DNA of 64,000 nt from Methylotenera sp. (GTDB lineage Bacteria > Pseudomonadota > Gammaproteobacteria > Burkholderiales > Methylophilaceae). The stretch spans positions 62,001 through 126,000 of the forward strand of contig PERG01000003.1 of NCBI GenBank assembly GCA_002928535.1, written 5' to 3'. The notes under the pieces are model-generated. The model was not told the DNA's origin, ran no database searches, and was given only the letters and a program-made list of their open reading frames with translations. Positions 1 to 64,000 of the stretch are shown piece after piece (position 1 is the first letter of the stretch; each line of letters begins with the position of its first letter). Both the position numbers and the translations under genes were made by a program.

Positions 1-55
1 AGATGCTGCCGTTGCAGCGGATGCAGCAGAAGCATCAGCTACACCAGCAGTTTAA
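1..55 (+). CDS. rplY: C-terminal tail of a CDS, probably ribosomal protein L25 (partial)
   Basis: An open frame entering from the left edge (codons from base 2) ends in TAA at 53-55 and encodes an Ala-rich tail ending in SATPAV. L25/CTC-type proteins of betaproteobacteria often end in such an Ala/Glu-rich tail, and rplY normally precedes pth and ychF. The identity therefore rests on gene order and composition; no diagnostic domain is inside the window. Confidence 0.5.
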   Translation, partial: DAAVAADAAEASATPAV

Positions 56-72
56 GTTTTTGCATGAAAAAC

Positions 73-105
73 AACGCGCGCTTTTAATCGAAGTGCGCGT
101 TTTTT
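73..105 (+). terminator. Intrinsic terminator after the rplY-like gene
   Basis: A GC-rich stem pairs CGCGCGCTT (75-83) with AAGTGCGCG (91-99), with one G-T pair and a short loop, followed by T100-T105. The two A residues before the left arm can extend the stem into the T run. It separates the upstream gene from pth. Confidence 0.85.
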
Positions 106-137
106 ATTTAATGGAATAGTCGACTAAAATAGCACCC

Positions 138-710
138 ATGAGCGGCATCAAACTATTAGTAGGGTTAGGCAATCCGGGCGATAAATATGTAGCCACGCGC
201 CACAACGCCGGCTTTTGGTGGGTCGATCAACTCGCCAACAGCACCAATAGCAAGCTCGCACTAGATACCAAGTTTTTTGGCCAAGCTGGTAAGTTAAGCC
301 CGCATGCCGATACCTGGTTGCTCAAGCCAACCACGTTTATGAATGCCAGTGGCAAAGCTGTTGCGGCACTTGCTAATTATTACAAACTCACGCCTGAACA
401 GATTTTAGTGATTCATGATGAGCTGGATTTACCGCCAGAAACCGTGAAGCTTAAAAAAGGCGGCGGTCATGGCGGACATAACGGATTAAAAGATATTACC
501 GCCGTATTAGGCACGCCGGATTTCTGGCGCTTGCGCTTAGGAATTGGCCACCCAGGTGACCGTAACGAAGTGGTTAATTTTGTGCTCAAAGCCCCATTAA
601 AAGATGAACTGACTGCCATTAATCAATGCATAGATAAAAGTATCGAAGTAGTGCCACAGTTACTCAAAGGTGACTTTGAAAACGCAATGTTAAAATTGCA
701 CACCAAATAA
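138..710 (+). CDS. pth: Peptidyl-tRNA hydrolase
   Basis: Cytosolic esterase that releases tRNA from peptidyl-tRNAs dropped by the ribosome. The 190 aa length is normal for the bacterial Pth family. The N-terminal GLGNPG motif (residues 9-14) is followed by catalytic His22 in TRHNAG, Asn69 in FMNASG, Asp94 in HDELDL and the substrate loop GHGGHNG near residue 112. All key residues are present, so it should be active. It lies between a terminator and ychF, the usual rplY-pth-ychF order. The ATG at 138 has no strong Shine-Dalgarno, but the N-terminus matches the family. Confidence 0.97.
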
Positions 711-718
711 TATTTAGC

Positions 719-893
719 CTCAATTTTCCACCTGGTATTTTAGTTAAGTACAAAGCGGCAAGGATTGAGATGCAAGTAAGGAAAAGTCGATTCCAACTAG
801 ATTTCACGCAAGGTCAAGGCGTTGAGGTTAGCGAAGATGAGACAGTACATTAGTACGGCGAAATCGCCAGAATGTAATTAAGAAAACTCAATT
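719..893 (+). repeat. Intergenic foldback-type element, upstream copy before ychF
   Basis: First of two related units between pth and ychF. Bases 719-773 recur almost unchanged (about 90%) at 887-940 as a direct repeat. The unit contains the core ACAGTACATTAGTACGGCGA (843-862), whose two GTAC words can form a small hairpin. Its own outer arms pair less convincingly than those of the second unit. No protein or transposase is encoded. Together with the next unit it fills the 311 bp gap between pth and ychF. Confidence 0.65.
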
Positions 894-1020
894 TTCCACC
901 TGTATTTTCGTTTAATACAAGGCGGCAAGGATTGAGATGCTGAAGACAGTACATTAAGTACGGCGAAGCAGCGAAGACGCTGCCAACGCAGTAATCAACG
1001 AAAAGATAGACTGGAAAATT
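890..1020 (+). repeat. Foldback element abutting the ychF start codon
   Basis: The left arm (890-912, beginning AATTTTCCA and ending TTTTCGTT) is complementary to the right arm (997-1020, beginning AACGAAAA and ending TGGAAAATT), apart from a short unmatched middle. The core GACAGTACATTAAGTACGGC lies near 944-963. The right arm contains the probable ychF Shine-Dalgarno GGAAAA (1013-1018), six bases before the ATG at 1022, so the fold would hide it. The shared core and locus-specific arms link it to elements before phoH, glyQ, gmhB and dgk. Confidence 0.75.
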
Positions 1021-1021
1021 T

Positions 1022-2107
1022 ATGAAGTGTGGAATCGTGGGCTTACCCAACGTCGGCAAATCGACTTTATTCAATGCCATTACCAAGGCAGGCATCGCAG
1101 CAGAGAACTACCCTTTCTGCACTATCGAGCCTAACGTTGGCATTGTAGAAGTGCCTGACCCACGCTTGCAGCCGCTTATCGATATCGTAAAGCCACAGAA
1201 GGTACAACCGGCAATCGTTGAGTTTGTAGATATTGCAGGCTTGGTAGCTGGCGCTTCTAAAGGCGAAGGCTTGGGCAACAAGTTCCTCGCTAACATTCGC
1301 GAAACCGATGCTATTGCCCACGTGGTGCGCTGCTTTGAAGATGCTAACGTTATCCACGTTGCGAACAAAATCGACCCCCTATCCGATATTGAAGTGATCA
1401 ATACCGAGCTAGCCCTGGCGGACATGGAAACAGTTGAAAAAACCATGCAGCGCGAAGGCAAAAAAGCCAAAAGCGGCGATAAAGACGCCATCGCATTAAT
1501 GGCCGTATTAGAAAAAGTATTGCCGTGCCTGGATCAAGCCAAAGCGGTACGTACCTTAGGCTTGGATGATGATGAATTGCAATTACTCAAACCCTTATGC
1601 CTGATCACCGTCAAACCGGTGATGTACTTAGCCAATGTGGACGAAGCCGGTTTTGAAAACAACCCGCTATTAGACAAAGTGGTAGCGCTAGGCAAAGCAG
1701 AAAACGCGCCTGTAGTATGCATCTGCGCAAAAATCGAAGGTGAAATTTCTGAGCTGGAAGATGAAGACAAACTCCTATTCCTAAGCGAACTCGGCCAAGA
1801 TGAACCAGGCTTAAACCGCGTAATCCGCGCCGCTTATGATTTGCTAGGTCTGCAAACCTACTTCACCGCTGGCGTGCAAGAAGTGCGCGCCTGGACTGTG
1901 AAAAAAGGCGCAACTGCCCCACAAGCCGCTGGCGTGATCCATACCGACTTTGAACGCGGCTTCATCCGCGCAGAAGTGATTCAATATGATGAATACGTGA
2001 AAAACAAAGGCGAACAAGGCTCGAAAGAAGCCGGCAAAATGCGTTTGGAAGGTAAAGAATACATCGTGCAAGACGGCGATGTAATGCACTTTAGATTTAA
2101 TGTCTAA
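1022..2107 (+). CDS. ychF: Redox-regulated ATPase/GTPase YchF (Obg-like)
   Basis: Obg-family P-loop NTPase, ribosome-associated, known in other bacteria to bind ATP and act in translation and oxidative-stress control. The P-loop GLPNVGKST is at residues 7-15, followed by the G2/G3 region with [17 protein letters not shown] near residue 69, a central helical region, and the C-terminal TGS domain ending in [13 protein letters not shown]. The 361 aa length is normal and pth-ychF adjacency is typical. The start is fixed by GGAAAA six bases upstream, inside the right arm of a foldback element. Confidence 0.97.
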
Positions 2108-2121
2108 AACACAAAGTAATT

Positions 2122-2150
2122 TTGACAATTTAGTGTCAAAACACTAGAAT
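2122..2150 (+). promoter_or_regulatory. Consensus sigma-70 promoter for tRNA-Met
   Basis: TTGACA at 2122-2127 is a perfect -35 box and TAGAAT at 2145-2150 a near-perfect -10 box, with a 17-base spacer. Transcription would start near 2157, about 36 bases before the tRNA. The -35 overlaps a small inverted repeat, TTTTGACA (2120-2127) with TGTCAAAA (2134-2141). Confidence 0.85.
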
Positions 2151-2192
2151 TGCGCCTCGCTAGAATTAATAGCAAAAGTTTCAGGTTTGTAT

Positions 2193-2269
2193 GGTGATGT
2201 AGCTCAGCTGGTTAGAGCACAGGATTCATAATCCTGGGGTCGAGGGTTCAAGTCCCTCTTTCACCACCA
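2193..2269 (+). tRNA. tRNA-Met (anticodon CAT)
   Basis: Folds as a cloverleaf: acceptor GGTGATG, D-arm GCTC/GAGC, anticodon stem CAGGA/TCCTG with loop TTCATAA (anticodon CAT), variable loop, T-arm GAGGG/CCCTC, and an encoded CCA at 2267-2269. A C1-A72 initiator mismatch is absent, so it is not initiator tRNA. An elongator Met tRNA is most likely, although a CAT tRNA could also be the lysidine-modified Ile2 species. The acceptor stem is imperfect: the 3' strand TTTCACC leaves a T-T mismatch and a G-T pair at its inner end. Confidence 0.93.
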
Positions 2270-2272
2270 CTT

Positions 2273-2303
2273 AAAAGGCCACATCTTCGGATGTGGCCTT
2301 TTT
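2273..2303 (+). terminator. Intrinsic terminator after tRNA-Met
   Basis: A near-perfect hairpin of AAAAGGCCACATC and GATGTGGCCTTTT around a TTCG tetraloop, running directly into a T run. It closes the tRNA unit and marks the start of the accessory region. Confidence 0.95.
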
Positions 2304-2336
2304 CTTTCTAGGTGAGCGTTTTGTTGTAATGGAAAA

Positions 2337-5210
2337 GTGGCTATACTCACGCTCATGCCGCTTTCATGGAACGAAATAAAAACCCGCGCAAACACATTTT
2401 CAAAGGAGTGGGAAACCGAATCTCGTGAAGATGCAGAAGCCAAATCATTTTGGGATGCGTTTTTTAATGTGTTTGGCATCACACGCCGCCGCATTGCCAG
2501 CTTTGAAGAACCCGTAAAAAAGTCAGACGATAAAGGCGGTTTTATCGATTTGCTTTGGCGTGGCCAGTTACTTGTAGAACATAAGTCGCGCGGTAAAAAC
2601 TTAGACAAAGCTTTCACCCAAGCCAAAGATTACTTTCCAGGTATACAAGAACGCGACTTACCTAAATATATTCTCGTTTCTGATTTCTCAAAGTTTCGCC
2701 TTTACAATCTGGAAACTAACGAACAAGTCGAATTTCCGCTAAAAGAGTTATACCAAAACGTTAAGCTTTTTGGTTTTATTGCCGGCTATCAAACCAAAAG
2801 TTATAAAGCCTCAAGATCCTATTAACATCAAAGCAGCAGAGCGCATGGGCAAACTGCACGATGCGCTTAAAGCAGTAGGCTATCAAGGCCACGCGTTGGA
2901 GGTCTATTTAGTCCGCTTATTGTTTTGTTTATTTGGTGAAGACACAACTATCTTTGAAAAGCGTTTGTTTCAAGACTATATTGAAACCAAAACCAACGCA
3001 GATGGAAGTGATTTAGCGCACCATCTAAGTACTTTGTTTTATGTACTTAATACTGCACCTGATAAACGTCTCAAAAATCTAGATGAAAGCTTGGCAGCTT
3101 TCCCTTATGTAAACGGTAAGTTGTTTGAAGAATCGCTACCACCTGCGCAATTTGATGCAAAAATGCGCGACGCTTTGCTGGATTTATGTGCTTTAGATTG
3201 GAGCATCATTTCACCTGCCATTTTCGGCAGCTTGTTTCAAAGCATTATGAATGCAGAGGCTAGGCGTAATTTAGGTGCTCATTACACCAGTGAAGAAAAT
3301 ATTCTTAAGCTTATCAAGCCCTTATTTTTAGATGCGCTTTGGGTGGAATTCAACAAGATTAAAGGCAATAAAAATCGTTTAGTAGAATTTCACAAAAAAC
3401 TGCGCACCCTCACCTTTTTTGACCCTGCCTGTGGTTGCGGTAATTTTTTAGTCATCACCTATCGAGAACTACGTTTATTAGAGCTGGAAGTGCTGCGGGC
3501 TAGCCGCAACAGTGGCCAACAGGTGCTTGATGTAGAAACGCTGATTAATGTTGATGTTGACCAATTTCATGGTATAGAGATTGAAGAGTTTCCTGCACAA
3601 ATCGCACAAGTGGCGCTTTGGCTCACAGATCATCAAATGAACATGAAAGTATCAGAAGAGTTTGGTAGCTATTTTGCACGTATTCCATTAAAAGCAACGC
3701 CCCATATTGTTTGTGCAAATGCTTTGCAAGTTGAATGGGGAGAATTTTGTCACAACGTCTCTTTTATCTTAGGTAACCCCCCATTTTTGGGAAAAAGTAA
3801 TCAATCTGCCGCACAAAAAAGTGATATGCAACTGGTTTGTGGGCATATCAAGAATGCTGGTTTGTTAGACTTTGTTTCAGCGTGGTATGTTAAGGCAACC
3901 TGTTACATTGCTGGCGACTATAAAGGAAATGTAATAGTTCCTTCACCAGAAGAACAGTCCAGATGGAGAGGTTTTCCCGTTGATGATGAATATAAAGAAA
4001 TGTACAAGCGATATACAGGGCCTGGTAAAAAAAAGGATACTAAGTGTGCTTTCGTTTCTACTAATAGCATTACTCAAGGTGAACAAGTCGGTGTTTTGTG
4101 GGGTTGGATGCTTTCGCGAGAAGTTAAAATTCAATTCGCTCACCGTACATTCAATTGGACTAATGAAGCACGAGGCAAGGCCGCAGTACATTGCGTAATC
4201 ATTGGTTTTGGTATGCATGATGTAACTGATAAAACGATTTATGAATATGCCGATATTAAAAGTGAACCACATGCAATTAGAGCTAACAATATTAATCCGT
4301 ATTTAGTAGATGCACCTGATTTAATTATTGAGAAATCGCGCCGCCCAATTTGCGCTGTACCGGAAATGACATATGGCAGCAAACCTGTTGATGGGGGAAA
4401 CTTATTATTCACTGCTGAAGAAATGACAGAGTTTATTAAAATTGAACCACAAGCTAAAGAATACATTAGACCATTTATAGGTTCTGAGGAATTGATTAAT
4501 GGTAATGGGCGGTATTGTTTGTGGCTAAAAGACGTAAGCCCCCAACATTTACGTCAAATGCCACTAGTCATGGCGCGAATCGAGGCCGTTCGTAAAATGA
4601 GGCTTGCAAGTGCGAAAATACCAACGCAGGATCAAGCAACAACGCCAACTTTATTTGGTGAAATCAGACAGCCAAAAACAGATTATTTGGCTGTACCTGA
4701 AGTTTCATCAGAGAGGCGCAAGTTTGTTCCAATGGCATATTTAACTTCAGATATTGTAGCAAGTAACAGACTTTACACCATTCAAAAAGTTACTGTATAT
4801 CACTTCGGTGTGATTTGCTCATCTATGCACATGGCTTGGATGCGTATTTTATGCGGTCGGTTAAAAAGCGATTTTACATATTCTGCAAGTTTAGTTTACA
4901 ACAACTTCCCATGGCCAGAAGTTAACACCTTACAAACCCAAAAAATAGAAGCAGCAGGTCTTGCCGTGTTAGATGCGCGCGCTGTGCATACCAATGCTTC
5001 GCTGGCGGATTTGTACGATCCGCTCACAATGCCAGCCAATTTATTAGAAGCGCATCAAGCATTAGATAAGCTGTAGATATAGCCTATAGCTACAAAGGTG
5101 CTAAGACTGATGCTGCGCGCGTGGCGTTTTTATTTGAGCGTTACCAACAACTCACCAGCTTGTTGCCAAGCTTAACAAAAGCTAAAAAAATATCAAAAAA
5201 GAATAAGTAA
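2337..5210 (+). pseudogene. MmeI-like type IIL restriction-modification enzyme, frameshifted twice
   Basis: Reads in three pieces: 2337-2825, 2770-5076, then 5077-5210 in the first frame. Joined, it encodes a roughly 950-residue single-chain nuclease-methyltransferase like MmeI. The N-terminal nuclease has a D-x9-E-x-K site (VEHKSRGK near residue 81), the methyltransferase has DPACGCGNFL (motif I) and GNPPF (motif IV), and a target-recognition region follows. The first shift is one extra A in the AAAA run at 2796-2799, which splits FGFIAGYQTK from VIKPQDP. The second, near 5073, lacks one base (CTGTAGAT for CTGGTAGAT), giving a premature stop and cutting off a tail that still reads AYSYKGAKTDAARVAFLFE. 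The start is either GTG 2337 or, more likely, ATG 2355. The upper half ends before the methyltransferase, so the protein should be inactive unless these are sequence errors. A stretch of about 33 residues near 3910-4030 has no counterpart in MmeI as I remember it. Confidence 0.88.
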
Positions 5211-5365
5211 TTTTAAATAATATGCCTTATTGACCAATACCCATGCGGCTTTCCGAGCATGTATGCTTATACTTTTACTGCGTTAAAACCAAATAATCAG
5301 CAAGAACAATGTCATGTAGACCGTATGGATATTGCTAGTAGAGCATACTTATCACATCCAAATGA

Positions 5366-5672
5366 CTAAGCTACCAACAACTCCGCAGGTTTTACTTTCG
5401 CATTAAATTTGCTTCTTGCTTGCCATAACTCATAAGTGGCTTGTTCTGTTAACCACAGATCAGCACGGCCGCCATTCTCTACCCCTAACCATTGCTCAAT
5501 TCTCAATGCCATCTCTGATGAAATTGCTGCACGGCCGTTTAATACTTTTGATAATGATGGGCGCGCAACGCCGAGCTGGTCGGCAGCCTCTGTAATACGG
5601 AGGCCCAATGCAGGAAGCACGTCGTGCTCTTAGCGTTTCGCCTGGGTGGGATGGTTTATGTAATTTGCTCAT
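5366..5672 (-). pseudogene. higA: HigA-family antitoxin, frameshifted
   Basis: Two frames together give a HigA/XRE antitoxin of about 100 residues: MSKLHKPSHPGETLR from ATG at 5672-5670 (AAGGAG just upstream), then DVLPALGLRITEAADQLGV and the rest of the helix-turn-helix (LGVARPSLSKVLNGRAAIS) to the stop at 5366. The switch falls in a small palindrome near 5619-5630 and corresponds to one extra base. Family members normally read LREDVLPALGL here, so the frameshift is clear. It follows a broken toxin remnant. Confidence 0.85.
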
Positions 5673-5683
5673 TAAATCTCCTT

Positions 5684-5745
5684 TCAATGATAGTCTTGAT
5701 AATCAACCAAGATTGCATCCCTTTGTTGAAGTAAAGGTTATAGAA
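5684..5745 (-). pseudogene. higB: C-terminal remnant of a HigB-type toxin
   Basis: Directly before the higA start on the minus strand, the frame ending in TGA (5686-5684) reads DAILVDYQDYH, the typical HigB C-terminus. A few codons further upstream ITFTSTKG fits the preceding strand but in another frame. The rest of the toxin is gone, replaced by the end of the AbiEii-like gene. The toxin is therefore non-functional. Confidence 0.72.
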
Positions 5746-5755
5746 ATTTAGTAAT

Positions 5756-6622
5756 TTAGATTTTTTCTGCCTTATGAAAACCCTGTCTAAAACTGTTTAG
5801 TAAGGCTTCAGCAGCATCCACAGGATTTTCCTTGCCCATTAATGATTGGGCCATTTGTAACACAAGGCCTTCTTTTTTGTTTTCTAATAATGCCGTAATT
5901 GCTTTAACTGTACTTTCATTTGCAATAGCCGCCACATCATAACCAAGTAGCCAAGCCCCCATTTGTTCAGGGTTGTAATCCACAGACTCCATAACCTCTT
6001 GTGTTAGCTCCTCATAAATTCTGTCTGTGTTACCTGCTTCATGGTATGAGCTCAGCAATGTTAAGAGATCAAGTGCATCTTTGTTTTTGGTAGTTGTTCC
6101 ACGCTCTGACCAAGCAAATATTTTTAATATAGTTAGCCCTGCAAGAGAGACAACTTTAATCATCAATTCAGAATTAAGTTCTACCAAGAGAGCAGACTCA
6201 AGCGCCTCATGATAGCCGCTGACGCTCATCACCACATCCATCTCTGGGGGCCATGCAATCATGTTTTTATCATCTTGCACAGCACCAAAAGGAATGATGT
6301 CTACGATATATTCATGTTCAATTAAACTGGATTTATACAGTAACCTTTGCTTCTCTTTAGGCAGTTCCCTAAATTGGCCAGTTGAGATCAAGCAGTGCTT
6401 AATCTGGTTAAACTGATCCCAACTTTCAACAGCAAATGCAAAATCAATATCGCCTGTTGCACGACCAGGGTTTAAACCATGTATATTTTCTAGCAATATC
6501 ACTTTTGCTTGAGCGCCAACCAGCAATAACTCTAGCCCTAGCGCTTTACTCACTTTTTCAATTTCATTTGCAACCTCAACGGTTAGCACGTCTACTTGCT
6601 TGATGGGCTTAATAATTTGCAT
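5756..6622 (-). CDS. AbiEii-like nucleotidyltransferase toxin (type IV toxin-antitoxin)
   Basis: 288 aa protein resembling the AbiEii/AbiGii nucleotidyltransferase toxins, which inactivate cell growth (tRNA-targeting is known for some members) and can cause abortive infection. The nucleotidyltransferase core is visible as VGAQAK followed by GRATGDIDFAF (residues 53-63, catalytic Asp pair in DID). A later K-x3-W-x-R...KD..DL pattern (KIFAWSERGTTTKNKDALDL, about residue 167-186) is typical of the family. It overlaps its partner by 14 bp (start 6622, partner stop 6609), so translation is probably coupled. No frameshift is seen. Confidence 0.83.
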   Translation of the reverse strand: MQIIKPIKQVDVLTVEVANEIEKVSKALGLELLLVGAQAKVILLENIHGLNPGRATGDIDFAFAVESWDQFNQIKHCLISTGQFRELPKEKQRLLYKSSLIEHEYIVDIIPFGAVQDDKNMIAWPPEMDVVMSVSGYHEALESALLVELNSELMIKVVSLAGLTILKIFAWSERGTTTKNKDALDLLTLLSSYHEAGNTDRIYEELTQEVMESVDYNPEQMGAWLLGYDVAAIANESTVKAITALLENKKEGLVLQMAQSLMGKENPVDAAEALLNSFRQGFHKAEKI

Positions 6623-7658
6623 GTTGAATTAACCTGTCATAAATCATTTTCGCCGTCTCTAAGTTTCGCGGATCATTGCTTGCAATCAAATCTGCGTAGA
6701 CCAGTAAAGTTGGTACAGTCTCTGGTAAAAAGTCAGCCTCATCAAAACTCCAAAACGTTTCTAATACCTCGATATCACCATTGGGGTCTGGCACAAGACG
6801 ATTCTCTACAATCAACTTATTTATATTTTTTTTCAATTCCTTGCCATGCACGTACAAAGTGTAAAACTTTGGCTTCAGATAATTGGTAAGTTTATCTGCC
6901 GCAACCTCACCACCCCACTGCGCGTGGTATTTCTTAACATCCAGATTTTTCCACCAATACTGATTGTTTGCTTTAAACCGCTTAGGATTTAATTTGGGGC
7001 GTAATTTAATTGGGTAGTTTGTCACCCACTCTTGGATTAGTTTTTCATGCTGGATCAATACACGATTGTTTTTCTTTCCATCCCCTAGCGTGAGCGCTCT
7101 TGCAGCTAAATCATTAAATCCCCAGCCAACTGCACCCAATGCAATGCCTGCCACTTTGGCTATTTCACGATAAGGTGCATTCAACATCTCAGGATTGCAT
7201 AGCAATGTAAACACCATACGTAGGTTTGTAGGCGTAAGTGTCTTAGTACCTTTTAAATGGTTGTGTTGATTATGCTGATTTGCCTTTTGTCCTTTTATTA
7301 GAATGAAAAAAGCAGGTTCGTTGATATAGGCGTTGCCTGCTAAATCAATAAAGTTTAAACCTAGCTCTTTGCAGTTATTTGCAGCAGCATCTGTCAGTTT
7401 AGGTGCGATAAGTAATGGTGCTAGATTAAAAGCTTCTAGCTGATATTTAACCTGGGCAATAGTTGTAAAACGGTCAACATGTTTAACGTCAACAACAAAA
7501 TCATAGTTTTTTTTGTTGATTTCAACTTGAATAATTGCATCAGCTTGTATATTTAATGCCTCGTACTTAGTCACTTTAATTTGCAACCCAGTAGCCTGCC
7601 TCAGCGCATCTATAGCCTGATCGAGCATGTCTTTATCTTTAATGTTATACAAGTCCAT
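6609..7658 (-). CDS. AbiEi-like antitoxin / transcriptional regulator
   Basis: 349 aa, first gene of the type IV toxin-antitoxin pair. Residues about 1-130 form an alpha/beta region with VVDVKHV and GLNFIDLAGNAYI, the latter common in AbiEi_2-type proteins. Residues about 140-205 look like a winged helix-turn-helix (LRMVFTLLCN, YREIAKVAGIALGAVGWGFN), and a C-terminal antitoxin region follows. AbiEi proteins bind inverted repeats in their own promoter and repress. Two copies of a 17-bp palindrome lie just upstream (7677-7693 and 7746-7762). The start at 7658 has a TTGTTCAC half-site immediately 5' of it. Confidence 0.82.
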   Translation of the reverse strand: MDLYNIKDKDMLDQAIDALRQATGLQIKVTKYEALNIQADAIIQVEINKKNYDFVVDVKHVDRFTTIAQVKYQLEAFNLAPLLIAPKLTDAAANNCKELGLNFIDLAGNAYINEPAFFILIKGQKANQHNQHNHLKGTKTLTPTNLRMVFTLLCNPEMLNAPYREIAKVAGIALGAVGWGFNDLAARALTLGDGKKNNRVLIQHEKLIQEWVTNYPIKLRPKLNPKRFKANNQYWWKNLDVKKYHAQWGGEVAADKLTNYLKPKFYTLYVHGKELKKNINKLIVENRLVPDPNGDIEVLETFWSFDEADFLPETVPTLLVYADLIASNDPRNLETAKMIYDRLIQHANY

Positions 7659-7676
7659 TGTTCACTTTATTTTATT

Positions 7677-7693
7677 GTTCACGTAACGTGAAC
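7677..7693. promoter_or_regulatory. Palindromic operator 1 upstream of the AbiE pair
   Basis: GTTCACGTAACGTGAAC is a perfect 8+1+8 palindrome about 20 bp before the AbiEi start codon. It is the exact reverse complement of the second site at 7746-7762. Position and symmetry fit an autoregulatory AbiEi operator. Confidence 0.8.
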
Positions 7694-7745
7694 ATTACAT
7701 TAAATTGAACGTAAACGTCAATACTTTTGTTCAATTATAGCAATT

Positions 7746-7762
7746 GTTCACGTTACGTGAAC
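7746..7762. promoter_or_regulatory. Palindromic operator 2 upstream of the AbiE pair
   Basis: GTTCACGTTACGTGAAC repeats the operator 69 bp further upstream in inverted orientation. A partial site (GAACGTAAACGTC, near 7707) lies between the two, and a half-site GTTCAC is at the start codon. The 180 bp region holds nothing else recognisable. Confidence 0.8.
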
Positions 7763-7856
7763 TATGGAAATTAATGAACAAAAGTAATGTGCAGGATAAA
7801 ATTAATAGAGCTTGTAGTATGGGTATACCTTCTTAATTTACATGTGATGACGTTCA

Positions 7857-8453
7857 TTATCCGGTCAATTCTCGCAACTTTGCTAGCTCCTCTAACAATG
7901 GTTTAACCATACTTTCCACTTCCACTTGGGTATATCTCGGCGTAATGTGTTGCGGGCAATTCCATTCAATGGCTTCTATATGAATGATGATGCCCCGCTC
8001 AACATGTGCTCTGTAGCTTGGAATTTCCAGTTTTGCAATCATTTCAGGCTCATCCTCCTCATGCACGATGCGCACCGTGCCCCATAATTTAAGGCGGCGC
8101 CGGTTTGGGTAATCCATAAGGATGAGGGATATTCTGTCATTCGCATTTAAGTTACCTACACTTAAATACTGCCTATTGCCCCTGAAGTCAGCATAGCCTA
8201 TTGTGCGTGAATCTAGCACCCGCAAGAACCCAGCCGGGCCACCGCGATGCTGAACATAGGGCCAGTTATTTTCTGAAACGGTTGCTTGATAAAAGCTGTC
8301 GCGAGATTCAATAAACTCTTTTTCGTAATCATTCAATTCGTTTCGCGGATCGTCTGACAGCTCGAAGCTTTGATTCCGCTCGCGGCTGCCGTACCGGCTT
8401 TGAGCCGCTTTGACGCTTTTGGTAAAACTGATGGTTGCAAAGGCTTTAGGCAT
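7857..8453 (-). CDS. Pyridoxamine 5'-phosphate oxidase family flavoprotein
   Basis: 198 aa FMN-binding split-barrel protein of the PNPOx-like superfamily. Signature stretches are WPYVQHRGGPAGFLRVLD, TIGYADFRGNRQYLSVGN, RISLILMDYPNRRRLKLWG and a C-terminal CPQHITPRYTQ. Such proteins bind flavin and often reduce oxidised or xenobiotic substrates; the substrate here is unknown. It lies 50 bp downstream of the AhpD-like gene on the same strand, so both are probably one operon controlled by the divergent LysR gene. It is not the biosynthetic PdxH. Confidence 0.87.
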   Translation of the reverse strand: MPKAFATISFTKSVKAAQSRYGSRERNQSFELSDDPRNELNDYEKEFIESRDSFYQATVSENNWPYVQHRGGPAGFLRVLDSRTIGYADFRGNRQYLSVGNLNANDRISLILMDYPNRRRLKLWGTVRIVHEEDEPEMIAKLEIPSYRAHVERGIIIHIEAIEWNCPQHITPRYTQVEVESMVKPLLEELAKLRELTG

Positions 8454-8503
8454 GGTAGAACTCCTTCCGATTCATCATTCAAATTTCAAAATTAAAACTT
8501 AAT

Positions 8504-9049
8504 TCAAGCAGCGAGCTTTAATGCCACTTTGGGAAAGTCGATCTCGACACGGCTGGCCTTGCCAATCATATTGGTAATGATGTTAAGCCCCACATGAGTA
8601 ATGATTTCCACAATATCGGCATCTGTATAACCAGCGTTTCTTGCTTCTATCAATTCAGCAGTCGTAATTTCACCCATATGTTCCACCAAGGATAGTGCTA
8701 GCTTTACCGCGACTGCGGCTTTAGCGTCTTGGCTATCGCCAGTCCTGTTTACTGCAATCTCTTCTTTACTTAAGCCTGCTTTACGGCCAAAAGTGGTGTG
8801 GGCTGATACGCAGTATTCACAGGAATTTTTCTGTGCCAATGCTAAAGCAATGCGTTCACGGGTTTGAGGATCCAAGCTGCCTTCATTGGCAATGCCATAC
8901 AAGCCTAAAAATGCACGTAATGCGGCGGGTGAGTTTGCGAATATTTTAAGAAAGTTAGGCACGCCACCTAATTGCGATTGAATGGCATTGAGTAAATGTT
9001 TTTGTTCTGCATTTGCAGTTTCATTAGTAATGGTAGTAATGCGGCTCAT
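8504..9049 (-). CDS. Carboxymuconolactone decarboxylase / AhpD-like peroxidase
   Basis: 181 aa all-helical protein of the AhpD-like family with the redox motif CEYCVSAH (CxxC followed by His), which in AhpD relays electrons for peroxide reduction. The start is the ATG at 9049, since GGAG lies seven bases upstream; an in-frame TTG at 9061 would be longer but starts within the ribosome-binding site. Divergent from the LysR regulator, with 129 bp between the starts. A role in oxidative or electrophile stress is inferred from family and neighbours. Confidence 0.88.
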   Translation of the reverse strand: MSRITTITNETANAEQKHLLNAIQSQLGGVPNFLKIFANSPAALRAFLGLYGIANEGSLDPQTRERIALALAQKNSCEYCVSAHTTFGRKAGLSKEEIAVNRTGDSQDAKAAVAVKLALSLVEHMGEITTAELIEARNAGYTDADIVEIITHVGLNIITNMIGKASRVEIDFPKVALKLAA

Positions 9050-9178
9050 GTTTATCTCCAATAATGTTTTGTGGCGATGAATTGATTAATTCATCGCATG
9101 CGTGCATTCTTACAATTAACTAATACAATTAGAATATCTATAAAATGCAATTTACTATTGCAGTTAAAGGAATAATGG

Positions 9179-10093
9179 ATGGACAGATTAAATTTAATGA
9201 CGATCTTTGTTGCAGTGGCGGATCAGGAAGGATTTGCTGGTGCTGCACGGCAACTACGCATTTCACCACCTGTGGTGACGCGTGCAATTGCTACGTTGGA
9301 AGAGCACTTAGGCGTAAAACTATTTAACCGCACCACGCGCTATGTACGGCTGACCGAACCAGGCCAGCGATATTACGAAGATTGCAAACATATAATTGCC
9401 GCTGCGAATGAGGCGGATGAAGCTGCTGCTGGAATTAATGCAGAGCCTAAAGGGCATTTGGTGGTGACAGCGCCAGTATTGTTTGGCCGTTTATACGTGA
9501 TGCCGAGTATTACGGAATATCTTGAGCGTTACAAAGACATAGAAGTCACCGCATTGTTTCTAGACCGTATCGTCAACATGCTAGAGGAAGGTGTGGATGT
9601 GGCGATTCGTATAGGTGAGCTGCCAGATTCCAGCTACAAAGCATTGAGGGTAGGCCAGGTAAGGCGTGTGTTATGTGCATCGCCTGCTTACTTGGCTAAA
9701 TACGGTATGCCTAATTCAATAGATGAACTCGATAAGCACCAACTCATTGCTTCAATGGCAATTAACCCCAATATTGATTGGCGGTTCGAGGAAAACAGTT
9801 CTAGTGTGAACATGCGAATCAAGCCACGCCTCAGAGTCACCAGCAATGATTCGGCAATTGAGGCTGCTGTATCGGGGCTAGGCATCACACAATTGCTTTC
9901 TTACCAAGTGGCACCACAATTAGCATCTGGTGCGCTAAAAATTATTCTCAGCGAATTTGAGCCAAAGCCATTGCCTATTAACGTGGTGCATCGTGAAGGC
10001 CGTTATGCTTCTGCGAAAATCCGCTCTTTTGTAGATTTGATTGCCTCGCAATTAAGAGAAAAATTCAGTGAGGTTTTTAGCAACGTAACTTAA
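9179..10093 (+). CDS. LysR-family transcriptional regulator
   Basis: 304 aa with an N-terminal winged helix (MDRLNLMTIFVAVADQEGFA...LRISPPVVTRAIATLEEHLG) and a C-terminal co-inducer-binding domain (about residues 90-295). Sequence type resembles the large CrgA/YafC-like branch. The start ATG at 9179 is preceded by AAAGGAAT; a nearby ATG at 9175 is in another frame. It is divergent from the AhpD-like and PNPOx-like genes and very probably controls them, as LysR proteins usually do for divergent neighbours. The inducer is unknown. Confidence 0.93.
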   Translation: MDRLNLMTIFVAVADQEGFAGAARQLRISPPVVTRAIATLEEHLGVKLFNRTTRYVRLTEPGQRYYEDCKHIIAAANEADEAAAGINAEPKGHLVVTAPVLFGRLYVMPSITEYLERYKDIEVTALFLDRIVNMLEEGVDVAIRIGELPDSSYKALRVGQVRRVLCASPAYLAKYGMPNSIDELDKHQLIASMAINPNIDWRFEENSSSVNMRIKPRLRVTSNDSAIEAAVSGLGITQLLSYQVAPQLASGALKIILSEFEPKPLPINVVHREGRYASAKIRSFVDLIASQLREKFSEVFSNVT

Positions 10094-10186
10094 TCGGGCA
10101 TTTAAGATTGATAATTATATTTAGCGTTTCCCTGAAATAAAGGTATATTGACCAATCACTTAGATAATTAATAAAACGTACAGTCA

Positions 10187-10600
10187 ATGCCAGCCCTTAA
10201 AACTTATGTCGGTTTTATTTCACATGCTTGGAAATATCATGATGAATATATACGACTAGAGACTATGCTAAAAAGCGTGCCCAATTTTACCTTTCGCAAT
10301 TGTTCTGTGCCACGTACGCATAGCATTCCTCCCCCACTTACCCCGGAAAAGCTGCACGATGCGCTTGATGAACAGATACGGGTATCTAACGTGGTACTGA
10401 TTTTAAGTGGCATGTATGCTGCGCATAGCGATTGGGTCAATACTGAAATCGCCATCGCTGCGAGCTACCAGAAACCCATTATTGGCATTATTCCCTGGGG
10501 CCAAAAAATGACTCCAAAAGTTGTACAAGATTCCGCTAAAGAAATGGTGCACTGGCAAACGGAAAGCATTGTTGAAGCTATTAGAAAGCATGCTGCATGA
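10187..10600 (+). CDS. TIR-like (MTH538/DUF1863, ThsB-type) domain protein
   Basis: 137 aa, almost only one TIR-like domain of the DUF1863 type found in the Thoeris ThsB protein. Visible elements are the first strand YVGFISHAW (residues 7-15), IRVSNVVLILSGMYAAHSDW, and NTEIAIAASYQKPIIGIIPWG, where the Glu of NTEI sits where TIR NADases have their catalytic Glu. In defence systems such domains cleave NAD or make cyclic ADP-ribose signals. The stop overlaps the next gene's start (ATGA at 10597-10600), so the two are coupled. No ThsA or other SIR2/SLOG effector lies nearby, so this is not a classical Thoeris locus. Activity is inferred. Confidence 0.82.
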   Translation: MPALKTYVGFISHAWKYHDEYIRLETMLKSVPNFTFRNCSVPRTHSIPPPLTPEKLHDALDEQIRVSNVVLILSGMYAAHSDWVNTEIAIAASYQKPIIGIIPWGQKMTPKVVQDSAKEMVHWQTESIVEAIRKHAA

Positions 10601-11325
10601 GTAACCCGCCATTGTCTCAATTAGTAATCTCAGCAGAGCTCGCAATGAATAACAGCGATTTCGTAAGTGCTGCGCGGGATTTCCAAGCGGCGACACTTAT
10701 AAAAGAAAATGACCCGTATTTAATTCAGCAATATGCGTTGGCCACTTACAAAAGCAAACAACCTACGCCGGTTGAGGCTTTGAAAAAAGCCCGTGAAATT
10801 ATCCATCAATTACACCCGGAACATACTGACGATTGCGAAACTTTGGGGATTGCCGCGGCAATCCATAAAAAGCTTTGGCTGATTGAGTGGAATGCAAACG
10901 ACATTAAACAAGCCGTCGAATATTACGGGCGAGGCTTTATTGAATGTAAAAATTATCACTGCGGCGAAAATTACGCATTGTGTTTGAATCTTCAGGCTTC
11001 TATCGAGACCAATATTGCCAGGCAATATGCCCTTAATGAGAGTGCAAAAAAAGTACGGGAGCAACTCGTCGTGATTTTGGATAAGATCGCGCAAGCGCCG
11101 GATTTTGAAGATAAACCAGATAAAAAATGGGTGCTTGCTACCATGGCAAACTGCTTATTTGCGCTCGGCAGGACTGAAGAAGGCCATTTTTATGAGGCTA
11201 TCCTTTACCTGGAAAAAGAGGATGTGTTCAACCAGTGGCAAAGAGATACTTACGAGTTTGAGAAACTGCAATTGCTGAAATTGCTTAATACTAAATCTTC
11301 CACCAGCTATCGCTACCTGCAATAA
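10597..11325 (+). CDS. TPR-S (DUF4071, 'TRAFs-binding') sensor-like protein
   Basis: 242 aa helical-repeat protein. The central part (residues about 70-130) with DCETLGIAAAIHKKLW, then AVEYYGRGFIECKNYHCGENYALCL, matches the pattern of the TPR-S family (ETLG..GRIYK..W, Y..GF....YY.GIN.A). These tetratricopeptide-type modules have been predicted to sense infection in conflict systems with TIR, CHAT or other effectors. Its ATGA overlap with the TIR gene argues for a two-component effector/sensor unit. The specific trigger cannot be told from the sequence. Confidence 0.75.
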   Translation: MSNPPLSQLVISAELAMNNSDFVSAARDFQAATLIKENDPYLIQQYALATYKSKQPTPVEALKKAREIIHQLHPEHTDDCETLGIAAAIHKKLWLIEWNANDIKQAVEYYGRGFIECKNYHCGENYALCLNLQASIETNIARQYALNESAKKVREQLVVILDKIAQAPDFEDKPDKKWVLATMANCLFALGRTEEGHFYEAILYLEKEDVFNQWQRDTYEFEKLQLLKLLNTKSSTSYRYLQ

Positions 11326-11367
11326 ATCCAAGGCCAAACTAATCAACATGCCGCCAGTCGTAAAACT

Positions 11368-12246
11368 ATGCGTTTAATTCACTGGCCTGTCATTCTATTA
11401 TTGTCTTGCTTCATCAATAGTTGTGGATTAGTCCAAACTATTTATAACAATGCGCCGGAAGTAATAAGCTGGTGGCTAGATGATTATTTCAATTTTACGC
11501 AAGCGCAAAAAAATGTTTTAAACCCCGCGTTGGTAGACCTGCATGATTGGCACCGCCAGCAACAGCTGCCCAAATATGTGTCGATACTGAAAGACTTACA
11601 GAACAATGTGAGCAAAGCGCAGATAAGCCCGGCTGAAGCTTGCGCGACAATTGATCAGATTAAGGCCAGCTATAGCCAACTGCAACTAGAGTTTATTCCC
11701 ATCATTATCGAAATCGCACCGCTGTTAAGCGACAAGCAATTGCAATATTTCCGGACCAAGCTGGAAGAACGCACACAAAAATGGAAAGATGAATGGCTAC
11801 AGGAATCTCCTGATGCGCAACTGGAAGCCAGGCTGGAAAAAACGGAAGATTTAGCTGAAAAAATGTACGGCAGTTTAGATGAATCTCAGCAGGATTTATT
11901 AAAGCAGAACCTTGCAGATAGTGGTATGCAGCCTTCACTTACTTATGCCGAGATACTCAGGCGTAACCAAGATGTATATCAAATACTTACTGCTATTCGC
12001 AACCCTTCTATAAGCCCTGCCGAGAAATCCCAGCTGGTAAAAGAAGGCTTTGCCAGATTACAAAAAAGCCCGAACCCCACTTATCAAACTTACGCTAATC
12101 AAATGGTGAGGCGTAGCTGTGAAGTGATCTCCAATTTACATGCCAGCACCTCCAGCAAACAGAAGCAGCATGCTCAGGAATATTTAGCCGCTTATATTGC
12201 GCAATTCTCAAGCTTGTCCAGCAGCACACCTCCTGCAAAAATTTAA
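11368..12246 (+). CDS. DUF6279-type lipoprotein
   Basis: 292 aa with an N-terminal hydrophobic signal and lipobox-like INSC (Cys about residue 19), followed by GLVQTIYNNAPEVISWWLDDYF, typical of the DUF6279 lipoprotein family, then a long helical, charged region. It should be anchored to a membrane facing the periplasm. Function is unknown. It starts 42 bp after the TPR-S gene on the same strand, so it could be co-transcribed, but the family occurs widely without defence genes and the link may be accidental. Confidence 0.75.
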   Translation: MRLIHWPVILLLSCFINSCGLVQTIYNNAPEVISWWLDDYFNFTQAQKNVLNPALVDLHDWHRQQQLPKYVSILKDLQNNVSKAQISPAEACATIDQIKASYSQLQLEFIPIIIEIAPLLSDKQLQYFRTKLEERTQKWKDEWLQESPDAQLEARLEKTEDLAEKMYGSLDESQQDLLKQNLADSGMQPSLTYAEILRRNQDVYQILTAIRNPSISPAEKSQLVKEGFARLQKSPNPTYQTYANQMVRRSCEVISNLHASTSSKQKQHAQEYLAAYIAQFSSLSSSTPPAKI

Positions 12247-12316
12247 AAGTATTTATGAATCAATTTAAGTCAAATCAATCCCATTTGATTAGGTAATTTA
12301 TTATGAGGAGAGATTT

Positions 12317-13372
12317 ATGAGTAAAGCCATTAGCTACGCAGCGCCATCCGCCAAGGAGCCATTATCATTTTTCCAGTTTGAGCGCCGCGAGGTTGGCCCG
12401 AAAGATGTGCAGATCGAGATTTTATTTTGTGGTGTGTGCCACTCCGATTTGCATACTGCGCGCAACGAATGGCAAAACTCTGTTTACCCGGTGATTCCCG
12501 GCCATGAAATTGTTGGCCGTGTGATGAGTGTTGGTGCGGAAGTGCAAGGATTTAAAGCGGGTGATTTAGCTGCCGTGGGCTGTTTGGTAGATTCATGCGG
12601 GAATTGCCCAGAGTGCAGTGATGGCTTAGAGCAGTATTGCGATCAAGGCGTGTATACCTACAACAGCCCGGATAAACATACCGGCAAAATGACTTATGGC
12701 GGCTATTCTAATCAGATCGTCGTGCAAGAGCATTTTGTACTGCATATTTCTGACAAGCTGGATTTAGCTGCAGTGGCGCCTTTGCTATGCGCCGGTATTA
12801 CGACCTACTCTCCTTTGCGTCATTGGAAAGTTGGCCCGGGCAGTAAAGTAGGCATTGTCGGCCTGGGTGGGCTTGGCCATATGGGTGTAAAGCTTGCGCA
12901 TGCCATGGGCGCGCATGTGGTGCTATTCACCACTTCGCCGGGTAAAGCTGCGGATGCCAAACGCTTGGGTGCAGATGAAGTGGTGATTTCCAAAAATGCG
13001 GATGAAATGGACAAGCATGTGAATAGCTTTGATTTCATTTTGAATACAGTGGCTGCGGCACATAACCTGGATCCATTTCTTGCGCTGCTAAAACGTGATG
13101 GCACCTTGTGTTTAAATGGCGTACCGGAACATGCACATCCATCACCTAACATTGCGCATTTGATATTCAAGCGCCGGCAGTTGGCTGGGTCTTTGATTGG
13201 CGGCATACCGGAAACACAGGAAATGCTGGATTTCTGTGCGGAACATAATATTACGTCTGACATTGAACTCATTGCGATTCAGGATGTGAATACGGCTTAT
13301 GAGCGCATGATTAAAGGGGATGTGAAGTATCGCTTTGTGATTGATATGGCGACATTGAACGACCAGGCTTAA
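12317..13372 (+). CDS. Zinc-dependent NAD(P)+ alcohol dehydrogenase (YahK/CAD type)
   Basis: 351 aa medium-chain dehydrogenase. Catalytic zinc site CGVCHSDLH (Cys38 region) and GHEIVGRV, structural zinc loop with four cysteines (CGNCPECSDGLEQYC, residues about 95-109), and the Rossmann motif GIVGLGGLGHMG near 176. The family reduces a broad range of aldehydes with NADPH, fitting aldehyde detoxification. It has a good Shine-Dalgarno (AGGAGAG, 12304-12310) and is followed after 107 bp by an SDR gene. Confidence 0.93.
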   Translation: MSKAISYAAPSAKEPLSFFQFERREVGPKDVQIEILFCGVCHSDLHTARNEWQNSVYPVIPGHEIVGRVMSVGAEVQGFKAGDLAAVGCLVDSCGNCPECSDGLEQYCDQGVYTYNSPDKHTGKMTYGGYSNQIVVQEHFVLHISDKLDLAAVAPLLCAGITTYSPLRHWKVGPGSKVGIVGLGGLGHMGVKLAHAMGAHVVLFTTSPGKAADAKRLGADEVVISKNADEMDKHVNSFDFILNTVAAAHNLDPFLALLKRDGTLCLNGVPEHAHPSPNIAHLIFKRRQLAGSLIGGIPETQEMLDFCAEHNITSDIELIAIQDVNTAYERMIKGDVKYRFVIDMATLNDQA

Positions 13373-13479
13373 TAGCTTTAAACAGTCTCCAAGCTTATTC
13401 ACTGTATTGATATTGTTATGTACGGATATTAATTAATAGTCAGATAAGCACATAAGATTCTATTTACAAGGTAATAACC

Positions 13480-14166
13480 ATGAATACTGTTTTTATCACC
13501 GGCACCAATCGCGGTATAGGACTGGAGTTTGTTAAACAATATGCAACTGATGGCTGGCGGGTGATCGCTTGCTGTCGCGAACCAGCATCTGCGTATGAAT
13601 TACGTGCACTCGCCCAACAGCACCAGAATATTCAACTGCAGGCTTTGGATGTGGCCGACTTTACGCAGATTGATGCTTTAGCTTTGCAGTTTAAAGATGA
13701 AAAAATTGATGTGCTCATCAACAATGCCGGGGTTTACCCAGCAAGTAGTTTTGGCAATGTGGATTATGAAGATTGGGCATTTGCTTACAAGGTGAATAGC
13801 ATGGCACCGCTAAAAATGGTACAGGCTTTTACCCCACATATTGCAAAAAGTGCGCTTAAAAAGATCGCAACCTTGAGTAGCAAAATGGGCAGCTTGGATG
13901 ACAACACGAGTGGCGGTAGTTATAGCTATCGCACCAGCAAAGCCGCCGTCAATATGGTGATGAAAAGCCTGGCAATTGATTTAAAACCTTACGGCATTAG
14001 CGTAGTGACTTTGCATCCCGGCTGGGTACAAACAGATATGGGGGGTCCAAATGGATTAATTGACACCTTCACTAGCGTCACGGGTTTAAGAGAAGTGATT
14101 GCTAACTTATCGCTGAATAATTCTGGAAAATTTATCGCGTATGACGGTAAAGAAATTGCCTGGTAG
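13480..14166 (+). CDS. Short-chain dehydrogenase/reductase
   Basis: 228 aa classical SDR. The cofactor motif TGTNRGIG is at residues 7-14, NNAGVYP near 82, and the active site has Ser in TLSSKMG and the YxxxK motif YRTSK. It resembles the CsgA/C-factor-like SDR group. Substrate unknown. It is preceded by CAAGGTAA about nine bases before the ATG. It could be co-transcribed with the alcohol dehydrogenase. Confidence 0.92.
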   Translation: MNTVFITGTNRGIGLEFVKQYATDGWRVIACCREPASAYELRALAQQHQNIQLQALDVADFTQIDALALQFKDEKIDVLINNAGVYPASSFGNVDYEDWAFAYKVNSMAPLKMVQAFTPHIAKSALKKIATLSSKMGSLDDNTSGGSYSYRTSKAAVNMVMKSLAIDLKPYGISVVTLHPGWVQTDMGGPNGLIDTFTSVTGLREVIANLSLNNSGKFIAYDGKEIAW

Positions 14167-14439
14167 ATTGTAAGTAGAGAAGATAAAGTTCATCTTTGTG
14201 TATGAGCCAGGTAGCTTGTTAAGTGTCCATAACTCATATCACACATTAAAATTTAAAAGTGGGTTTGAAACCAGACACATTTAAATATTAATGAAGAAAT
14301 ACAAAACTAAAACACTTCAATATACTCAATAACATATGGGACTTTTGCATAAAGAATTACTTAAGTCACATCATCGTATTACTATGTTGATTACAATAAT
14401 AGGCATTTTATGACCTTTTAAAATTTTCACTTAATAGCG

Positions 14440-14826
14440 ATGCTGGCTGTTGTTAATTATGGACAACGCTCAGTGGAAGATAAATATTCAATACTTCAGA
14501 AAAAGCTTGGATTTAATATTGCTGCAAGACGAAAATCACTAGGCTGGACTCAGGAATTTCTAGCCCATCAGTTACAAGTAGATACGGAAACCATCTCGCG
14601 GATGGAGCGCGGGGTTACATGCCCTTCATTAAAAACGCTGGTGAAAATTTCTACTATGTTAGCAATTACGATTTCAGACTTACTGGATGAAACACCCCCT
14701 ACACTGCCTTCTCACATTGAGGTGACTGCGAGATTACTTGAGCCTTTACACGAAAGAGACCGGGCTTTTATCATCGAATGGTTGCGCTCATTAAGCCATT
14801 ACTTTACTAGTACGCGCAATAATTAA
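14440..14826 (+). CDS. XRE-family helix-turn-helix regulator
   Basis: 128 aa with an HTH_3 domain at about residues 27-85 (FNIAARRKSLGWTQEFLAHQLQVDTETISRMERGVTCPSLKTLVKI) and a short C-terminal tail. DNA-binding repressor by family; no target is evident. The 273 bp upstream are AT-rich with no other feature I recognise. Its stop codon shares two bases with the stop of the convergent GNAT gene. Confidence 0.85.
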   Translation: MLAVVNYGQRSVEDKYSILQKKLGFNIAARRKSLGWTQEFLAHQLQVDTETISRMERGVTCPSLKTLVKISTMLAITISDLLDETPPTLPSHIEVTARLLEPLHERDRAFIIEWLRSLSHYFTSTRNN

Positions 14827-15965
14827 TACGGATTGTCTTGGCTATTGGCTTTAAACGGCGTCCGTTCTTCCAATTCATTTGTATAAACTGCAATACCTTT
14901 AGCTTCTCGCGTGACAAACTCTTGAATTGCTTCAGCAAAATCCGGATGGGCAATTTTGTGGAATGAGCTAGTGGGCCTTGGTGTAAAACCACGCGCTAAC
15001 TTATGCTCCCCTTGCGCGCCACCTTCAAAATACTGAATATTTTCTGCAATGCAAAATGTTTGGGCTTGATAATAGCAAAGCTCGAAATGCAAATTTGGTA
15101 CATACCTAAGTGCGCCCCAATAGCGCCCATACAGCGTGGTTTGATCATAAAGGTTTAATGCGCTCGCAATAGGCTCATCCTCATAATAGGCCACTACCAG
15201 CAAGATATTATGCGGCATACGCTGACCTATTAACTTGAAAAACTCACGCGTTAAATAAGGTGTGGAATGATGTTCATGGTAAGTGTGGGTATAACAAGCG
15301 TAGAAAAAATCCCAGAGCGCTTCAGTAATATCCGGGCCTTTTATTGTTCTGCACTCTACGCCTGATTCCACTACCTTTTTACGTTCTTGACGAATTTTCT
15401 TGCGTTTATCATGGCTTAAGGTCATCAAGAAATCATCGAAACTGTTAAATGCGCAGTTTTCCCAGCGAAATTGCACCCCACGGCGTTGCATCCACCCTGC
15501 TTGCTTGAGCACTTCTGCTGAGGCAGCGTCCGGAAACAACACATGTGCGGAGGAAAGTTGGTGTTTCAACATGGTTTCGTTTAAGGCCTGCACCATGAGT
15601 TGTTGAATCTGCGGCGACTTGGCAATTAAACGCGTGCTGGTAATTGGGCTGAACGGGATGGCTGAAAGAAGCTTAGGATAATAAGCTATACCATTGCGCT
15701 GGTAAGCATCGGCCCAAGCCCAATCAAATACATATTCACCATAAGAATGGGTTTTCAAGTAAAGCGGCATTATGCCCACGAGTGCCTGCTGGTCATACAC
15801 CACCATAGGATAAGGCTGCCAGCCCGTGCCTTTACCTACGGAACCAGATTCTTCCATCGCACTTAGAAAAGCGTGACTTAATAATGGCATGCCTTCTATC
15901 AGGGCATCCCATTGCTCAACGCTGATATCAGTAATGCTATCGCGAATTTCCAGGGTCAAGTTCAT
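14823..15965 (-). CDS. GNAT-superfamily protein of the DUF482 (FemAB-like) family
   Basis: 380 aa. Resembles the DUF482/peptidogalycan biosynthesis group: N-terminal SHAFLSAMEESGSVG, GWQPYPMVVYD, LVGIMPLYLKTHSYGEYVFDWAWADAY, a central KIRQERKKV, and C-terminal EGGAQGEHKLARGFTP. Members are predicted acyl or aminoacyl transferases, but no substrate is established. It overlaps the stop of the XRE gene (TTAA, 14823-14826), so transcription from both sides meets there. Confidence 0.88.
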   Translation of the reverse strand: MNLTLEIRDSITDISVEQWDALIEGMPLLSHAFLSAMEESGSVGKGTGWQPYPMVVYDQQALVGIMPLYLKTHSYGEYVFDWAWADAYQRNGIAYYPKLLSAIPFSPITSTRLIAKSPQIQQLMVQALNETMLKHQLSSAHVLFPDAASAEVLKQAGWMQRRGVQFRWENCAFNSFDDFLMTLSHDKRKKIRQERKKVVESGVECRTIKGPDITEALWDFFYACYTHTYHEHHSTPYLTREFFKLIGQRMPHNILLVVAYYEDEPIASALNLYDQTTLYGRYWGALRYVPNLHFELCYYQAQTFCIAENIQYFEGGAQGEHKLARGFTPRPTSSFHKIAHPDFAEAIQEFVTREAKGIAVYTNELEERTPFKANSQDNPY

Positions 15966-16093
15966 ATTTAGATTCTTGCAGAAGATGCAAGCGCTTACTA
16001 GCTAAATATAAATCAAAACCTAAAAGTGAAACAGTTGGAGGGTAATTTTTGGTGCACAGATCGTGCGTGGGACATTAAACTTGAAAGAAATAC

Positions 16094-16702
16094 TTAAAGT
16101 GCGCGTTTGCGAGGGGAGTTGTTAGCTTGTTTGTTTTTACGTTTGATTGCGGCAGCCATTTCTGCTTCTTGCTGTTTTTGCGCTTCTAAAACAGCCTCAG
16201 CGGCTTTTCTACGTTCTACAATCCGAGCTTGCGCTTCTTCCAATTCATCCAAAGTAATCATTTCGTCCTGATTGGTGTCAACTTGGCTAAAATGGCGGGC
16301 AATCTGCGGCAGGCTTTCAGTCGCTTCTTGGCGGTCTAAAGAACCGTCATTGTCATGGTCACTGGCGAGAAAACGTGCTTCAATGCTTTCCTGCATGGCA
16401 CGGCGGCGTTCTTCGATTTGCTCATGGTCCGGATCTACCGATCTCGCATAGTCATCAAGCGCTTTGCGGAGTCGGACACGGTCTTCAGGACTAAAATTGA
16501 GATTTAAGGTTTGCTGCGTACCTTCGGGGTCAGAGGAATTGACACGACGACTTTGTTCATCAATGCTGGTCCAGTTGGTCCGGTCAGCTGCTGAAGCATA
16601 TAAAGATATTCCCAAACCTACACAAACCGCGATACAGAGCGTGGCAGTAATTGAAATTGGATTTTGCGAAATTGAATTCAAAGGTTTAGCTCTATTAATC
16701 AA
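16094..16702 (-). CDS. Membrane-anchored EF-hand protein
   Basis: 202 aa. A hydrophobic N-terminal segment (about residues 17-38) acts as signal or anchor. Two EF-hand loops follow: SDHDNDGSLDRQEA and VDTNQDEMITLDEL, both with acidic residues at the Ca-binding positions. The C-terminus is Lys/Arg-rich with a long helix, so a coiled coil is likely. A calcium-responsive envelope role is inferred. It is divergent from the OmpR-type regulator gene, with 247 bp between them that likely carry both promoters. Confidence 0.85.
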   Translation of the reverse strand: MINRAKPLNSISQNPISITATLCIAVCVGLGISLYASAADRTNWTSIDEQSRRVNSSDPEGTQQTLNLNFSPEDRVRLRKALDDYARSVDPDHEQIEERRRAMQESIEARFLASDHDNDGSLDRQEATESLPQIARHFSQVDTNQDEMITLDELEEAQARIVERRKAAEAVLEAQKQQEAEMAAAIKRKNKQANNSPRKRAL

Positions 16703-16949
16703 TTATCTCAATTGGGACCCGTAATCATGAAGTAGGATTGTTAATCTAATGTTTCATTTGCAAATGAAATTGTAAGCAATTGTAACAACTTACCTCGTAT
16801 TCCTACCCATAATGCATAAAATATGTGTTTATGACATCACAATGCGACAGAAATTTCTATGTGAGGTACTAAAATGCGTAAATTTTTCTTTAATTGGTCA
16901 TATTTCAATATAATCGAATCATTAACTTTTAATACGCAAGCTTAAAATC

Positions 16950-17675
16950 ATGGCCGAGCAAAACAAAAAAATCCTGGTTGTTGATGATGACGTCCGTTTA
17001 CGTGAATTATTGCAACGTTATCTATCCGAGCAAGGCTTCAGCATCAGAGGCGCCGCAGATAGCAAAGAAATGGATGCCATACTCGCGAGTGAGACTATCG
17101 ATTTACTGGTACTTGACCTCATGTTACCTGGCGAAGACGGTTTATCCATTTGCCGCAGAATCCGCGGTACCGGCGCCATGTTGCCTATCGTGATGTTAAC
17201 TGCTCGTGGTGATGAAGTAGACCGTATTATCGGCCTGGAAATGGGTGCCGATGATTACTTACCAAAACCATTTAACCCGCGTGAGTTACTTGCCAGAATC
17301 AATGCTGTGCTACGTCGCCACGAACGTTTGCAACCCAGCGCTCCTGCGGCCCATAGCGACAATGTCACCATTGGCGATTTTGTATTCAACGCGTCTACCC
17401 GCTCTTTAACACGAGATGGCATGGCGATTACCATTACCAGCGGTGAGTTTGCACTGCTTAAAGTGTTCGTGGATCATCCGCGCCAACCTTTATCCCGTGA
17501 CCGTCTCATGCAATTAGCACGCGGCCGTGAGTTAGATGTATTTGACCGCAGTATCGATGTGCAGGTCTCTCGCCTGCGTAAACTGGTGGAGCCAGATCCT
17601 GCGCATCCGCGATACTTGCAAACAATGTGGGGCTTTGGATATGTGTTCATCCCTGATGGTGAAGTCGACCAATAA
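16950..17675 (+). CDS. ompR: OmpR-family response regulator
   Basis: 241 aa. The receiver domain has the acidic pocket DDD (residues 12-14), phosphoacceptor Asp56 in VLDLMLPGEDG and Lys in YLPKPF. The C-terminal winged helix (Trans_reg_C, about 140-235) ends with the typical HPRYLQTMWGFGYVFIPDG. Sequence and its EnvZ-like neighbour fit OmpR, a regulator of outer-membrane genes; the name is by family resemblance. It is transcribed with the kinase 53 bp downstream. Confidence 0.92.
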   Translation: MAEQNKKILVVDDDVRLRELLQRYLSEQGFSIRGAADSKEMDAILASETIDLLVLDLMLPGEDGLSICRRIRGTGAMLPIVMLTARGDEVDRIIGLEMGADDYLPKPFNPRELLARINAVLRRHERLQPSAPAAHSDNVTIGDFVFNASTRSLTRDGMAITITSGEFALLKVFVDHPRQPLSRDRLMQLARGRELDVFDRSIDVQVSRLRKLVEPDPAHPRYLQTMWGFGYVFIPDGEVDQ

Positions 17676-17728
17676 CTGGTCAATTCTGTATTTGATAATA
17701 CAGATTCAGAATATTTGAAATAACACCC

Positions 17729-19036
17729 TTGCGTTTACTTCCTAAAACTCTGCTGGCAAGAATCATGCTGCTGATAGCACTGCTATTAGCCGTGGGCCAA
17801 TTTGCCTCACTCAAAATTTTTGAATACTTTGAGCGTGAGCCACGCGCTGAAGCCACGGCGCTGCAAGCAGTGACCGTGGTTAATTACACACGCGCTTCAC
17901 TGATTGCCTCGCAGGAAAATTTACGTATTGCCTTGCTATCGGAGTTGACGGGGAAAGAAGGCGTGCGTATTTATTACGCCGACTTCATGGAGGAAATTGA
18001 GCCTCTCCCCGAAGACCCTTTCATCAATATGGTGGCGGAGAAAATCCGCGAGCGCTTGGGTGTCGAAACCATTATTACTGTTAATCACTATGGTGTAGAA
18101 GGCCTATGGGTGAGCTTTAATATTGGCCAGGATGATTTTTGGGTAGTTATCCCGCGTATTCATGTTGAACGCGCTTTCCCTTGGCAGTGGCTAGGCTGGG
18201 GTGCTGTTGTACTGCTATTGTCATTAGGCGGCGGTTACTTGCTGGCGGCAAGAATTAATCGCCCGCTGAATTTGCTGGTAAATGCGGCTGACCGATTGCG
18301 GAATGGCGAGCGCCCCGAAAAATTGCCTGAAGACAGTGTGACTGAGTTACGCGAAGTGAGCAGTACATTTAACAAAATGGCGGATTCATTGGCACAGTTA
18401 GATGCCGAACGCACCTTGATCTTGGCCGGGGTCTCACATGATATCCGCACACCGCTCGCTCGATTGCGTTTGTCAGTAGAAATGTTGCCAGATGATAATT
18501 GCGGCAGCCTTAAAAGCGGCATGATCGAAGACATTGCCGATATGGATAATATCATCCACCAGTTTCTGGATTTTGTGCGAGGGGTCGAAGGTGAGCCAAC
18601 GCAGATGGTTGACGTGAATACGCTGCTGCGCTCTTTACAGGAACGTCAGGCACGCGCCGGGCGTCAGCTCATTGTATCTTTTGCACCTACTTATTTCGTG
18701 GCGATTCGTCCATTGGCCATGCAGCGCTTGCTGGATAACCTGGTAGGCAATGCTTATGCTTATGGTCGCGGAGAAGTCAGCGTTAAGAGTGAAATCCAAG
18801 CTGGCCATATCGTGATCAGTGTGCTGGATAACGGGCCTGGCATTCCGGAGAGTCATGTAGAAAAATTGCTGCGCCCTTTCGAACGGCTGGATACAGCCAG
18901 GACCAATGCAGGGGGTAGTGGCTTGGGATTGGCGATTGCAGATCGGATAGCCAAATTACACAAAGGCAAGCTGGAGCTGATCAACCGCGCAGAAGGCGGG
19001 CTGGAAGCACGCCTGAGTTTACCGATCAAAAACTAG
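17729..19036 (+). CDS. envZ: EnvZ-type sensor histidine kinase
   Basis: 435 aa. Two membrane segments (about residues 8-28 and 150-172) flank a periplasmic sensor. A HAMP linker with NRPLNLLVNAADRL follows, then the phosphoacceptor H237 in AGVSHDIRTPLARLRLS, N-box LLDNLVGNAYAYG, and ATP-binding boxes VLDNGPGIP and GGSGLGLAI. It should phosphorylate the adjacent OmpR. The start is a TTG (17729), because the first in-frame ATG would lie inside the first membrane helix. Confidence 0.92.
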   Translation: MRLLPKTLLARIMLLIALLLAVGQFASLKIFEYFEREPRAEATALQAVTVVNYTRASLIASQENLRIALLSELTGKEGVRIYYADFMEEIEPLPEDPFINMVAEKIRERLGVETIITVNHYGVEGLWVSFNIGQDDFWVVIPRIHVERAFPWQWLGWGAVVLLLSLGGGYLLAARINRPLNLLVNAADRLRNGERPEKLPEDSVTELREVSSTFNKMADSLAQLDAERTLILAGVSHDIRTPLARLRLSVEMLPDDNCGSLKSGMIEDIADMDNIIHQFLDFVRGVEGEPTQMVDVNTLLRSLQERQARAGRQLIVSFAPTYFVAIRPLAMQRLLDNLVGNAYAYGRGEVSVKSEIQAGHIVISVLDNGPGIPESHVEKLLRPFERLDTARTNAGGSGLGLAIADRIAKLHKGKLELINRAEGGLEARLSLPIKN

Positions 19037-19069
19037 TAAGTTATTCGCTCGGTAACGACTAACAACCCT

Positions 19070-20467
19070 CTAGCGACGAGCCTCTTGGGGCTCAAACCAG
19101 TTTAGTTTTTCGCGCAGTTGTACCACTTCCCCAATAATCGTCAGACATGGCGGCTTCATGCCTGCAGCTTCAACTTTATCGGCCAAATCAGCCAAGGTCG
19201 CCGTCACCACTCGCTGCCGTTGGGTCGTGCCTTGCTGAATGACTGCGGCAGGCATATCGGCTGAGACCCCTTCTGCAATTAATCGCTTGCAGATATCTGC
19301 CAAGCCCACCAAGCCCATATAGATCACCACCGTCTGGCGCGGACGCGCCATGGCTGCCCAATCCAGATCAATCGTGCCGTCTTTTAAATGTCCTGTGATA
19401 AACAAGCAAGCTTGTGCGTAATCGCGATGCGTAAGCGGAATACCTGCATAACTGGAAACGCCATTAGCCGCTGTGATACCAGGCACTACTTGAAATGGCA
19501 CGCCATGCTGCATGAGAGTTTCGATCTCTTCACCACCCCGACCGAAAATAAATGGGTCGCCACCTTTTAAGCGCAATACACGCTTACCCTGCAATGCCAG
19601 CTTAGCCAGTAACTCGTTGATTTCCTCTTGTGGCAAGGTATGTTGATCACGCGATTTACCCACATATATAAGCTCCGCATCGCGTCTAACTAGCTCCATG
19701 ACTTCCGGACTCACCAATTTGTCATACACACAGACATCACATTGCTGCATCAAACGCAAAGCGCGGAATGTCAATAAATCCGGGTCGCCCGGCCCACCGC
19801 CAACTAGAAATACCTCGCCCTTGTTGGCATTGGCATCTGCATCTTTCAACAAGTTACCTAACATTTCTCGCGCAGCCTGTTCCTGGCCGGCCAATACGCG
19901 CTCCACCATCGGACCTTGAAGCACACTTTCCCAGAAACGTCGTCTCGCTTGGGTGGTGGAGAATTTAGCCTTGACTTGATCGCGGAACTCACCGGCAATT
20001 GCAGCGATACGCCCATAACTGGCGGGAAGCATGGTTTCAATCTTAGTACGGATATAACGCGCTAATACCGGCGCATTACCTTCGGACGACACGGCAATCA
20101 CCACCGGGCTGCGGTCGATAATGGAACCCATCGTGAAGGTACATAATTCCGGCGCATCGACCACGTTTACCGGGATATTCAATGCTTTTGCGGCAGTCGA
20201 TACGGCGACATTCACCGCTTCATCATCAGTTGCTGCAATTACCAAGCATGCACCCGCTAATTGATTAACTTCAAACTCTGCTTGGGTATACGTAATTTTG
20301 CCAGCCGACGCCATGTCAGACAGCTCGTTACAAATTTCTGTTGAATATACATGGACAGCAGCATCGGCTTTCAACAACATAGTGACTTTGCGAGTCGCTA
20401 CATCACCGGCGCCAATTACGACGCAGCGACGATTTTTGATGTTGAAGAATATGGGTAGAGCTTGCAT
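19070..20467 (-). CDS. cysG: Siroheme synthase (trifunctional CysG)
   Basis: 465 aa fusion. Residues about 1-210 are the precorrin-2 dehydrogenase/ferrochelatase half (NAD-binding VVIGAGDVATRKV). Residues about 215-465 are uroporphyrinogen-III C-methyltransferase (VGGGPGDPDLLTFRAL, LRLKGGDPFIFGRGGEE). It converts uroporphyrinogen III to siroheme, the cofactor of sulfite and nitrite reductases. It is convergent with envZ, with 33 bp between the stops. Confidence 0.96.
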   Translation of the reverse strand: MQALPIFFNIKNRRCVVIGAGDVATRKVTMLLKADAAVHVYSTEICNELSDMASAGKITYTQAEFEVNQLAGACLVIAATDDEAVNVAVSTAAKALNIPVNVVDAPELCTFTMGSIIDRSPVVIAVSSEGNAPVLARYIRTKIETMLPASYGRIAAIAGEFRDQVKAKFSTTQARRRFWESVLQGPMVERVLAGQEQAAREMLGNLLKDADANANKGEVFLVGGGPGDPDLLTFRALRLMQQCDVCVYDKLVSPEVMELVRRDAELIYVGKSRDQHTLPQEEINELLAKLALQGKRVLRLKGGDPFIFGRGGEEIETLMQHGVPFQVVPGITAANGVSSYAGIPLTHRDYAQACLFITGHLKDGTIDLDWAAMARPRQTVVIYMGLVGLADICKRLIAEGVSADMPAAVIQQGTTQRQRVVTATLADLADKVEAAGMKPPCLTIIGEVVQLREKLNWFEPQEARR

Positions 20468-20570
20468 AGCACTGACTTTGAATGGTGTAGAAAGCCTATT
20501 TTACCTTGTGCGGTTCAAATACGCTAAAATTAGACTTTAGAATTTACTGCTGACGCCTAAGCTTACACCA

Positions 20571-21947
20571 TTGAACGACATCGAAAAAAATCCGCTTACC
20601 CCACAAAAACCGACTCCGACAAATGCGCCCAAAAAAGTCTATATCAAGACCTTTGGCTGCCAAATGAATGAGTATGACTCATCACGCATGGCAGATATGC
20701 TGCATGCCGATAATGGTATGGTAGAAACACAGACCCCGGAAGACGCAGATGTGATTTTGCTCAACACCTGCTCAGTGCGCGAAAAAGCCGAAGAAAAAGT
20801 GTTCAGTCACTTGGGCCGCTTTATCCCGCTTAAAAAGCTCAATCCTAACCTGGTCATAGGCGTAGGCGGATGCGTGGCCTCACAAGAAGGCGACAATATC
20901 ATTAAGCGTGCGCCTTATGTGGATGTGGTGTTTGGCCCGCAAACCTTACACCGCTTGCCGGATATGATCAAAAGTAGCCGTAGCAGCGGTCGGTCGCAAG
21001 TCGATATCAGCTTTCCGGAAATCGAGAAGTTCGACCATTTACCGCCGCCACGTATCGAAGGCGTGACGGCCTTCCTAAGCATTATGGAAGGCTGCAGCAA
21101 ATACTGCAGCTTCTGCGTGGTGCCTTATACACGTGGTGAAGAAGTCTCTAGACCGTTCGAAGCCATATTGGTAGAAGCCGTGCAATTAGCTGAACAAGGC
21201 GTGAAGGAAATTACCCTACTTGGGCAAAACGTGAATGCTTACCGTGCCGAGTATGAAGGCCTGGAAGCGGACTTGGCCATGCTGATTGAATATATCGCGG
21301 AAATCCCACAAATCGAGCGCATTCGTTTTACCACTAGCCACCCGAACGAAATGAGCGAACGCCTGATTGCCTGCTTTGCCAATACGCCCAAACTTGCAGT
21401 GCAACTGCACTTGCCGGTGCAAGCCGGACATGACCGGGTGCTGATGGCCATGAAACGCAATTACACTGCTTTGCAATACAAATCTACTATACGTAAGTTG
21501 CGTGCTGCAAACGCCAAGCTGACATTCACTTCCGACTTTATCGTAGGGTTCCCCGGTGAAACTGATGCGGAATTTGAAGCCACCTATAAGCTTATGCAGG
21601 ATGTCGGCTTTGATTACAGCTTTAGTTTTTTATACAGTCCACGCCCAGGCACCCCCGCTTCTTATTTAAACGATGAAACTTCGCAAGAAGTGAAATTGGC
21701 GCGTTTAACTAAACTTCAAGCCTTAAACGAAGCGCAAGGGGATGCGATTAGTCGTGCAATGCTAGGCACAATACAGCGCGTGTTGATTGATGGAAGGTCA
21801 TGGAAGGACGACCGTTTATTGGCTGGCAAAACCGACAATAACCGCGTGGTTGATATCCAAGGTGATGAAAGCTTAATTCATCAATTTGTGAACGTTAAGA
21901 TTACCGATGTTTCTAACCCCAAACGACTTGCTGGCAAAATTATTTAA
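20571..21947 (+). CDS. miaB: tRNA-2-methylthio-N6-dimethylallyladenosine synthase
   Basis: 458 aa radical-SAM methylthiotransferase that modifies A37 of tRNAs reading UNN codons. N-terminal MTTase domain cysteines are in [20 protein letters not shown] and GGCVA. The radical-SAM cluster CSKYCSFC is followed by PYTRGEE, and a C-terminal TRAM domain begins about residue 385. The start is a TTG at 20571, because the first in-frame ATG is inside the first cluster motif. It heads the miaB-phoH-ybeY-corC-lnt neighbourhood. Confidence 0.96.
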
Positions 21948-21960
21948 TATGAATAACAAG

Positions 21961-22084
21961 ATAAACCTAAATGCGCAAAATTGGATGTTAGGCGTGGCGG
22001 AAAAAATTGCGAGACATACCACTCAAAATTGGCGAGTAATTTTTGAGTACTCAACAACGCAGACGGCTTGCGCAAGAGGTTTAT
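21961..22084 (+). repeat. Foldback element covering the phoH ribosome-binding site
   Basis: The left arm starting ATAAACCT and containing TGCGCAA (21961-21979) is complementary to the right arm TTGCGCAAGAGGTTTAT (22068-22084). A second inner hairpin pairs ACTCAAAA (22021-22028) with TTTTTGAGT (22040-22048). The right arm includes the Shine-Dalgarno AGAGG (22075-22079) for phoH. The inner core differs from the GTAC core of the ychF, gmhB and dgk elements, but the architecture is the same. Confidence 0.72.
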
Positions 22085-22085
22085 G

Positions 22086-23051
22086 ATGGAAATCACCTTA
22101 AGCCCCGAAGACAATATTCGCTTGGCCAACCTCTGTGGTGCGTTGGATGAAAATATCAAGCAGATTGAAACAGCGTTGGAAGTGAATATTAACCGCCGCG
22201 GCGGAACTTTTAATATCACGGGCAAGCAAAATAATGTGCGATTAGCAGCACAGTTGATCGAGAATTTTTATATTCGCGCCAAGAAACCCATTGAACTGGA
22301 AGACATTCAACTAGGCTTAGTCGAGATCGATAAGCTTAAACCTGAAGATGTCACGACAACAACCATGCCGGTGTTGATGACGCGACGCGGTGATTTGCAT
22401 GGCCGTACGCCACGCCAAGTGGAATATTTACAGCAGATCCAGGATCATGATATTACCTTCGGTATCGGCCCGGCCGGTACTGGTAAGACTTACCTGGCAG
22501 TTGCAAGCGCCGTAGATGCCATGACACGTGACCGCGTGAAAAGAATTGTGTTGGTACGCCCTGCCGTGGAAGCCGGTGAACGTTTAGGCTTCTTGCCGGG
22601 AGACCTTAACCAGAAAGTCGACCCTTATTTACGCCCGCTGTACGATGCGCTTTACGATTTAGCCGGATACGATACTGTGAACAAGATGTTCGAGCGCGGT
22701 GCCATTGAAGTAGCGCCATTGGCCTATATGCGTGGGCGGACTCTCAACCAGAGTTTTATCATCTTGGATGAAGCGCAGAACACGACGCCTGAGCAGATGA
22801 AGATGTTTCTAACGCGGATCGGTTTTGGTACTAAAGCAGTTATTACTGGCGATGTGACGCAGATTGATTTGCAGCGTCACCAAAAAAGCGGGCTGGTTGA
22901 AGCGCAGAAAATACTCAAAAACGTTAAAGGTATCGCCATGACGCATTTTCTTTCTGCCGATGTGGTGCGTCATCCCCTGGTGCAAAAAATTATCAATGCC
23001 TATGAGGATTATGAACTCAAACATAGCGAATCCAGTCCACCTTCTAGGTAA
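22086..23051 (+). CDS. phoH: PhoH-like phosphate-starvation ATPase
   Basis: PhoH-family P-loop ATPase of about 321 aa, likely an RNA-linked helicase or NTPase acting with YbeY. An N-terminal KH-like region is followed by Walker A GPAGTGKTYLA, Walker B FIILDEAQNTTP and GDVTQIDLQ. The ATG at 22086 fits best, because AGAGG sits six bases before it. An in-frame ATG at 22083 and TTG at 22068 are weaker. In this family the gene usually adjoins ybeY; here three sugar-phosphate genes separate them. Confidence 0.93.
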   Translation: MEITLSPEDNIRLANLCGALDENIKQIETALEVNINRRGGTFNITGKQNNVRLAAQLIENFYIRAKKPIELEDIQLGLVEIDKLKPEDVTTTTMPVLMTRRGDLHGRTPRQVEYLQQIQDHDITFGIGPAGTGKTYLAVASAVDAMTRDRVKRIVLVRPAVEAGERLGFLPGDLNQKVDPYLRPLYDALYDLAGYDTVNKMFERGAIEVAPLAYMRGRTLNQSFIILDEAQNTTPEQMKMFLTRIGFGTKAVITGDVTQIDLQRHQKSGLVEAQKILKNVKGIAMTHFLSADVVRHPLVQKIINAYEDYELKHSESSPPSR

Positions 23052-23153
23052 TTGAGCATTACCGCACTGTTTTGTTTAAAATCAATATCGGTGGGGTGTT
23101 TAGCTTAAAAGTTACCACTGATTTTTAGTTAAAAAAATAATCTTATATTAGTT

Positions 23154-23167
23154 GTCTTATATAAGAC
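23154..23167. promoter_or_regulatory. Perfect palindrome in the fba upstream region
   Basis: GTCTTATATAAGAC is a perfect 14-bp palindrome, 124 bp before the fba start. A second short palindrome, CACAATTGTG, lies at 23205-23214. They could be operators for fba-tpiA, but no matching regulator is in the window and the site is only suggested by symmetry and position. Confidence 0.4.
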
Positions 23168-23290
23168 TCAAGTGTATATTTCAACCCTGTAAATTCCTGC
23201 AACACAATTGTGGGAAGCATTAAGCCAAGCGAATATTTGCGCTCACAACGCGCATGTAAAACATCACTTTTTATACCCTAAGAGGGCAAT

Positions 23291-24358
23291 ATGGCATTAG
23301 TTTCTTTGCGTCAACTGCTGGATCACGCCGCCGAACATGATTATGGTCTGGCAGCTTTTAATGTGAACAATATGGAGCAAGTCCAAGCCATTATGCAGGC
23401 AGCGGACGCAGTCAATAGTCCCGTTATTTTGCAGGCTTCAGCTGGCGCCAGGAAATATGCCGGCGAGGCATTCTTGAGACACCTGGTCCTGGCCGCTGTG
23501 GAAGCCTACCCGCATATCCCCGTGGTGATGCATCAGGATCACGGCCACACTCCTGAAGTTTGTATTCAGGCCATGCGTTCGGGATTTACCAGCGTGATGA
23601 TGGATGGCTCCCTTATGGAAGACGCTAAAACGCCTTCAACCTATCAATACAATGTGGATGCGACTAAAAAAATTGTCGACCTGGCGCACGCGATTGGCGT
23701 TTCGGTCGAAGGTGAATTAGGCGTATTAGGTTCACTCGAAACTGGCATGGCAGGCGAGGAAGACGGTTCTGGCGCTGAAGGTAAATTGAGCCATTCGCAG
23801 CTATTGACCGACCCCGAAGAAGCAGCCGATTTTGTGCGTAAAACCGGGGTGGATGCCCTGGCGATTGCCATCGGCACGTCACACGGCGCATATAAATTTA
23901 CCCAACCGCCCACCGGAAAAACACTAGCGATTAGCCGCATCAAAGAAATTCACGCGCGCATCCCGAATACGCATTTGGTGATGCATGGCTCGTCATCCGT
24001 GCCGCAGGAATGGCTCAAGATCATCAATGAATACGGCGGGGGCATGGGCGTGACCTATGGCGTGCCAGTAGAAGAAATTGTCGAGGGGATTCGGCATGGT
24101 GTACGTAAAGTGAACATAGATACCGATTTACGCATGGCGACGACTGGTGCATTAAGACGCTTCTTTGCGCAGAATACGAAGGAATTCGACCCTAGGAAAT
24201 ACCTGGGGGTTACCACTGCCGCCATGCGCGATATCTGCAAAGCGCGTTATGAGGCTTTCGGGTCCGCAGGGTTTGCTTCAGCAATCAAACCAATCTCGTG
24301 TGATGCGATGGCAGAGCGTTATAAATCCGGCAAACTGCAAGCCATCGTTAAAAATTAA
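23291..24358 (+). CDS. fba: Class II fructose-bisphosphate aldolase
   Basis: 355 aa zinc-dependent aldolase that interconverts fructose-1,6-bisphosphate with DHAP and glyceraldehyde-3-phosphate. Signatures are [19 protein letters not shown] (zinc His and catalytic Asp), VSVEGELG with its Glu, [10 protein letters not shown] and the phosphate-binding [10 protein letters not shown]. It is of the CbbA-like subtype. In a methylotroph it serves the ribulose monophosphate route and gluconeogenesis. Followed by tpiA after 51 bp and preceded by AAGAGGGC (Shine-Dalgarno). Confidence 0.95.
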
Positions 24359-24409
24359 CAACACTATAATTAAATATCGGCCTGCTAATTAAAGATATGA
24401 GGAAATAAG

Positions 24410-25213
24410 ATGCGCCGTAATCTTGTAATCGGTAACTGGAAAATGCACGGGGACATTCAACGTAACCAATTGCTGCTGGAAAAGATCGTGGATGGCCTCC
24501 GCGAACTTAACCATGCTGATTACGTAGTGTGTGTGCCGAATATCTACATTTTCCAGGCCCGTGCGTTGCTGGAAAATACCAATATCGCCTGGGGCGGTCA
24601 GAATGTGAATCAGTTTGAGGAAGGCGCTTTTACCGGTGCTATCGCACCGCATATGCTGACAGACTTAGGCTGCACCTATGTCATCCTCGGCCATTCGGAA
24701 CGGCGCAATCTATTCTTCGAAACCAATTTAACTGCTGCTGCCAGGTTTGATGCGGCGATACGCGCAGGTTTAACACCGGTTTTTTGTGTGGGTGAAACAT
24801 TGGAAGAGCATGAAGCGGGATTAACTGAAGTGATTGTCGCCAGCCAAATGGATGCCGTGATGGCGACTTTGAGCGATGCTGATTTCGCTAAAGCGATGGC
24901 CGTGAATATGGTGTTTGCTTATGAGCCGGTGTGGGCGATTGGAACCGGGAAAACAGCAACGCCTCAGCAAGCGCAATCCGTACATCAGTTTATCCGCCAC
25001 CGTATTGCACGGCGTAACCCGGATGCAGCCGCCAAGGTACGCATTATTTATGGGGGCAGTGTAAAAGCACATAATGCCGCAGATCTATTTGCAATGCCAG
25101 ATGTAGATGGTGGTTTGATCGGCGGCGCGTCTTTGCTGGCTGATGAGTTTATTGCCATTTGCCAGGCAGCTAATAGCGTCGCTTCCAGCACCTGTCTAAT
25201 GGAATTAACTTAA
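24410..25213 (+). CDS. tpiA: Triose-phosphate isomerase
   Basis: 267 aa TIM barrel interconverting DHAP and glyceraldehyde-3-phosphate. N-terminal GNWKMHG with its Lys, catalytic His in VILGHSERR, catalytic Glu in AYEPVWAIGTGK, and phosphate-binding GGSVKAHNA and GGLIGGASL are intact. Directly follows fba (51 bp), so both form one unit. Its stop lies inside a 9-bp inverted repeat (25191-25225) towards convergent fbp. Confidence 0.96.
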   Translation: MRRNLVIGNWKMHGDIQRNQLLLEKIVDGLRELNHADYVVCVPNIYIFQARALLENTNIAWGGQNVNQFEEGAFTGAIAPHMLTDLGCTYVILGHSERRNLFFETNLTAAARFDAAIRAGLTPVFCVGETLEEHEAGLTEVIVASQMDAVMATLSDADFAKAMAVNMVFAYEPVWAIGTGKTATPQQAQSVHQFIRHRIARRNPDAAAKVRIIYGGSVKAHNAADLFAMPDVDGGLIGGASLLADEFIAICQAANSVASSTCLMELT

Positions 25214-25225
25214 ATCTTAGACAGG
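25191..25225. terminator. Inverted repeat between convergent tpiA and fbp
   Basis: CCTGTCTAA (25191-25199) pairs with TTAGACAGG (25217-25225) across the tpiA stop codon. It has no T run on either side, so it may be a weak or Rho-assisted terminator or a stability hairpin. Confidence 0.4.
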
Positions 25226-25274
25226 CCTAATTGAAAAAGTCCTTGAGCAATCATACAGTTAAGTGCCGAGTCGA

Positions 25275-26279
25275 TTAGCGCTTTTTAAGCGCGTGATACT
25301 TCACAATTCGGTCGATTTCGTTTTTACTGCCTAACATCACTGGCACACGTTCATGGATACCCATAGGTTTGATTTCCAGAATGCGTTTGGTGCCAGTGGT
25401 TGCCGCACCACCTGCTTGCTCAACGATAAAGCTGATCGGGTTTGCTTCATACATCAGCCTTAATTTACCGCCTTGATTGCGCAACTTGCTATCCATAGGA
25501 TAAAGGAACACGCCACCACGAATCAAGATACGGTGCACTTCCGCCACCATAGATGCTACCCAGCGCATATTGAAATCTTTGCCGCGGTCACCCTCTTCGC
25601 CCTGCAGGCACTCATCTATATAGCGCTGCACTGGCTCCTGCCAGAACCGGTAATTCGACATATTGACGGCAAACTCCTGCGTATCTTTCGGAATTTGCAT
25701 ATCCGGATGGGTTAAGTAAAACTTGCCGGACTCGGCATCTAGCGTAAAGCCGTTAACACCATTACCTGTAGTCAGCACAAACATGGTGGATGAGCCATAC
25801 ATCGCATAACCAGCGCAAATCTGGGAAACACCGGGCTGTAGAAAATCGACCAGCTTAGGGTGGTTGTTACTGGATTTCAGAATCGAAAAAATAGTGCCAA
25901 CGGAAATATTAACGTTCACATTAGATGAACCATCCAAAGGATCGAACAGTAATAAGTATTGGCCATGCTGTTTATGCTTTTCCGCGACTTCGATCACATC
26001 GCTGATTTCTTCAGACACCATGCCTGCAACATAACCGCTGCGCTGATTCGCTTCGACAAAGATATCGTTGCTAATCACGTCCAGCGCTTTTTGCACCTCA
26101 CCCTGTATATTCTCAGAACCCAGGCTCCCCATATTGCCTTCTAAGGCGCCGCTATCAATAGCAATGGCAATTTTCTTACATGACTCGGCAATATCCGTGA
26201 TCATTAAGGTGAGCGCTTCACGGTGTTCATTTTGTAAATGGGTATTCAGAAATGCGGCGAGCGCGATGGCTTGAGACAT
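25275..26279 (-). CDS. fbp: Class I fructose-1,6-bisphosphatase
   Basis: 334 aa gluconeogenic phosphatase hydrolysing fructose-1,6-bisphosphate. The metal site LLLFDPLDGSSNVNVN is present with its acidic residues, along with VGTIFSI and the C-terminal GGKLRLMYEANPISFIVEQAGG. It is convergent to tpiA, so fba, tpiA and fbp are neighbours but not one operon. This enzyme opposes glycolysis and fits a methylotroph that builds hexose phosphate from triose phosphate. Confidence 0.96.
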   Translation of the reverse strand: MSQAIALAAFLNTHLQNEHREALTLMITDIAESCKKIAIAIDSGALEGNMGSLGSENIQGEVQKALDVISNDIFVEANQRSGYVAGMVSEEISDVIEVAEKHKQHGQYLLLFDPLDGSSNVNVNISVGTIFSILKSSNNHPKLVDFLQPGVSQICAGYAMYGSSTMFVLTTGNGVNGFTLDAESGKFYLTHPDMQIPKDTQEFAVNMSNYRFWQEPVQRYIDECLQGEEGDRGKDFNMRWVASMVAEVHRILIRGGVFLYPMDSKLRNQGGKLRLMYEANPISFIVEQAGGAATTGTKRILEIKPMGIHERVPVMLGSKNEIDRIVKYHALKKR

Positions 26280-26439
26280 GTTGTTCCTGACTAAAAAAAC
26301 ATTAAACTTAAAAACAAATCACCAATCAACATTATGAACCCAGTGCTTAAGCTTTTGAATATATAATCCAAATTAGTCGATTTTTATGCTGCCTTGCAGC
26401 TTAACTTTTAGATTCAAACACCTGATTCAGCCGGATTTC

Positions 26440-26889
26440 ATGCCTAAACTTAACCTTCATATCCAATTCGCCAGTGAAGCGGGTTCATTACCCACCAAAA
26501 CACAATTCCGTAAATGGGCTAAAGCCGCCCTACGGGTAGATACCCAAGTGACTATTCGCATTGTGGATGCAGAAGAAGGCCGACAATTAAATAGTATGTA
26601 TCGCGGCAAGGACTACCCTACCAATGTGCTGACTTTTCCTATTACCGAAGAACCCATCCTAATGGGCGATATCATTATTTGCGCGCCGGTAGTGGAAGCC
26701 GAAGCGACTTCACAAGCCAAATCGCTAGAAGCGCATTATGCCCACCTCACCATTCATGGCATATTACACTTACACGGGTATGACCATGAAACTGAGCCCC
26801 AGGCAGAGCTGATGGAAGGCGTAGAGACTGCAATTGTCACGAAATTAGGGTATCCTTCACCCTATCTTATTACAGAGGACGCCAACTAA
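26440..26889 (+). CDS. ybeY: Endoribonuclease YbeY
   Basis: 149 aa if translated from the ATG at 26440 (MPKLNLHIQFAS), which matches the usual family start; an upstream in-frame ATG at 26386 would add 18 poorly conserved residues. The zinc-binding motif HGILHLHGYDHE is intact. YbeY acts in 16S rRNA 3' end maturation and ribosome quality control. Its stop shares one base with the corC start (TAATG, 26887-26891), showing coupling. Confidence 0.93.
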   Translation: MPKLNLHIQFASEAGSLPTKTQFRKWAKAALRVDTQVTIRIVDAEEGRQLNSMYRGKDYPTNVLTFPITEEPILMGDIIICAPVVEAEATSQAKSLEAHYAHLTIHGILHLHGYDHETEPQAELMEGVETAIVTKLGYPSPYLITEDAN

Positions 26890-27740
26890 TGGCTACCGAC
26901 TCGGATAAACCCGGTTTACTTGAACGATTAAGCAATTTTTTACTACGCGAGCCCGAAGACCGCGAACAGCTGGTTGAGTTGTTACACGGCGCTTACGAAA
27001 ACAACCTGATGGATGCAGACTCACTCGCCATGATCGAAGGCGTGTTGCAAGTGAGCGAAATGCAAGTACGCGACATCATGATTCCGCGTTCGCAAATGGA
27101 TGTCATCGACATCACCGACCCACCCGAAACTTTTATTCCGCATGTGATAGAAACGGCTCACTCGCGCTTTCCTGTTATTGAAGACAACAAGAATGATGTG
27201 ATTGGTATTCTGCTGGCCAAGGATTTGCTGCGTTATTACGCCGGTGAAGACTTTGAAGTACGCGACATGCTGCGTCCTGCCGTATTTATCCCGGAATCCA
27301 AGCGTCTTAATGTGCTGCTAAAGGAATTTCGCAGCAACCGTAATCATATTGCCATTGTGGTTGATGAATACGGGGGCGTTGCCGGCATGGTGACGATTGA
27401 AGATGTGCTGGAACAAATTGTAGGTGATATCGAAGACGAATACGATTACGACGAGGATGAAGATAACATTATCCAGAATGCTGAAGGCCAATACCGTGTT
27501 AAAGCCTTAACTGAAATCGCCGACTTCAATGAGACCATAGGCACGAACTTAAGTGATGAGGAGTTCTCAACCTTTGGAGGGTTGGTAGTAAACCAGTTTG
27601 GCCACTTACCCAAGCGTAACGAAGAAATCACGTTTGATGGCCTGCATATCAAAATACTCCGTGCAGATAGCCGTCGTCTCCACAGCATGATGGTAGAAAT
27701 ATTACCCTCAATTGATGAAGCTTTAGATTCACTAGAATAA
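26889..27740 (+). CDS. corC: CorC/HlyC-type CBS-domain protein
   Basis: 283 aa. Two CBS domains (about residues 65-190, with [15 protein letters not shown] and [29 protein letters not shown]) and a C-terminal CorC_HlyC domain (about 200-280). It lacks membrane helices, like E. coli CorC, which is linked to Mg/Co homeostasis. It lies in the ybeY-corC-lnt neighbourhood; lnt is here separated by a small secreted protein and mscL. Confidence 0.93.
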
Positions 27741-27868
27741 TTACAACCGCTTTGCGTAACTTTTTGTATTAACTGCATTTAATCCAGGAACTATTAACTT
27801 TTAAGGCGTTCATAGTTGAAGATTTACCTTAAAATAAAATTTCAATTTCCGGGCTTAAAGTGAGATCC

Positions 27869-28297
27869 ATGATGACACATCCAGTGAAACAGCTAGCGTT
27901 TATCAGTTTATTATTAAGCAATATGTTTTTTGCTTCTCAAAGCATGGCTGAAGAAGTACCGGCCAAGTCGGCTGTGATTCCAATAGCCGAAAAGGATTTC
28001 GTAAAGGCCATTCACGGTTTCGACAAAGCTAAAATTATTGCGCAATTTGGCGAGCCAGCAAAAGCAGAAGACGTAAAAATTAAAGACACCACTAAAGTCG
28101 TTGCATCGATCTGGCATTACCACAACATCAATACTGCGGAGGATGGCAGTTTTTACCAAACGACTGAATTAGATTTTATTGACGACAAAGTCGTGATGGT
28201 CGTCTTCATGAATCACGATGGTTCAGAAAGCAATGAGAACGTACAACGCTATGAGTTGCCTGAAAATGGCACACCGGAAATGCAGCCGCAACTTTAA
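27869..28297 (+). CDS. Small secreted protein of unknown function
   Basis: About 142 aa. A signal peptide (LAFISLLLSNMFFASQSMA, cleavage after residue about 28) leads to a mature part rich in charged residues with WHYHNINTAEDGSFYQTTELDF and KVVMVVFMNHDG. The layout resembles small periplasmic domains such as SmpA/BamE (AKIIAQFGEPAKAED then a strand-rich tail), but I cannot claim membership. The start could be ATG 27869 or 27872, or GTG 27860; GTGAG lies just before the ATGs. A bidirectional terminator follows. Confidence 0.7.
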   Translation: MMTHPVKQLAFISLLLSNMFFASQSMAEEVPAKSAVIPIAEKDFVKAIHGFDKAKIIAQFGEPAKAEDVKIKDTTKVVASIWHYHNINTAEDGSFYQTTELDFIDDKVVMVVFMNHDGSESNENVQRYELPENGTPEMQPQL

Positions 28298-28317
28298 TTG
28301 ACAATTTAATGCATCAT

Positions 28318-28343
28318 AAAAAAGGGCCTTCTGGCCCTTTTTT
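28318..28343. terminator. Bidirectional intrinsic terminator
   Basis: AAAAAAGGGCC and GGCCCTTTTTT form a strong hairpin around a TTCT loop. A runs on one side and T runs on the other let it serve both the small secreted protein gene and the convergent mscL gene. Confidence 0.93.
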
Positions 28344-28360
28344 ATTGCAAGTTTTACAGA

Positions 28361-28783
28361 TTACTTATTTTTTAAGGAATCGCGAATTTCACGCAATAAC
28401 ATCACATCTTCTGGTGTAGCTGCAGGTGTAGGTGGCGCAGTCTTTTTCAACTTATTCATTTGTTTGACCATCAAGAAAATGATGAATGCCAGAATGATGA
28501 AGTTAATCACAATCGTGATGAAATTCCCATAAGCCAGCATGGGCACACCAGCCGCTTTAAGGGCTACATAAGTCCCCGCATTGCCTTCTGGGATCGGCGC
28601 CAGGGCAACGAACATATTGCTAAAATCCAGCCCACCGGTGATTTTCCCCAAAATCGGCATAATGATATCACTCACCAGTGAATCCACAATTTTGCCGAAA
28701 GCGGCACCGATGATGACACCAACGGCCAGATCCATGACATTGCCTTTGAGGGCAAACTCTTTAAACTCTGACGAAATACTCAT
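28361..28783 (-). CDS. mscL: Large-conductance mechanosensitive channel
   Basis: 140 aa from ATG at 28783 ([22 protein letters not shown]), with GAGGAGAG just upstream; a longer frame to 28900 is not supported. Two membrane helices (about 15-45 and 75-105) are typical, with the pore sequence [22 protein letters not shown] and a cytoplasmic helical bundle ending in [15 protein letters not shown]. It releases solutes on hypo-osmotic shock. Confidence 0.96.
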
Positions 28784-28920
28784 CTTCTCTCCTCTACGAT
28801 TAAAGTTAAAAGCGCCAACAACGAGGTCAATATAGGAGGATGCACTACGGGTGTCAATGTATCCAAAAATATTCCATAGAACAATCTGACGGCCCTTCAT
28901 TACAGGCTACAATTTAGCCC

Positions 28921-30432
28921 ATGAAATTTATTCAACATCCCCTAGCGGCAACTATCATTTTATTTTCATTAGGCGCGGGTAGCGTATTAGGCTTCGCGCC
29001 TTTTTATTTATTTCCCGTCAGCATTCTCGCCGTCGCCGGGCTATGTCTATATTGGATGCGTGCGACTACTGCATGGCAGGCAGCTCGGATAGGCTTTTTA
29101 TTTGGCTTGGGAATGTATGTCGTCGGCATTTACTGGATTTATATCAGCCTGCATGACTTCGGCCAGATGCCGGCTTTATTTGCGGCACTATGCACTTTTC
29201 TGCTTTGTGCATTCATGGCACTATTTCCAGCCCTGGTAGGCGCAATAAGTATACGTATCGCGCCAAGTACCCTCATTAGAATGTTAATTGCAGTACCTGC
29301 ACTGTGGGCACTTTCGGATTGGACCAGAAGCTGGATATTCACCGGCTTTCCGTGGTTAACCATGGGCTATTCGCAAGTGCCGCACAGCCCGCTTGCAGGT
29401 TTTATTCCCGTGATCGGCGTGTATGGGGTTTCCTTACTTGTAATACTCAGTGCCAGTCTGATTGCCTGCTGGATTATGAAAAATCGCTTGTCCACCACAC
29501 CCAAGCGTCATTATTTGTTGATCGCCTTAGCCATACTCTGGATGAGCGGCCTTGGTTTAAAACTGGTGGACTGGACGCAGCAAACCGGCGCGCCATTAAA
29601 AGTAGCTCTGCTACAAGGCAATATCTCGCAAGATTTGAAATGGGCGCCGGAAGTCGCCGAGCAAACCATACAACGCTATGTCACGATGGCCGAAGCAAGC
29701 GATGCGAAACTGATTGTGATGCCGGAAACAGCGATGCCACTGCTTTCTAACGATCTTCCTGAATGGGTAACAACGCGCTTACAACAGCATGCTATTAAAA
29801 ATCAAGGCGACATTCTGATTGGTTTGGTAGAGAACGAAAATGGCGAATATTTCAATAGTATGCTCAGCCTTGGCAGTGCTGCATCCGCTACTTACCGGAA
29901 ATCGCACCTCGTACCCTTTGGTGAATATATCCCGCTTAAACAAGTATTTGGCTGGATTTACCGCGACCTGTTAAATATGCCGCTAAGTGATATGTCACGC
30001 GGCAGTATCCATCAGCAGCCTATGAACATCGCCGATCAACAAGTTGCGATCAATATCTGCTATGAAGATGTTTTTGGGGAAGAGATCATACGCCAACTTC
30101 CACAAGCCAGTTTATTAGTGAATGTCAGTAATGATGCCTGGTATGGTAAGTCCTACGCAGCAGCGCAACATATGCAGTTTTCACAAGCGCGGGCGCTTGA
30201 AACCGGTCGTATGATGCTACGTGCAACCAACACCGGCGCCACTGCTGCGATTGATCCGCAAGGCTATGTGTTTGCACACGCACCGCACTTCACGGAAACA
30301 ACAGTCAATGTGATAGCGCAAGGCTATACCGGCAGCACGCCTTATGTGCTTTTCGGCAACTGGTTATTCCTGCTATTGAGCTTTGCAGGACTGCTCTTCG
30401 CATGGCGCCGTAAGCCTATGATTAAAGACTAA
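28921..30432 (+). CDS. lnt: Apolipoprotein N-acyltransferase
   Basis: 503 aa. About six N-terminal membrane helices are followed by a periplasmic nitrilase-type domain. Catalytic triad members are visible: Glu in VMPETAMPL, Lys in YRKSHLVPFGEYIPL, and Cys in NICYEDVFGEE. It adds the third acyl chain to lipoproteins. Predicted lipoproteins in the window include MlaA, the SCO protein and an entericidin. It normally sits next to corC; mscL and a small secreted protein intervene here. Confidence 0.95.
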   Translation: MKFIQHPLAATIILFSLGAGSVLGFAPFYLFPVSILAVAGLCLYWMRATTAWQAARIGFLFGLGMYVVGIYWIYISLHDFGQMPALFAALCTFLLCAFMALFPALVGAISIRIAPSTLIRMLIAVPALWALSDWTRSWIFTGFPWLTMGYSQVPHSPLAGFIPVIGVYGVSLLVILSASLIACWIMKNRLSTTPKRHYLLIALAILWMSGLGLKLVDWTQQTGAPLKVALLQGNISQDLKWAPEVAEQTIQRYVTMAEASDAKLIVMPETAMPLLSNDLPEWVTTRLQQHAIKNQGDILIGLVENENGEYFNSMLSLGSAASATYRKSHLVPFGEYIPLKQVFGWIYRDLLNMPLSDMSRGSIHQQPMNIADQQVAINICYEDVFGEEIIRQLPQASLLVNVSNDAWYGKSYAAAQHMQFSQARALETGRMMLRATNTGATAAIDPQGYVFAHAPHFTETTVNVIAQGYTGSTPYVLFGNWLFLLLSFAGLLFAWRRKPMIKD

Positions 30433-30461
30433 AACCAAGTAAAATCGCACCTCTTCGATTA

Positions 30462-30611
30462 AATTCCGTTTATAAGCAAAAAGTGCTAAATAAAGCGGGG
30501 AAAATAGTACAAGTCGAAGACAGCATGCTGAAGATACTACTCTTGGATACGGCGAGGTGATGCCGACAATAGTATTTTGCTTAGAATATTTTAAGTTTTA
30601 GAAATGGAATT
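30462..30611 (+). repeat. Foldback element before glyQ
   Basis: ATAAGCAAAAAGTGCTA (30472-30488) pairs with TAGTATTTTGCTTAGAA (30570-30586), and AATTCC (30462-30467) matches the ribosome-binding site GGAATT (30606-30611) beside the glyQ ATG. The core with GAAGATACTACTC and GATACGGCGAGG (30530-30556) resembles the GTAC core in the ychF element. The right arm has an extra AT-rich stretch of about 17 bases that must bulge out. Confidence 0.6.
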
Positions 30612-31544
30612 ATGGCTTTAACTTTTCAAGAAATCATACTCACCCTGCAAAAGTATTGGAGCGACAAGGGATGCGCCTTGCTGCAACCTTACGACATGGA
30701 AGTAGGCGCAGGCACTTCTCATACCGCCACTTTTTTGCGTTCACTCGGGCCAGAACCTTGGAAAGCCGCTTATGTACAACCTAGCCGTCGCCCTAAGGAC
30801 GGCCGTTATGGCGAGAACCCAAACCGTTTGCAGCATTACTATCAATTCCAGGTAGTCCTTAAACCAGCACCAGCCGATATCCTGGAGCTGTATTTAGGTT
30901 CACTTGAAGCTTTAGGCTTTGATCTCAAAAAGAATGACATCCGCTTTGTGGAAGATGATTGGGAAAACCCGACCTTGGGCGCATGGGGCTTGGGCTGGGA
31001 AGTCTGGCTGAATGGCATGGAAGTCACACAATTCACTTACTTCCAGCAAGTGGGCGGCATTGATTGCAAACCGATCACTGGGGAAATCACTTACGGGCTG
31101 GAACGTTTAGCAATGTACCTGCAAGGTGTCGATAACGTTTACAACCTGACTTGGACACTGGATTCAAATGGGAAAGCCCTAAGTTACGGCGACGTTTACC
31201 TGCAAAATGAAAAAGAACAAAGCGCTTATAACTTTGAACATTCTGATGCGGATTTCTTGTTCACTGCGTTCAATGCGCATGAGAAACAAGCCAAGCATTT
31301 GATGGAAAACCAATTGGCATTACCTGCGTATGAGCAAGTATTAAAAGCCGCACATACTTTCAATTTACTCGACGCACGTGGTGCGATCAGCGTGACCGAA
31401 CGCGCTGGCTACATTGGCCGAATTCGTAACCTCGCAAGATCAGTAGCCGCGAGTTATCTGGATAGCCGCGCACGCCTTGGTTTCCCAATGGCGCCAAAAG
31501 ATTGGGCAGACGAAGTATTAGCGAAGATTGAGAAAGCAGCATGA
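30612..31544 (+). CDS. glyQ: Glycine-tRNA ligase alpha subunit
   Basis: 310 aa catalytic alpha subunit of the alpha2-beta2 glycyl-tRNA synthetase. N-terminal [41 protein letters not shown] and [11 protein letters not shown] are characteristic, as is the catalytic core [13 protein letters not shown]. It ends in an ATGA overlap with glyS. Family length is normal. The upstream gap holds a foldback element. Confidence 0.97.
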
Positions 31545-33637
31545 GTAACAACCTATTAGTTGAATTGTTCGTAGAAGAACTGCCGCCAAAAGCGTTGAAA
31601 AAACTTGGCGAATCCTTTGCCAGCAACTTGTTTGAGAGCCTGAAACTACAAGGCTTAACTACAGCAGAATCACAAATTACGCCTTTCGCCAGCCCGCGCC
31701 GCTTAGCTGCGCACGTGACGGATGTTGCAGCAAAAGGTGCAGATAAACAAATTTCACAAAAGCTCATGCCTGCCAGTGTTGGCCTGGATGCAAATGGTAA
31801 CGCTACGCCCGCTTTGCTTAAAAAACTGCAGGCATTGGGCGCAGATGAATCTGCCGCAAGTAAATTAAAAAAAGAAAACGATGGCAAAACCGATATATTG
31901 TTTTTAGATGCGGTGCAAACTGGTGCCAATTTGCAAGAGGCATTGCAAAAAGCCGTTGAAGAAGCCATTCAGAAATTACCAATCCCAAAAGTCATGACTT
32001 ATCAATTGGCCGATGGCTGGAGCAGCGTGAATTTTGTGCGCCCAGCGCACGGCTTAGTCGCTTTGCATGGATCTGAAGTCATCAACATCAGCGTACTAGG
32101 ATTGAAGGCTGGCAAACAAACACAAGGACACAGATTCGAAGCTAAGAATCCGATTGTAACTCTGAAGGATGCGGACAGTTATGCAGAACAGCTTAAAGCT
32201 GAAGGCACAGTCATTGCCAGCTTTAGTGAGCGTCGTGACGAAATCGTCCGCCAATTAACGGTCGCAGCAGCAAAAGAAAATCTCAAACCGATTGAAGATG
32301 ATGCGTTGTTAGACGAAGTAACCGCTTTAGTAGAGCGCCCGAATGTATTGCTGGGCCAATTTGAAGAGGTTTATCTCGAGGTGCCACAGGAATGCTTGAT
32401 TCTAACCATGAAGGCGAATCAGAAATACTTCCCACTTTTAGATGCCAACGGCAAGCTAACCAATAAATTCCTGATTGTGTCTAATATCAGCCCTGCTGAT
32501 CCTAGTGCAGTCATCGGCGGCAATGAGCGTGTTGTCCGCCCACGTTTGGCCGATGCAAAATTCTTCTTCGACCAAGACCGCAAAAAGACTTTAGAAAGTC
32601 GTTTGGATGGTTTAAGTAAAGTGGTTTATCACAACAAGCTTGGGTCACAAGCCGAGCGAAATGGCCGTGTTGTCAGCATTGCCAAAACCATTGCCGCCCA
32701 GATTGGCGATGCTAACTTAGTGAAGCAAGTAGAAACTGCTGCCAAGTTATCCAAAGCAGACTTGATTACCGATATGGTGGGCGAATTCCCGGAACTACAA
32801 GGCATCATGGGACGTTACTATGCACAGCATGAAGGTTTGAACGACGATATTGCTTTTGCCATTGAAGACCATTACAAGCCACGTTTTGCGGGCGATAGCT
32901 TGCCACGTAACCAAGTCGGCATTTGTGTTGCATTGGCTGATAAGTTGGAAACATTGGTTGGTTTATTTAGCATCGGTGAAAAACCGACTGGCGATAAAGA
33001 CCCGTTTGCCTTGCGTCGTCAGGCATTAGGTATTATCCGGATGCTAGTTGAAAGAAAATTACCTGTAGGCTTTAGCCAATTGGTACAAGATGCACTAAAA
33101 GAATTTAATGGTAATGCAGCGGCCGCACTAGCGATAAAAGAGTTTTGCTATGACAGACTCAGTGTCAATTTGCGAGAGCAATCGGCGAGTCCACAAGAAG
33201 TAGACGCTGTGCTCTCCCTAACTCCTGAACTCTTAAGTGAAGTGCCGCAACGCTTAAGCGCAGTACGCACGTTCGCTGGCTTGGAAGAAGCGCCTGCCCT
33301 CGCTGCGGCTAATAAGCGCGTTGGCAATATCTTGAAAAAAGTGGAAGGAACAGTGGAAGCTAAAGTAAATGCTAACTTGCTGCAAGAGCCAGCCGAAATC
33401 GCGCTTAACGAAGCCTTAAACAAAGTGAAACCTGTTGCCGATGGGGCATTTGAAAATGGCGATTACACCGCCTCATTGCAATCACTCGCGGCACTAAAAG
33501 CACCGGTCGACGCATTTTTTGACAATGTAATGGTCAATGCTGATGATCCTGCATTGAAGGCGAATCGTCTTGGCTTGCTCGCGACTTTGCACCAAGCCAT
33601 GAACCGTGTGGCGGATTTGTCAAAACTAGCCAATTAA
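31541..33637 (+). CDS. glyS: Glycine-tRNA ligase beta subunit
   Basis: 698 aa beta subunit carrying tRNA-recognition domains. It begins [24 protein letters not shown], typical of the family, has [32 protein letters not shown] and [19 protein letters not shown], and a C-terminal DALR-type anticodon-binding region. The ATG overlaps the glyQ stop by four bases, so translation is coupled. Confidence 0.97.
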
Positions 33638-33657
33638 TCTAATCAAAGCGAGATACC

Positions 33658-33800
33658 GTGAATTCTTTAGTAATGTGCGAGGTTGTTGCGATGCAAGGCG
33701 CACGGAGCGCAATGACGAAGACAGTCCATTTTGTACGGCTAGGAAATGAGCACCGCGTAACGCTGCAACGCGCTACCGCAGCAATTAATAAAGGATTCAC
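33658..33800 (+). repeat. Foldback element covering the gmhB ribosome-binding site
   Basis: GTGAATTCTTTAGTAAT (33658-33674) is complementary to AATTAATAAAGGATTCAC (33783-33800) with two mismatches. A second tract, TTGTTGCG (33684-33691) with CGCAGCAA (33777-33784), extends the stem. The core GACGAAGACAGTCCATTTTG at about 33714-33733 is followed by TACGGCTAGG. The right arm contains AAAGGA, the Shine-Dalgarno for the GTG start at 33804. Confidence 0.72.
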
Positions 33801-33803
33801 ATT

Positions 33804-34364
33804 GTGAAATTGGTGATTCTAGATCGCGACGGCGTACTCAATCAAGATAGCGCCAATTTCATCAAGAATCCAAACGAGTGGATCGCGATTCCCAATAGCC
33901 TTGAGGCTGTCGCTTCGCTGAATCAAGCCGGATTTCGGGTTGCCGTTGCGACCAACCAATCTGGCATCAGTCGCGGTTTATTCGACATGGCGACTTTAAG
34001 CAATATCCACGACAAGATGCACCGCGAACTAGCCCAAGTGGGTGGCCGTATTGATGCGGTGTTTTATTGCCCACACGCAGCTGATGACCACTGTGATTGC
34101 CGAAAACCTAAAACCGGCATGATCATGGAAATAGGCAGGCGCTTCTCGGCAGAGTTAAATGAAGTGGCAGCAGTGGGTGATGCGCTACGTGACCTACAAG
34201 CCTTTTCAGATGCAGGTTGCCAGCCTATTCTGGTACGGACAGGTAAAGGGGAAGAAACGCTGATTGCATCGCAAAAAGATCCTGAGAAAGCGTTACCGCC
34301 GGGTACCTGGGTATGTGCTGATCTCAATGAAGCAGCACAACGTATTATTAGCGAGTACACCTAA
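33804..34364 (+). CDS. gmhB: D-glycero-beta-D-manno-heptose-1,7-bisphosphate 7-phosphatase
   Basis: 186 aa HAD-family phosphatase of heptose synthesis for lipopolysaccharide. Asp7 and Asp9 of LDRDGVLN are the catalytic pair, TNQSGISRG is motif II, and the zinc-binding CPHAADDHCDC matches GmhB. The start is GTG at 33804, with AAAGGA nine bases upstream; no in-frame ATG is near. Precedes plsC by four bases. In betaproteobacteria glyS-gmhB-plsC is a common order. Confidence 0.95.
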   Translation: MKLVILDRDGVLNQDSANFIKNPNEWIAIPNSLEAVASLNQAGFRVAVATNQSGISRGLFDMATLSNIHDKMHRELAQVGGRIDAVFYCPHAADDHCDCRKPKTGMIMEIGRRFSAELNEVAAVGDALRDLQAFSDAGCQPILVRTGKGEETLIASQKDPEKALPPGTWVCADLNEAAQRIISEYT

Positions 34365-34368
34365 ACGC

Positions 34369-35070
34369 ATGCTGATTCGATCGATTATTTTTACCATCGG
34401 CCAATGGCTGTTTACTCCTATCTTCAGTGTATTTGCGATATTTACTTTTCCTTTTTCCCGTGTTACCCGCAATAAAATTATTAGCCTATGGGCGCGCACC
34501 ATGCTGTGGTGGTTACGTGTTACCTGCAACATTACTTACGTAGTTAAGGGTGCAGAACATATTCCTGAAACACCCTGTGTCATTCTGGCCAAGCATCAAT
34601 CGGCATGGGAAACCCTGGCTTTTCAACTCATTTTCCCGGCACAAGTGTATGTCATGAAACGTGAGTTACTGTGGATTCCGTTCTTTGGCTGGGGTCTTGC
34701 CATGACCTCACCCATTGCCATTAATCGCAGTGCCGGTCGGGAAGCATTGAAACAACTCGTCGCTTTGGGAAAAAAGCGTCTTTCGGCTGGACTATGGGTC
34801 GTGGTATTTCCGGAAGGCACGCGCATCGCCCCAAAACAGCATGGCAAATTTCACATCGGTGGCGCATGGCTGGCAAGTGGCACTAAGGCGACGGTATTGC
34901 CCGTGGCCCATAATGCCGGGCATTGCTGGGCTAAAAATACCATTATGAAAAAACCTGGGGTTATTACGGTGAGCGTGGGCCCACCAATTGACTGTAGCCA
35001 GTTGAAACCAGACGCAGTCAATACGCAGGTTGAATCGTGGATCAAGGCCGAAATGGCCACTTTGGAATAA
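34369..35070 (+). CDS. plsC: 1-acyl-sn-glycerol-3-phosphate acyltransferase
   Basis: 233 aa membrane-bound acyltransferase that makes phosphatidic acid. An N-terminal membrane helix (about residues 4-35) precedes the catalytic HQSAWE (in AKHQSAWETLAF), a betaproteobacterial variant of the HX4D motif with Glu, and the FPEGTR motif. The start ATG at 34369 follows the gmhB stop; a longer frame starting at 34264 lies inside gmhB and is not supported. The stop overlaps the next start. Confidence 0.93.
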   Translation: MLIRSIIFTIGQWLFTPIFSVFAIFTFPFSRVTRNKIISLWARTMLWWLRVTCNITYVVKGAEHIPETPCVILAKHQSAWETLAFQLIFPAQVYVMKRELLWIPFFGWGLAMTSPIAINRSAGREALKQLVALGKKRLSAGLWVVVFPEGTRIAPKQHGKFHIGGAWLASGTKATVLPVAHNAGHCWAKNTIMKKPGVITVSVGPPIDCSQLKPDAVNTQVESWIKAEMATLE

Positions 35071-35777
35071 TGCCACACCAACTCATTTTACCTTCCGGTG
35101 AACCGTTGCATTACCAACTGGAACGCAGGCAACGCCGCACAGTGGGTTTAAAAATTACCCCAGAAGGCTTGGTGATTCATGCCCCCAAACGTATTTCACA
35201 ATCGCATCTGGAAAGCTTGATTGTCCTGAAAGCAGACTGGATTCGTAAAAAATTATCTGCCTTAAAAGAAAACCAACTACCGGACTTTCAATGGCAGGAT
35301 AGTGAGCAGTTATTGTTATTGGGCAATCCCATTACATTGTCAGTACGACAAGATACACGTAATAAAGCGGTGGAATACTTACCCGGGCTTTTACAGCTGG
35401 CTCTACCGAACCCTGGTGACGCCAAGTTAATAGAACGCAAAGTGCTGCAATGGTATAAAAAACAAGCCTTGACCGATTTTGCGCGACGGCTTGCAATCTT
35501 CTCGGCCAAGCTTGGTGTAGAAATGCCTCAGCTATTATTATCCAACGCGAAATCTCGCTGGGGAAGCTGTAACTCCAGAAAAGAAGTACGGCTAAACTGG
35601 CGGTTACTTCAGGCACCGCCGCATATTATCAATTACGTGGTGTGCCATGAGCTAGCCCACTTGAAGGAAATGAATCACTCGGTAAAGTTCTGGCAAGTAG
35701 TAGCGAGTATTTTCCCTGACTATAAAGCAGCTGAAAAAGAACTTAAAGCTCTCTCCCCCCAATTACATCGGATTTGA
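35070..35777 (+). CDS. YgjP-type (DUF45) metalloprotease-like protein
   Basis: 235 aa from ATG at 35070, which shares one base with the plsC stop (TAATG). Recognisable family features are LEYQLERR-like N-terminus, SRWGSCNSRKEVRLNWRLL and the zinc site CHELAHLKEMNHSVKFW, with HExxH-type HELAH and a third His nearby. Family members are predicted metal-dependent hydrolases; substrate unknown. Confidence 0.92.
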   Translation: MPHQLILPSGEPLHYQLERRQRRTVGLKITPEGLVIHAPKRISQSHLESLIVLKADWIRKKLSALKENQLPDFQWQDSEQLLLLGNPITLSVRQDTRNKAVEYLPGLLQLALPNPGDAKLIERKVLQWYKKQALTDFARRLAIFSAKLGVEMPQLLLSNAKSRWGSCNSRKEVRLNWRLLQAPPHIINYVVCHELAHLKEMNHSVKFWQVVASIFPDYKAAEKELKALSPQLHRI

Positions 35778-35844
35778 TGTCATTCCGAAATACGCATGCT
35801 AGTATATTTATGCAGCATTTCATGAATCATTAAGGGAGTGATCA

Positions 35845-36180
35845 ATGACTTTTCAAGAAGCAATCAAGTTATGTTTTCAAAAGTATGCAGATTTTAGTGG
35901 GCGCGCTAAACGGCCTGAGTTTTGGTGGTTTGCATTGTTCACATTTTTAGCTAGCATGATATTAGGTGTAGTCAGCAGCATGTTATCAGGCTTATTTAGC
36001 CTGGCCGTCATCGTGCCATCACTTGCAGTAGGTGCACGCCGCTTGCATGATATCGGCCGCTCCGGTTGGTGGCAACTCATTTGGCTGGTGCCAGTGATTG
36101 GCTGGATCATTATGATTTATTGGTTTGTGCAGGAAAGCAATCCTACGACCAATGCGTTTGATGAAACCATTGCTGCTTAA
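35845..36180 (+). CDS. DUF805 membrane protein
   Basis: 111 aa. Typical DUF805 sequence: SGRAKRPEFWWFALFTFLASMILG, then VPSLAVGARRLHDIGRSGWWQLIWLVPVIGW and a final helix and NPTTNAFDE tail. Three or four membrane helices. No function known. The Shine-Dalgarno is AAGGGAGTG (about 35831-35839). Confidence 0.9.
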   Translation: MTFQEAIKLCFQKYADFSGRAKRPEFWWFALFTFLASMILGVVSSMLSGLFSLAVIVPSLAVGARRLHDIGRSGWWQLIWLVPVIGWIIMIYWFVQESNPTTNAFDETIAA

Positions 36181-36189
36181 CACCCAATA

Positions 36190-36220
36190 AATAAAGGGGC
36201 TTTTAAGCCCCTTTATTTTT
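36190..36220. terminator. Intrinsic terminator between DUF805 and SCO genes
   Basis: AATAAAGGGGC and GCCCCTTTATTTTT form a hairpin with loop TTTTAA and a T run. The reverse strand also carries a run of A/T, so it may serve the convergent SCO gene. Confidence 0.93.
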
Positions 36221-36240
36221 AATCCGCGATTTAGACTGTT

Positions 36241-36825
36241 CTACAGAATGGTTTTAATGTCATTGGCAATGTCAGCCGGTTTTTGCCCATAATCTACATA
36301 CAGTCTTATTTTTCCATTTTTATCAAACACATAAATGCCCGCACTATGATCAATGGTATAACCAGCTTTGCCTTCAGCTTTTACTTTATTAGAAAAAATC
36401 TTGAAAGTTTTTGCAGTGGCTTCTATCTCTTCTGGTGTACCGCGCAAACCGATAAAACGTTTATCAAAAGATGGTACGAACTCAGACAATATTTGCTGGG
36501 TATCCCGTTCAGGGTCTAGGGTAACAAACAAAACTTGCAATTCGTCAGCACGCGGACCCAGTAACTTCATGGTTTGCTTCATGTCCGTCATAGTTGTCGG
36601 GCAGACATCCGGGCAGTGGGTATAGCCAAAAAACAAAGCGATGGCCTTGCCTTTAAACTCGTCCAACGTGCGTCGCTTGCCATTGTGGTCCACCAGATCA
36701 ATGCTTTGCGCAAAATCCGCACCGGTAATATCGGTTGCAACCAATGCCGGTTTACTTTTGAACTCACACGCAGCAAGCACGCCTACCAGAATTACCAACC
36801 CAATATATGCAATATAACGTTTCAT
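36241..36825 (-). CDS. SCO1/SenC-family copper-binding lipoprotein
   Basis: 194 aa. Lipobox with Cys20 (VLAAC) makes it a periplasmic lipoprotein. The copper site CPDVC (Cys71 and Cys75) in GYTHCPDVCPTT and His160 in TIDHSAG are intact. SCO proteins deliver copper to the CuA site of cytochrome oxidase or handle thiol-redox tasks. No oxidase genes lie in the window. Divergent from ilvE. Confidence 0.94.
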   Translation of the reverse strand: MKRYIAYIGLVILVGVLAACEFKSKPALVATDITGADFAQSIDLVDHNGKRRTLDEFKGKAIALFFGYTHCPDVCPTTMTDMKQTMKLLGPRADELQVLFVTLDPERDTQQILSEFVPSFDKRFIGLRGTPEEIEATAKTFKIFSNKVKAEGKAGYTIDHSAGIYVFDKNGKIRLYVDYGQKPADIANDIKTIL

Positions 36826-37062
36826 CTCTCTTTTTCACTTTTATCTAAATTAATGCATATTTTATCATGCTGCGCTTTCACTCACGATGAAGGAATGTGC
36901 GCAATGATAATGACCCGGCCGAACACCATACGTTGCAAAACAATAGGAAATGACCACTAAAATTCAACTTAAATGGTTTATAAAGCAAAGAATTAGCTGC
37001 AAAGCACGCGCACAGTCGTTTACAATAGCGCTTTTGCAAAAATCAAGCTTTAAGGAATAGTA

Positions 37063-38007
37063 ATGGCAAACCCAGCAGCAACTTCTGGCGGTATGGCAGA
37101 CCGCGATGGCGTTATTTGGTATGACGGCAAAATGGTCAATTGGCGCGATGCGACGACCCATGTACTGACACATACGCTGCATTACGGCATGGGCGTGTTT
37201 GAAGGCGTGCGCGCTTACAAGACCGACAAAGGTACTGCCATTTTCCGCTTGAAAGAGCATACCGATCGTTTATTCCGCAGCGCACATATTTTAGGAATGA
37301 AAATGCCATTCTCTAAAGAGGAAATGATGGAAGCGCAAAAAGCGGCAGTGCGGGAAAACAACCTGGAATCCGCTTATATGCGTCCAATGGCATTTTACGG
37401 GGCTGAAGCGATGGGCATTTCAGCCAAGACCTTATCAACCCATGTCATTGTCGCTGCCTGGAAATGGGGCGCTTATATGGGCCAGGAAGCGTTGGATCAT
37501 GGCATCCGCGTGAAGACTTCTTCATTCTCACGCCATCATGTCAACATCACCATGTGTAAAGCCAAAGCCAATGGCAACTACATGAATTCGATTCTGGCCC
37601 ACCAAGAAGCGGCACAAGATGGTTACGACGAAGCATTACTGTTAGATGTAGATGGATTCGTTTCTGAAGGTTCAGGCGAGAATATTTTCATCGTACGTAA
37701 CGGCAAACTATACACACCGGATCTGACTTCCGCATTGGAAGGCATTACCCGCGATACGATTGTTCAATTGGCAGCGGAAATTGGTTTAACGATCATTGAA
37801 AAACGTATTACCCGCGATGAAGTCTATTCTTCTGATGAAGCATTCTTTACCGGTACTGCGGCAGAAGTAACGCCTATCCGTGAATTAGATCGTCGCAACA
37901 TCGGCGAAGGTAAAGCTGGTCCAATTACTAAACAATTACAAAAAATGTACTTTGATGCGGTAACAGGCAAGTCAGCTAAGCACACAGATTGGTTAACCCT
38001 GGTTTAA
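37063..38007 (+). CDS. ilvE: Branched-chain amino-acid aminotransferase
   Basis: 314 aa class IV PLP enzyme making or degrading Val, Leu and Ile. Conserved HTLHYGMGVFEGVRAY near residue 36, the PLP Lys in KAKANGNYMNS (Lys168), EGSGENIF and FTGTAAEVTPI are present. The Shine-Dalgarno AAGGAATAG is at 37052-37060. In the same unit as a small zinc-finger protein 24 bp downstream. Confidence 0.96.
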   Translation: MANPAATSGGMADRDGVIWYDGKMVNWRDATTHVLTHTLHYGMGVFEGVRAYKTDKGTAIFRLKEHTDRLFRSAHILGMKMPFSKEEMMEAQKAAVRENNLESAYMRPMAFYGAEAMGISAKTLSTHVIVAAWKWGAYMGQEALDHGIRVKTSSFSRHHVNITMCKAKANGNYMNSILAHQEAAQDGYDEALLLDVDGFVSEGSGENIFIVRNGKLYTPDLTSALEGITRDTIVQLAAEIGLTIIEKRITRDEVYSSDEAFFTGTAAEVTPIRELDRRNIGEGKAGPITKQLQKMYFDAVTGKSAKHTDWLTLV

Positions 38008-38031
38008 CAGTTAACAAATGAAAGTCTATTA

Positions 38032-38220
38032 ATGTCTGACGTTAAAGAGTTTGAAGTGACGGCCAAGGACCTCCCTTTGCATTGCCCAACCAAAGAGGTC
38101 GCGCTTTGGGCATCTCATCCACGGGTTTATATGGACATGACAGAAACGGGTACTGCAACTTGTCCCTACTGTGGGACCGTATACAAACTAAAAACAGGCG
38201 AACACGTTAAATCACATTGA
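38032..38220 (+). CDS. Small zf-CHCC zinc-finger protein
   Basis: 62 aa. Cys-His-Cys-Cys zinc pattern: HCPTKEVALWASHPRVYMDM then ATCPYCGTVYKL. This domain occurs in the NDUFS6-like family and as small stand-alone bacterial proteins. A downstream partner of ilvE in betaproteobacteria; function unknown. Its stop lies in a perfect 13-bp hairpin (38202-38230). Confidence 0.88.
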   Translation: MSDVKEFEVTAKDLPLHCPTKEVALWASHPRVYMDMTETGTATCPYCGTVYKLKTGEHVKSH

Positions 38221-38230
38221 TTTAACGTGT
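38202..38230. terminator. Perfect hairpin across the stop of the zinc-finger gene
   Basis: ACACGTTAAATCA (38202-38214) pairs with TGATTTAACGTGT (38218-38230) around a 3-base loop; the stop codon TGA begins the right arm. No T run follows. A second, weaker hairpin (AAATATGCTTGG with CCAAACGTATTT) is just downstream near 38237-38267. Together they may end the convergent transcripts of ilvE and the entericidin gene. Confidence 0.6.
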
Positions 38231-38263
38231 CGCAATAAATATGCTTGGCTAAACCAAACGTAT

Positions 38264-38416
38264 TTATTTATGCTCTGCTGCTTCTTCCTTGATTTCAGAC
38301 CCGCCTTTTTGAATATCTTCGCCCATGCCCTCCATGGTGTTACAGCCAACCAAAGTGGCTAAAGAACCGGCCAAAAATAACATAGATAATAGGCTTGAAA
38401 CGGTTTTCTTAATCAT
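38264..38416 (-). CDS. Entericidin A/B-family lipoprotein
   Basis: 50 aa. Starts at ATG 38416 (MIKKTVSSLLSMLFLAGS) with AGGAG upstream; an ORF to 38530 is longer but unsupported. The lipobox VGC (Cys about residue 25) is followed by NTMEGMGEDIQKGGSEIKEEA, typical of entericidins. Entericidins are small membrane-active lipoproteins with a bacteriolytic toxin/antitoxin role in Enterobacteria. Only one copy is present here. Confidence 0.85.
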   Translation of the reverse strand: MIKKTVSSLLSMLFLAGSLATLVGCNTMEGMGEDIQKGGSEIKEEAAEHK

Positions 38417-38559
38417 GATTAATCTCCTGATATTATTAATTTTAGAGTTAATCCGCGGAATAAATCCCAAAGACACTCTTATTGGCATCATCCTTGAATA
38501 GTGAGTATAGTTCTGTGCGTTAACGTACAAAGGAATTAGCTAATTAGGGCTAATACGTG

Positions 38560-39426
38560 TTAAGCCAAGAGGGATGAAGCTGGGGCTCTTACAAACGATA
38601 TATTGGCTGTATGACCCCATAATTGACTAATGACTTGCTCCGCATACTCTGTTGTACTATTGGTATAGAAGGTTACGCTGGTCGCGGGGGGTTGGAGCGT
38701 TGGAGTAAGTAAATCCGAAGCGATTAAGCGGTGCTGTAATTGTCTCGCAACGGCCTCACCTGTATCAATTAAGGTGACATGTGGCCCGACAATTTGCTGG
38801 ATCAGCTCTTTCACAAAAGGATAATGCGTGCAGCCTAACACGATGGTATCCGCGCCTTCAGCCAATAAAGGCTGGCAATATCGGCGCAGAAGTTCGTAGG
38901 TGCTCTGATGGTGTAGTTCGCCACGCTCAATACATTCCACCAAACCGATACAGCCCTGGGTGATGACTTTGACATTGCGCCCATAACTTTCCAACAACGC
39001 CGCAAACTGGGCACTTTTCAAAGTACCTACCGTGGCCAGCACCCCAATGACACCATTATGGCTAGCTGCCGCTGCCGGCTTTACTGCCGGTTCCATACCA
39101 ATGATAGGCAGCAACGGATATTTTTCCCGCATCAAATCAACAGCCGCTGCCGTTGCGGTATTGCAGGCGATGACAACCGCCTTTACTTCTTTAGTCAGTA
39201 GAAAATCAATGATCTCAATGCAGCGCGATTGGATTTCAACCTCGGTTTTGTTACCGTAAGGCGCATACAAACTATCCGCAAAATATAAAAGCTGTTCTTG
39301 GGGTAATAAAGCATGAATATGCTTCAATACGGTAATGCCGCCCACGCCGGAATCGAGCACGCCTATTGGTTTATTGGCAGCAGATACGTTTAAAGCATTA
39401 GATGGCTGGATCACGTTGATTGTCAT
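38560..39426 (-). CDS. murI: Glutamate racemase
   Basis: 288 aa. Makes D-glutamate for peptidoglycan. Two catalytic cysteines are visible in CNTATAAAVD and GCTHYPFV, with VLDSGVGGITVLKHI near the N-terminus and YFADSLYAPYG. Divergent from the cobalamin adenosyltransferase gene, with about 60 bp between starts. Confidence 0.95.
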   Translation of the reverse strand: MTINVIQPSNALNVSAANKPIGVLDSGVGGITVLKHIHALLPQEQLLYFADSLYAPYGNKTEVEIQSRCIEIIDFLLTKEVKAVVIACNTATAAAVDLMREKYPLLPIIGMEPAVKPAAAASHNGVIGVLATVGTLKSAQFAALLESYGRNVKVITQGCIGLVECIERGELHHQSTYELLRRYCQPLLAEGADTIVLGCTHYPFVKELIQQIVGPHVTLIDTGEAVARQLQHRLIASDLLTPTLQPPATSVTFYTNSTTEYAEQVISQLWGHTANISFVRAPASSLLA

Positions 39427-39488
39427 GCCTCACAGAGTGGTCATCAGTTACAATAGCCAAATTATAATGGATTGAATAAGGTTGTAGT

Positions 39489-40040
39489 ATGGGGAATCGA
39501 TTAAGTAAAATTTACACGCGTACAGGCGACGATGGTACTACAGGTTTAGGTGATGGCAGCCGTGTCAATAAAGACAGTTTGCGTGTAGAAGCCATGGGCG
39601 ATGCCGATGAGCTTAATTCGGTGCTTGGCATCATGATTACAGAAGGTGTGCCGGATATACTGCTGGAACCGCTAATACAGATTCAACATGACTTATTCAA
39701 TCTGGGCGGCGAGATATGCATGCCGGGCTATGTGATTTTGAAACAAAACCGTATCGATGATTTGGAAAAACTAATCGACACCTTGAACGAAAAACTCTCA
39801 CCACTCAAAGAATTCATCCTGCCTGGTGGAACAAAATCTGCCGCCTATTGCCACCTGGCACGTACAGTTTGCCGGCGTGCTGAACGAAAATTGATTACGC
39901 TAAATCGTACTGAGCCGGTCACGGCTATTTCACTACAATATTTGAATCGTCTCTCCGACTTGTTGTTTGTCATGTGCCGGACCATCAACCAGGTCGCAGG
40001 GGTTAGCGATGTGTTGTGGAACAATGAACACGCAAAATAA
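39489..40040 (+). CDS. Cob(I)yrinic acid a,c-diamide adenosyltransferase (PduO type)
   Basis: 183 aa helical ATP:cob(I)alamin adenosyltransferase. N-terminal KIYTRTGDDGTTGLGDG and ARTVCRRAERKL are diagnostic, as is the C-terminal LNRLSDLLFVMCR. It makes adenosylcobalamin. No other cobalamin genes are in the window. Confidence 0.95.
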   Translation: MGNRLSKIYTRTGDDGTTGLGDGSRVNKDSLRVEAMGDADELNSVLGIMITEGVPDILLEPLIQIQHDLFNLGGEICMPGYVILKQNRIDDLEKLIDTLNEKLSPLKEFILPGGTKSAAYCHLARTVCRRAERKLITLNRTEPVTAISLQYLNRLSDLLFVMCRTINQVAGVSDVLWNNEHAK

Positions 40041-40137
40041 TCTCGTGTATTCATAATGATTTATGATGTTGCTTTCTAAAGAATTTATCTTGCCTGGCGT
40101 TACTAAAGCGGCCGCTTAGGTAAGTTATAATCTGCCT

Positions 40138-41586
40138 ATGATAAAAAAACTGTTCGATAAAATATTTAAGCCAAAAGGCGATAAAGTCTTGAATAAAGAC
40201 TTAAATAAAAATAAGCATAGTGAAACCGCGCCGGCCAAATCTTCTAAACGCCCTACCTTAAGTACAAAAAAAAATGCACGTAGGTCTGCAGATTTAGACA
40301 GTGCAACCATCATCCCGCAAAAGAAACATAAAATCGACCGCACATTGTTAAGCAATGCCGCCATTAAAACGACAGAAGGCTTGCAGAAAGCCGGATTTGA
40401 TGCCTATTTGGTGGGCGGTGCAGTGCGAGACTTGTTACTTAACCGGATTCCAAAAGATTTTGACGTAGCCACGAATGCCACACCAGAAGAGGTGAACCGC
40501 ATATTTCGTCGCTCACGCATCATCGGCCGCCGTTTCCGGCTCGTGCATGTACTGTTCGGTGATGAAACCATCGAAGTCTCTACATTTCGCGGTAGTCATC
40601 TAGAGCCAGATGGCGACTCAAAAGTCACCGACTCAGGCCGGATTATCCGTGATAACGTCTTTGGTTCGATTGTAGATGATGCGATTCGCCGCGACTTTAC
40701 CGCCAATGCCCTTTATTACGACCCAAGTAGTGAAGAAGTACTCGATTTCCACAATGGTTTCCCCGATATCCAAGCTGGCATCTTACGCATGATCGGAAAA
40801 CCGGAAATTCGTTATGCGGAAGACCCGGTGCGTATGCTGCGCGCTGTCAGGTTATCGGCAAAACTTGGGTTAAAAATTGATGCAGCCACCATGGCGCCTA
40901 TCGCAAAAATGGCGGATTTACTTCAAGACGTTCCACCGAGTCGCTTGTTCGACGAAATGCTGAAACTGTTTTTATCCGGGCATGCTATTGAAAGCGTGGC
41001 TGCTTTGCGTGAGCAGCACTTACATCATGGCTTATTGCCTATGCTAGACGTGGTGCTTGAACAGCCATTGGGTGAACGATTCGTGATGCTCGCTTTGCAA
41101 AACACAGACAATCGTATTCTTTCAGGGAAATCCGCCAACCCTAGCTTCCTATTTGCTACGCTGCTTTGGCATGAAGTGTTGGCTGCTTGGGAAAGTTATA
41201 AGGCTCAAGGCGAGCATGCTATCCCTGCCCTGCATCTGGCGATGAGTGAAGTGATTGCCACCCAAGCTGAGAAGCTTGCGATTCATAACCGCTATACCGC
41301 CACTATGAAAGAAATCTGGGGCATGCAGCCGCGTTTCGAACAGCGTTCTGGGAAACGTCCATTCGGTTTATTAACTCACCCACGCTATCGCGCCGGATAT
41401 GATTTCCTGCTTTTGCGTTGCGAATCTGGCGAGCTACCCAAAGAGCTTGGTGAATGGTGGACTACCTTTGCCGACGCTGATAACGAAACACGTACCGCAA
41501 TGTTACAAGCCGATACTGCGCCCAAGAAACGTAAGAAAAGAAATCGCAAAAAACCGAGCACAGCAGCTGCGCCCGAAGCCCAATAA
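40138..41586 (+). CDS. pcnB: Polynucleotide adenylyltransferase
   Basis: 482 aa poly(A) polymerase I, which tags RNA for decay. N-terminal basic tract, then the nucleotidyltransferase head AYLVGGAVRDLLLNRIPKDFDVATNATPEE (catalytic DFD), RRSRIIGRRFRLVHVLF, RRDFTANALYYD, and a Lys/Arg-rich C-terminus (PKKRKKRNRKKPS). Precedes folK by two bases. pcnB-folK-(dgk)-panBC is the usual order. Confidence 0.95.
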   Translation: MIKKLFDKIFKPKGDKVLNKDLNKNKHSETAPAKSSKRPTLSTKKNARRSADLDSATIIPQKKHKIDRTLLSNAAIKTTEGLQKAGFDAYLVGGAVRDLLLNRIPKDFDVATNATPEEVNRIFRRSRIIGRRFRLVHVLFGDETIEVSTFRGSHLEPDGDSKVTDSGRIIRDNVFGSIVDDAIRRDFTANALYYDPSSEEVLDFHNGFPDIQAGILRMIGKPEIRYAEDPVRMLRAVRLSAKLGLKIDAATMAPIAKMADLLQDVPPSRLFDEMLKLFLSGHAIESVAALREQHLHHGLLPMLDVVLEQPLGERFVMLALQNTDNRILSGKSANPSFLFATLLWHEVLAAWESYKAQGEHAIPALHLAMSEVIATQAEKLAIHNRYTATMKEIWGMQPRFEQRSGKRPFGLLTHPRYRAGYDFLLLRCESGELPKELGEWWTTFADADNETRTAMLQADTAPKKRKKRNRKKPSTAAAPEAQ

Positions 41587-41588
41587 AT

Positions 41589-42098
41589 ATGAAACACGCT
41601 TATGTCGCTTTAGGCAGCAATTTGGCCGACCCGATTGCACAAGTGCGTACCGCCATTGCGGCCTTAGGAACCCTACCGCAAACGCAGGTCATTAAGGTTT
41701 CTTCTTTATACCGCACTGCGCCTATTGGCTATAAAGAAGATGAAGTCGCCCAAGTACCTGATTTTATTAATGCTGTAGCAGAGTTGAAAACCGAGTTATC
41801 TCCTGTTGAGTTGCTCGATGCATTGTTCGTTATCGAAAACGCAGCCGGACGTGAACGTCCTTACCGCTACGCACCGAGAATATTGGATTGCGACTTATTG
41901 CTTTATGAAGACGAAGTCCTGAATACGGATAAATTGACCTTGCCACATCCACGTATGCATTCGCGTGGATTTGTTCTATTGCCATTATTTGAAATTGCAC
42001 CGGAGTTAAGCATCCCGAATCATGGCAAAATATCAGCATTACTAAAGCCGCATTTAAATGCTGGCATCCAGAAATTAAAACCTGAGGACGCGAAGTAA
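41589..42098 (+). CDS. folK: 2-amino-4-hydroxy-6-hydroxymethyldihydropteridine pyrophosphokinase
   Basis: 169 aa folate-pathway kinase. Signatures are YVALGSNLADP at the start, ENAAGRERPYRYAPRILDCDLLLYED and LPHPRMHSRGFVLLPL. All catalytic residues are present. Immediately follows pcnB. Its stop codon (42096-42098) lies inside the left arm of a foldback element that extends to the dgk gene. Confidence 0.95.
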   Translation: MKHAYVALGSNLADPIAQVRTAIAALGTLPQTQVIKVSSLYRTAPIGYKEDEVAQVPDFINAVAELKTELSPVELLDALFVIENAAGRERPYRYAPRILDCDLLLYEDEVLNTDKLTLPHPRMHSRGFVLLPLFEIAPELSIPNHGKISALLKPHLNAGIQKLKPEDAK

Positions 42099-42217
42099 AT
42101 GTACTACTTTGGGAAGCAGCACTAGGCATGAGGCACATATAAACCGAGATAGTACTTACAGTACAGCGAGGTTTAGAGTACCAAGTAACAACGTAATGCC
42201 CCAAAGAATACATTTAC
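42095..42217 (+). repeat. Foldback element between folK and dgk
   Basis: The left arm (42095-42118: GTAAATG, TAC, TACTTTGGG, AAGCA) matches the reverse complement of the right arm (42197-42217: TGCCCCAAAG, AATACATTTAC). The core AGTACTTACAGTAC (about 42151-42164) with GCGAGG is the same type as in the ychF and gmhB elements. The folK stop codon is in the left arm. No clear Shine-Dalgarno for dgk is in the right arm. Confidence 0.72.
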
Positions 42218-42226
42218 CCCATAGCA

Positions 42227-42874
42227 ATGAGTATTTTTAGCAAATATCCCTACATCGTTATCGAAGGTCCTATCGGCAGTGGCAAAACTACGCTTGCCCG
42301 TATGCTGTCGGACCAATTTCCCGTGGACTATTTATCGGAAAAAGCCGAAGCCAATCCATTCCTGCCCCGGTTTTATCAAGATGCACAACGATATGGTTTG
42401 CCTACGCAATTATTCTTTTTATTCCAGCGGGCAAATCAGCTCAAAGACTTAGCCCAACGCGACATGTTTGCCAAGCCGATAGTCGCCGATTTTTTCCTGG
42501 AGAAAGACCCGCTGTTTGCCCGATTGAATCTGGACGATGAAGAATATGCTTTGTATCACCAGATTTACCAGCATCTACAGTTAAAGGCTTCCAAACCAGA
42601 CTTAGTCATCTACCTGCAAACACCCGTGGATGCGCTGGTAGAACGCATCGAAGAACGCAGTGTCAGTTATGAACAAGATATTCATCGTGAATATCTAGAG
42701 CGTTTAGCGAATGCTTATAGTGAATTTTTCCACAATTACAATGAATCGCCTGTGTTGATTGTGAACAACGAAAAGCTCAATATTTTAAAGAATCCCGGCG
42801 CGCTGGATTTACTCATCACGCGCATTTCTCAGATTAAAGGCCAGCGGGAATTTTTTAACCCGAATTTCGATTAA
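42227..42874 (+). CDS. dgk: Deoxynucleoside kinase
   Basis: 215 aa. P-loop GPIGSGKTTLA at residues 11-21, EANPFLPRFYQD, and DLVIYLQTPVDALVERIEERS typical of deoxyguanosine/deoxyadenosine kinases. It salvages deoxynucleosides with ATP. It is set between folK and panB in this lineage. The start ATG at 42227 has only a weak ribosome-binding site. Confidence 0.9.
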   Translation: MSIFSKYPYIVIEGPIGSGKTTLARMLSDQFPVDYLSEKAEANPFLPRFYQDAQRYGLPTQLFFLFQRANQLKDLAQRDMFAKPIVADFFLEKDPLFARLNLDDEEYALYHQIYQHLQLKASKPDLVIYLQTPVDALVERIEERSVSYEQDIHREYLERLANAYSEFFHNYNESPVLIVNNEKLNILKNPGALDLLITRISQIKGQREFFNPNFD

Positions 42875-42876
42875 GT

Positions 42877-43716
42877 ATGAGCAACTCTCAACGTAGCGCT
42901 CAGTTAAATAGCGCCAAATTAGCCCGGATCACCAACAGCGGTGAAAAGATCGCCATGCTGACCTGCTATGACGCTACTTTTGCCAAGCTCTCACACGCCG
43001 CGGGCGTGGACATTTTGCTGGTCGGCGATTCACTAGGTATGGTTTTACAAGGCAGCGAGAATACCCTTAATGTACTCATGACCGACATGGTCTACCATAC
43101 CCGATGTGTCGCAGCAGGCGCGCCGGATGCTTACATTATCGCTGATATGCCATATAGCAGCTATGAGAGTGGGGCCGAGTTTGCTTACCAAAATGCCAAA
43201 TTACTGATTGATGCCGGTGCGCATATGGTGAAACTGGAAGGTGGTGGCAACATGGTAGAGATTGTCCGCTCTCTGGTAGAACAGGATATCCCCGTTTGTG
43301 CACACCTTGGCTTCACGCCCCAATCAGTTGGCAGATTAGGGGGTTATCGCATCCAGGGTAAAACCGAAGAAAGTGCCCAGATCATCTTGCAAGATGCCAT
43401 TGCCATGAGCGATGTAGGCGTGAGCTTTGTATTGTTGGAAATGGTGCCAGCTGCCCTGGCAAAAAACATCACGGAAATCATCGATGTTCCTACTATTGGG
43501 ATTGGCGCTGGCGTGGACTGTAGCGGCCAAGTATTAGTATTGCAGGACTTGTTAGGCATTTATTCGGGCCAAGCACATAAACATCCTGATGAATTTAAAA
43601 GCCCTCGCTTTGTACGTAACTTTTTAAAAGACACGGGCAGTATTCAGGCTGCTGTAGCTGCATTCGTTCAGGCGGTGAAAAACAAAGAGTTTCCTGCTGC
43701 GGAACATAGCTATTAA
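42877..43716 (+). CDS. panB: 3-methyl-2-oxobutanoate hydroxymethyltransferase
   Basis: 279 aa first enzyme of pantothenate synthesis; uses methylene-tetrahydrofolate and ketoisovalerate. Motifs: MLTCYDATFAKL, LLVGDSLGMVLQG, DMPY, ahead of HLGFTPQSV. Two bases after dgk and followed by panC after four bases, so the pan genes are one operon. IlvE, encoded about 5 kb upstream, interconverts valine and its ketoacid substrate. Confidence 0.96.
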   Translation: MSNSQRSAQLNSAKLARITNSGEKIAMLTCYDATFAKLSHAAGVDILLVGDSLGMVLQGSENTLNVLMTDMVYHTRCVAAGAPDAYIIADMPYSSYESGAEFAYQNAKLLIDAGAHMVKLEGGGNMVEIVRSLVEQDIPVCAHLGFTPQSVGRLGGYRIQGKTEESAQIILQDAIAMSDVGVSFVLLEMVPAALAKNITEIIDVPTIGIGAGVDCSGQVLVLQDLLGIYSGQAHKHPDEFKSPRFVRNFLKDTGSIQAAVAAFVQAVKNKEFPAAEHSY

Positions 43717-43720
43717 TACA

Positions 43721-44581
43721 ATGGAAATTATCGCCAGCATCCGCGAACTCAGAAACTCCCTCAACAACCAGGGCCATATCGCATTTGTACCGACCATGGG
43801 TAATCTGCATGACGGTCATCTCAAATTAGTCGATATTGCCAAGCAGCATGCCCAATGCGTGGTCGTCAGTATTTTTGTAAATCCCTTGCAGTTCGGTCCG
43901 CATGAAGACTTGGCTAACTATCCCCGCACCCTGGAAGCCGACTGTCGAAAATTACAGGCGGCCGGTGCGAATATCGTATTCACACCGAGTGTTAAGGAAA
44001 TGTATCCGGACGCAGTTTCTGCTGGAGAAGGCTTAAACTTAAGACAGACCATGAAAGTGACGTCGCCGCCAATAGCGAATGAGCTATGCGGTGCTTCCCG
44101 ACCTGGTCATTTTGATGGCGTGGCAACGGTTGTCGCCAAGCTCTTCAATATCGTGCAGCCTGACATTGCAGTTTTCGGCAAAAAAGATTTTCAACAGCTA
44201 TTTATTATTCGTGAATTGGTGAAGCAATTTAATCTCCCTATTGAAATTATCGCCGGGGATACCGTACGAGAACCCAGTGGCCTAGCGATGAGCTCACGTA
44301 ACGGTTATTTAACTGAAACGCAGAAAAATCAGGCAGCACAGCTTTACAAAATGTTGGAAAGCATTGTCTTGCGGGTACGCAATGGCACTGCTGAATTAGG
44401 CATACTTGCCGATGCCGCCTCGCTGGCGTTGAAAGAATTGGGGTGGGACGTGGATTATGTATCTTTTCGCAACCAAACAACACTAATGCCGGCTACCTCA
44501 GAAGACAAACAATTGATCGTGTTAGCTGCAGCAAAACTAGGGACAACCCGGCTCATTGATAATATTGATTTTTTGCGCTAA
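43721..44581 (+). CDS. panC: Pantothenate synthetase
   Basis: 286 aa ATP-dependent ligase joining pantoate to beta-alanine. VPTMGNLHDGHLKLVD (HxGH-type) is at residues about 24-39, VSIFVNPLQFG, FGKKDFQQL and SSRNGYL are intact. Follows panB by four bases, and panD after 62 bp completes the pathway. Confidence 0.96.
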   Translation: MEIIASIRELRNSLNNQGHIAFVPTMGNLHDGHLKLVDIAKQHAQCVVVSIFVNPLQFGPHEDLANYPRTLEADCRKLQAAGANIVFTPSVKEMYPDAVSAGEGLNLRQTMKVTSPPIANELCGASRPGHFDGVATVVAKLFNIVQPDIAVFGKKDFQQLFIIRELVKQFNLPIEIIAGDTVREPSGLAMSSRNGYLTETQKNQAAQLYKMLESIVLRVRNGTAELGILADAASLALKELGWDVDYVSFRNQTTLMPATSEDKQLIVLAAAKLGTTRLIDNIDFLR

Positions 44582-44643
44582 GTGTTTGAAAAGACTATAA
44601 TGCTACTCCCTTATATATCCAGCCCTTAAAAACGGTTAAGCAC

Positions 44644-45024
44644 ATGCAAAGAACCATGCTTAAATCCAAGTTGCACCGGGTCACCGTCACGCATTCTGAG
44701 CTTCACTATGAAGGCAGTTGTGCGATTGATGAAGTGTTACTCGAAGCCGCTAACATTCGTGAATATGAACAGATCAATATTTACAATGTCACTAATGGTG
44801 AGCGGTTCACCACATACGCGATTCGGGCGGAACGCAACTCAGGCATCATCTCGGTAAACGGTGCAGCTGCACATAAAGCGGATCCTCAAGACATTATCAT
44901 CATCGCAAGTTATGCGGTGTATAACGAAATCGAGCTGGAAAAATATAGCCCTCAGCTGGTGTATGTAGATAGCAACAATCGCATATTGGCTCAACGTAAC
45001 GCGATTCCCGCACAGGCAGCTTAA
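44644..45024 (+). CDS. panD: Aspartate 1-decarboxylase proenzyme
   Basis: 126 aa. Self-cleaves at Gly24-Ser25 in YEGSCAID to form the pyruvoyl cofactor; the ATG at 44644 puts this site at the same position as in E. coli. [34 protein letters not shown] is the usual core. Supplies beta-alanine for PanC. The rsfS gene starts one base after its stop. Confidence 0.96.
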
Positions 45025-45390
45025 ATGGCATTTGATTTAGAAGCAATGAAACTCGCAGTAGTCGATGCGATTGAAGATATTAAAGGTTTTGACATTAGTG
45101 TAATGGATGTCCGTAAGCTCACATCCATGACTAATTATATGATCGTCGCGAGCGCAAATTCCAGCCGCCAGGCTAAATCCATCGCGGATAATGTGCGTGA
45201 AAAGCTCAAGGAAAAAGGCTTTGCCATCCGCGGTACAGAAGGCGAAAAAGATGGCGAATGGGTATTGGTCGATCTGGATGACATCATCGTCCATATCATG
45301 GTGCCTACCACACGTGCTTACTACAACCTTGAGCAATTATGGGGCGAGGCTGAAGGCCGTCGCAGCCATATCAAACCTAATACTCCTTGA
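45025..45390 (+). CDS. rsfS: Ribosome silencing factor
   Basis: 121 aa RsfS/Iojap protein binding L14 to block subunit joining in starvation. IEDIKGFDISVMDVRKLTSMTNYMIVASA and DGEWVLVDLDDIIVHIM are typical. In most proteobacteria nadD lies just upstream; here panD abuts it instead. It is followed by rlmH after 29 bp, the usual partner. Confidence 0.95.
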   Translation: MAFDLEAMKLAVVDAIEDIKGFDISVMDVRKLTSMTNYMIVASANSSRQAKSIADNVREKLKEKGFAIRGTEGEKDGEWVLVDLDDIIVHIMVPTTRAYYNLEQLWGEAEGRRSHIKPNTP

Positions 45391-45419
45391 TTTAACCTTT
45401 TCAGGTTTCAATTCTCACA

Positions 45420-45887
45420 TTGAAGATTCGTATCATCTCAGTCGGTCATAAAATGCCTGGCTGGGTTGAAGCAGCCTGTGCGGAATATATCAAGCGCATG
45501 CCGCGCGAAGCCACGGTTGAAATCATCGAAATCAAACCAGAAAAACGTGCTGCGGGAAACAGCACGGAAAACATTCAACTTCTTGAAGCCAAGAAGATAA
45601 TGGATACTGTAGGACGCGACTTTCTGATTGCACTGGATGAGCGCGGTACCGAACTCACCACTTTACAGTTAGCAGAAAAATTCAAAGGCTGGCAATTATC
45701 AGGGCGTGACACTGCTCTGGTAATTGGCGGTGCAGATGGTCTGCATGCCTCAGTGAAACACCAGGCTGACTGGCTGTGGGGATTGTCAAAATTAACGCTT
45801 CCTCATGGGATGGTGCGAGTGCTGTTATGCGAACAGCTTTACCGTGCTTACAGTGTCACGCATAATCATCCTTATCACCGCCAATAA
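45420..45887 (+). CDS. rlmH: 23S rRNA (pseudouridine1915-N3)-methyltransferase
   Basis: 155 aa SPOUT methyltransferase. FLIALDERGTELTTLQLA, VIGGADGLHASVK and the C-terminal GMVRVLLCEQLYRAYSVTHNHPYHR knot are intact. The start is TTG at 45420 (KIRIISVGHKMPGW follows), as no ATG fits the family start. Downstream partner of rsfS. Confidence 0.94.
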   Translation: MKIRIISVGHKMPGWVEAACAEYIKRMPREATVEIIEIKPEKRAAGNSTENIQLLEAKKIMDTVGRDFLIALDERGTELTTLQLAEKFKGWQLSGRDTALVIGGADGLHASVKHQADWLWGLSKLTLPHGMVRVLLCEQLYRAYSVTHNHPYHRQ

Positions 45888-46024
45888 TTTGGCATGCTTA
45901 CTGCTTAACTATTACTGAAAGACCCTTAAGTAAGCTGAATTAAGACGATATCGCACCAAAACGGGGTTGCTCTAGATAATTTAGGGCATAATTTTGAATA
46001 AAAATTAAGATCAAGGGATTTAAT

Positions 46025-46309
46025 ATGGAAAACCGGGGCCTAGTTTTACTATCAAAGTTCTCAGTATCTGCCAGGAGACTGATTGGCGTAGTCAATCCAG
46101 CAAAATTGATTAAAGATCACGAATACAGTGCGCAAATTTTTCAAAAAGTGTCGGAGTTCGGCGACGAAGAGCTAATCATGCTATCTTTGGAAGTCCAAAA
46201 CATGCTGGGCATGATGTCTGTCACTACCACGCCAACACCAGAAAAAATCGTCCCCATCAAATCTGTGGAAGTGATTGAACAGAAATATATGTATGGTGCA
46301 CGTAGTTAA
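46025..46309 (+). CDS. Small conserved protein of unknown function, copy 1
   Basis: 94 aa, no family recognised. Roughly 35-40% alike to the next gene: both start with a short acidic stretch, then LLxxFxxxAR+LIG, a short ND/D-Y stretch, FQK(V/I), EELxxLSLxxxN+LG, a variable linker and a C-terminus ending Y-x-(Y/F)-G-A-R. The first 60 residues look all-helical and soluble. A perfect hairpin separates the two genes. Shine-Dalgarno AAGGGA precedes the ATG. Function unknown. Confidence 0.8.
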   Translation: MENRGLVLLSKFSVSARRLIGVVNPAKLIKDHEYSAQIFQKVSEFGDEELIMLSLEVQNMLGMMSVTTTPTPEKIVPIKSVEVIEQKYMYGARS

Positions 46310-46330
46310 CTGCAGTCTCCACAACATCTT

Positions 46331-46370
46331 TATGTGATTGATTTAAACACCGCGTTAAATCAATCACATA
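46331..46370. other. Perfect 16-bp hairpin between the tandem paralogues
   Basis: TATGTGATTGATTTAA (46331-46346) and TTAAATCAATCACATA (46355-46370) are fully complementary around an 8-base loop. No T run follows, so it may be a weak terminator, an RNA processing or stability element, or a protein-binding site. Confidence 0.6.
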
Positions 46371-46546
46371 GATTCCATTTGTAAACATTGCAATCAAAAG
46401 TCTTATCCCGTATCATCCCCGATGAAATAAAGCCGCACCGTTAAATATATTTGCAACGACGCATGATATATAAGCAGTCCTCAGCAATGGCGTTGAGTTG
46501 AACCGTGCTCATCCAATAAATATTAAAATATCAGGACAGTCACCGG

Positions 46547-46819
46547 ATGGACAACGATACCATTCTATTACTTGCGCGATTTACGATTCAAGCGCGCAAA
46601 TTAATAGGCGCCATAGATTCAAACCTACTTGCTAACGACGAAACTTACCGAAACCAGGTCTTTCAAAAGATCGATGCCCAAGCGGAAGAAGAGTTATTGT
46701 TACTTTCTTTGACGTTACGCAATAAGTTAGGCGCTTTAGGAGCAGTTAAAACTGTTGAAGAACCGGCACCTCGAACGGACAATGTGACCGACAAATACAA
46801 ATTTGGCGCACGCGGTTAA
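46547..46819 (+). CDS. Small conserved protein of unknown function, copy 2
   Basis: 90 aa. Paralogue of the preceding gene, with the same LLARFTIQARKLIG start, EEELLLLSLTLRNKLG helix and DKYKFGARG tail. The linker (KTVEEPAPRTD) differs. A terminator follows. The 237 bp before it hold a hairpin and probably its own promoter, so the two paralogues may be separately regulated. No function can be assigned. Confidence 0.8.
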   Translation: MDNDTILLLARFTIQARKLIGAIDSNLLANDETYRNQVFQKIDAQAEEELLLLSLTLRNKLGALGAVKTVEEPAPRTDNVTDKYKFGARG

Positions 46820-46830
46820 TTTACTCCTTA

Positions 46831-46864
46831 AAAACGCTGATCTGCCAAAACTAATCAGCGTTTT
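46831..46864 (+). terminator. Terminator after the second small paralogue
   Basis: AAAACGCTGAT (46831-46841) pairs with ATCAGCGTTTT (46854-46864) with a 12-base loop and a short T run. It isolates the paralogues from the photolyase gene. Confidence 0.8.
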
Positions 46865-46918
46865 GCTAAACTAACATACATTCTTTTTCATGGCACAATC
46901 ATCAGGTGTCAACAATGT

Positions 46919-48403
46919 ATGTCATCGCCTAAATCCTCCTCTTTTCGTGAACTTCCGTCTTACCATGTCTCCTTGGTCTGGTTCAGGCGCGATCTGCGTG
47001 ACTATGATCATGCAGCCCTTTACTATGCCCTGAAAACTTCCAAGCAAGTCTATTGCTGCTTTGTATTTGATAACGACATTCTGGATGCTTTGCCAGATAA
47101 GGAAGATCGAAGAGTCGAGTTTATTCTCGAAAGTGTAAGCGAGCTTAAAAAAGCGTTACTGCTACAAGGAGGCGACCTAATTGTTTTGCATGGGAGCGCA
47201 CTGATTGAGATTCCCAAACTAGCGCAATCATTATCGGTTGAAGCAGTCTTCACCAATCACGATTACGAACCAGTGGCCCTGAGTCGGGATCGACAAGTAG
47301 CCACCACGTTGAATCAACACGGCATTACATTCCATCATTTCAAAGACCAGGTTATTTTTGAAAAAGACGAAGTATTAAATAATGCTGGTAAGCCCTATGG
47401 TGTGTTTACCCCTTACAAAAATGCCTGGCTCAAAAAAGTAGATGATTTTTACTTAAGTGCTTACCCGTGTGATAAATATAAGCAGCATTATGCCATGCCT
47501 GCTGCCAGTCACTTGCCAAGCCTGGCCAGTTTAGGATTCAAACCCAGCAATTTAACCACATTGCGCATCCCTACCGGCATGCAAGGCGGACTGACACTTT
47601 TCGATGACTTCAAGCAACGCATGGCGCAATATAAAGATGCGCGTAACTTCCCCGCAGTTAAAGGTGTTTCATATTTATCGGTACATTTGCGTTTTGGCAC
47701 TGTATCCATTCGCCATCTTGCACGCGAAGCGATGCATCAGGCCTCTATCGGTAGCCAAACCTGGTTAAGTGAACTGATTTGGCGGGATTTTTATTTCCAG
47801 ATATTGCATCACAACCCACAAGTCGCTAAGGGCCATACCTTCAAGCCGGAATTTAATAACATTCCATTCCCCAATGATAAGCAATTGTTTAAAGCCTGGT
47901 GTGAAGGCAAAACTGGCTACCCATTGGTAGATGCAGCAATGCGACAGATCAATTCAACCGGTTATATGCATAACCGTTTACGCATGGTTGCAGCGAGCTT
48001 TCTGGTTAAAGACTTACTGATTGACTGGCGTTGGGGAGAGCAGTACTTTGAAGAGAAACTCATCGATTTCGACTTCAGTGCTAATAACGGTGGTTGGCAG
48101 TGGGCCGCTAGTACAGGTTGTGATGCACAACCTTGGTTTCGCATATTTAATCCCGTAACTCAGAGTGACCGCTTCGATCCACACGGTAAGTTTATCCGTA
48201 AATATGTACCGGAATTGAAAGAATGTGATGATAAGGAAATCCATGCTCCCTGGCTGATTCCGCCCTTGCGCCAGCAATCAATTAATATGGTCATTGGTAA
48301 GGATTACCCAACACCCATAGTTGATCATGCAAGCCAAAGATTGTTAGCCTTGGATTTATATAAACAGCAGTCTAAAAGTACTATTACAGAGAGTGATTCT
48401 TAA
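46919..48403 (+). CDS. phrB: Deoxyribodipyrimidine photolyase
   Basis: 494 aa. CPD class I type photolyase that repairs UV pyrimidine dimers with light. The N-terminal antenna domain starts SLVWFRRDLRDYDHAALYYAL; the FAD domain has WRDFYFQILHHNP, GYPLVDAAMRQINSTGYMHNRLRM and CDAQPWFRIFNP. All are typical. The ATG at 46919 has a modest upstream sequence; no SOS box was found. Confidence 0.95.
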   Translation: MSSPKSSSFRELPSYHVSLVWFRRDLRDYDHAALYYALKTSKQVYCCFVFDNDILDALPDKEDRRVEFILESVSELKKALLLQGGDLIVLHGSALIEIPKLAQSLSVEAVFTNHDYEPVALSRDRQVATTLNQHGITFHHFKDQVIFEKDEVLNNAGKPYGVFTPYKNAWLKKVDDFYLSAYPCDKYKQHYAMPAASHLPSLASLGFKPSNLTTLRIPTGMQGGLTLFDDFKQRMAQYKDARNFPAVKGVSYLSVHLRFGTVSIRHLAREAMHQASIGSQTWLSELIWRDFYFQILHHNPQVAKGHTFKPEFNNIPFPNDKQLFKAWCEGKTGYPLVDAAMRQINSTGYMHNRLRMVAASFLVKDLLIDWRWGEQYFEEKLIDFDFSANNGGWQWAASTGCDAQPWFRIFNPVTQSDRFDPHGKFIRKYVPELKECDDKEIHAPWLIPPLRQQSINMVIGKDYPTPIVDHASQRLLALDLYKQQSKSTITESDS

Positions 48404-48523
48404 TGATAATATGTTGTATCTTTGCAACATTCTGACCTTGCCTGCTGCAATATAATATAGACAGAAATGGCTTAGTCATGAATAATCCGTGGGTAAACGA
48501 ATTAATCTTAAAAAGAAATTAAA

Positions 48524-49276
48524 ATGTATAAGAAATCATTAAGTTTAGTCATCATATCCAGCCTGGCACTACTATTAAATGGCTGCGCAACGCAATCTAA
48601 TAAAGACCCGCTAGAGGGGATGAATCGCGGTATCTATAAATTCAATCAAGTTGCAGATGACGCGGTTATCAAACCCATTGCTAAAGGCTACAAAGCTGTT
48701 GCACCCTCACCTGTCCGTACTGGCATTAATAATTTTTTCAGCAACTTAGGCATGATAACCACTGTAGTCAATGACCTACTGCAATTTAAATTGGCCTATG
48801 CTTTTACCGATGCTGGCCGTTTTATGATTAACTCTACGTTCGGTATCGCGGGCTTTATTGATGTCGCTTCCATGGATAAAATTGAAAAGCGCAAAGAAGA
48901 TTTCGGCCAAACCTTAGGCTATTGGGGTTTAGGTTCCGGCCCTTATCTGGTATTGCCTTTCTTGGGCCCATCGAGCGTTCGCGATACTACGGGATTCATT
49001 GTAGATACTGCAACGAGCGATCCGATTACTTACACGCATAATATTGGTGAGATCAGGTTACACAATCAATTGCGCGCCATTCAATTTATCGATAAACGTG
49101 CGGAATTACTCACTGCGACCGATTTAGTTGATGAAGCTTCTTTAGACCCTTATGCATTTACCCGCGATGCCTATCTACAACGCCGCGCAAGCCAGATTCA
49201 AGATGGCGCCGTGCCTAAAGACTTTGTTCAAGAAGGCTTTGAAGAAGATAGCGTTGCTGAAGAAAAAAGCAAATAA
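48524..49276 (+). CDS. mlaA: MlaA/VacJ-family lipoprotein
   Basis: 250 aa. Lipobox NGC near residue 22, then KDPLEGMNRGIYKFNQVADDAVIKPIAKGYK, the typical MlaA sequence. It sits in the outer membrane and removes misplaced phospholipids for the Mla system. No mlaBCDEF genes are nearby in the window. A strong terminator follows. Confidence 0.95.
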   Translation: MYKKSLSLVIISSLALLLNGCATQSNKDPLEGMNRGIYKFNQVADDAVIKPIAKGYKAVAPSPVRTGINNFFSNLGMITTVVNDLLQFKLAYAFTDAGRFMINSTFGIAGFIDVASMDKIEKRKEDFGQTLGYWGLGSGPYLVLPFLGPSSVRDTTGFIVDTATSDPITYTHNIGEIRLHNQLRAIQFIDKRAELLTATDLVDEASLDPYAFTRDAYLQRRASQIQDGAVPKDFVQEGFEEDSVAEEKSK

Positions 49277-49294
49277 TCTTCCTTAATTGGAAAC

Positions 49295-49328
49295 AAGCAA
49301 AAGCCCCAGAAATGGGGCTTTTGCTTTT
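49295..49328 (+). terminator. Intrinsic terminator after mlaA
   Basis: AAGCAAAAGCCCC (49295-49307) and GGGGCTTTTGCTT pair around AGAAAT and end in a T run. It also lies 44 bp from the pmbA stop on the other strand. Confidence 0.95.
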
Positions 49329-49371
49329 AAGACTTGCGCTAAAATAAGTCAGCTTGAGGCTGAGTAAAGTG

Positions 49372-50712
49372 CTATTCCGCTGCTACCGTCATGCGCTCAA
49401 TTAAAATAGAACCTACCTGTTTTGAGCCTTGCACTAAAACATCATTACCCACACCCACAATCATTTTCAACATATCGGTCATATTGCTGGCAATCGTCAC
49501 CTCTTCCACCGCATGCACAATCACACCATTTTCCACCCAGAAACCAGCCGCGCCGCGCGAATAATCACCCGTCACCATATTCATACCATGGCCTAATAAT
49601 TCGGTCACCACTAAACCGGTGCTCATTTGCCTGAGCAAGCCCGTAAAATCTTGCGTGCCGGATTGCACAATTAAGTTATGGTTGCCGCCAGCATTGCCTG
49701 TCGTCTGCATTCCCAGCTTACGTGCTGAATAACTGGAAAGCACATAGCCTTGCAAAATACCATTTTCAACCAATTGCCTTGGTCGCGTGGCAACACCTTC
49801 ATTATCAAACGGGCTGCTAGCCAGTCCTTTTTTTAAGTGCGGTTCTTCATAAATATTGAGTAAAGGTGAAGCGATTTGTTTACCTAAACTATCCAGCAAA
49901 AATGAGGATTTACGATATAGATTGCCCCCTGAAATTGCACTGATGAGCGATGAAATCAAACCGCTTGCCAATGAGGGATCGAATAAAACAGGTACTTGGC
50001 AAGTTTTAATTTTACGCGAGTCCAAACGCCTTATCGTACGTTCACCAGCAATCCTGCCGATTTCTTCCACGGATTGTAAATCTTCAGCCGCCCGCGCAGT
50101 GCTATACCAGTAATCGCGTTGCATACTGTCAGCAGACTCTGCAATGACTGAGCAACTGATACCGTGTCTCGAACTTGGATATCCGCCAGTAAAGCCATGG
50201 CTATTACTATAGGCAAAAAAGCCTGTACCGCTGGAAACGCTTGCTCCTTCTGAATTAGTAATGCGGCTATCTACCTCAAGCGCTGCGGCTTCACAAGCTT
50301 TGGCAATTGCAATGGCCTCATCGACACTCACAGACCAAGGATGATGCAAATCTAAATCTTGAATATCGGTAGCCATTAAGTTGGCATCCGCCAACCCGCA
50401 AAACTCATCTTTCGCAGTGTATTTAGCAATATTGCAGGCGGCTGCCACAGTATCGCGTAGGGCTTGCGGGCTTAAGTCAGAAGTACTGGCATGGCCTTTC
50501 TGCTGACCAAAATAGACGGTGACTGACATGCCTTTATCACGGTTATATTCAATATTTTCCGTTTCGCCCATACGTACAGATACATTTTGCCCGACACTCA
50601 GGCTGAGCTCTGCTTCCGCTTGGCTTGCACCTAGGGATTTGGCTACTTTAAGCACATCTTCCGACATCTGCTTAATTTCATTTAGGGAATAAGTAAACTC
50701 TGATTCTGCCAT
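49372..50712 (-). CDS. pmbA: Metalloprotease PmbA/TldE subunit
   Basis: 446 aa from ATG at 50712 (MAESEFTYSLNEIKQMSED); the longer frame to 50748 is not conserved. PmbA partners TldD in a heteromeric protease that processes small peptides and CcdA. It ends in the family's C-terminal GNDVLVQGSKQVGSILIERMTVAAE. Divergent from a yjgA gene, a common pairing. tldD is outside the window. Confidence 0.93.
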   Translation of the reverse strand: MAESEFTYSLNEIKQMSEDVLKVAKSLGASQAEAELSLSVGQNVSVRMGETENIEYNRDKGMSVTVYFGQQKGHASTSDLSPQALRDTVAAACNIAKYTAKDEFCGLADANLMATDIQDLDLHHPWSVSVDEAIAIAKACEAAALEVDSRITNSEGASVSSGTGFFAYSNSHGFTGGYPSSRHGISCSVIAESADSMQRDYWYSTARAAEDLQSVEEIGRIAGERTIRRLDSRKIKTCQVPVLFDPSLASGLISSLISAISGGNLYRKSSFLLDSLGKQIASPLLNIYEEPHLKKGLASSPFDNEGVATRPRQLVENGILQGYVLSSYSARKLGMQTTGNAGGNHNLIVQSGTQDFTGLLRQMSTGLVVTELLGHGMNMVTGDYSRGAAGFWVENGVIVHAVEEVTIASNMTDMLKMIVGVGNDVLVQGSKQVGSILIERMTVAAE

Positions 50713-50785
50713 TACATTCTTTCTTAAAACATGCGTTGTTACTTGCACTTAATCACTCAACTTCAAGGCTGTTATAATACCTTGT

Positions 50786-51343
50786 ATGAAACCGAAAAAG
50801 ACAAATAACCCAGCCGATTCAGCGATTGAAGCGGATGCTGAAGAAGATTTACTGCCCAGCAAAACTAAACTCAAAGCCGAAGCGGATGCGCAACAAGCAT
50901 TGGGGGTAAGATTATCTGAACTCTCCAAAGACAAATTGCTAAAACTCAACTTGCCGGAGGCTGTGTATGAAGCCGTATTAGAAACCAAACGTATCACTGC
51001 CAATGGCGCTATTCGCCGTCATCGGCAATACTTGGGGCGTTTAATGCGCGAAATTGATACTGCGCCAATTGCCGAACAGCTCGCACGGTGGGATGGCAAG
51101 CATACGGCTGAGAATGCGCATTTTCATGGCTTGGAACGCTGGAGAGATCGACTCATTAGTGATGCGAATGCCATTGGTGAGTTCCTGAACTTATACCCAA
51201 GCACGGATAGCCAGCAATTGCGGACTTTAATTCGTAATGCCAATAAGGAACTTGCAGCTAACAAACCTCCAAAAAGTAGCCGCGAATTATTCAAACTATT
51301 GAGAGATGTGACTGAAAGCGGACCATTAACTGATGACGCTTAA
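50786..51343 (+). CDS. DUF615 ribosome-associated protein (YjgA/DarP)
   Basis: 185 aa. KLSxxKLLKLNLPEAVYEAVLETKRITANGAIRRHRQYLGRLMREID and HFHGLERWRDRLI are typical. In E. coli DarP helps late 50S assembly. Divergent from pmbA with 73 bp between starts. An acid-rich N-terminus precedes the domain. The stop overlaps the next start region. Confidence 0.9.
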   Translation: MKPKKTNNPADSAIEADAEEDLLPSKTKLKAEADAQQALGVRLSELSKDKLLKLNLPEAVYEAVLETKRITANGAIRRHRQYLGRLMREIDTAPIAEQLARWDGKHTAENAHFHGLERWRDRLISDANAIGEFLNLYPSTDSQQLRTLIRNANKELAANKPPKSSRELFKLLRDVTESGPLTDDA

Positions 51344-52586
51344 TATGGATATCGTTGCAGCGATTATTTTTGCGCTGGCTTTAATTCACACCTTTACCGC
51401 TAAATCATTTGAAACATTGGCCCACAAGCACCCTAGGCATGCTGGGTTGTTTCATCTACTCGGTGAAGTGGAAGTCGTTTTTGGCTTTTGGGCATTTATA
51501 TTAATTGGTTTGCTGGCGGTATTCGCAGGCGGAGACAAAGCCATTAGTTATGTAGAGTCTCGCCAATACACTGAGCCATTGTTTGTGTTTGTCATTATGG
51601 TAGTCGCTGCATCCCGACCTGTACTTAGCGTAGTGCGGAACATGATTCTATTCGTTGCGAACCTCATGCCCATGAATAGAATGATTGCCCAAATTTGGTT
51701 AAGCATGGCACTCGTTCCATTATTAGGTTCGTTCATCACAGAGCCTGCCGCCATGACCATTGCTGCGTTATTGCTAGCCCCATTAGTATTTAATCAAAAG
51801 ATCCCTGAGTGGTTAAAATATGCATCGCTAGGGGTATTGTTTGTCAACATCTCGATCGGGGGCACACTAACCTCCTATGCCGCACCACCTGTACTCATGG
51901 TCGCAACTGCATGGCAATGGGACTCAGCCTTTATGGCAACGACCTTTGGTTGGAAAGCCGCAGTTGCAGTATTGATTAACTCAACCGTACTAAGTTATAT
52001 GCTCCACAAACATATCGCCCAGATTAAGGTTTCTAAAGACACTGTGAAAGAAAGAAAAATCCCTCTCATGGTGAGTATGATTCATATGCTCTTTTTGATT
52101 GGTGTAATCTTATTTGCGCATCATCCGGTATTATTCTTCGGTCTATTTCTTTTATTTTTGGGCTTTACCCAAGCATATGAACGTCATCAGTCTCCACTTA
52201 TTCTTAAAGAGGGCATGCTAGTAGGTTTTTTTCTCGCTGGACTTGTAGTCCTCGGTGGCATGCAACAATGGTGGTTACAACCAATTGTGTCCCGTCTTGA
52301 ACCACTAGAGTTATTTTTTGGCGCTACCGCACTGACAGCGATTACAGATAATGCCGCACTCACTTACCTGGGCTCTTTGATTGTAGGCATGTCAGATGAG
52401 GCAAAATATATGCTGATGGCGGGTGCTGTCACTGGTGGGGGCTTATCTATTATTGCCAATGCCCCCAACCCTGCAGGCGTATCCCTACTTAAAGGTGGAT
52501 TTGAGGAAGGCTCAGTTGGTGCGGTAGCGCTTTTATTAGGCGCACTCCCGCCTACTATAGTAGCCGCGATCCTGTTTCTAATTTAA
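51333..52586 (+). CDS. DUF1504-type putative Na+/H+ antiporter
   Basis: 417 aa polytopic protein with about 10-11 membrane helices. Sequences like GEVEVVFGFWAFILIGLLAVF, TEPAAMTIAALLLAPL, GTLTSYAAPPVLMVA and TDNAALTYLGSLIVG fit the DUF1504 group annotated as putative Na+/H+ antiporters. The start may be ATG 51333 (overlapping the YjgA gene) or ATG 51345. Transport specificity is inferred from the family. A hairpin terminator follows. Confidence 0.8.
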   Translation: MTLNMDIVAAIIFALALIHTFTAKSFETLAHKHPRHAGLFHLLGEVEVVFGFWAFILIGLLAVFAGGDKAISYVESRQYTEPLFVFVIMVVAASRPVLSVVRNMILFVANLMPMNRMIAQIWLSMALVPLLGSFITEPAAMTIAALLLAPLVFNQKIPEWLKYASLGVLFVNISIGGTLTSYAAPPVLMVATAWQWDSAFMATTFGWKAAVAVLINSTVLSYMLHKHIAQIKVSKDTVKERKIPLMVSMIHMLFLIGVILFAHHPVLFFGLFLLFLGFTQAYERHQSPLILKEGMLVGFFLAGLVVLGGMQQWWLQPIVSRLEPLELFFGATALTAITDNAALTYLGSLIVGMSDEAKYMLMAGAVTGGGLSIIANAPNPAGVSLLKGGFEEGSVGAVALLLGALPPTIVAAILFLI

Positions 52587-52615
52587 CGAGGGCTCTCACA
52601 ATTAACCCTCGTTTT
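52585..52615 (+). terminator. Intrinsic terminator after the antiporter gene
   Basis: AACGAGGG (52585-52592) and CCCTCGTT pair around a 13-base loop followed by TTTT. It sits 16 bp from the stop of the convergent PDZ-protein gene. Confidence 0.85.
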
Positions 52616-52631
52616 CAAAAGTCTGGCGCTT

Positions 52632-53402
52632 TTATCTAGGCGAATTTAAAGTAACTGTAGTCGCTATATTTTCATTACTACGCTGCAGTATTACAGGCAC
52701 TGTAGTTCCGGCATAACGTTTCACAGCAGCAAATAAATCTTCCGGTTTCACCAGTGATATATCCCCGATTTTTAACAAGGTATCCCCTCGCATAATGGCG
52801 GCTTTTGCGGCTGGCGATTCCTGTACTACTGCAATTATTTTCAAGCCATTTTCTTCCTGGCCTGTTACCTCAGTCTGGCGTGGGTCGACTTTTTGTTTGA
52901 GTTTAATAATATGCACGCCCAATAACGGCGTGGGCAGCTTAGCCCAATAACTGGCGTAATATTGATAAACCGTAGGATCTTGCGCAAGATCCTGTTCTGT
53001 TACTTCACCTTTATTTTTAATGGCATCCTTGATGGCCTGCATTTTCGACGCGGCTGTTTTGCTGGAGCCATACTTGGTATAGACCAAGACCGTGTCCGCA
53101 TGAATACTTTTTCCATGCTGCAAAGCGAGTTCAGCAGGTACATTACCCGCTTCAAACCCAGAAGAGCCCATCATGTCATATCCTTTTTCTAACATGCTGA
53201 TGTTGTCTTCTTCCTTATGGTTACTCACAAATATTTTAGTATCCGGGTTTTGCTGCAGGGATCTGAGTTGGCTGTTATTTTGGGCTTTGTAATTTTTTGC
53301 ATACAAGTTTTCTTCTGCCTGTATTTGCATTGAAAATAAACTAGTAGCAATGGCAAGTAAAATAGTTGAGGTAAAAGTTGAATACCGGAGAATGAGCGGC
53401 AT
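52632..53402 (-). CDS. Secreted PDZ-domain protein
   Basis: 256 aa. N-terminal signal peptide (STILLAIATSLFSMQIQA, cleavage about residue 28). Residues about 160-250 form a PDZ domain (IIAVVQESPAAKAAIMRGDTLLKIGDISL). No protease domain is attached. The middle contains a KTAASKMQAIKDAI helix. A periplasmic scaffold or adaptor is likely; target unknown. Divergent from mog. Confidence 0.82.
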   Translation of the reverse strand: MPLILRYSTFTSTILLAIATSLFSMQIQAEENLYAKNYKAQNNSQLRSLQQNPDTKIFVSNHKEEDNISMLEKGYDMMGSSGFEAGNVPAELALQHGKSIHADTVLVYTKYGSSKTAASKMQAIKDAIKNKGEVTEQDLAQDPTVYQYYASYWAKLPTPLLGVHIIKLKQKVDPRQTEVTGQEENGLKIIAVVQESPAAKAAIMRGDTLLKIGDISLVKPEDLFAAVKRYAGTTVPVILQRSNENIATTVTLNSPR

Positions 53403-53460
53403 AAGAAATCCTTTGTAAGGTAATGGTATGATAAAAGCCTAACTCATTAATGACCTAAGC

Positions 53461-54099
53461 ATGACAAAAGAATTCATTAAAATTGGCTTGGTTTCGATTA
53501 GCGATCGCGCTAGCAGCGGCGTTTATGAAGACCAAGGCATCCCAACTCTTAAGTCTTGGCTAGACCAAGCTTTGCTCACCCCTATTCAGTTTATTGCAAG
53601 ACTGATTGCCGATGAGCAATCTGACATCGAATCCACTTTGAAAGATCTGGTGGACTTTGAGGAATGCCACTTGATCCTAACAACTGGTGGAACGGGTCCT
53701 GCCCTGCGGGATGTGACGCCTGAAGCAACAATTAATGTATCAGACAAAATAATGCCGGGCTTTGGTGAGCAGATGCGCCAGATTAGTCTGAATTTTGTAC
53801 CTACTGCAATTCTTTCACGCCAGGTGGCTGTGATTCGTAAACAATGCCTGATCATTAACTTACCAGGCCAACCCAAAGCGATTGCCCAAACACTTGAAGG
53901 ATTAAAAGGCGAAAACGGTGAAATCAAAACCCATGGCATCTTTGCTGCTGTTCCTTACTGCCTCGATCTGCTGGCTACGCCTGAGCGGACTATGCCTTAT
54001 TTGGAAACAAATGAAAGTATAGTGAAGGCATTCCGGCCCAAATCCGCAACTAAGCCTGCAAACCTAGTCGATATTCCATCTGACAGTAACCCTAACTAA
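53461..54099 (+). CDS. mog: Molybdopterin adenylyltransferase
   Basis: 212 aa. Mog/MoaB type, GLVSISDRASSGVYEDQGIP and LILTTGGTGPALRDVTPEAT are characteristic. It adenylates molybdopterin for metal insertion in the molybdenum-cofactor pathway. Its stop overlaps the thiL start by one base. The C-terminal extension of about 30 residues resembles the longer Mog proteins. Confidence 0.92.
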   Translation: MTKEFIKIGLVSISDRASSGVYEDQGIPTLKSWLDQALLTPIQFIARLIADEQSDIESTLKDLVDFEECHLILTTGGTGPALRDVTPEATINVSDKIMPGFGEQMRQISLNFVPTAILSRQVAVIRKQCLIINLPGQPKAIAQTLEGLKGENGEIKTHGIFAAVPYCLDLLATPERTMPYLETNESIVKAFRPKSATKPANLVDIPSDSNPN

Positions 54100-55070
54100 T
54101 GGCTGAGTTCGAGTTAATTGAACAGCACTTCACTCGCCTTACCCGACATACCAATCTGGGTATAGGTGATGATGCCGCATTAATCTCTGTGTCAGAAGGC
54201 ATGGAGCTGGCCATTTCAGCCGACATGCTGGTTTCGGGTACACATTTTTTTGCAGATGCAGATCCTTATCAGCTAGGCTGGAAATCGTTAGCGGTAAATG
54301 TATCGGATATGGCAGCAATGGGCGCCGTACCTAAATGGGTTACCCTTGCAATCGCTTTGCCACAGCAGGATGACGTATGGTTAAGTCAGTTTTCACAAGG
54401 TTTTTTTGCCTGCGCCAATACGTTTAACATTGACCTCATTGGTGGCGACACGACCAAAACCCAGCAAAAAGAAAATCTTACTATTAGTGTTCAGATCATG
54501 GGCGAGGTACCAAGGGGGCAGGCCATTAAACGCAGTGGTGCCAAAGTGGGCGACGATATCTGGGTATCCGGCCCTTTAGGGAAAGCAGCAGTGGGATTGC
54601 AGCATTTACTAGGCAATCTAGTAATTGATTCAGAAGCGGTCACAGAACACCTGGCGGCATTGCATATGCCTGCACCGCGTGTTGATTTGGGAATTGTTCT
54701 GCGGGGCATAGCCAATAGCTGCCTGGATATCTCGGACGGTTTATTGGGAGATCTACAGCACATCCTTAAAGCTTCTAATGTGGGTGCACAGATACAACTG
54801 AATGCCATTCCAACCTCGGAATTTATTGCCCAGCATTTGGATGGCATTACATTTCAGCGCTATGTGCTTGCGGGTGGGGATGACTATGAATTATGTTTCA
54901 CGGCCGCTACAGATAAGGCGGATCAAATCTTGGCAGTGAGTCAGCAGTTAAATCTGCCATTATCCAAAATAGGCAAAATTACTCATGAAAAAGCCTTAGA
55001 AGTATTGGATGCGCGTCAGCAAACTATTACTTTGGACTCGCTTGGCTACAACCACTTCAATGGTCATTAA
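54099..55070 (+). CDS. thiL: Thiamine-monophosphate kinase
   Basis: 323 aa. Final phosphorylation in thiamine diphosphate synthesis. MAEFELIEQHFTRL, LGIGDDAALI, DMLVSGTHFFADADP, GDTTK and CLDISDGLLGDLQHIL are the family signatures. It heads the conserved thiL-pgpA-pncC set. Confidence 0.95.
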   Translation: MAEFELIEQHFTRLTRHTNLGIGDDAALISVSEGMELAISADMLVSGTHFFADADPYQLGWKSLAVNVSDMAAMGAVPKWVTLAIALPQQDDVWLSQFSQGFFACANTFNIDLIGGDTTKTQQKENLTISVQIMGEVPRGQAIKRSGAKVGDDIWVSGPLGKAAVGLQHLLGNLVIDSEAVTEHLAALHMPAPRVDLGIVLRGIANSCLDISDGLLGDLQHILKASNVGAQIQLNAIPTSEFIAQHLDGITFQRYVLAGGDDYELCFTAATDKADQILAVSQQLNLPLSKIGKITHEKALEVLDARQQTITLDSLGYNHFNGH

Positions 55071-55073
55071 AAT

Positions 55074-55577
55074 ATGAAACCGCTAATTCCTCCACCAACT
55101 GTCCGATTTTTAATCGCCCATCCTGCTCATTTTTTTGCTTTGGGATTCGGCAGCGGACTGGCCCGATTCGCCCCTGGCACCGCTGGAAGTTTGGTTGCCT
55201 TGCCTATTGCATGGGGCATTGCAACCTTTCCTCTTCTGACACAGCTTTCAATTGTGGCAATATTATTCATCATCGGCTGTTACATTTGCGCCATTACCAG
55301 CCGAAATTTAGGTGTGGTCGACCACGGCAGCATAGTTTGGGATGAGATTGTCGCCATGCTGCTGGTGCTGGCATTCACACCATTATCATGGCTATGGTGG
55401 TTGATCGCTTTCCTGCTGTTTCGCCTATTTGATATCTGGAAACCTTATCCCATCAAACATTACGATGCAAAACTTAAAAATGGGTTTGGGGTTATGTTTG
55501 ATGATCTACTTGCGGGAATTTATGCGCTGATTTGTATACAAATATTGCTATGGATGACCAAGAACTTATCGCTTTAG
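55074..55577 (+). CDS. pgpA: Phosphatidylglycerophosphatase A
   Basis: 167 aa membrane phosphatase of phospholipid synthesis. GFGSGLARFAPGTAGSL, the metal-binding GSIVWDEIVAM and FDIWKPYPI are typical, with three to four membrane helices. Follows thiL by three bases, and the next gene starts within its 3' end. Confidence 0.94.
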   Translation: MKPLIPPPTVRFLIAHPAHFFALGFGSGLARFAPGTAGSLVALPIAWGIATFPLLTQLSIVAILFIIGCYICAITSRNLGVVDHGSIVWDEIVAMLLVLAFTPLSWLWWLIAFLLFRLFDIWKPYPIKHYDAKLKNGFGVMFDDLLAGIYALICIQILLWMTKNLSL

Positions 55578-56038
55578 CAGAAAAGCTCGGTGTTGCTTTA
55601 AAAACCCGCAACCTGTCTTTAGCATTGGCAGAGTCCTGCACTGGCGGCATGGCAGCACAAGTTGTCACTGCTATTTCTGGAAGCTCCGCCACTTTTGAAC
55701 GCGGATTTGTGACCTACAGCAACCCTTCAAAACAAGAGTTGCTTGGGGTCACAGAGTTAACATTGAATACCTATGGCGCAGTGAGCGAAGAAACGGCCCG
55801 CGAGATGGCTACAGGCGCCTTAAAAAACAGTCATGCACAAATTGCAGGTAGCATTACCGGTATCGCCGGGCCTGACGGAGGCACCCAAGAAAAACCCGTG
55901 GGCATGGTTTGTTTTGCATGGGTTGGCGATCATTATCCGCTCAAAAGTATTACCCGCCAGTTTAGCGGTAACCGCCATACAATTCGCCAGCAAGCCGTAG
56001 CGACATTGCTGGCGAATCTTTTAGCCTCATTACAATAA
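55550..56038 (+). CDS. pncC: Nicotinamide-nucleotide amidohydrolase (PncC/CinA C-terminal)
   Basis: 162 aa from ATG 55550, overlapping pgpA by 28 bp; an in-frame ATG at 55532 is an alternative. The domain shows LALAESCTGGMAAQVVTAISGSS, RGFVTYSN and GIAGPDGGTQEKPVGMV. PncC deamidates NMN to nicotinate mononucleotide in NAD salvage. No competence-type N-terminal domain is present. Confidence 0.93.
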   Translation: MDDQELIALAEKLGVALKTRNLSLALAESCTGGMAAQVVTAISGSSATFERGFVTYSNPSKQELLGVTELTLNTYGAVSEETAREMATGALKNSHAQIAGSITGIAGPDGGTQEKPVGMVCFAWVGDHYPLKSITRQFSGNRHTIRQQAVATLLANLLASLQ

Positions 56039-56059
56039 TCTCTACTTCAAAAACGCTAT

Positions 56060-56377
56060 CTAGTCACGACCACGATGGCCTCGGTGGCCATGTCCGCGAT
56101 GATCCCAGTCGCGATCACGTTTCCAGCCATGATGGCGGTGACGGTCATTATCGTAATAACGGAAGTTAGCACGTGGGCTGTAATAATATGGCTGAGGCGC
56201 CGCATAGTAGGCTGGTGCGCCATAGTAGACTACAGGAGGTGCGTAATGCCTTACCACTGGTGCTGGATAACCCCCGCCAATATTAATGCCGAAGCTAAAT
56301 GAATCATGCGCCTGAGCGGCGGTGAATGGTGCTAAAGCTAACCCAGATACAACTAATAAGGAACGTAACATTTTCAT
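56060..56377 (-). CDS. Secreted His/Tyr/Arg-rich small protein
   Basis: 105 aa. A signal peptide (SLLVVSGLALAPFTAAQA) is followed by SFSFGINIGGGYPAPVV, a Tyr/Pro-rich middle and a His/Arg/Asp-rich tail with many HRH, DRD and HRGH units. Low-complexity proteins of this type occur in betaproteobacterial envelopes, but I cannot name a function; metal binding through His is possible. Convergent to pncC. Confidence 0.8.
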   Translation of the reverse strand: MKMLRSLLVVSGLALAPFTAAQAHDSFSFGINIGGGYPAPVVRHYAPPVVYYGAPAYYAAPQPYYYSPRANFRYYDNDRHRHHGWKRDRDWDHRGHGHRGHRGRD

Positions 56378-56571
56378 CGTATTTCTCCATTTACAAATTA
56401 CACCTGTTAAGACGCACTATGCGCCCAATGGTTTACCTCAATCCACCATCTTTACAAGAAATTACATGTGGCAAAAATACAGTCTATGCTTACCTTAAGT
56501 AGTAAATTATGGAATAATTAGAGGTTATTACCCGCATCACTTAAGCACCTCAAAATAAAGGCAAAAACACT

Positions 56572-57600
56572 ATGGATGACAATAAAAGCAAAGCTCTTGC
56601 CGCCGCACTTTCTCAAATTGAAAAGCAATTCGGCAAAGGCTCCATCATGCGCATGGGCGACAGCGATATCGGCGAAGATATTCAAGCCGTTTCCACTGGT
56701 TCGCTCGGGCTTGATATTGCTTTAGGCATTGGTGGTTTACCACGTGGCCGCGTGGTTGAAATTTACGGCCCTGAATCATCCGGTAAAACGACACTGACGC
56801 TATCAGTCATTGCGCAAATGCAAAAAATGGGCGGCACTGCTGCTTTCATCGATGCGGAACACGCACTTGATCCTCAATATGCCGCCAAACTAGGCGTGAA
56901 TGTGCCCGACTTACTCATCAGCCAGCCAGATACAGGCGAACAAGCCTTGGAAATTGCTGACATGCTGGTACGTTCAGGTTCAGTGGATATCGTGGTGGTC
57001 GACTCTGTTGCCGCACTTACGCCGCGTGCCGAAATCGAAGGCGAAATGGGTGACTCACACATGGGCCTGCAAGCCCGCTTGATGAGCCAGGCATTGCGTA
57101 AACTGACCGGCAACATTAAACGTACCAATACCTTGGTGATCTTTATTAACCAAATTCGTATGAAAATCGGTGTGATGTTCGGCAATCCGGAAACAACAAC
57201 CGGCGGTAACGCACTTAAATTCTACGCTTCAGTACGCCTGGATATCCGCCGTATCGGTGCGATCAAAAAAGGCGATGAAGTGACCGGTTCTGAAACGCGC
57301 GTGAAAGTCATTAAAAACAAAGTTGCGCCGCCGTTCAAGCAAGCTGAATTTGACATTCTGTATGGCGAAGGCATTTCCCGCGAAGGCGAAATTATCGAAC
57401 TGGGCGTCAATGCAAAATTCGTAGAAAAAGCCGGTGCCTGGTATAGCTACAATGGCGAGAAAATTGGCCAAGGCAAAGATAACGCACGTGAATTCTTAAA
57501 AGAACATCCGGCTATTGCCAATGAAATTGATGCCAAGATTCGCGCCAATATCAAGCAGTTAAGCGAAAGCATGACTGCGGTACGTACGGAAGACGATTAA
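56572..57600 (+). CDS. recA: Recombinase RecA
   Basis: 342 aa. Walker [10 protein letters not shown] (residues about 64-72), [19 protein letters not shown] with Walker [59 protein letters not shown] core. Family length normal. The 194 bp upstream show no clear CTGT-N8-ACAG LexA site. Followed at once by recX. Confidence 0.97.
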
Positions 57601-57612
57601 GGAATAGCAATA

Positions 57613-58053
57613 GATTATCAGGCGAAAACTTTACGGCAACGCGCCCTGGATTATTTAACTAAACGCGAATACTCCTATCAGGAACTAGGGCAAAAACTTA
57701 AAGCCTACGCTGAAGAATCCGATGACATTCCGGCATTACTAACAGAATTTAAAGATAAAGGCTGGTTATCAGACGCCCGATTTACTGAGCAGATTGTTCA
57801 TGCACGTAAAGCTAAATTTGGGAGTGCGCGTGTGGCGCATGAACTACGTGAAAAAGGCATTGCTGATGATTTGATTGCCGATGCAGTGGCCGAAGTAAAG
57901 ATAGACGAACTGGCAAATGCTAAAGATGTTTGGCGTAAGAAATATGACGCCCTACCCAAGACACAACTGGAATGGGCCAAACAAGCTAGGTTTCTGCAAA
58001 GCCGCGGCTTTGGGTTCGACATAATAAAAAAAGTATTAAACACTAAAGATTAG
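57613..58053 (+). CDS. recX: RecX regulator with a non-standard ATA start
   Basis: About 146 aa. The frame is open from the recA stop (57598-57600) to 58053 and reads QAKTLRQRALDYLTKREYS, then ALLTEFKDKGWLSDARFTEQ and AHELREKGI, which is a full RecX that restrains RecA. There is no ATG, GTG or TTG before about residue 75 (next candidate GTG 57829, ATG 57838). TAAGGA overlaps the recA stop, and nine bases later stands ATA (57613), the likely start; another ATA is at 57604. So either AUA is used, or an ATG was recently lost. Confidence 0.85.
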   Translation, partial: DYQAKTLRQRALDYLTKREYSYQELGQKLKAYAEESDDIPALLTEFKDKGWLSDARFTEQIVHARKAKFGSARVAHELREKGIADDLIADAVAEVKIDELANAKDVWRKKYDALPKTQLEWAKQARFLQSRGFGFDIIKKVLNTKD

Positions 58054-58144
58054 TGATGCATTAGGCAACAATGTTAAGCCACCTTAAGCGACTGAAAAAA
58101 CATACAAATTTGGATCAAGTCCAAAAGATGGATTTTATTAAAGA

Positions 58145-60778
58145 ATGACTATTAAACTCAGCAACAATCCTTCCAGCAAAGAAATCCGTCAGGCATTTTT
58201 GGACTACTTCGCGTCTAAAGGCCACGAAGTCGTCGCCTCCAGTTCGCTAGTGCCACATGGTGACCCTACCCTGCTATTCACCAATGCGGGCATGAATCAA
58301 TTCAAAGATGTGTTTTTAGGCTTTGATAAACGTACTTACACCCGTGCAGCTTCCAGCCAAAAATGTGTGCGTGCCGGCGGTAAGCATAATGACCTGGAAA
58401 ATGTCGGCTATACGGCCCGCCACCACACGTTCTTTGAGATGTTGGGCAATTTCAGTTTCGGTGATTACTTCAAGCAAGATGCAATCAATTACGCGTGGGA
58501 ATTACTGACCGTCGTTTTCAAGCTGCCAAAAGACAAACTCACCGTCACCGTTTATGCAGAAGATGATGAAGCGTACGATATCTGGACCAAACAAATCGGC
58601 GTGCCTGCCGAACGTGTGATTCGTATAGGCGATAACAAAGGTGCACGCTACGCGTCCGATAACTTCTGGATGATGGGTGATACCGGCCCATGCGGTCCTT
58701 GTACCGAAATTTTCTATGACCATGGTGATCACCATTTCGGCGGCCCGCCAGGCAGCCCTGATGAAGACGGTGATCGCTTTATCGAAATCTGGAACAACGT
58801 GTTCATGCAATACAACCGTGATGAAGCGGGTGTCATGCATAAACTACCGAAGCCATCTGTTGATACCGGCATGGGTCTCGAGCGTATCTCCGCCGTATTA
58901 CAGCATGTACATGCTAACTATGAAATCGATGTATTCCAAACATTGATTCAGGCAGCTGCACGAGAAACCAAAACTGCCGATTTGAATAGTCCAAGTCTCA
59001 AAGTACTGGCTGACCACATTCGTGCTTGTAGCTTTTTAATTGCTGATGGCGTGATCCCAGGTAATGAAGGCCGCGGCTATGTGCTGCGCCGCATCATTCG
59101 CCGGGCGATTCGTCATGGCTACAAGTTAGGTGCACGCAAAGCATTTTTCTATAAAATGCTACCTGACCTGGTTCAGGAAATGGGCCACGCCTATCCCGAA
59201 TTAATCGCCAATCAGGCGCGTATTTCCGACATGCTCAAACAGGAAGAGGACCGTTTTTTCGAGACGATTGAAAACGGCATGGCGATTCTGGAAGCGGAGT
59301 TAGCCAATACCAAAGGCGTATTCAACGGCGAAACTGCATTTAAATTACATGACACCTACGGTTTCCCACTCGATTTGACAGCTGATATTTGCCGCGAGCG
59401 TGATGTTAAGGTTGATACTGACGCATTCAATGCCGCGATGGCGCGCCAGAAAGACCAGGCACGTGCCGCTGGTAAATTTAAAATGTCGACTAACCTGGAA
59501 TATAGCGGCCAGTCCTCCACTTTCCATGGCTATGAAACTTTGGAAAAGCAAGCACAGGTATTAGTGATCTATAAAGACGGCATCGCTGTACAAAGCCTCA
59601 ATGAAGGCGACCACGGTATCGTAGTGCTGGACCATACACCCTTCTATGCAGAATCCGGCGGACAAATCGGCGACTCTGGTGAATTGAAATCTGCTAACGG
59701 AATTTTTGCAGTAGAAGACACCCTGAAGATTCAAGCAGCGGTATTCGGCCATCACGGTATACTCAAAACCGGCACACTCAATGTGGGTGATAGCTTGACT
59801 GCTAAAGTCGACATGCATGCCCGTGCCAATACCATGCGCAATCACTCGGCTACACATTTGATGCATAAAGCGTTACGCGAAGTGTTAGGTGAACATGTGC
59901 AACAAAAAGGCTCGCTGGTTGATACCGAAAAAACCCGTTTTGACTTCGTGCATAACGCGCCGATGACGGATGCACAGCTGTTAAAAGTTGAGCAAATCGT
60001 GAATGCGGAAATTTTGGCAAACGCAGAGACCCAAGCACGCGTGATGGATATCGAATCTGCGCAAAAAACCGGCGCCGTGATGCTGTTCGGTGAGAAATAT
60101 GGCGATGAAGTGCGTGTACTCGATATCGGCAGTTCACGCGAATTGTGTGGCGGCACCCATGTCAGCCGCACCGGTGATATCGGCCTGTTCAAAATATTAA
60201 GTGAATCTGGCGTGGCTGCAGGGGTGCGTCGTATTGAAGCGACCACAGGCGAAGGCGCGTTGAAATTGATCCAGTCACAACAAGCATTGCTTAACCAAAC
60301 CGCGAGTGAACTCAAAGCCCCGGTGAGCGAGTTACCTGCCAAGATTTCCCAGATTCTCGATAACGTTCGGTCATTGGAAAAAGAACTTGCCCGTTTGAAA
60401 TCCAAACTTGCTGCCGCACAAGGCGATGATCTTGCCTCCCAGGCTGTCGAAATTGGTGGGTTTAAAGTCCTGGCAACCATGCTGGAAGGCGCAGATGCAA
60501 ATACCTTGCGTGAAACTATGGACAAGCTCAAAGACAAGCTTAAATCCGCTGCAATCGTATTAGCCAGCACCAATGATGGTAAAGTCAGTTTAGCCGCTGG
60601 CGTGACCGCAGACCTGATTGCAAAAATCAAGGCTGGTGATCTGGTGAACCATGTGGCAAGCCAAGTGGGCGGCAAAGGCGGCGGCAAACCGGATATGGCA
60701 ATGGCAGGCGGTACGGATGCTAGCCAGTTGCCCAAAGCATTGGCGAGTGTGAATGATTGGGTCGCCTCAAAATTGTAA
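58145..60778 (+). CDS. alaS: Alanine-tRNA ligase
   Basis: 877 aa. Class II catalytic core ([40 protein letters not shown]), editing domain with [25 protein letters not shown] and the [13 protein letters not shown] zinc site, and a C-terminal C-Ala region with [15 protein letters not shown]. Length typical. recA-recX-alaS is the common order. Confidence 0.97.
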
Positions 60779-60854
60779 TTTTTACTATCTAAAACTTATT
60801 TTTACTAACTTACCTATCTTTTAACTAAAAAGTGAAACGAATTAAGAGTTAACT

Positions 60855-62090
60855 ATGGCACTAATTGTACAAAAATACGGTGGAACTTCAGTTGCAAATC
60901 CGGAAAGGATTCGTAACGTGGCGCGACGGGTGGCCCGTTACAAGGCAATGGGGCATCAAGTGGTGGTCGTAGTGTCTGCAATGTCGGGCGAAACTAACCG
61001 ACTGATTAGTCTGGCCAAAGAGCTGATGACCGATCCTGATCCGCGTGAATTGGATACGATAGTCTCTACAGGCGAACAAGTGACAATCGGCATGACCGCA
61101 CTTGCCTTGATTGAATTGGGTATTAAGGCGAAAAGTTATACGGGTGCACAAGTCAAGATTCTGACTGACGATGCTCATACCAAAGCACGCATTCTAAACA
61201 TTGACCAAGGCAATATTAAAGCTGATCTGGATGCAGGCTATGTATGCGTAGTAGCAGGGTTCCAAGGCGTAGATGAAAACGGCAATATCACGACCTTAGG
61301 CCGTGGCGGTTCAGATACCACAGGCGTAGCACTCGCAGCGGCACTAGGGGCGGATGAATGCCAAATCTATACCGATGTTGATGGCGTTTATACAACAGAC
61401 CCACGTGTAGTGCCAGAAGCACGCCGTTTGAAGTCGATTACTTTTGAAGAGATGCTGGAATTAGCAAGCCAAGGCTCTAAGGTATTGCAAATCCGCTCTG
61501 TGGAATTTGCCGGTAAATACAAGGTTAAGTTACGTGTGCTTTCCAGCTTTGAAGAAGAAGGCGACGGCACACTCATTACATTTGAAGAAGATGGCAAGGA
61601 AAGCAATATGGAACAACCAATTATTTCAGGGATCGCGTTTAACCGCGACGAAGCTAAAGTCACCGTACTAGGCGTACCGGATCGTCCGGGCATCGCTTAC
61701 CAAATTCTTGGCCCGATTGCCGATGCCAAGATCGATGTTGATATGATCATCCAAAACGTAGGCGCAGACGGCACTACCGACTTTACCTTCACCGTGCATA
61801 AAAACGAGTTGAATAAAGCACTGGCAATTTTGAAAGACAAGGTACAAGGCCATATCAATGCACGCGAAATTATTGGCGACGATAAAATCGCTAAAGTATC
61901 CGTGGTTGGGGTTGGCATGCGTTCACATGTGGGCATTGCCAGCCAAATGTTCCGCACATTGGCAGAAGAAGGCATCAATATTCAAATGATCTCGACCAGC
62001 GAAATCAAGATTGCTGTAGTGATCGACGAAAAATACATGGAACTTGCCGTGCGCGTATTGCACAAAGCATTTGAGCTGGAAGAAGCTTAA
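60855..62090 (+). CDS. lysC: Aspartate kinase
   Basis: 411 aa. The kinase domain has VQKYGGTSVANPERI, TTLGRGGSDTTGVALAAALGA and VDGVYTTDPRVVPEARRL. Two ACT domains in the C-terminal third (about 265-405) suggest feedback regulation by lysine/threonine. Begins the aspartate-family amino acid pathway. No lysine riboswitch fits in the 76 bp upstream. Confidence 0.96.
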   Translation: MALIVQKYGGTSVANPERIRNVARRVARYKAMGHQVVVVVSAMSGETNRLISLAKELMTDPDPRELDTIVSTGEQVTIGMTALALIELGIKAKSYTGAQVKILTDDAHTKARILNIDQGNIKADLDAGYVCVVAGFQGVDENGNITTLGRGGSDTTGVALAAALGADECQIYTDVDGVYTTDPRVVPEARRLKSITFEEMLELASQGSKVLQIRSVEFAGKYKVKLRVLSSFEEEGDGTLITFEEDGKESNMEQPIISGIAFNRDEAKVTVLGVPDRPGIAYQILGPIADAKIDVDMIIQNVGADGTTDFTFTVHKNELNKALAILKDKVQGHINAREIIGDDKIAKVSVVGVGMRSHVGIASQMFRTLAEEGINIQMISTSEIKIAVVIDEKYMELAVRVLHKAFELEEA

Positions 62091-62153
62091 GCTTTTAATT
62101 GATTTATAGAGGGGTTTAGCGTAGTATCACGCCCCTGAAACAGCGTAATAAAC

Positions 62154-62247
62154 GGAGAGCTGGCCGAGTGGTCGAAGGCACTTCCCTGCTAAGGAAGCAT
62201 ACGGGCTTAAATCTGTATCGAGGGTTCGAATCCCTCGCTCTCCGCCA
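62154..62247 (+). tRNA. tRNA-Ser (anticodon GCT)
   Basis: Acceptor GGAGAGC pairs with GCTCTCC, G73 and encoded CCA end it at 62247. Anticodon stem CTTCC/GGAAG with loop CTGCTAA gives GCT. A long variable arm and T-arm GAGGG/CCCTC fit a serine tRNA for AGC/AGU. The 239 bp after it show no gene or clear terminator. Confidence 0.96.
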
Positions 62248-62486
62248 GTAATATTTTAAGTGGCAAAAAATCATTTAAATCAATTACTTATCCTACATCT
62301 GCATTTATCGTTTCACCTCATGTTTTCACCCCATATCCTCCCAAACATAATTGCTAATGTGGGAAAAATAAGAACAGATATAACGTCTCTTTAGAATTGC
62401 TTACAGATGCAAGTTAAGTGCAATTACCATTCTCCAATTCTCGGGTTCTAAAACCACATAAGAGCTGTAACGTACGCTCCTTATAC

Positions 62487-63806
62487 TCACTGGCATTTAG
62501 CTATAGGTATCTCATTCCAGCTACCTGTATAGTTCGGACTTTTATACTCTCTGCGCATAGCCCAACTCTTATTAATGCCTTCAGATGCTAGCTTGATAGT
62601 ACCTCTCCCGTATTTATTATTAAGCTTGTCCATCACAGCCATAAGCTCGTCAGACTTAGGAGCTGCTGCTGTACCAAACAGGTCTGTTTGCTGACCTCCT
62701 TCTGGCACTAGCTCCATAAGCATTACTCCAGCTTTTTGGTAGTACACGCCTGGCTTATACATTTGTTTAAGCACCCAAAGTGCTGCCTTTGTTATTTGCA
62801 AAGTACAGTTTGTAGGTGCAGGCAAACCTATCATCCCATCACCCGGATAAAACTTTGCTTTATCGAACGGACTGTTTTGAGCGAATGCGTAAACAGCATT
62901 AGCGTATAAGCCTTGTTTGCGCAGGCGCTGGGCTGCATTGGCTGCATGAAAGGTTATCGCCTCTACCAGCTCTTGCAGCGTGGTTACACGGGCGCCAAAT
63001 GAACGAGAACTCATCACCTGTTTAGCTTCTGCTAAGGACTCATCCAGCTCTAGCCAAGACTCACCATTAAGTTCTTTAATCGTGCGCTCTAGCACTACGC
63101 CAAACTCGTCTCGAATGCGTTTAGTATCAGCTCGTTTTAGGCGTAGAACGTTATGTACACCATGGGAATTTAATTTAGCTTCTAATCTACTACCTATTCC
63201 CCAAACTTTAGATACAGGTAGGTTTGCCATAATATCGTTTAAGTCATGATGTGCCATGCTGGTGAAGTCGCATACACCGTTAGCATACGTGTTCTTCTTA
63301 GCGTGATGATTAGCAAGCTTGGCTAAGGTCTTGGTACTTCCGATGCCTACACAGATAGGTAGGCCTGTCCATTGAAGTACAGTACTTTTAATTTCCTGAC
63401 CGTGAGCTACTAAATCTATTTTCATTCCAGTAAGGTCTAAGAACGATTCATCAATCGAATATACCTCCTGGCGAGGTGAAAACTGTTTGAGAGTAGCCAT
63501 GAAGCGATTGCTCATATTTGCATAGAGTTCGTAGTTAGAAGAAAAAGCTACTACACCTAACTTACGTGCCTCTTCTTCAACCTCAAACCATGGCTTGCAC
63601 ATATATAGCTCAAGGATAGCCTTAGCCTCCTTAGTTTGAGCTATGACACATCCGTCGTTATTGGAAAGTACTACGATAGGCTTGCCGATAAGGTCAGGTC
63701 GCATAAGCCTTTCGCACTCACCGTAAAACGAATTTGCGTCACAAAGCGCGTAAACTTGATTAAAGCGGTGGGGGGAGAACACGACGCACCACACCAAAAA
63801 TAACAA
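62487..63806 (-). CDS. umuC: Translesion DNA polymerase V subunit UmuC
   Basis: Y-family polymerase. ALCDANSFYGECERLMRP, VLSNNDGCVIAQTKEAK and YSIDESFLDL contain the catalytic acids; the thumb and C-terminal little-finger region are intact. The start is unclear: the normal first residues (M-YALCD) align with GTT at 63758, which is not a start codon, right after the umuD stop. The 63806 end is a TTG; GTG 63794 or TTG 63797 are also possible, all inside umuD, with AGGAG near 63812. So the exact N-terminus is uncertain. Confidence 0.85.
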   Translation of the reverse strand: MLFLVWCVVFSPHRFNQVYALCDANSFYGECERLMRPDLIGKPIVVLSNNDGCVIAQTKEAKAILELYMCKPWFEVEEEARKLGVVAFSSNYELYANMSNRFMATLKQFSPRQEVYSIDESFLDLTGMKIDLVAHGQEIKSTVLQWTGLPICVGIGSTKTLAKLANHHAKKNTYANGVCDFTSMAHHDLNDIMANLPVSKVWGIGSRLEAKLNSHGVHNVLRLKRADTKRIRDEFGVVLERTIKELNGESWLELDESLAEAKQVMSSRSFGARVTTLQELVEAITFHAANAAQRLRKQGLYANAVYAFAQNSPFDKAKFYPGDGMIGLPAPTNCTLQITKAALWVLKQMYKPGVYYQKAGVMLMELVPEGGQQTDLFGTAAAPKSDELMAVMDKLNNKYGRGTIKLASEGINKSWAMRREYKSPNYTGSWNEIPIAKCQ

Positions 63807-64000
63807 GCTCCTGGCCCTCTGAAAACGTAATTGGAGGGAAATCTGGATGCTCGGAAAGAAGTTTTACCACACCCCCGCGTTTATAAAGTCGTTTTACCAC
63901 CCACTCCCCATCTACAGCAGCCACAACGATAGCTCCGTACTTATGTGGCAGTGAACGGTCTACTAACAACAAGTCTCCATCGAATATGCGAGCGCCCTCC
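63760..64000 (-). CDS. umuD: UmuD-like protein, C-terminal part (runs off the window)
   Basis: The frame runs to the right edge. It encodes EGARIFDGDLLLVDRSLPHKYGAIVVAAVDGEWVVKRLYKRGG, the self-cleaving LexA/UmuD peptidase core with the catalytic Lys in VVKRL, and ends with VVRRVLPPPL. The serine of the active pair would be outside the window. UmuD', the cleaved form, binds UmuC to form polymerase V. The overlap or near-contact with umuC shows an operon. Confidence 0.9.
   Translation of the reverse strand, partial: EGARIFDGDLLLVDRSLPHKYGAIVVAAVDGEWVVKRLYKRGGVVKLLSEHPDFPPITFSEGQELVIFGVVRRVLPPPL

Follow-up and report, generated by a model that had tools for sequence, protein, structure and literature searches.

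Dispersed intergenic hairpins with a common core and locally complementary arms in Methylotenera

Five intergenic regions in a 64,000-nucleotide stretch of a Methylotenera sp. genome (the window) raise the question of how the outer arms of a foldback element can differ from locus to locus and still pair within each locus. The first-pass annotation had described such arms before ychF, phoH, glyQ, gmhB and dgk, and the arms and their coordinates matched this description at all five loci.

The elements of the window

The features are given below, with E values from the covariance model R1, which was built from eight copies, including the gmhB and dgk copies.

885..1020, + strand: element copy in the pth/ychF gap; model core 907-1002, E 6e-13; right arm over the ychF Shine-Dalgarno (SD) sequence
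719..884, + strand: further truncated or rearranged copies ahead of the ychF element; by eye, one left-arm segment resembles that of 889-940
21961..22085, + strand: degenerate copy in the miaB/phoH gap; arms real, core mostly lost; model match 21977-22070, E 0.08
30462..30611, + strand: possible degenerate copy in the lnt/glyQ gap; core remnant by eye; no model match at E<=5
33658..33803, + strand: element copy in the glyS/gmhB gap; model core 33683-33776, E 1.5e-15; right arm with SD AAAGGA (33790-33795)
42095..42217, + strand: element copy in the folK/dgk gap; model core 42111-42204, E 1e-14; eroded subfamily-I-type end

The shared core was recovered by the model at ychF, gmhB and dgk, while the phoH match was weak and glyQ gave none. 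By eye, only the CAACAACGCAG side of the core is left at phoH, and the glyQ region holds a GAAGACAG...ATACGGCGAGG remnant. The literal motif ACAGTAC-N(2-12)-GTACGG occurs twice, both times upstream of ychF only, with 0.02 occurrences expected. Folding of the + strand was compared with 200 dinucleotide shuffles per locus. No shuffle folded as well as the ychF (z -4.6), dgk (z -4.2) or gmhB (z -3.1) element; three did so at phoH (z -2.5), a borderline result, and 19 did so at glyQ (z -1.5). The ychF, gmhB and dgk elements are genuine, with a common core and complementary arms, and phoH is borderline.

The arm ends 1 nt from the start codon at ychF, 3 nt at gmhB and 9 nt at dgk, and the folK stop codon lies inside the left arm of the dgk element; contact with the ribosome-binding site (RBS) at phoH and glyQ was seen by eye only. 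By eye, 719..884 also holds a relic of a second element type, intact in genomes G007 and G012; the model matches this region in part only (840-861, E 0.27).

Copies across the genus and pairing of their arms

The covariance model identified 23 copies in the genome that carries the window, and among the best matches listed by the R1 search, 33 of the 41 genomes of the genus were represented. Elsewhere in the class, copies were found in at least 16 of 273 genomes at E<=1e-4, a lower bound, as at most 16 candidates were scored per genome. The copies compared across the genus are part of the best matches listed: a first set was drawn from 135 matches after dropping 2 with short flanks and 16 duplicates, and a larger set from 204 matches after dropping 22 for either reason. 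The elements are about 105-150 bp long, and their common core (AAGGC opposite AACRMW, with an apical GA-AGACA-GTAC / GTAC-GGC-GA) recurs throughout the genus and beyond it in further families of the class. Ascertainment by R1 was checked with a mirror-strand model, R2, which again matched 33 of 41 genomes and, in 19 groEL loci, recovered the 20 matches of R1 at similar scores; since it performs as well as R1, the models do not settle the folding strand.

A known Rfam family was rejected as an identity for the elements. At the gathering score the window yielded two tRNAs only, and ten element loci gave no match. No description of the core was found in the open-licence literature searched, including by sequence words, which does not establish its absence from print.

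Arm sequences proved locus-specific within the genome of origin, with 30% identity among 22 copies in the 12 nt outside the model against 81% and 69% in the core segments; this specificity did not extend to the dgk arms, which resemble an element end in another species. We termed a copy an orphan if it had no recognised terminal repeat or end type (n = 102). The arms pair within the locus in 83 of the 102 orphans, compared with 154 of 2,500 cross-locus pairings, and chance pairing was ruled out by cross-locus, shuffled and slid controls.

The covariation expected of the arms was borne out in sets of orthologous copies, which are small (four or five sequences) and whose structures were derived from the same alignments. 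In five sequences following groEL, two-sided changes were seen in 11 of 39 pairs and 97.9% of cells were paired; in four sequences preceding ychF, the figures were 7 of 42 and 97.6%. In neither set did any of 500 shuffles reach as high a value. Pairs changed on both sides outnumbered those changed on one side, by 11 to 2 at groEL, 7 to 5 at ychF and 4 to 3 in a third set. Pairing is kept through two-sided changes, as in a structured element. Three adjacent ychF pairs (columns 23-25) had changed in one sequence.

Gene context, relatives and mobile ends

Most copies lie between co-directional genes, with the core in both orientations relative to them; only 4 of the 102 orphans, and 4 of the 80 other copies, sit in gaps between divergent genes. 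Neighbouring genes were named by NCBIfam for 10 of the 23 copies in the genome of origin, and gene sides were taken from open reading frames, not from annotation. The flanking pairs include ahpC-ahpF, atpD-atpC, iscS-iscU, hemA-prfA, hisD-hisC and eno-ftsB. Among orphans, the right arm ends within 3 nt of the neighbour's stop codon in 37 of 70 cases, against 4 of 47 for the left arm, and it ends -3 to +15 nt from the start codon in 12 of the 30 orphans whose right neighbour starts there. RBS contact is therefore a minority outcome, and masking of the RBS, which had been proposed as a common theme, was not upheld.

Thirty upstream regions were read for each locus, and the element was recognised in 6 of those at ychF, in 2 at dgk (G000 and G004) and in 1 at gmhB (G000), which falls short of the conservation at one gene's orthologous loci expected of a cis-regulatory RNA. 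We regard it as very improbable that the arms and SD sequences reflect an RNA fold concealing the translation start of the next gene. The SD does lie inside the right arm at both ychF and gmhB, as it does by eye at phoH, and four species retain pairing over the ychF SD; yet a start codon is near the right arm in only 12 of 102 orphans, and the same core faces both ways relative to genes.

At least four subfamilies were distinguished, in which the core sits inside differing terminal inverted repeats common to their copies; the labels I-IV are our own and rest on loose matching. In the subfamily found in G007, 18 fetched copies share the same ends, six of them at contig ends, and the 11 intact copies are 143 bp long, with exact 5-bp flanking repeats in six as determined by reading. 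The subfamilies resemble miniature inverted-repeat transposable elements (MITEs) in being short, without a transposase and bounded by shared terminal inverted repeats, and the young G007 subfamily shows a target site duplication as well. As to the TA target site of ERIC, TA ends were noted by eye only, in subfamilies I and II; the young copies examined have 5-bp repeats. A search of G007 for an autonomous partner returned 29 matches to the element end, all of them already-known copies, and no transposase or longer element.

Among the window copies, dgk alone was traced to a shared end: its arms resemble a subfamily-I-type end at another locus in another species, with a likeness to copies L060 and L148. 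The earlier assertion that no mobile element could produce locus-matched arms was rejected on the basis of the shared G007 ends and this dgk likeness. The orphans dgk, L040, L060 and L154 are probably eroded subfamily copies; for orphans other than dgk, it is the core that suggests descent from mobile ends.

Origin of the complementary arms

We consider it rather probable that the elements form an ERIC-like or MITE-like family of dispersed hairpins, mainly in co-directional gaps, in which the arms diverge without losing their complementarity, perhaps through correction of one arm on the template of the other. Most apparent local switches over gene starts would then probably be old copies of one family. 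The window copies may be old insertions whose ends have drifted past recognition, which would make the arms look locus-specific. Complementarity would be kept chiefly by one arm templating the rewriting of the other, through template switching in the hairpin, and selection acting on the hairpin as a transcript may contribute. Contact with RBSs and stop codons would follow from insertion into very short operon gaps, after which the arm may act as the local RBS. Against this explanation stand the sharp contact of right arms with stop codons, for which it gives no account, and the search of G007, in which no transposase or longer element with the ends of its subfamily appeared.

The same family may instead owe its complementary arms to selection on an RNA hairpin between co-transcribed genes, acting on mRNA stability, processing or translation; we regard this as possible and lean against it. 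The operon-like gene pairs, the rarity of divergent gaps and the covariation at orthologous loci agree with it, as do effects on transcripts reported for ERIC in Yersinia (PMC2229807, PMC10969869). If host mRNA were what folds, however, antisense copies should show an excess of A.C on the element strand; the excess observed was of G.T in both orientations (antisense 35:11, sense 32:10). Among 83 thinned copies, GT:AC was 88:30 over the whole arm, which differs from the expectation by composition with p 1e-5, and 42:24 (p 0.14) in the part lying outside the model; the 18 copies at groEL gave 22:13. Wobble pairs so counted do not speak for folding as host mRNA, and the lack of copies at the window loci in most relatives also weighs against such selection.

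An unlikely alternative is foldback at insertion, in which the core arrives, the left arm is copied from the flanking host strand and the right arm represents host DNA that was there before. It would explain why gene borders are touched far more often on the right, and why the ychF SD stretch ACTGGAAAA also precedes the start in the element-free G016, G023 and G029, a finding that speaks against our preferred family of drifting insertions and makes a host-derived arm conceivable at ychF. It also drew on G004, in which only the RBS-side stretch is present at gmhB and at phoH. The gmhB case, however, reads better as a later deletion, because the AAAGCGAG stretch is kept in G000 and common to distant species, and G004 is without it. 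Copying of the RBS strand, as had been suggested, was not supported. Young copies have shared ends, and a mobile end at a different locus matches the dgk arms; in 14 other relatives the miaB-phoH gap is nearly absent, which leaves little for an arm to be copied from.

A broader form of the drifting-insertion reading, which we put forward tentatively and hold doubtful, is that a class-wide hairpin enters with transposon ends, that arm-to-arm templating erases their sequence memory, and that it remains a palindrome resting at a gene edge, preferentially by its right arm. Such DNA would be conserved by self-complementarity and not by sequence, so that repeat finders would miss it. If the family reading is right, many single-copy operon hairpins would be old copies of one search-invisible family and not bespoke regulators. 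They would offer a natural system for parting RNA-structure selection from mutational palindrome correction, which are confounded in covariation analysis, and a control for such correction would be required before two-sided changes are taken to demonstrate RNA function.

Several known systems invite comparison. ERIC elements (IRU, RU-1) of Enterobacteriaceae and Vibrionaceae are likewise intergenic hairpins, of about 127 bp, co-transcribed with their neighbours. The ERIC consensus contains AAGGCGGCAAGG...CCAACACAG, which AAGGCGGCAAGG...CCAACGCAG of the ychF copy resembles by eye; one E. coli ERIC region, in 891 bases, reached 5.3 bits against the full R1 model at E 1.4, which is not significant. 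Unlike in ERIC, the arms of the present family differ between copies yet pair. Eroded terminal repeats are described for V. cholerae ERIC copies (PMC2267715). YPAL (RU-2) of Yersinia is similar by its description: an intergenic palindrome that duplicates its target and inserts into dyad symmetries or next to them (PMC2229807). REP, BIME and REPIN sequences with their RAYT are also dispersed intergenic palindromes, whereas the present elements are longer and have another core; REPs are given as tagged sequences of 20-40 bp (PMC3733652). Rickettsia palindromic elements are described as palindromes that can sit in frame within genes. The present copies are mostly intergenic, in contrast to these, and one copy lies in frame inside an apparent hemF, in both G000 and G004.

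Arm pairing within and across loci

Each of the five window regions was inspected, with a search for inverted repeats, and the complementary outer arms claimed in the first-pass annotation were found at all five. The RNA folds proposed there were assessed on the + strand against 200 dinucleotide shuffles per locus, and were found to be exceptional at three loci, borderline at phoH and unexceptional at glyQ.

Elements in the window, with neighbors named by NCBIfam
ychF element: neighbors pth and ychF; fold z -4.6, exceptional
dgk element: neighbor folK; fold z -4.2, exceptional (the name dgk is that of the first-pass annotation, the protein having no NCBIfam family match at 1e-15)
gmhB element: neighbors glyS and gmhB; fold z -3.1, exceptional
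phoH element: neighbors miaB and a PhoH-like protein; fold z -2.5, borderline, 3/200 shuffles as good
glyQ element: neighbors lnt and glyQ; fold z -1.5, unexceptional, 19/200 shuffles as good

A covariance model of the element core (R1), trained on eight copies of this genome including gmhB and dgk, strongly matched gmhB, dgk and ychF in the window search; phoH was matched at E 0.08 only, and no match was listed at E<=5 for glyQ.

From 204 matches, 182 distinct copies with flanks of 40 nt or more on each side were retained, of which 102 had no recognized end type (orphans). Among these orphans, pairing of the arms outside R1 reached score 5 in 83/102 cases within a locus compared to 154/2,500 across loci, and the own-genome copies gave 19/22 compared to 41/462. 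In the first 117 copies, 86% paired, compared to 9.7% of 3,000 cross-locus combinations and 2.8% of 1,000 shuffled flanks. Arm pairing is real and maintained. Both arms were found to change together at orthologous copies of groEL 'beta' type (n = 5 sequences; two-sided change in 11/39 pairs; 97.9% paired; 0/500 shuffles as high), the ychF locus (n = 4; 7/42; 97.6%; 0/500) and groEL 'gamma' type (n = 4; 4/36; 93.8%; 6/500), in structures derived from the same alignments and hence favored by the test. Slid versions of these structures had 26-48% of cells paired.

Maintenance of pairing and origin of the right arm

Two-sided and one-sided changed pairs numbered 11 and 2 in groEL 'beta', 7 and 5 in ychF, and 4 and 3 in groEL 'gamma', and some two-sided changes were adjacent within one sequence. 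This excess and adjacency are as template switching in the hairpin would give, with one arm copied to correct the other. We lean towards such arm-templated correction as what may maintain the pairing. Selection on a host mRNA fold could also keep the arms complementary, but it predicts that A.C would be tolerated on the element strand in antisense copies. This tolerance was not seen, as G.T was in excess in both orientations (GT:AC = 35:11 antisense, 32:10 sense) and the groEL copies, with L060 left out, gave 22:13 (n = 18). Outside R1 the GT excess was weak (42:24, p 0.14), and a mirror-strand model performed equally to R1.

It had also been suggested that a foldback process copied the RBS strand. 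At gmhB, where 30 loci were read, only G000, the compared genome with the window copy, carries the element, and the relative G004 possesses the same RBS-side stretch with neither core nor left arm. G000 and more distant species have a AAAGCGAG stretch in common that is missing from G004, so that a later deletion in G004 would be the simpler order, and the copying idea is not favored there. At phoH, G004 likewise has only an RBS-side stretch, and in the remaining 14 relatives examined the gap is no longer than ~20 nt. At ychF, ACTGGAAAA before the start is also present in three element-free relatives (G016, G023, G029), so that a host-derived right arm is possible at this locus.

Architecture, spread and mobility of the element

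When the copies were read together, the outermost part was a variable stem, followed inward by AAGGC facing AACRMW, a variable inner stem, and an apex of GA-AGACA-GTAC, a short loop and GTAC-GGC-GA; a long form has an extra conserved stretch, GCACGG...GAGTACCGCGC. Between loci, the 22 own-genome copies share 81% identity in the AAGGC segment, 69% in the AACRMW segment and 30% in the 12 nt directly outside R1.

R1 matched 23 places in this genome, 33/41 genus genomes and at least 16/273 further genomes of the class (E<=1e-4), one of these in the same order. R1 had no match in eight genus genomes, namely all seven of 1.2-1.6 Mb (G002, G005, G006, G008, G026, G028, G037) and, among the 34 larger genomes sampled, only G015. 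Three tandem element matches were noted within 290 bases of one locus (L375, 301-590; G017:C21). A fragment whose gene we take from its sequence to be groEL had a Methylotenera MAG as its nearest named relative. Of the 80 named groEL loci, nine had an R1 match at E<=0.1, with seven copies lying just 3' of groEL.

Copies just 3' of groEL
Methylophilus: L294, L295, L297
Methylophilaceae MAG: L296
Rhodoferax: L365
Curvibacter: L316
Uncultured betaproteobacterium: L346

At the other two, L317 and L353 (a weak match, E 0.05), the copy lies ~1.3 kb upstream, after an apparent groES. Besides the groEL copies, copies directly after a groES-like gene end were noted by eye at L193, L197, L169, L201 and L317.

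The first-pass claim that mobile insertion cannot give locus-matched arms did not hold, as subfamilies with shared ends were found. A young subfamily in G007 has GAGACCTTTGCAAAAGT-type ends on 18 fetched copies, six of them at contig ends, the position expected of collapsed repeats. Intact copies, found by pattern, are 143 bp (n = 11), and exact 5-bp flanking repeats were read by eye in 6/11. All 29 matches to this end in G007 fell at known copies, and thus gave no sign of a longer G007 element bounded by it. The same core lies inside two further end types in other genus members, and other families have it inside a fourth, GTTGAAAAACGTCGCGAG...CGCAGCAGTTTTTCAAC. The dgk copy was found in G000 and G004 (30 loci read); its arms are similar to a copy of subfamily-I type that lies elsewhere in G018, and the folK stop codon falls within its subfamily-I-like repeat.

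ERIC, YPAL and other MITEs are described as short elements that form stem-loops, and ERIC copies located 3' of genes in Yersinia as able to alter transcript levels, in portions of PMC2229807 and PMC10969869. Excerpts of PMC2267715 report eroded ends in V. cholerae ERIC copies, and those of PMC6649704 palindromes in coding sequence of Nematomorpha mitochondria; the excerpted content of PMC5296598 was unrelated to the element.

Placement relative to genes

NCBIfam was run on the neighbors of 10 own-genome copies.

Neighbors of own-genome copies
ahpC and ahpF
TolQ-like and TolR-like (below cut-off)
atpD (partial) and atpC
gap and a pgk-like gene
ribE and ribBA
hemA and prfA
iscS and iscU
hisD and hisC
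eno and ftsB
lolC/E and lolD

The orphan contexts were 46 antisense, 26 sense, 20 convergent and 4 divergent, with one side unread in 6. The orphan arm end lay within 3 nt of the neighbor's stop codon in 37/70 cases on the right compared to 4/47 on the left (Fisher exact test; 4e-7), counts that include groEL orthologues; the thinned set gave 29/57 compared to 3/38. Copies with recognized ends gave 17/47 on the right and 8/41 on the left (p 0.10), and in the young G007 subfamily the distance to the neighboring genes varies.

A different palindromic repeat, of the GTCATTCCCGCG...GGGAATGAC type, was noted at the ychF border in G003, G013, G018, G024 and G027 and upstream of gmhB in G001 and G025, and thus these gaps attract unrelated palindromes. 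Copies were also observed in frame within what is presumably hemF, judging from its sequence (L031 ~1501-1595, G000:C26; L181 301-395, G004), adding ~40 residues before WWFGGGMDL of the product in both genomes.
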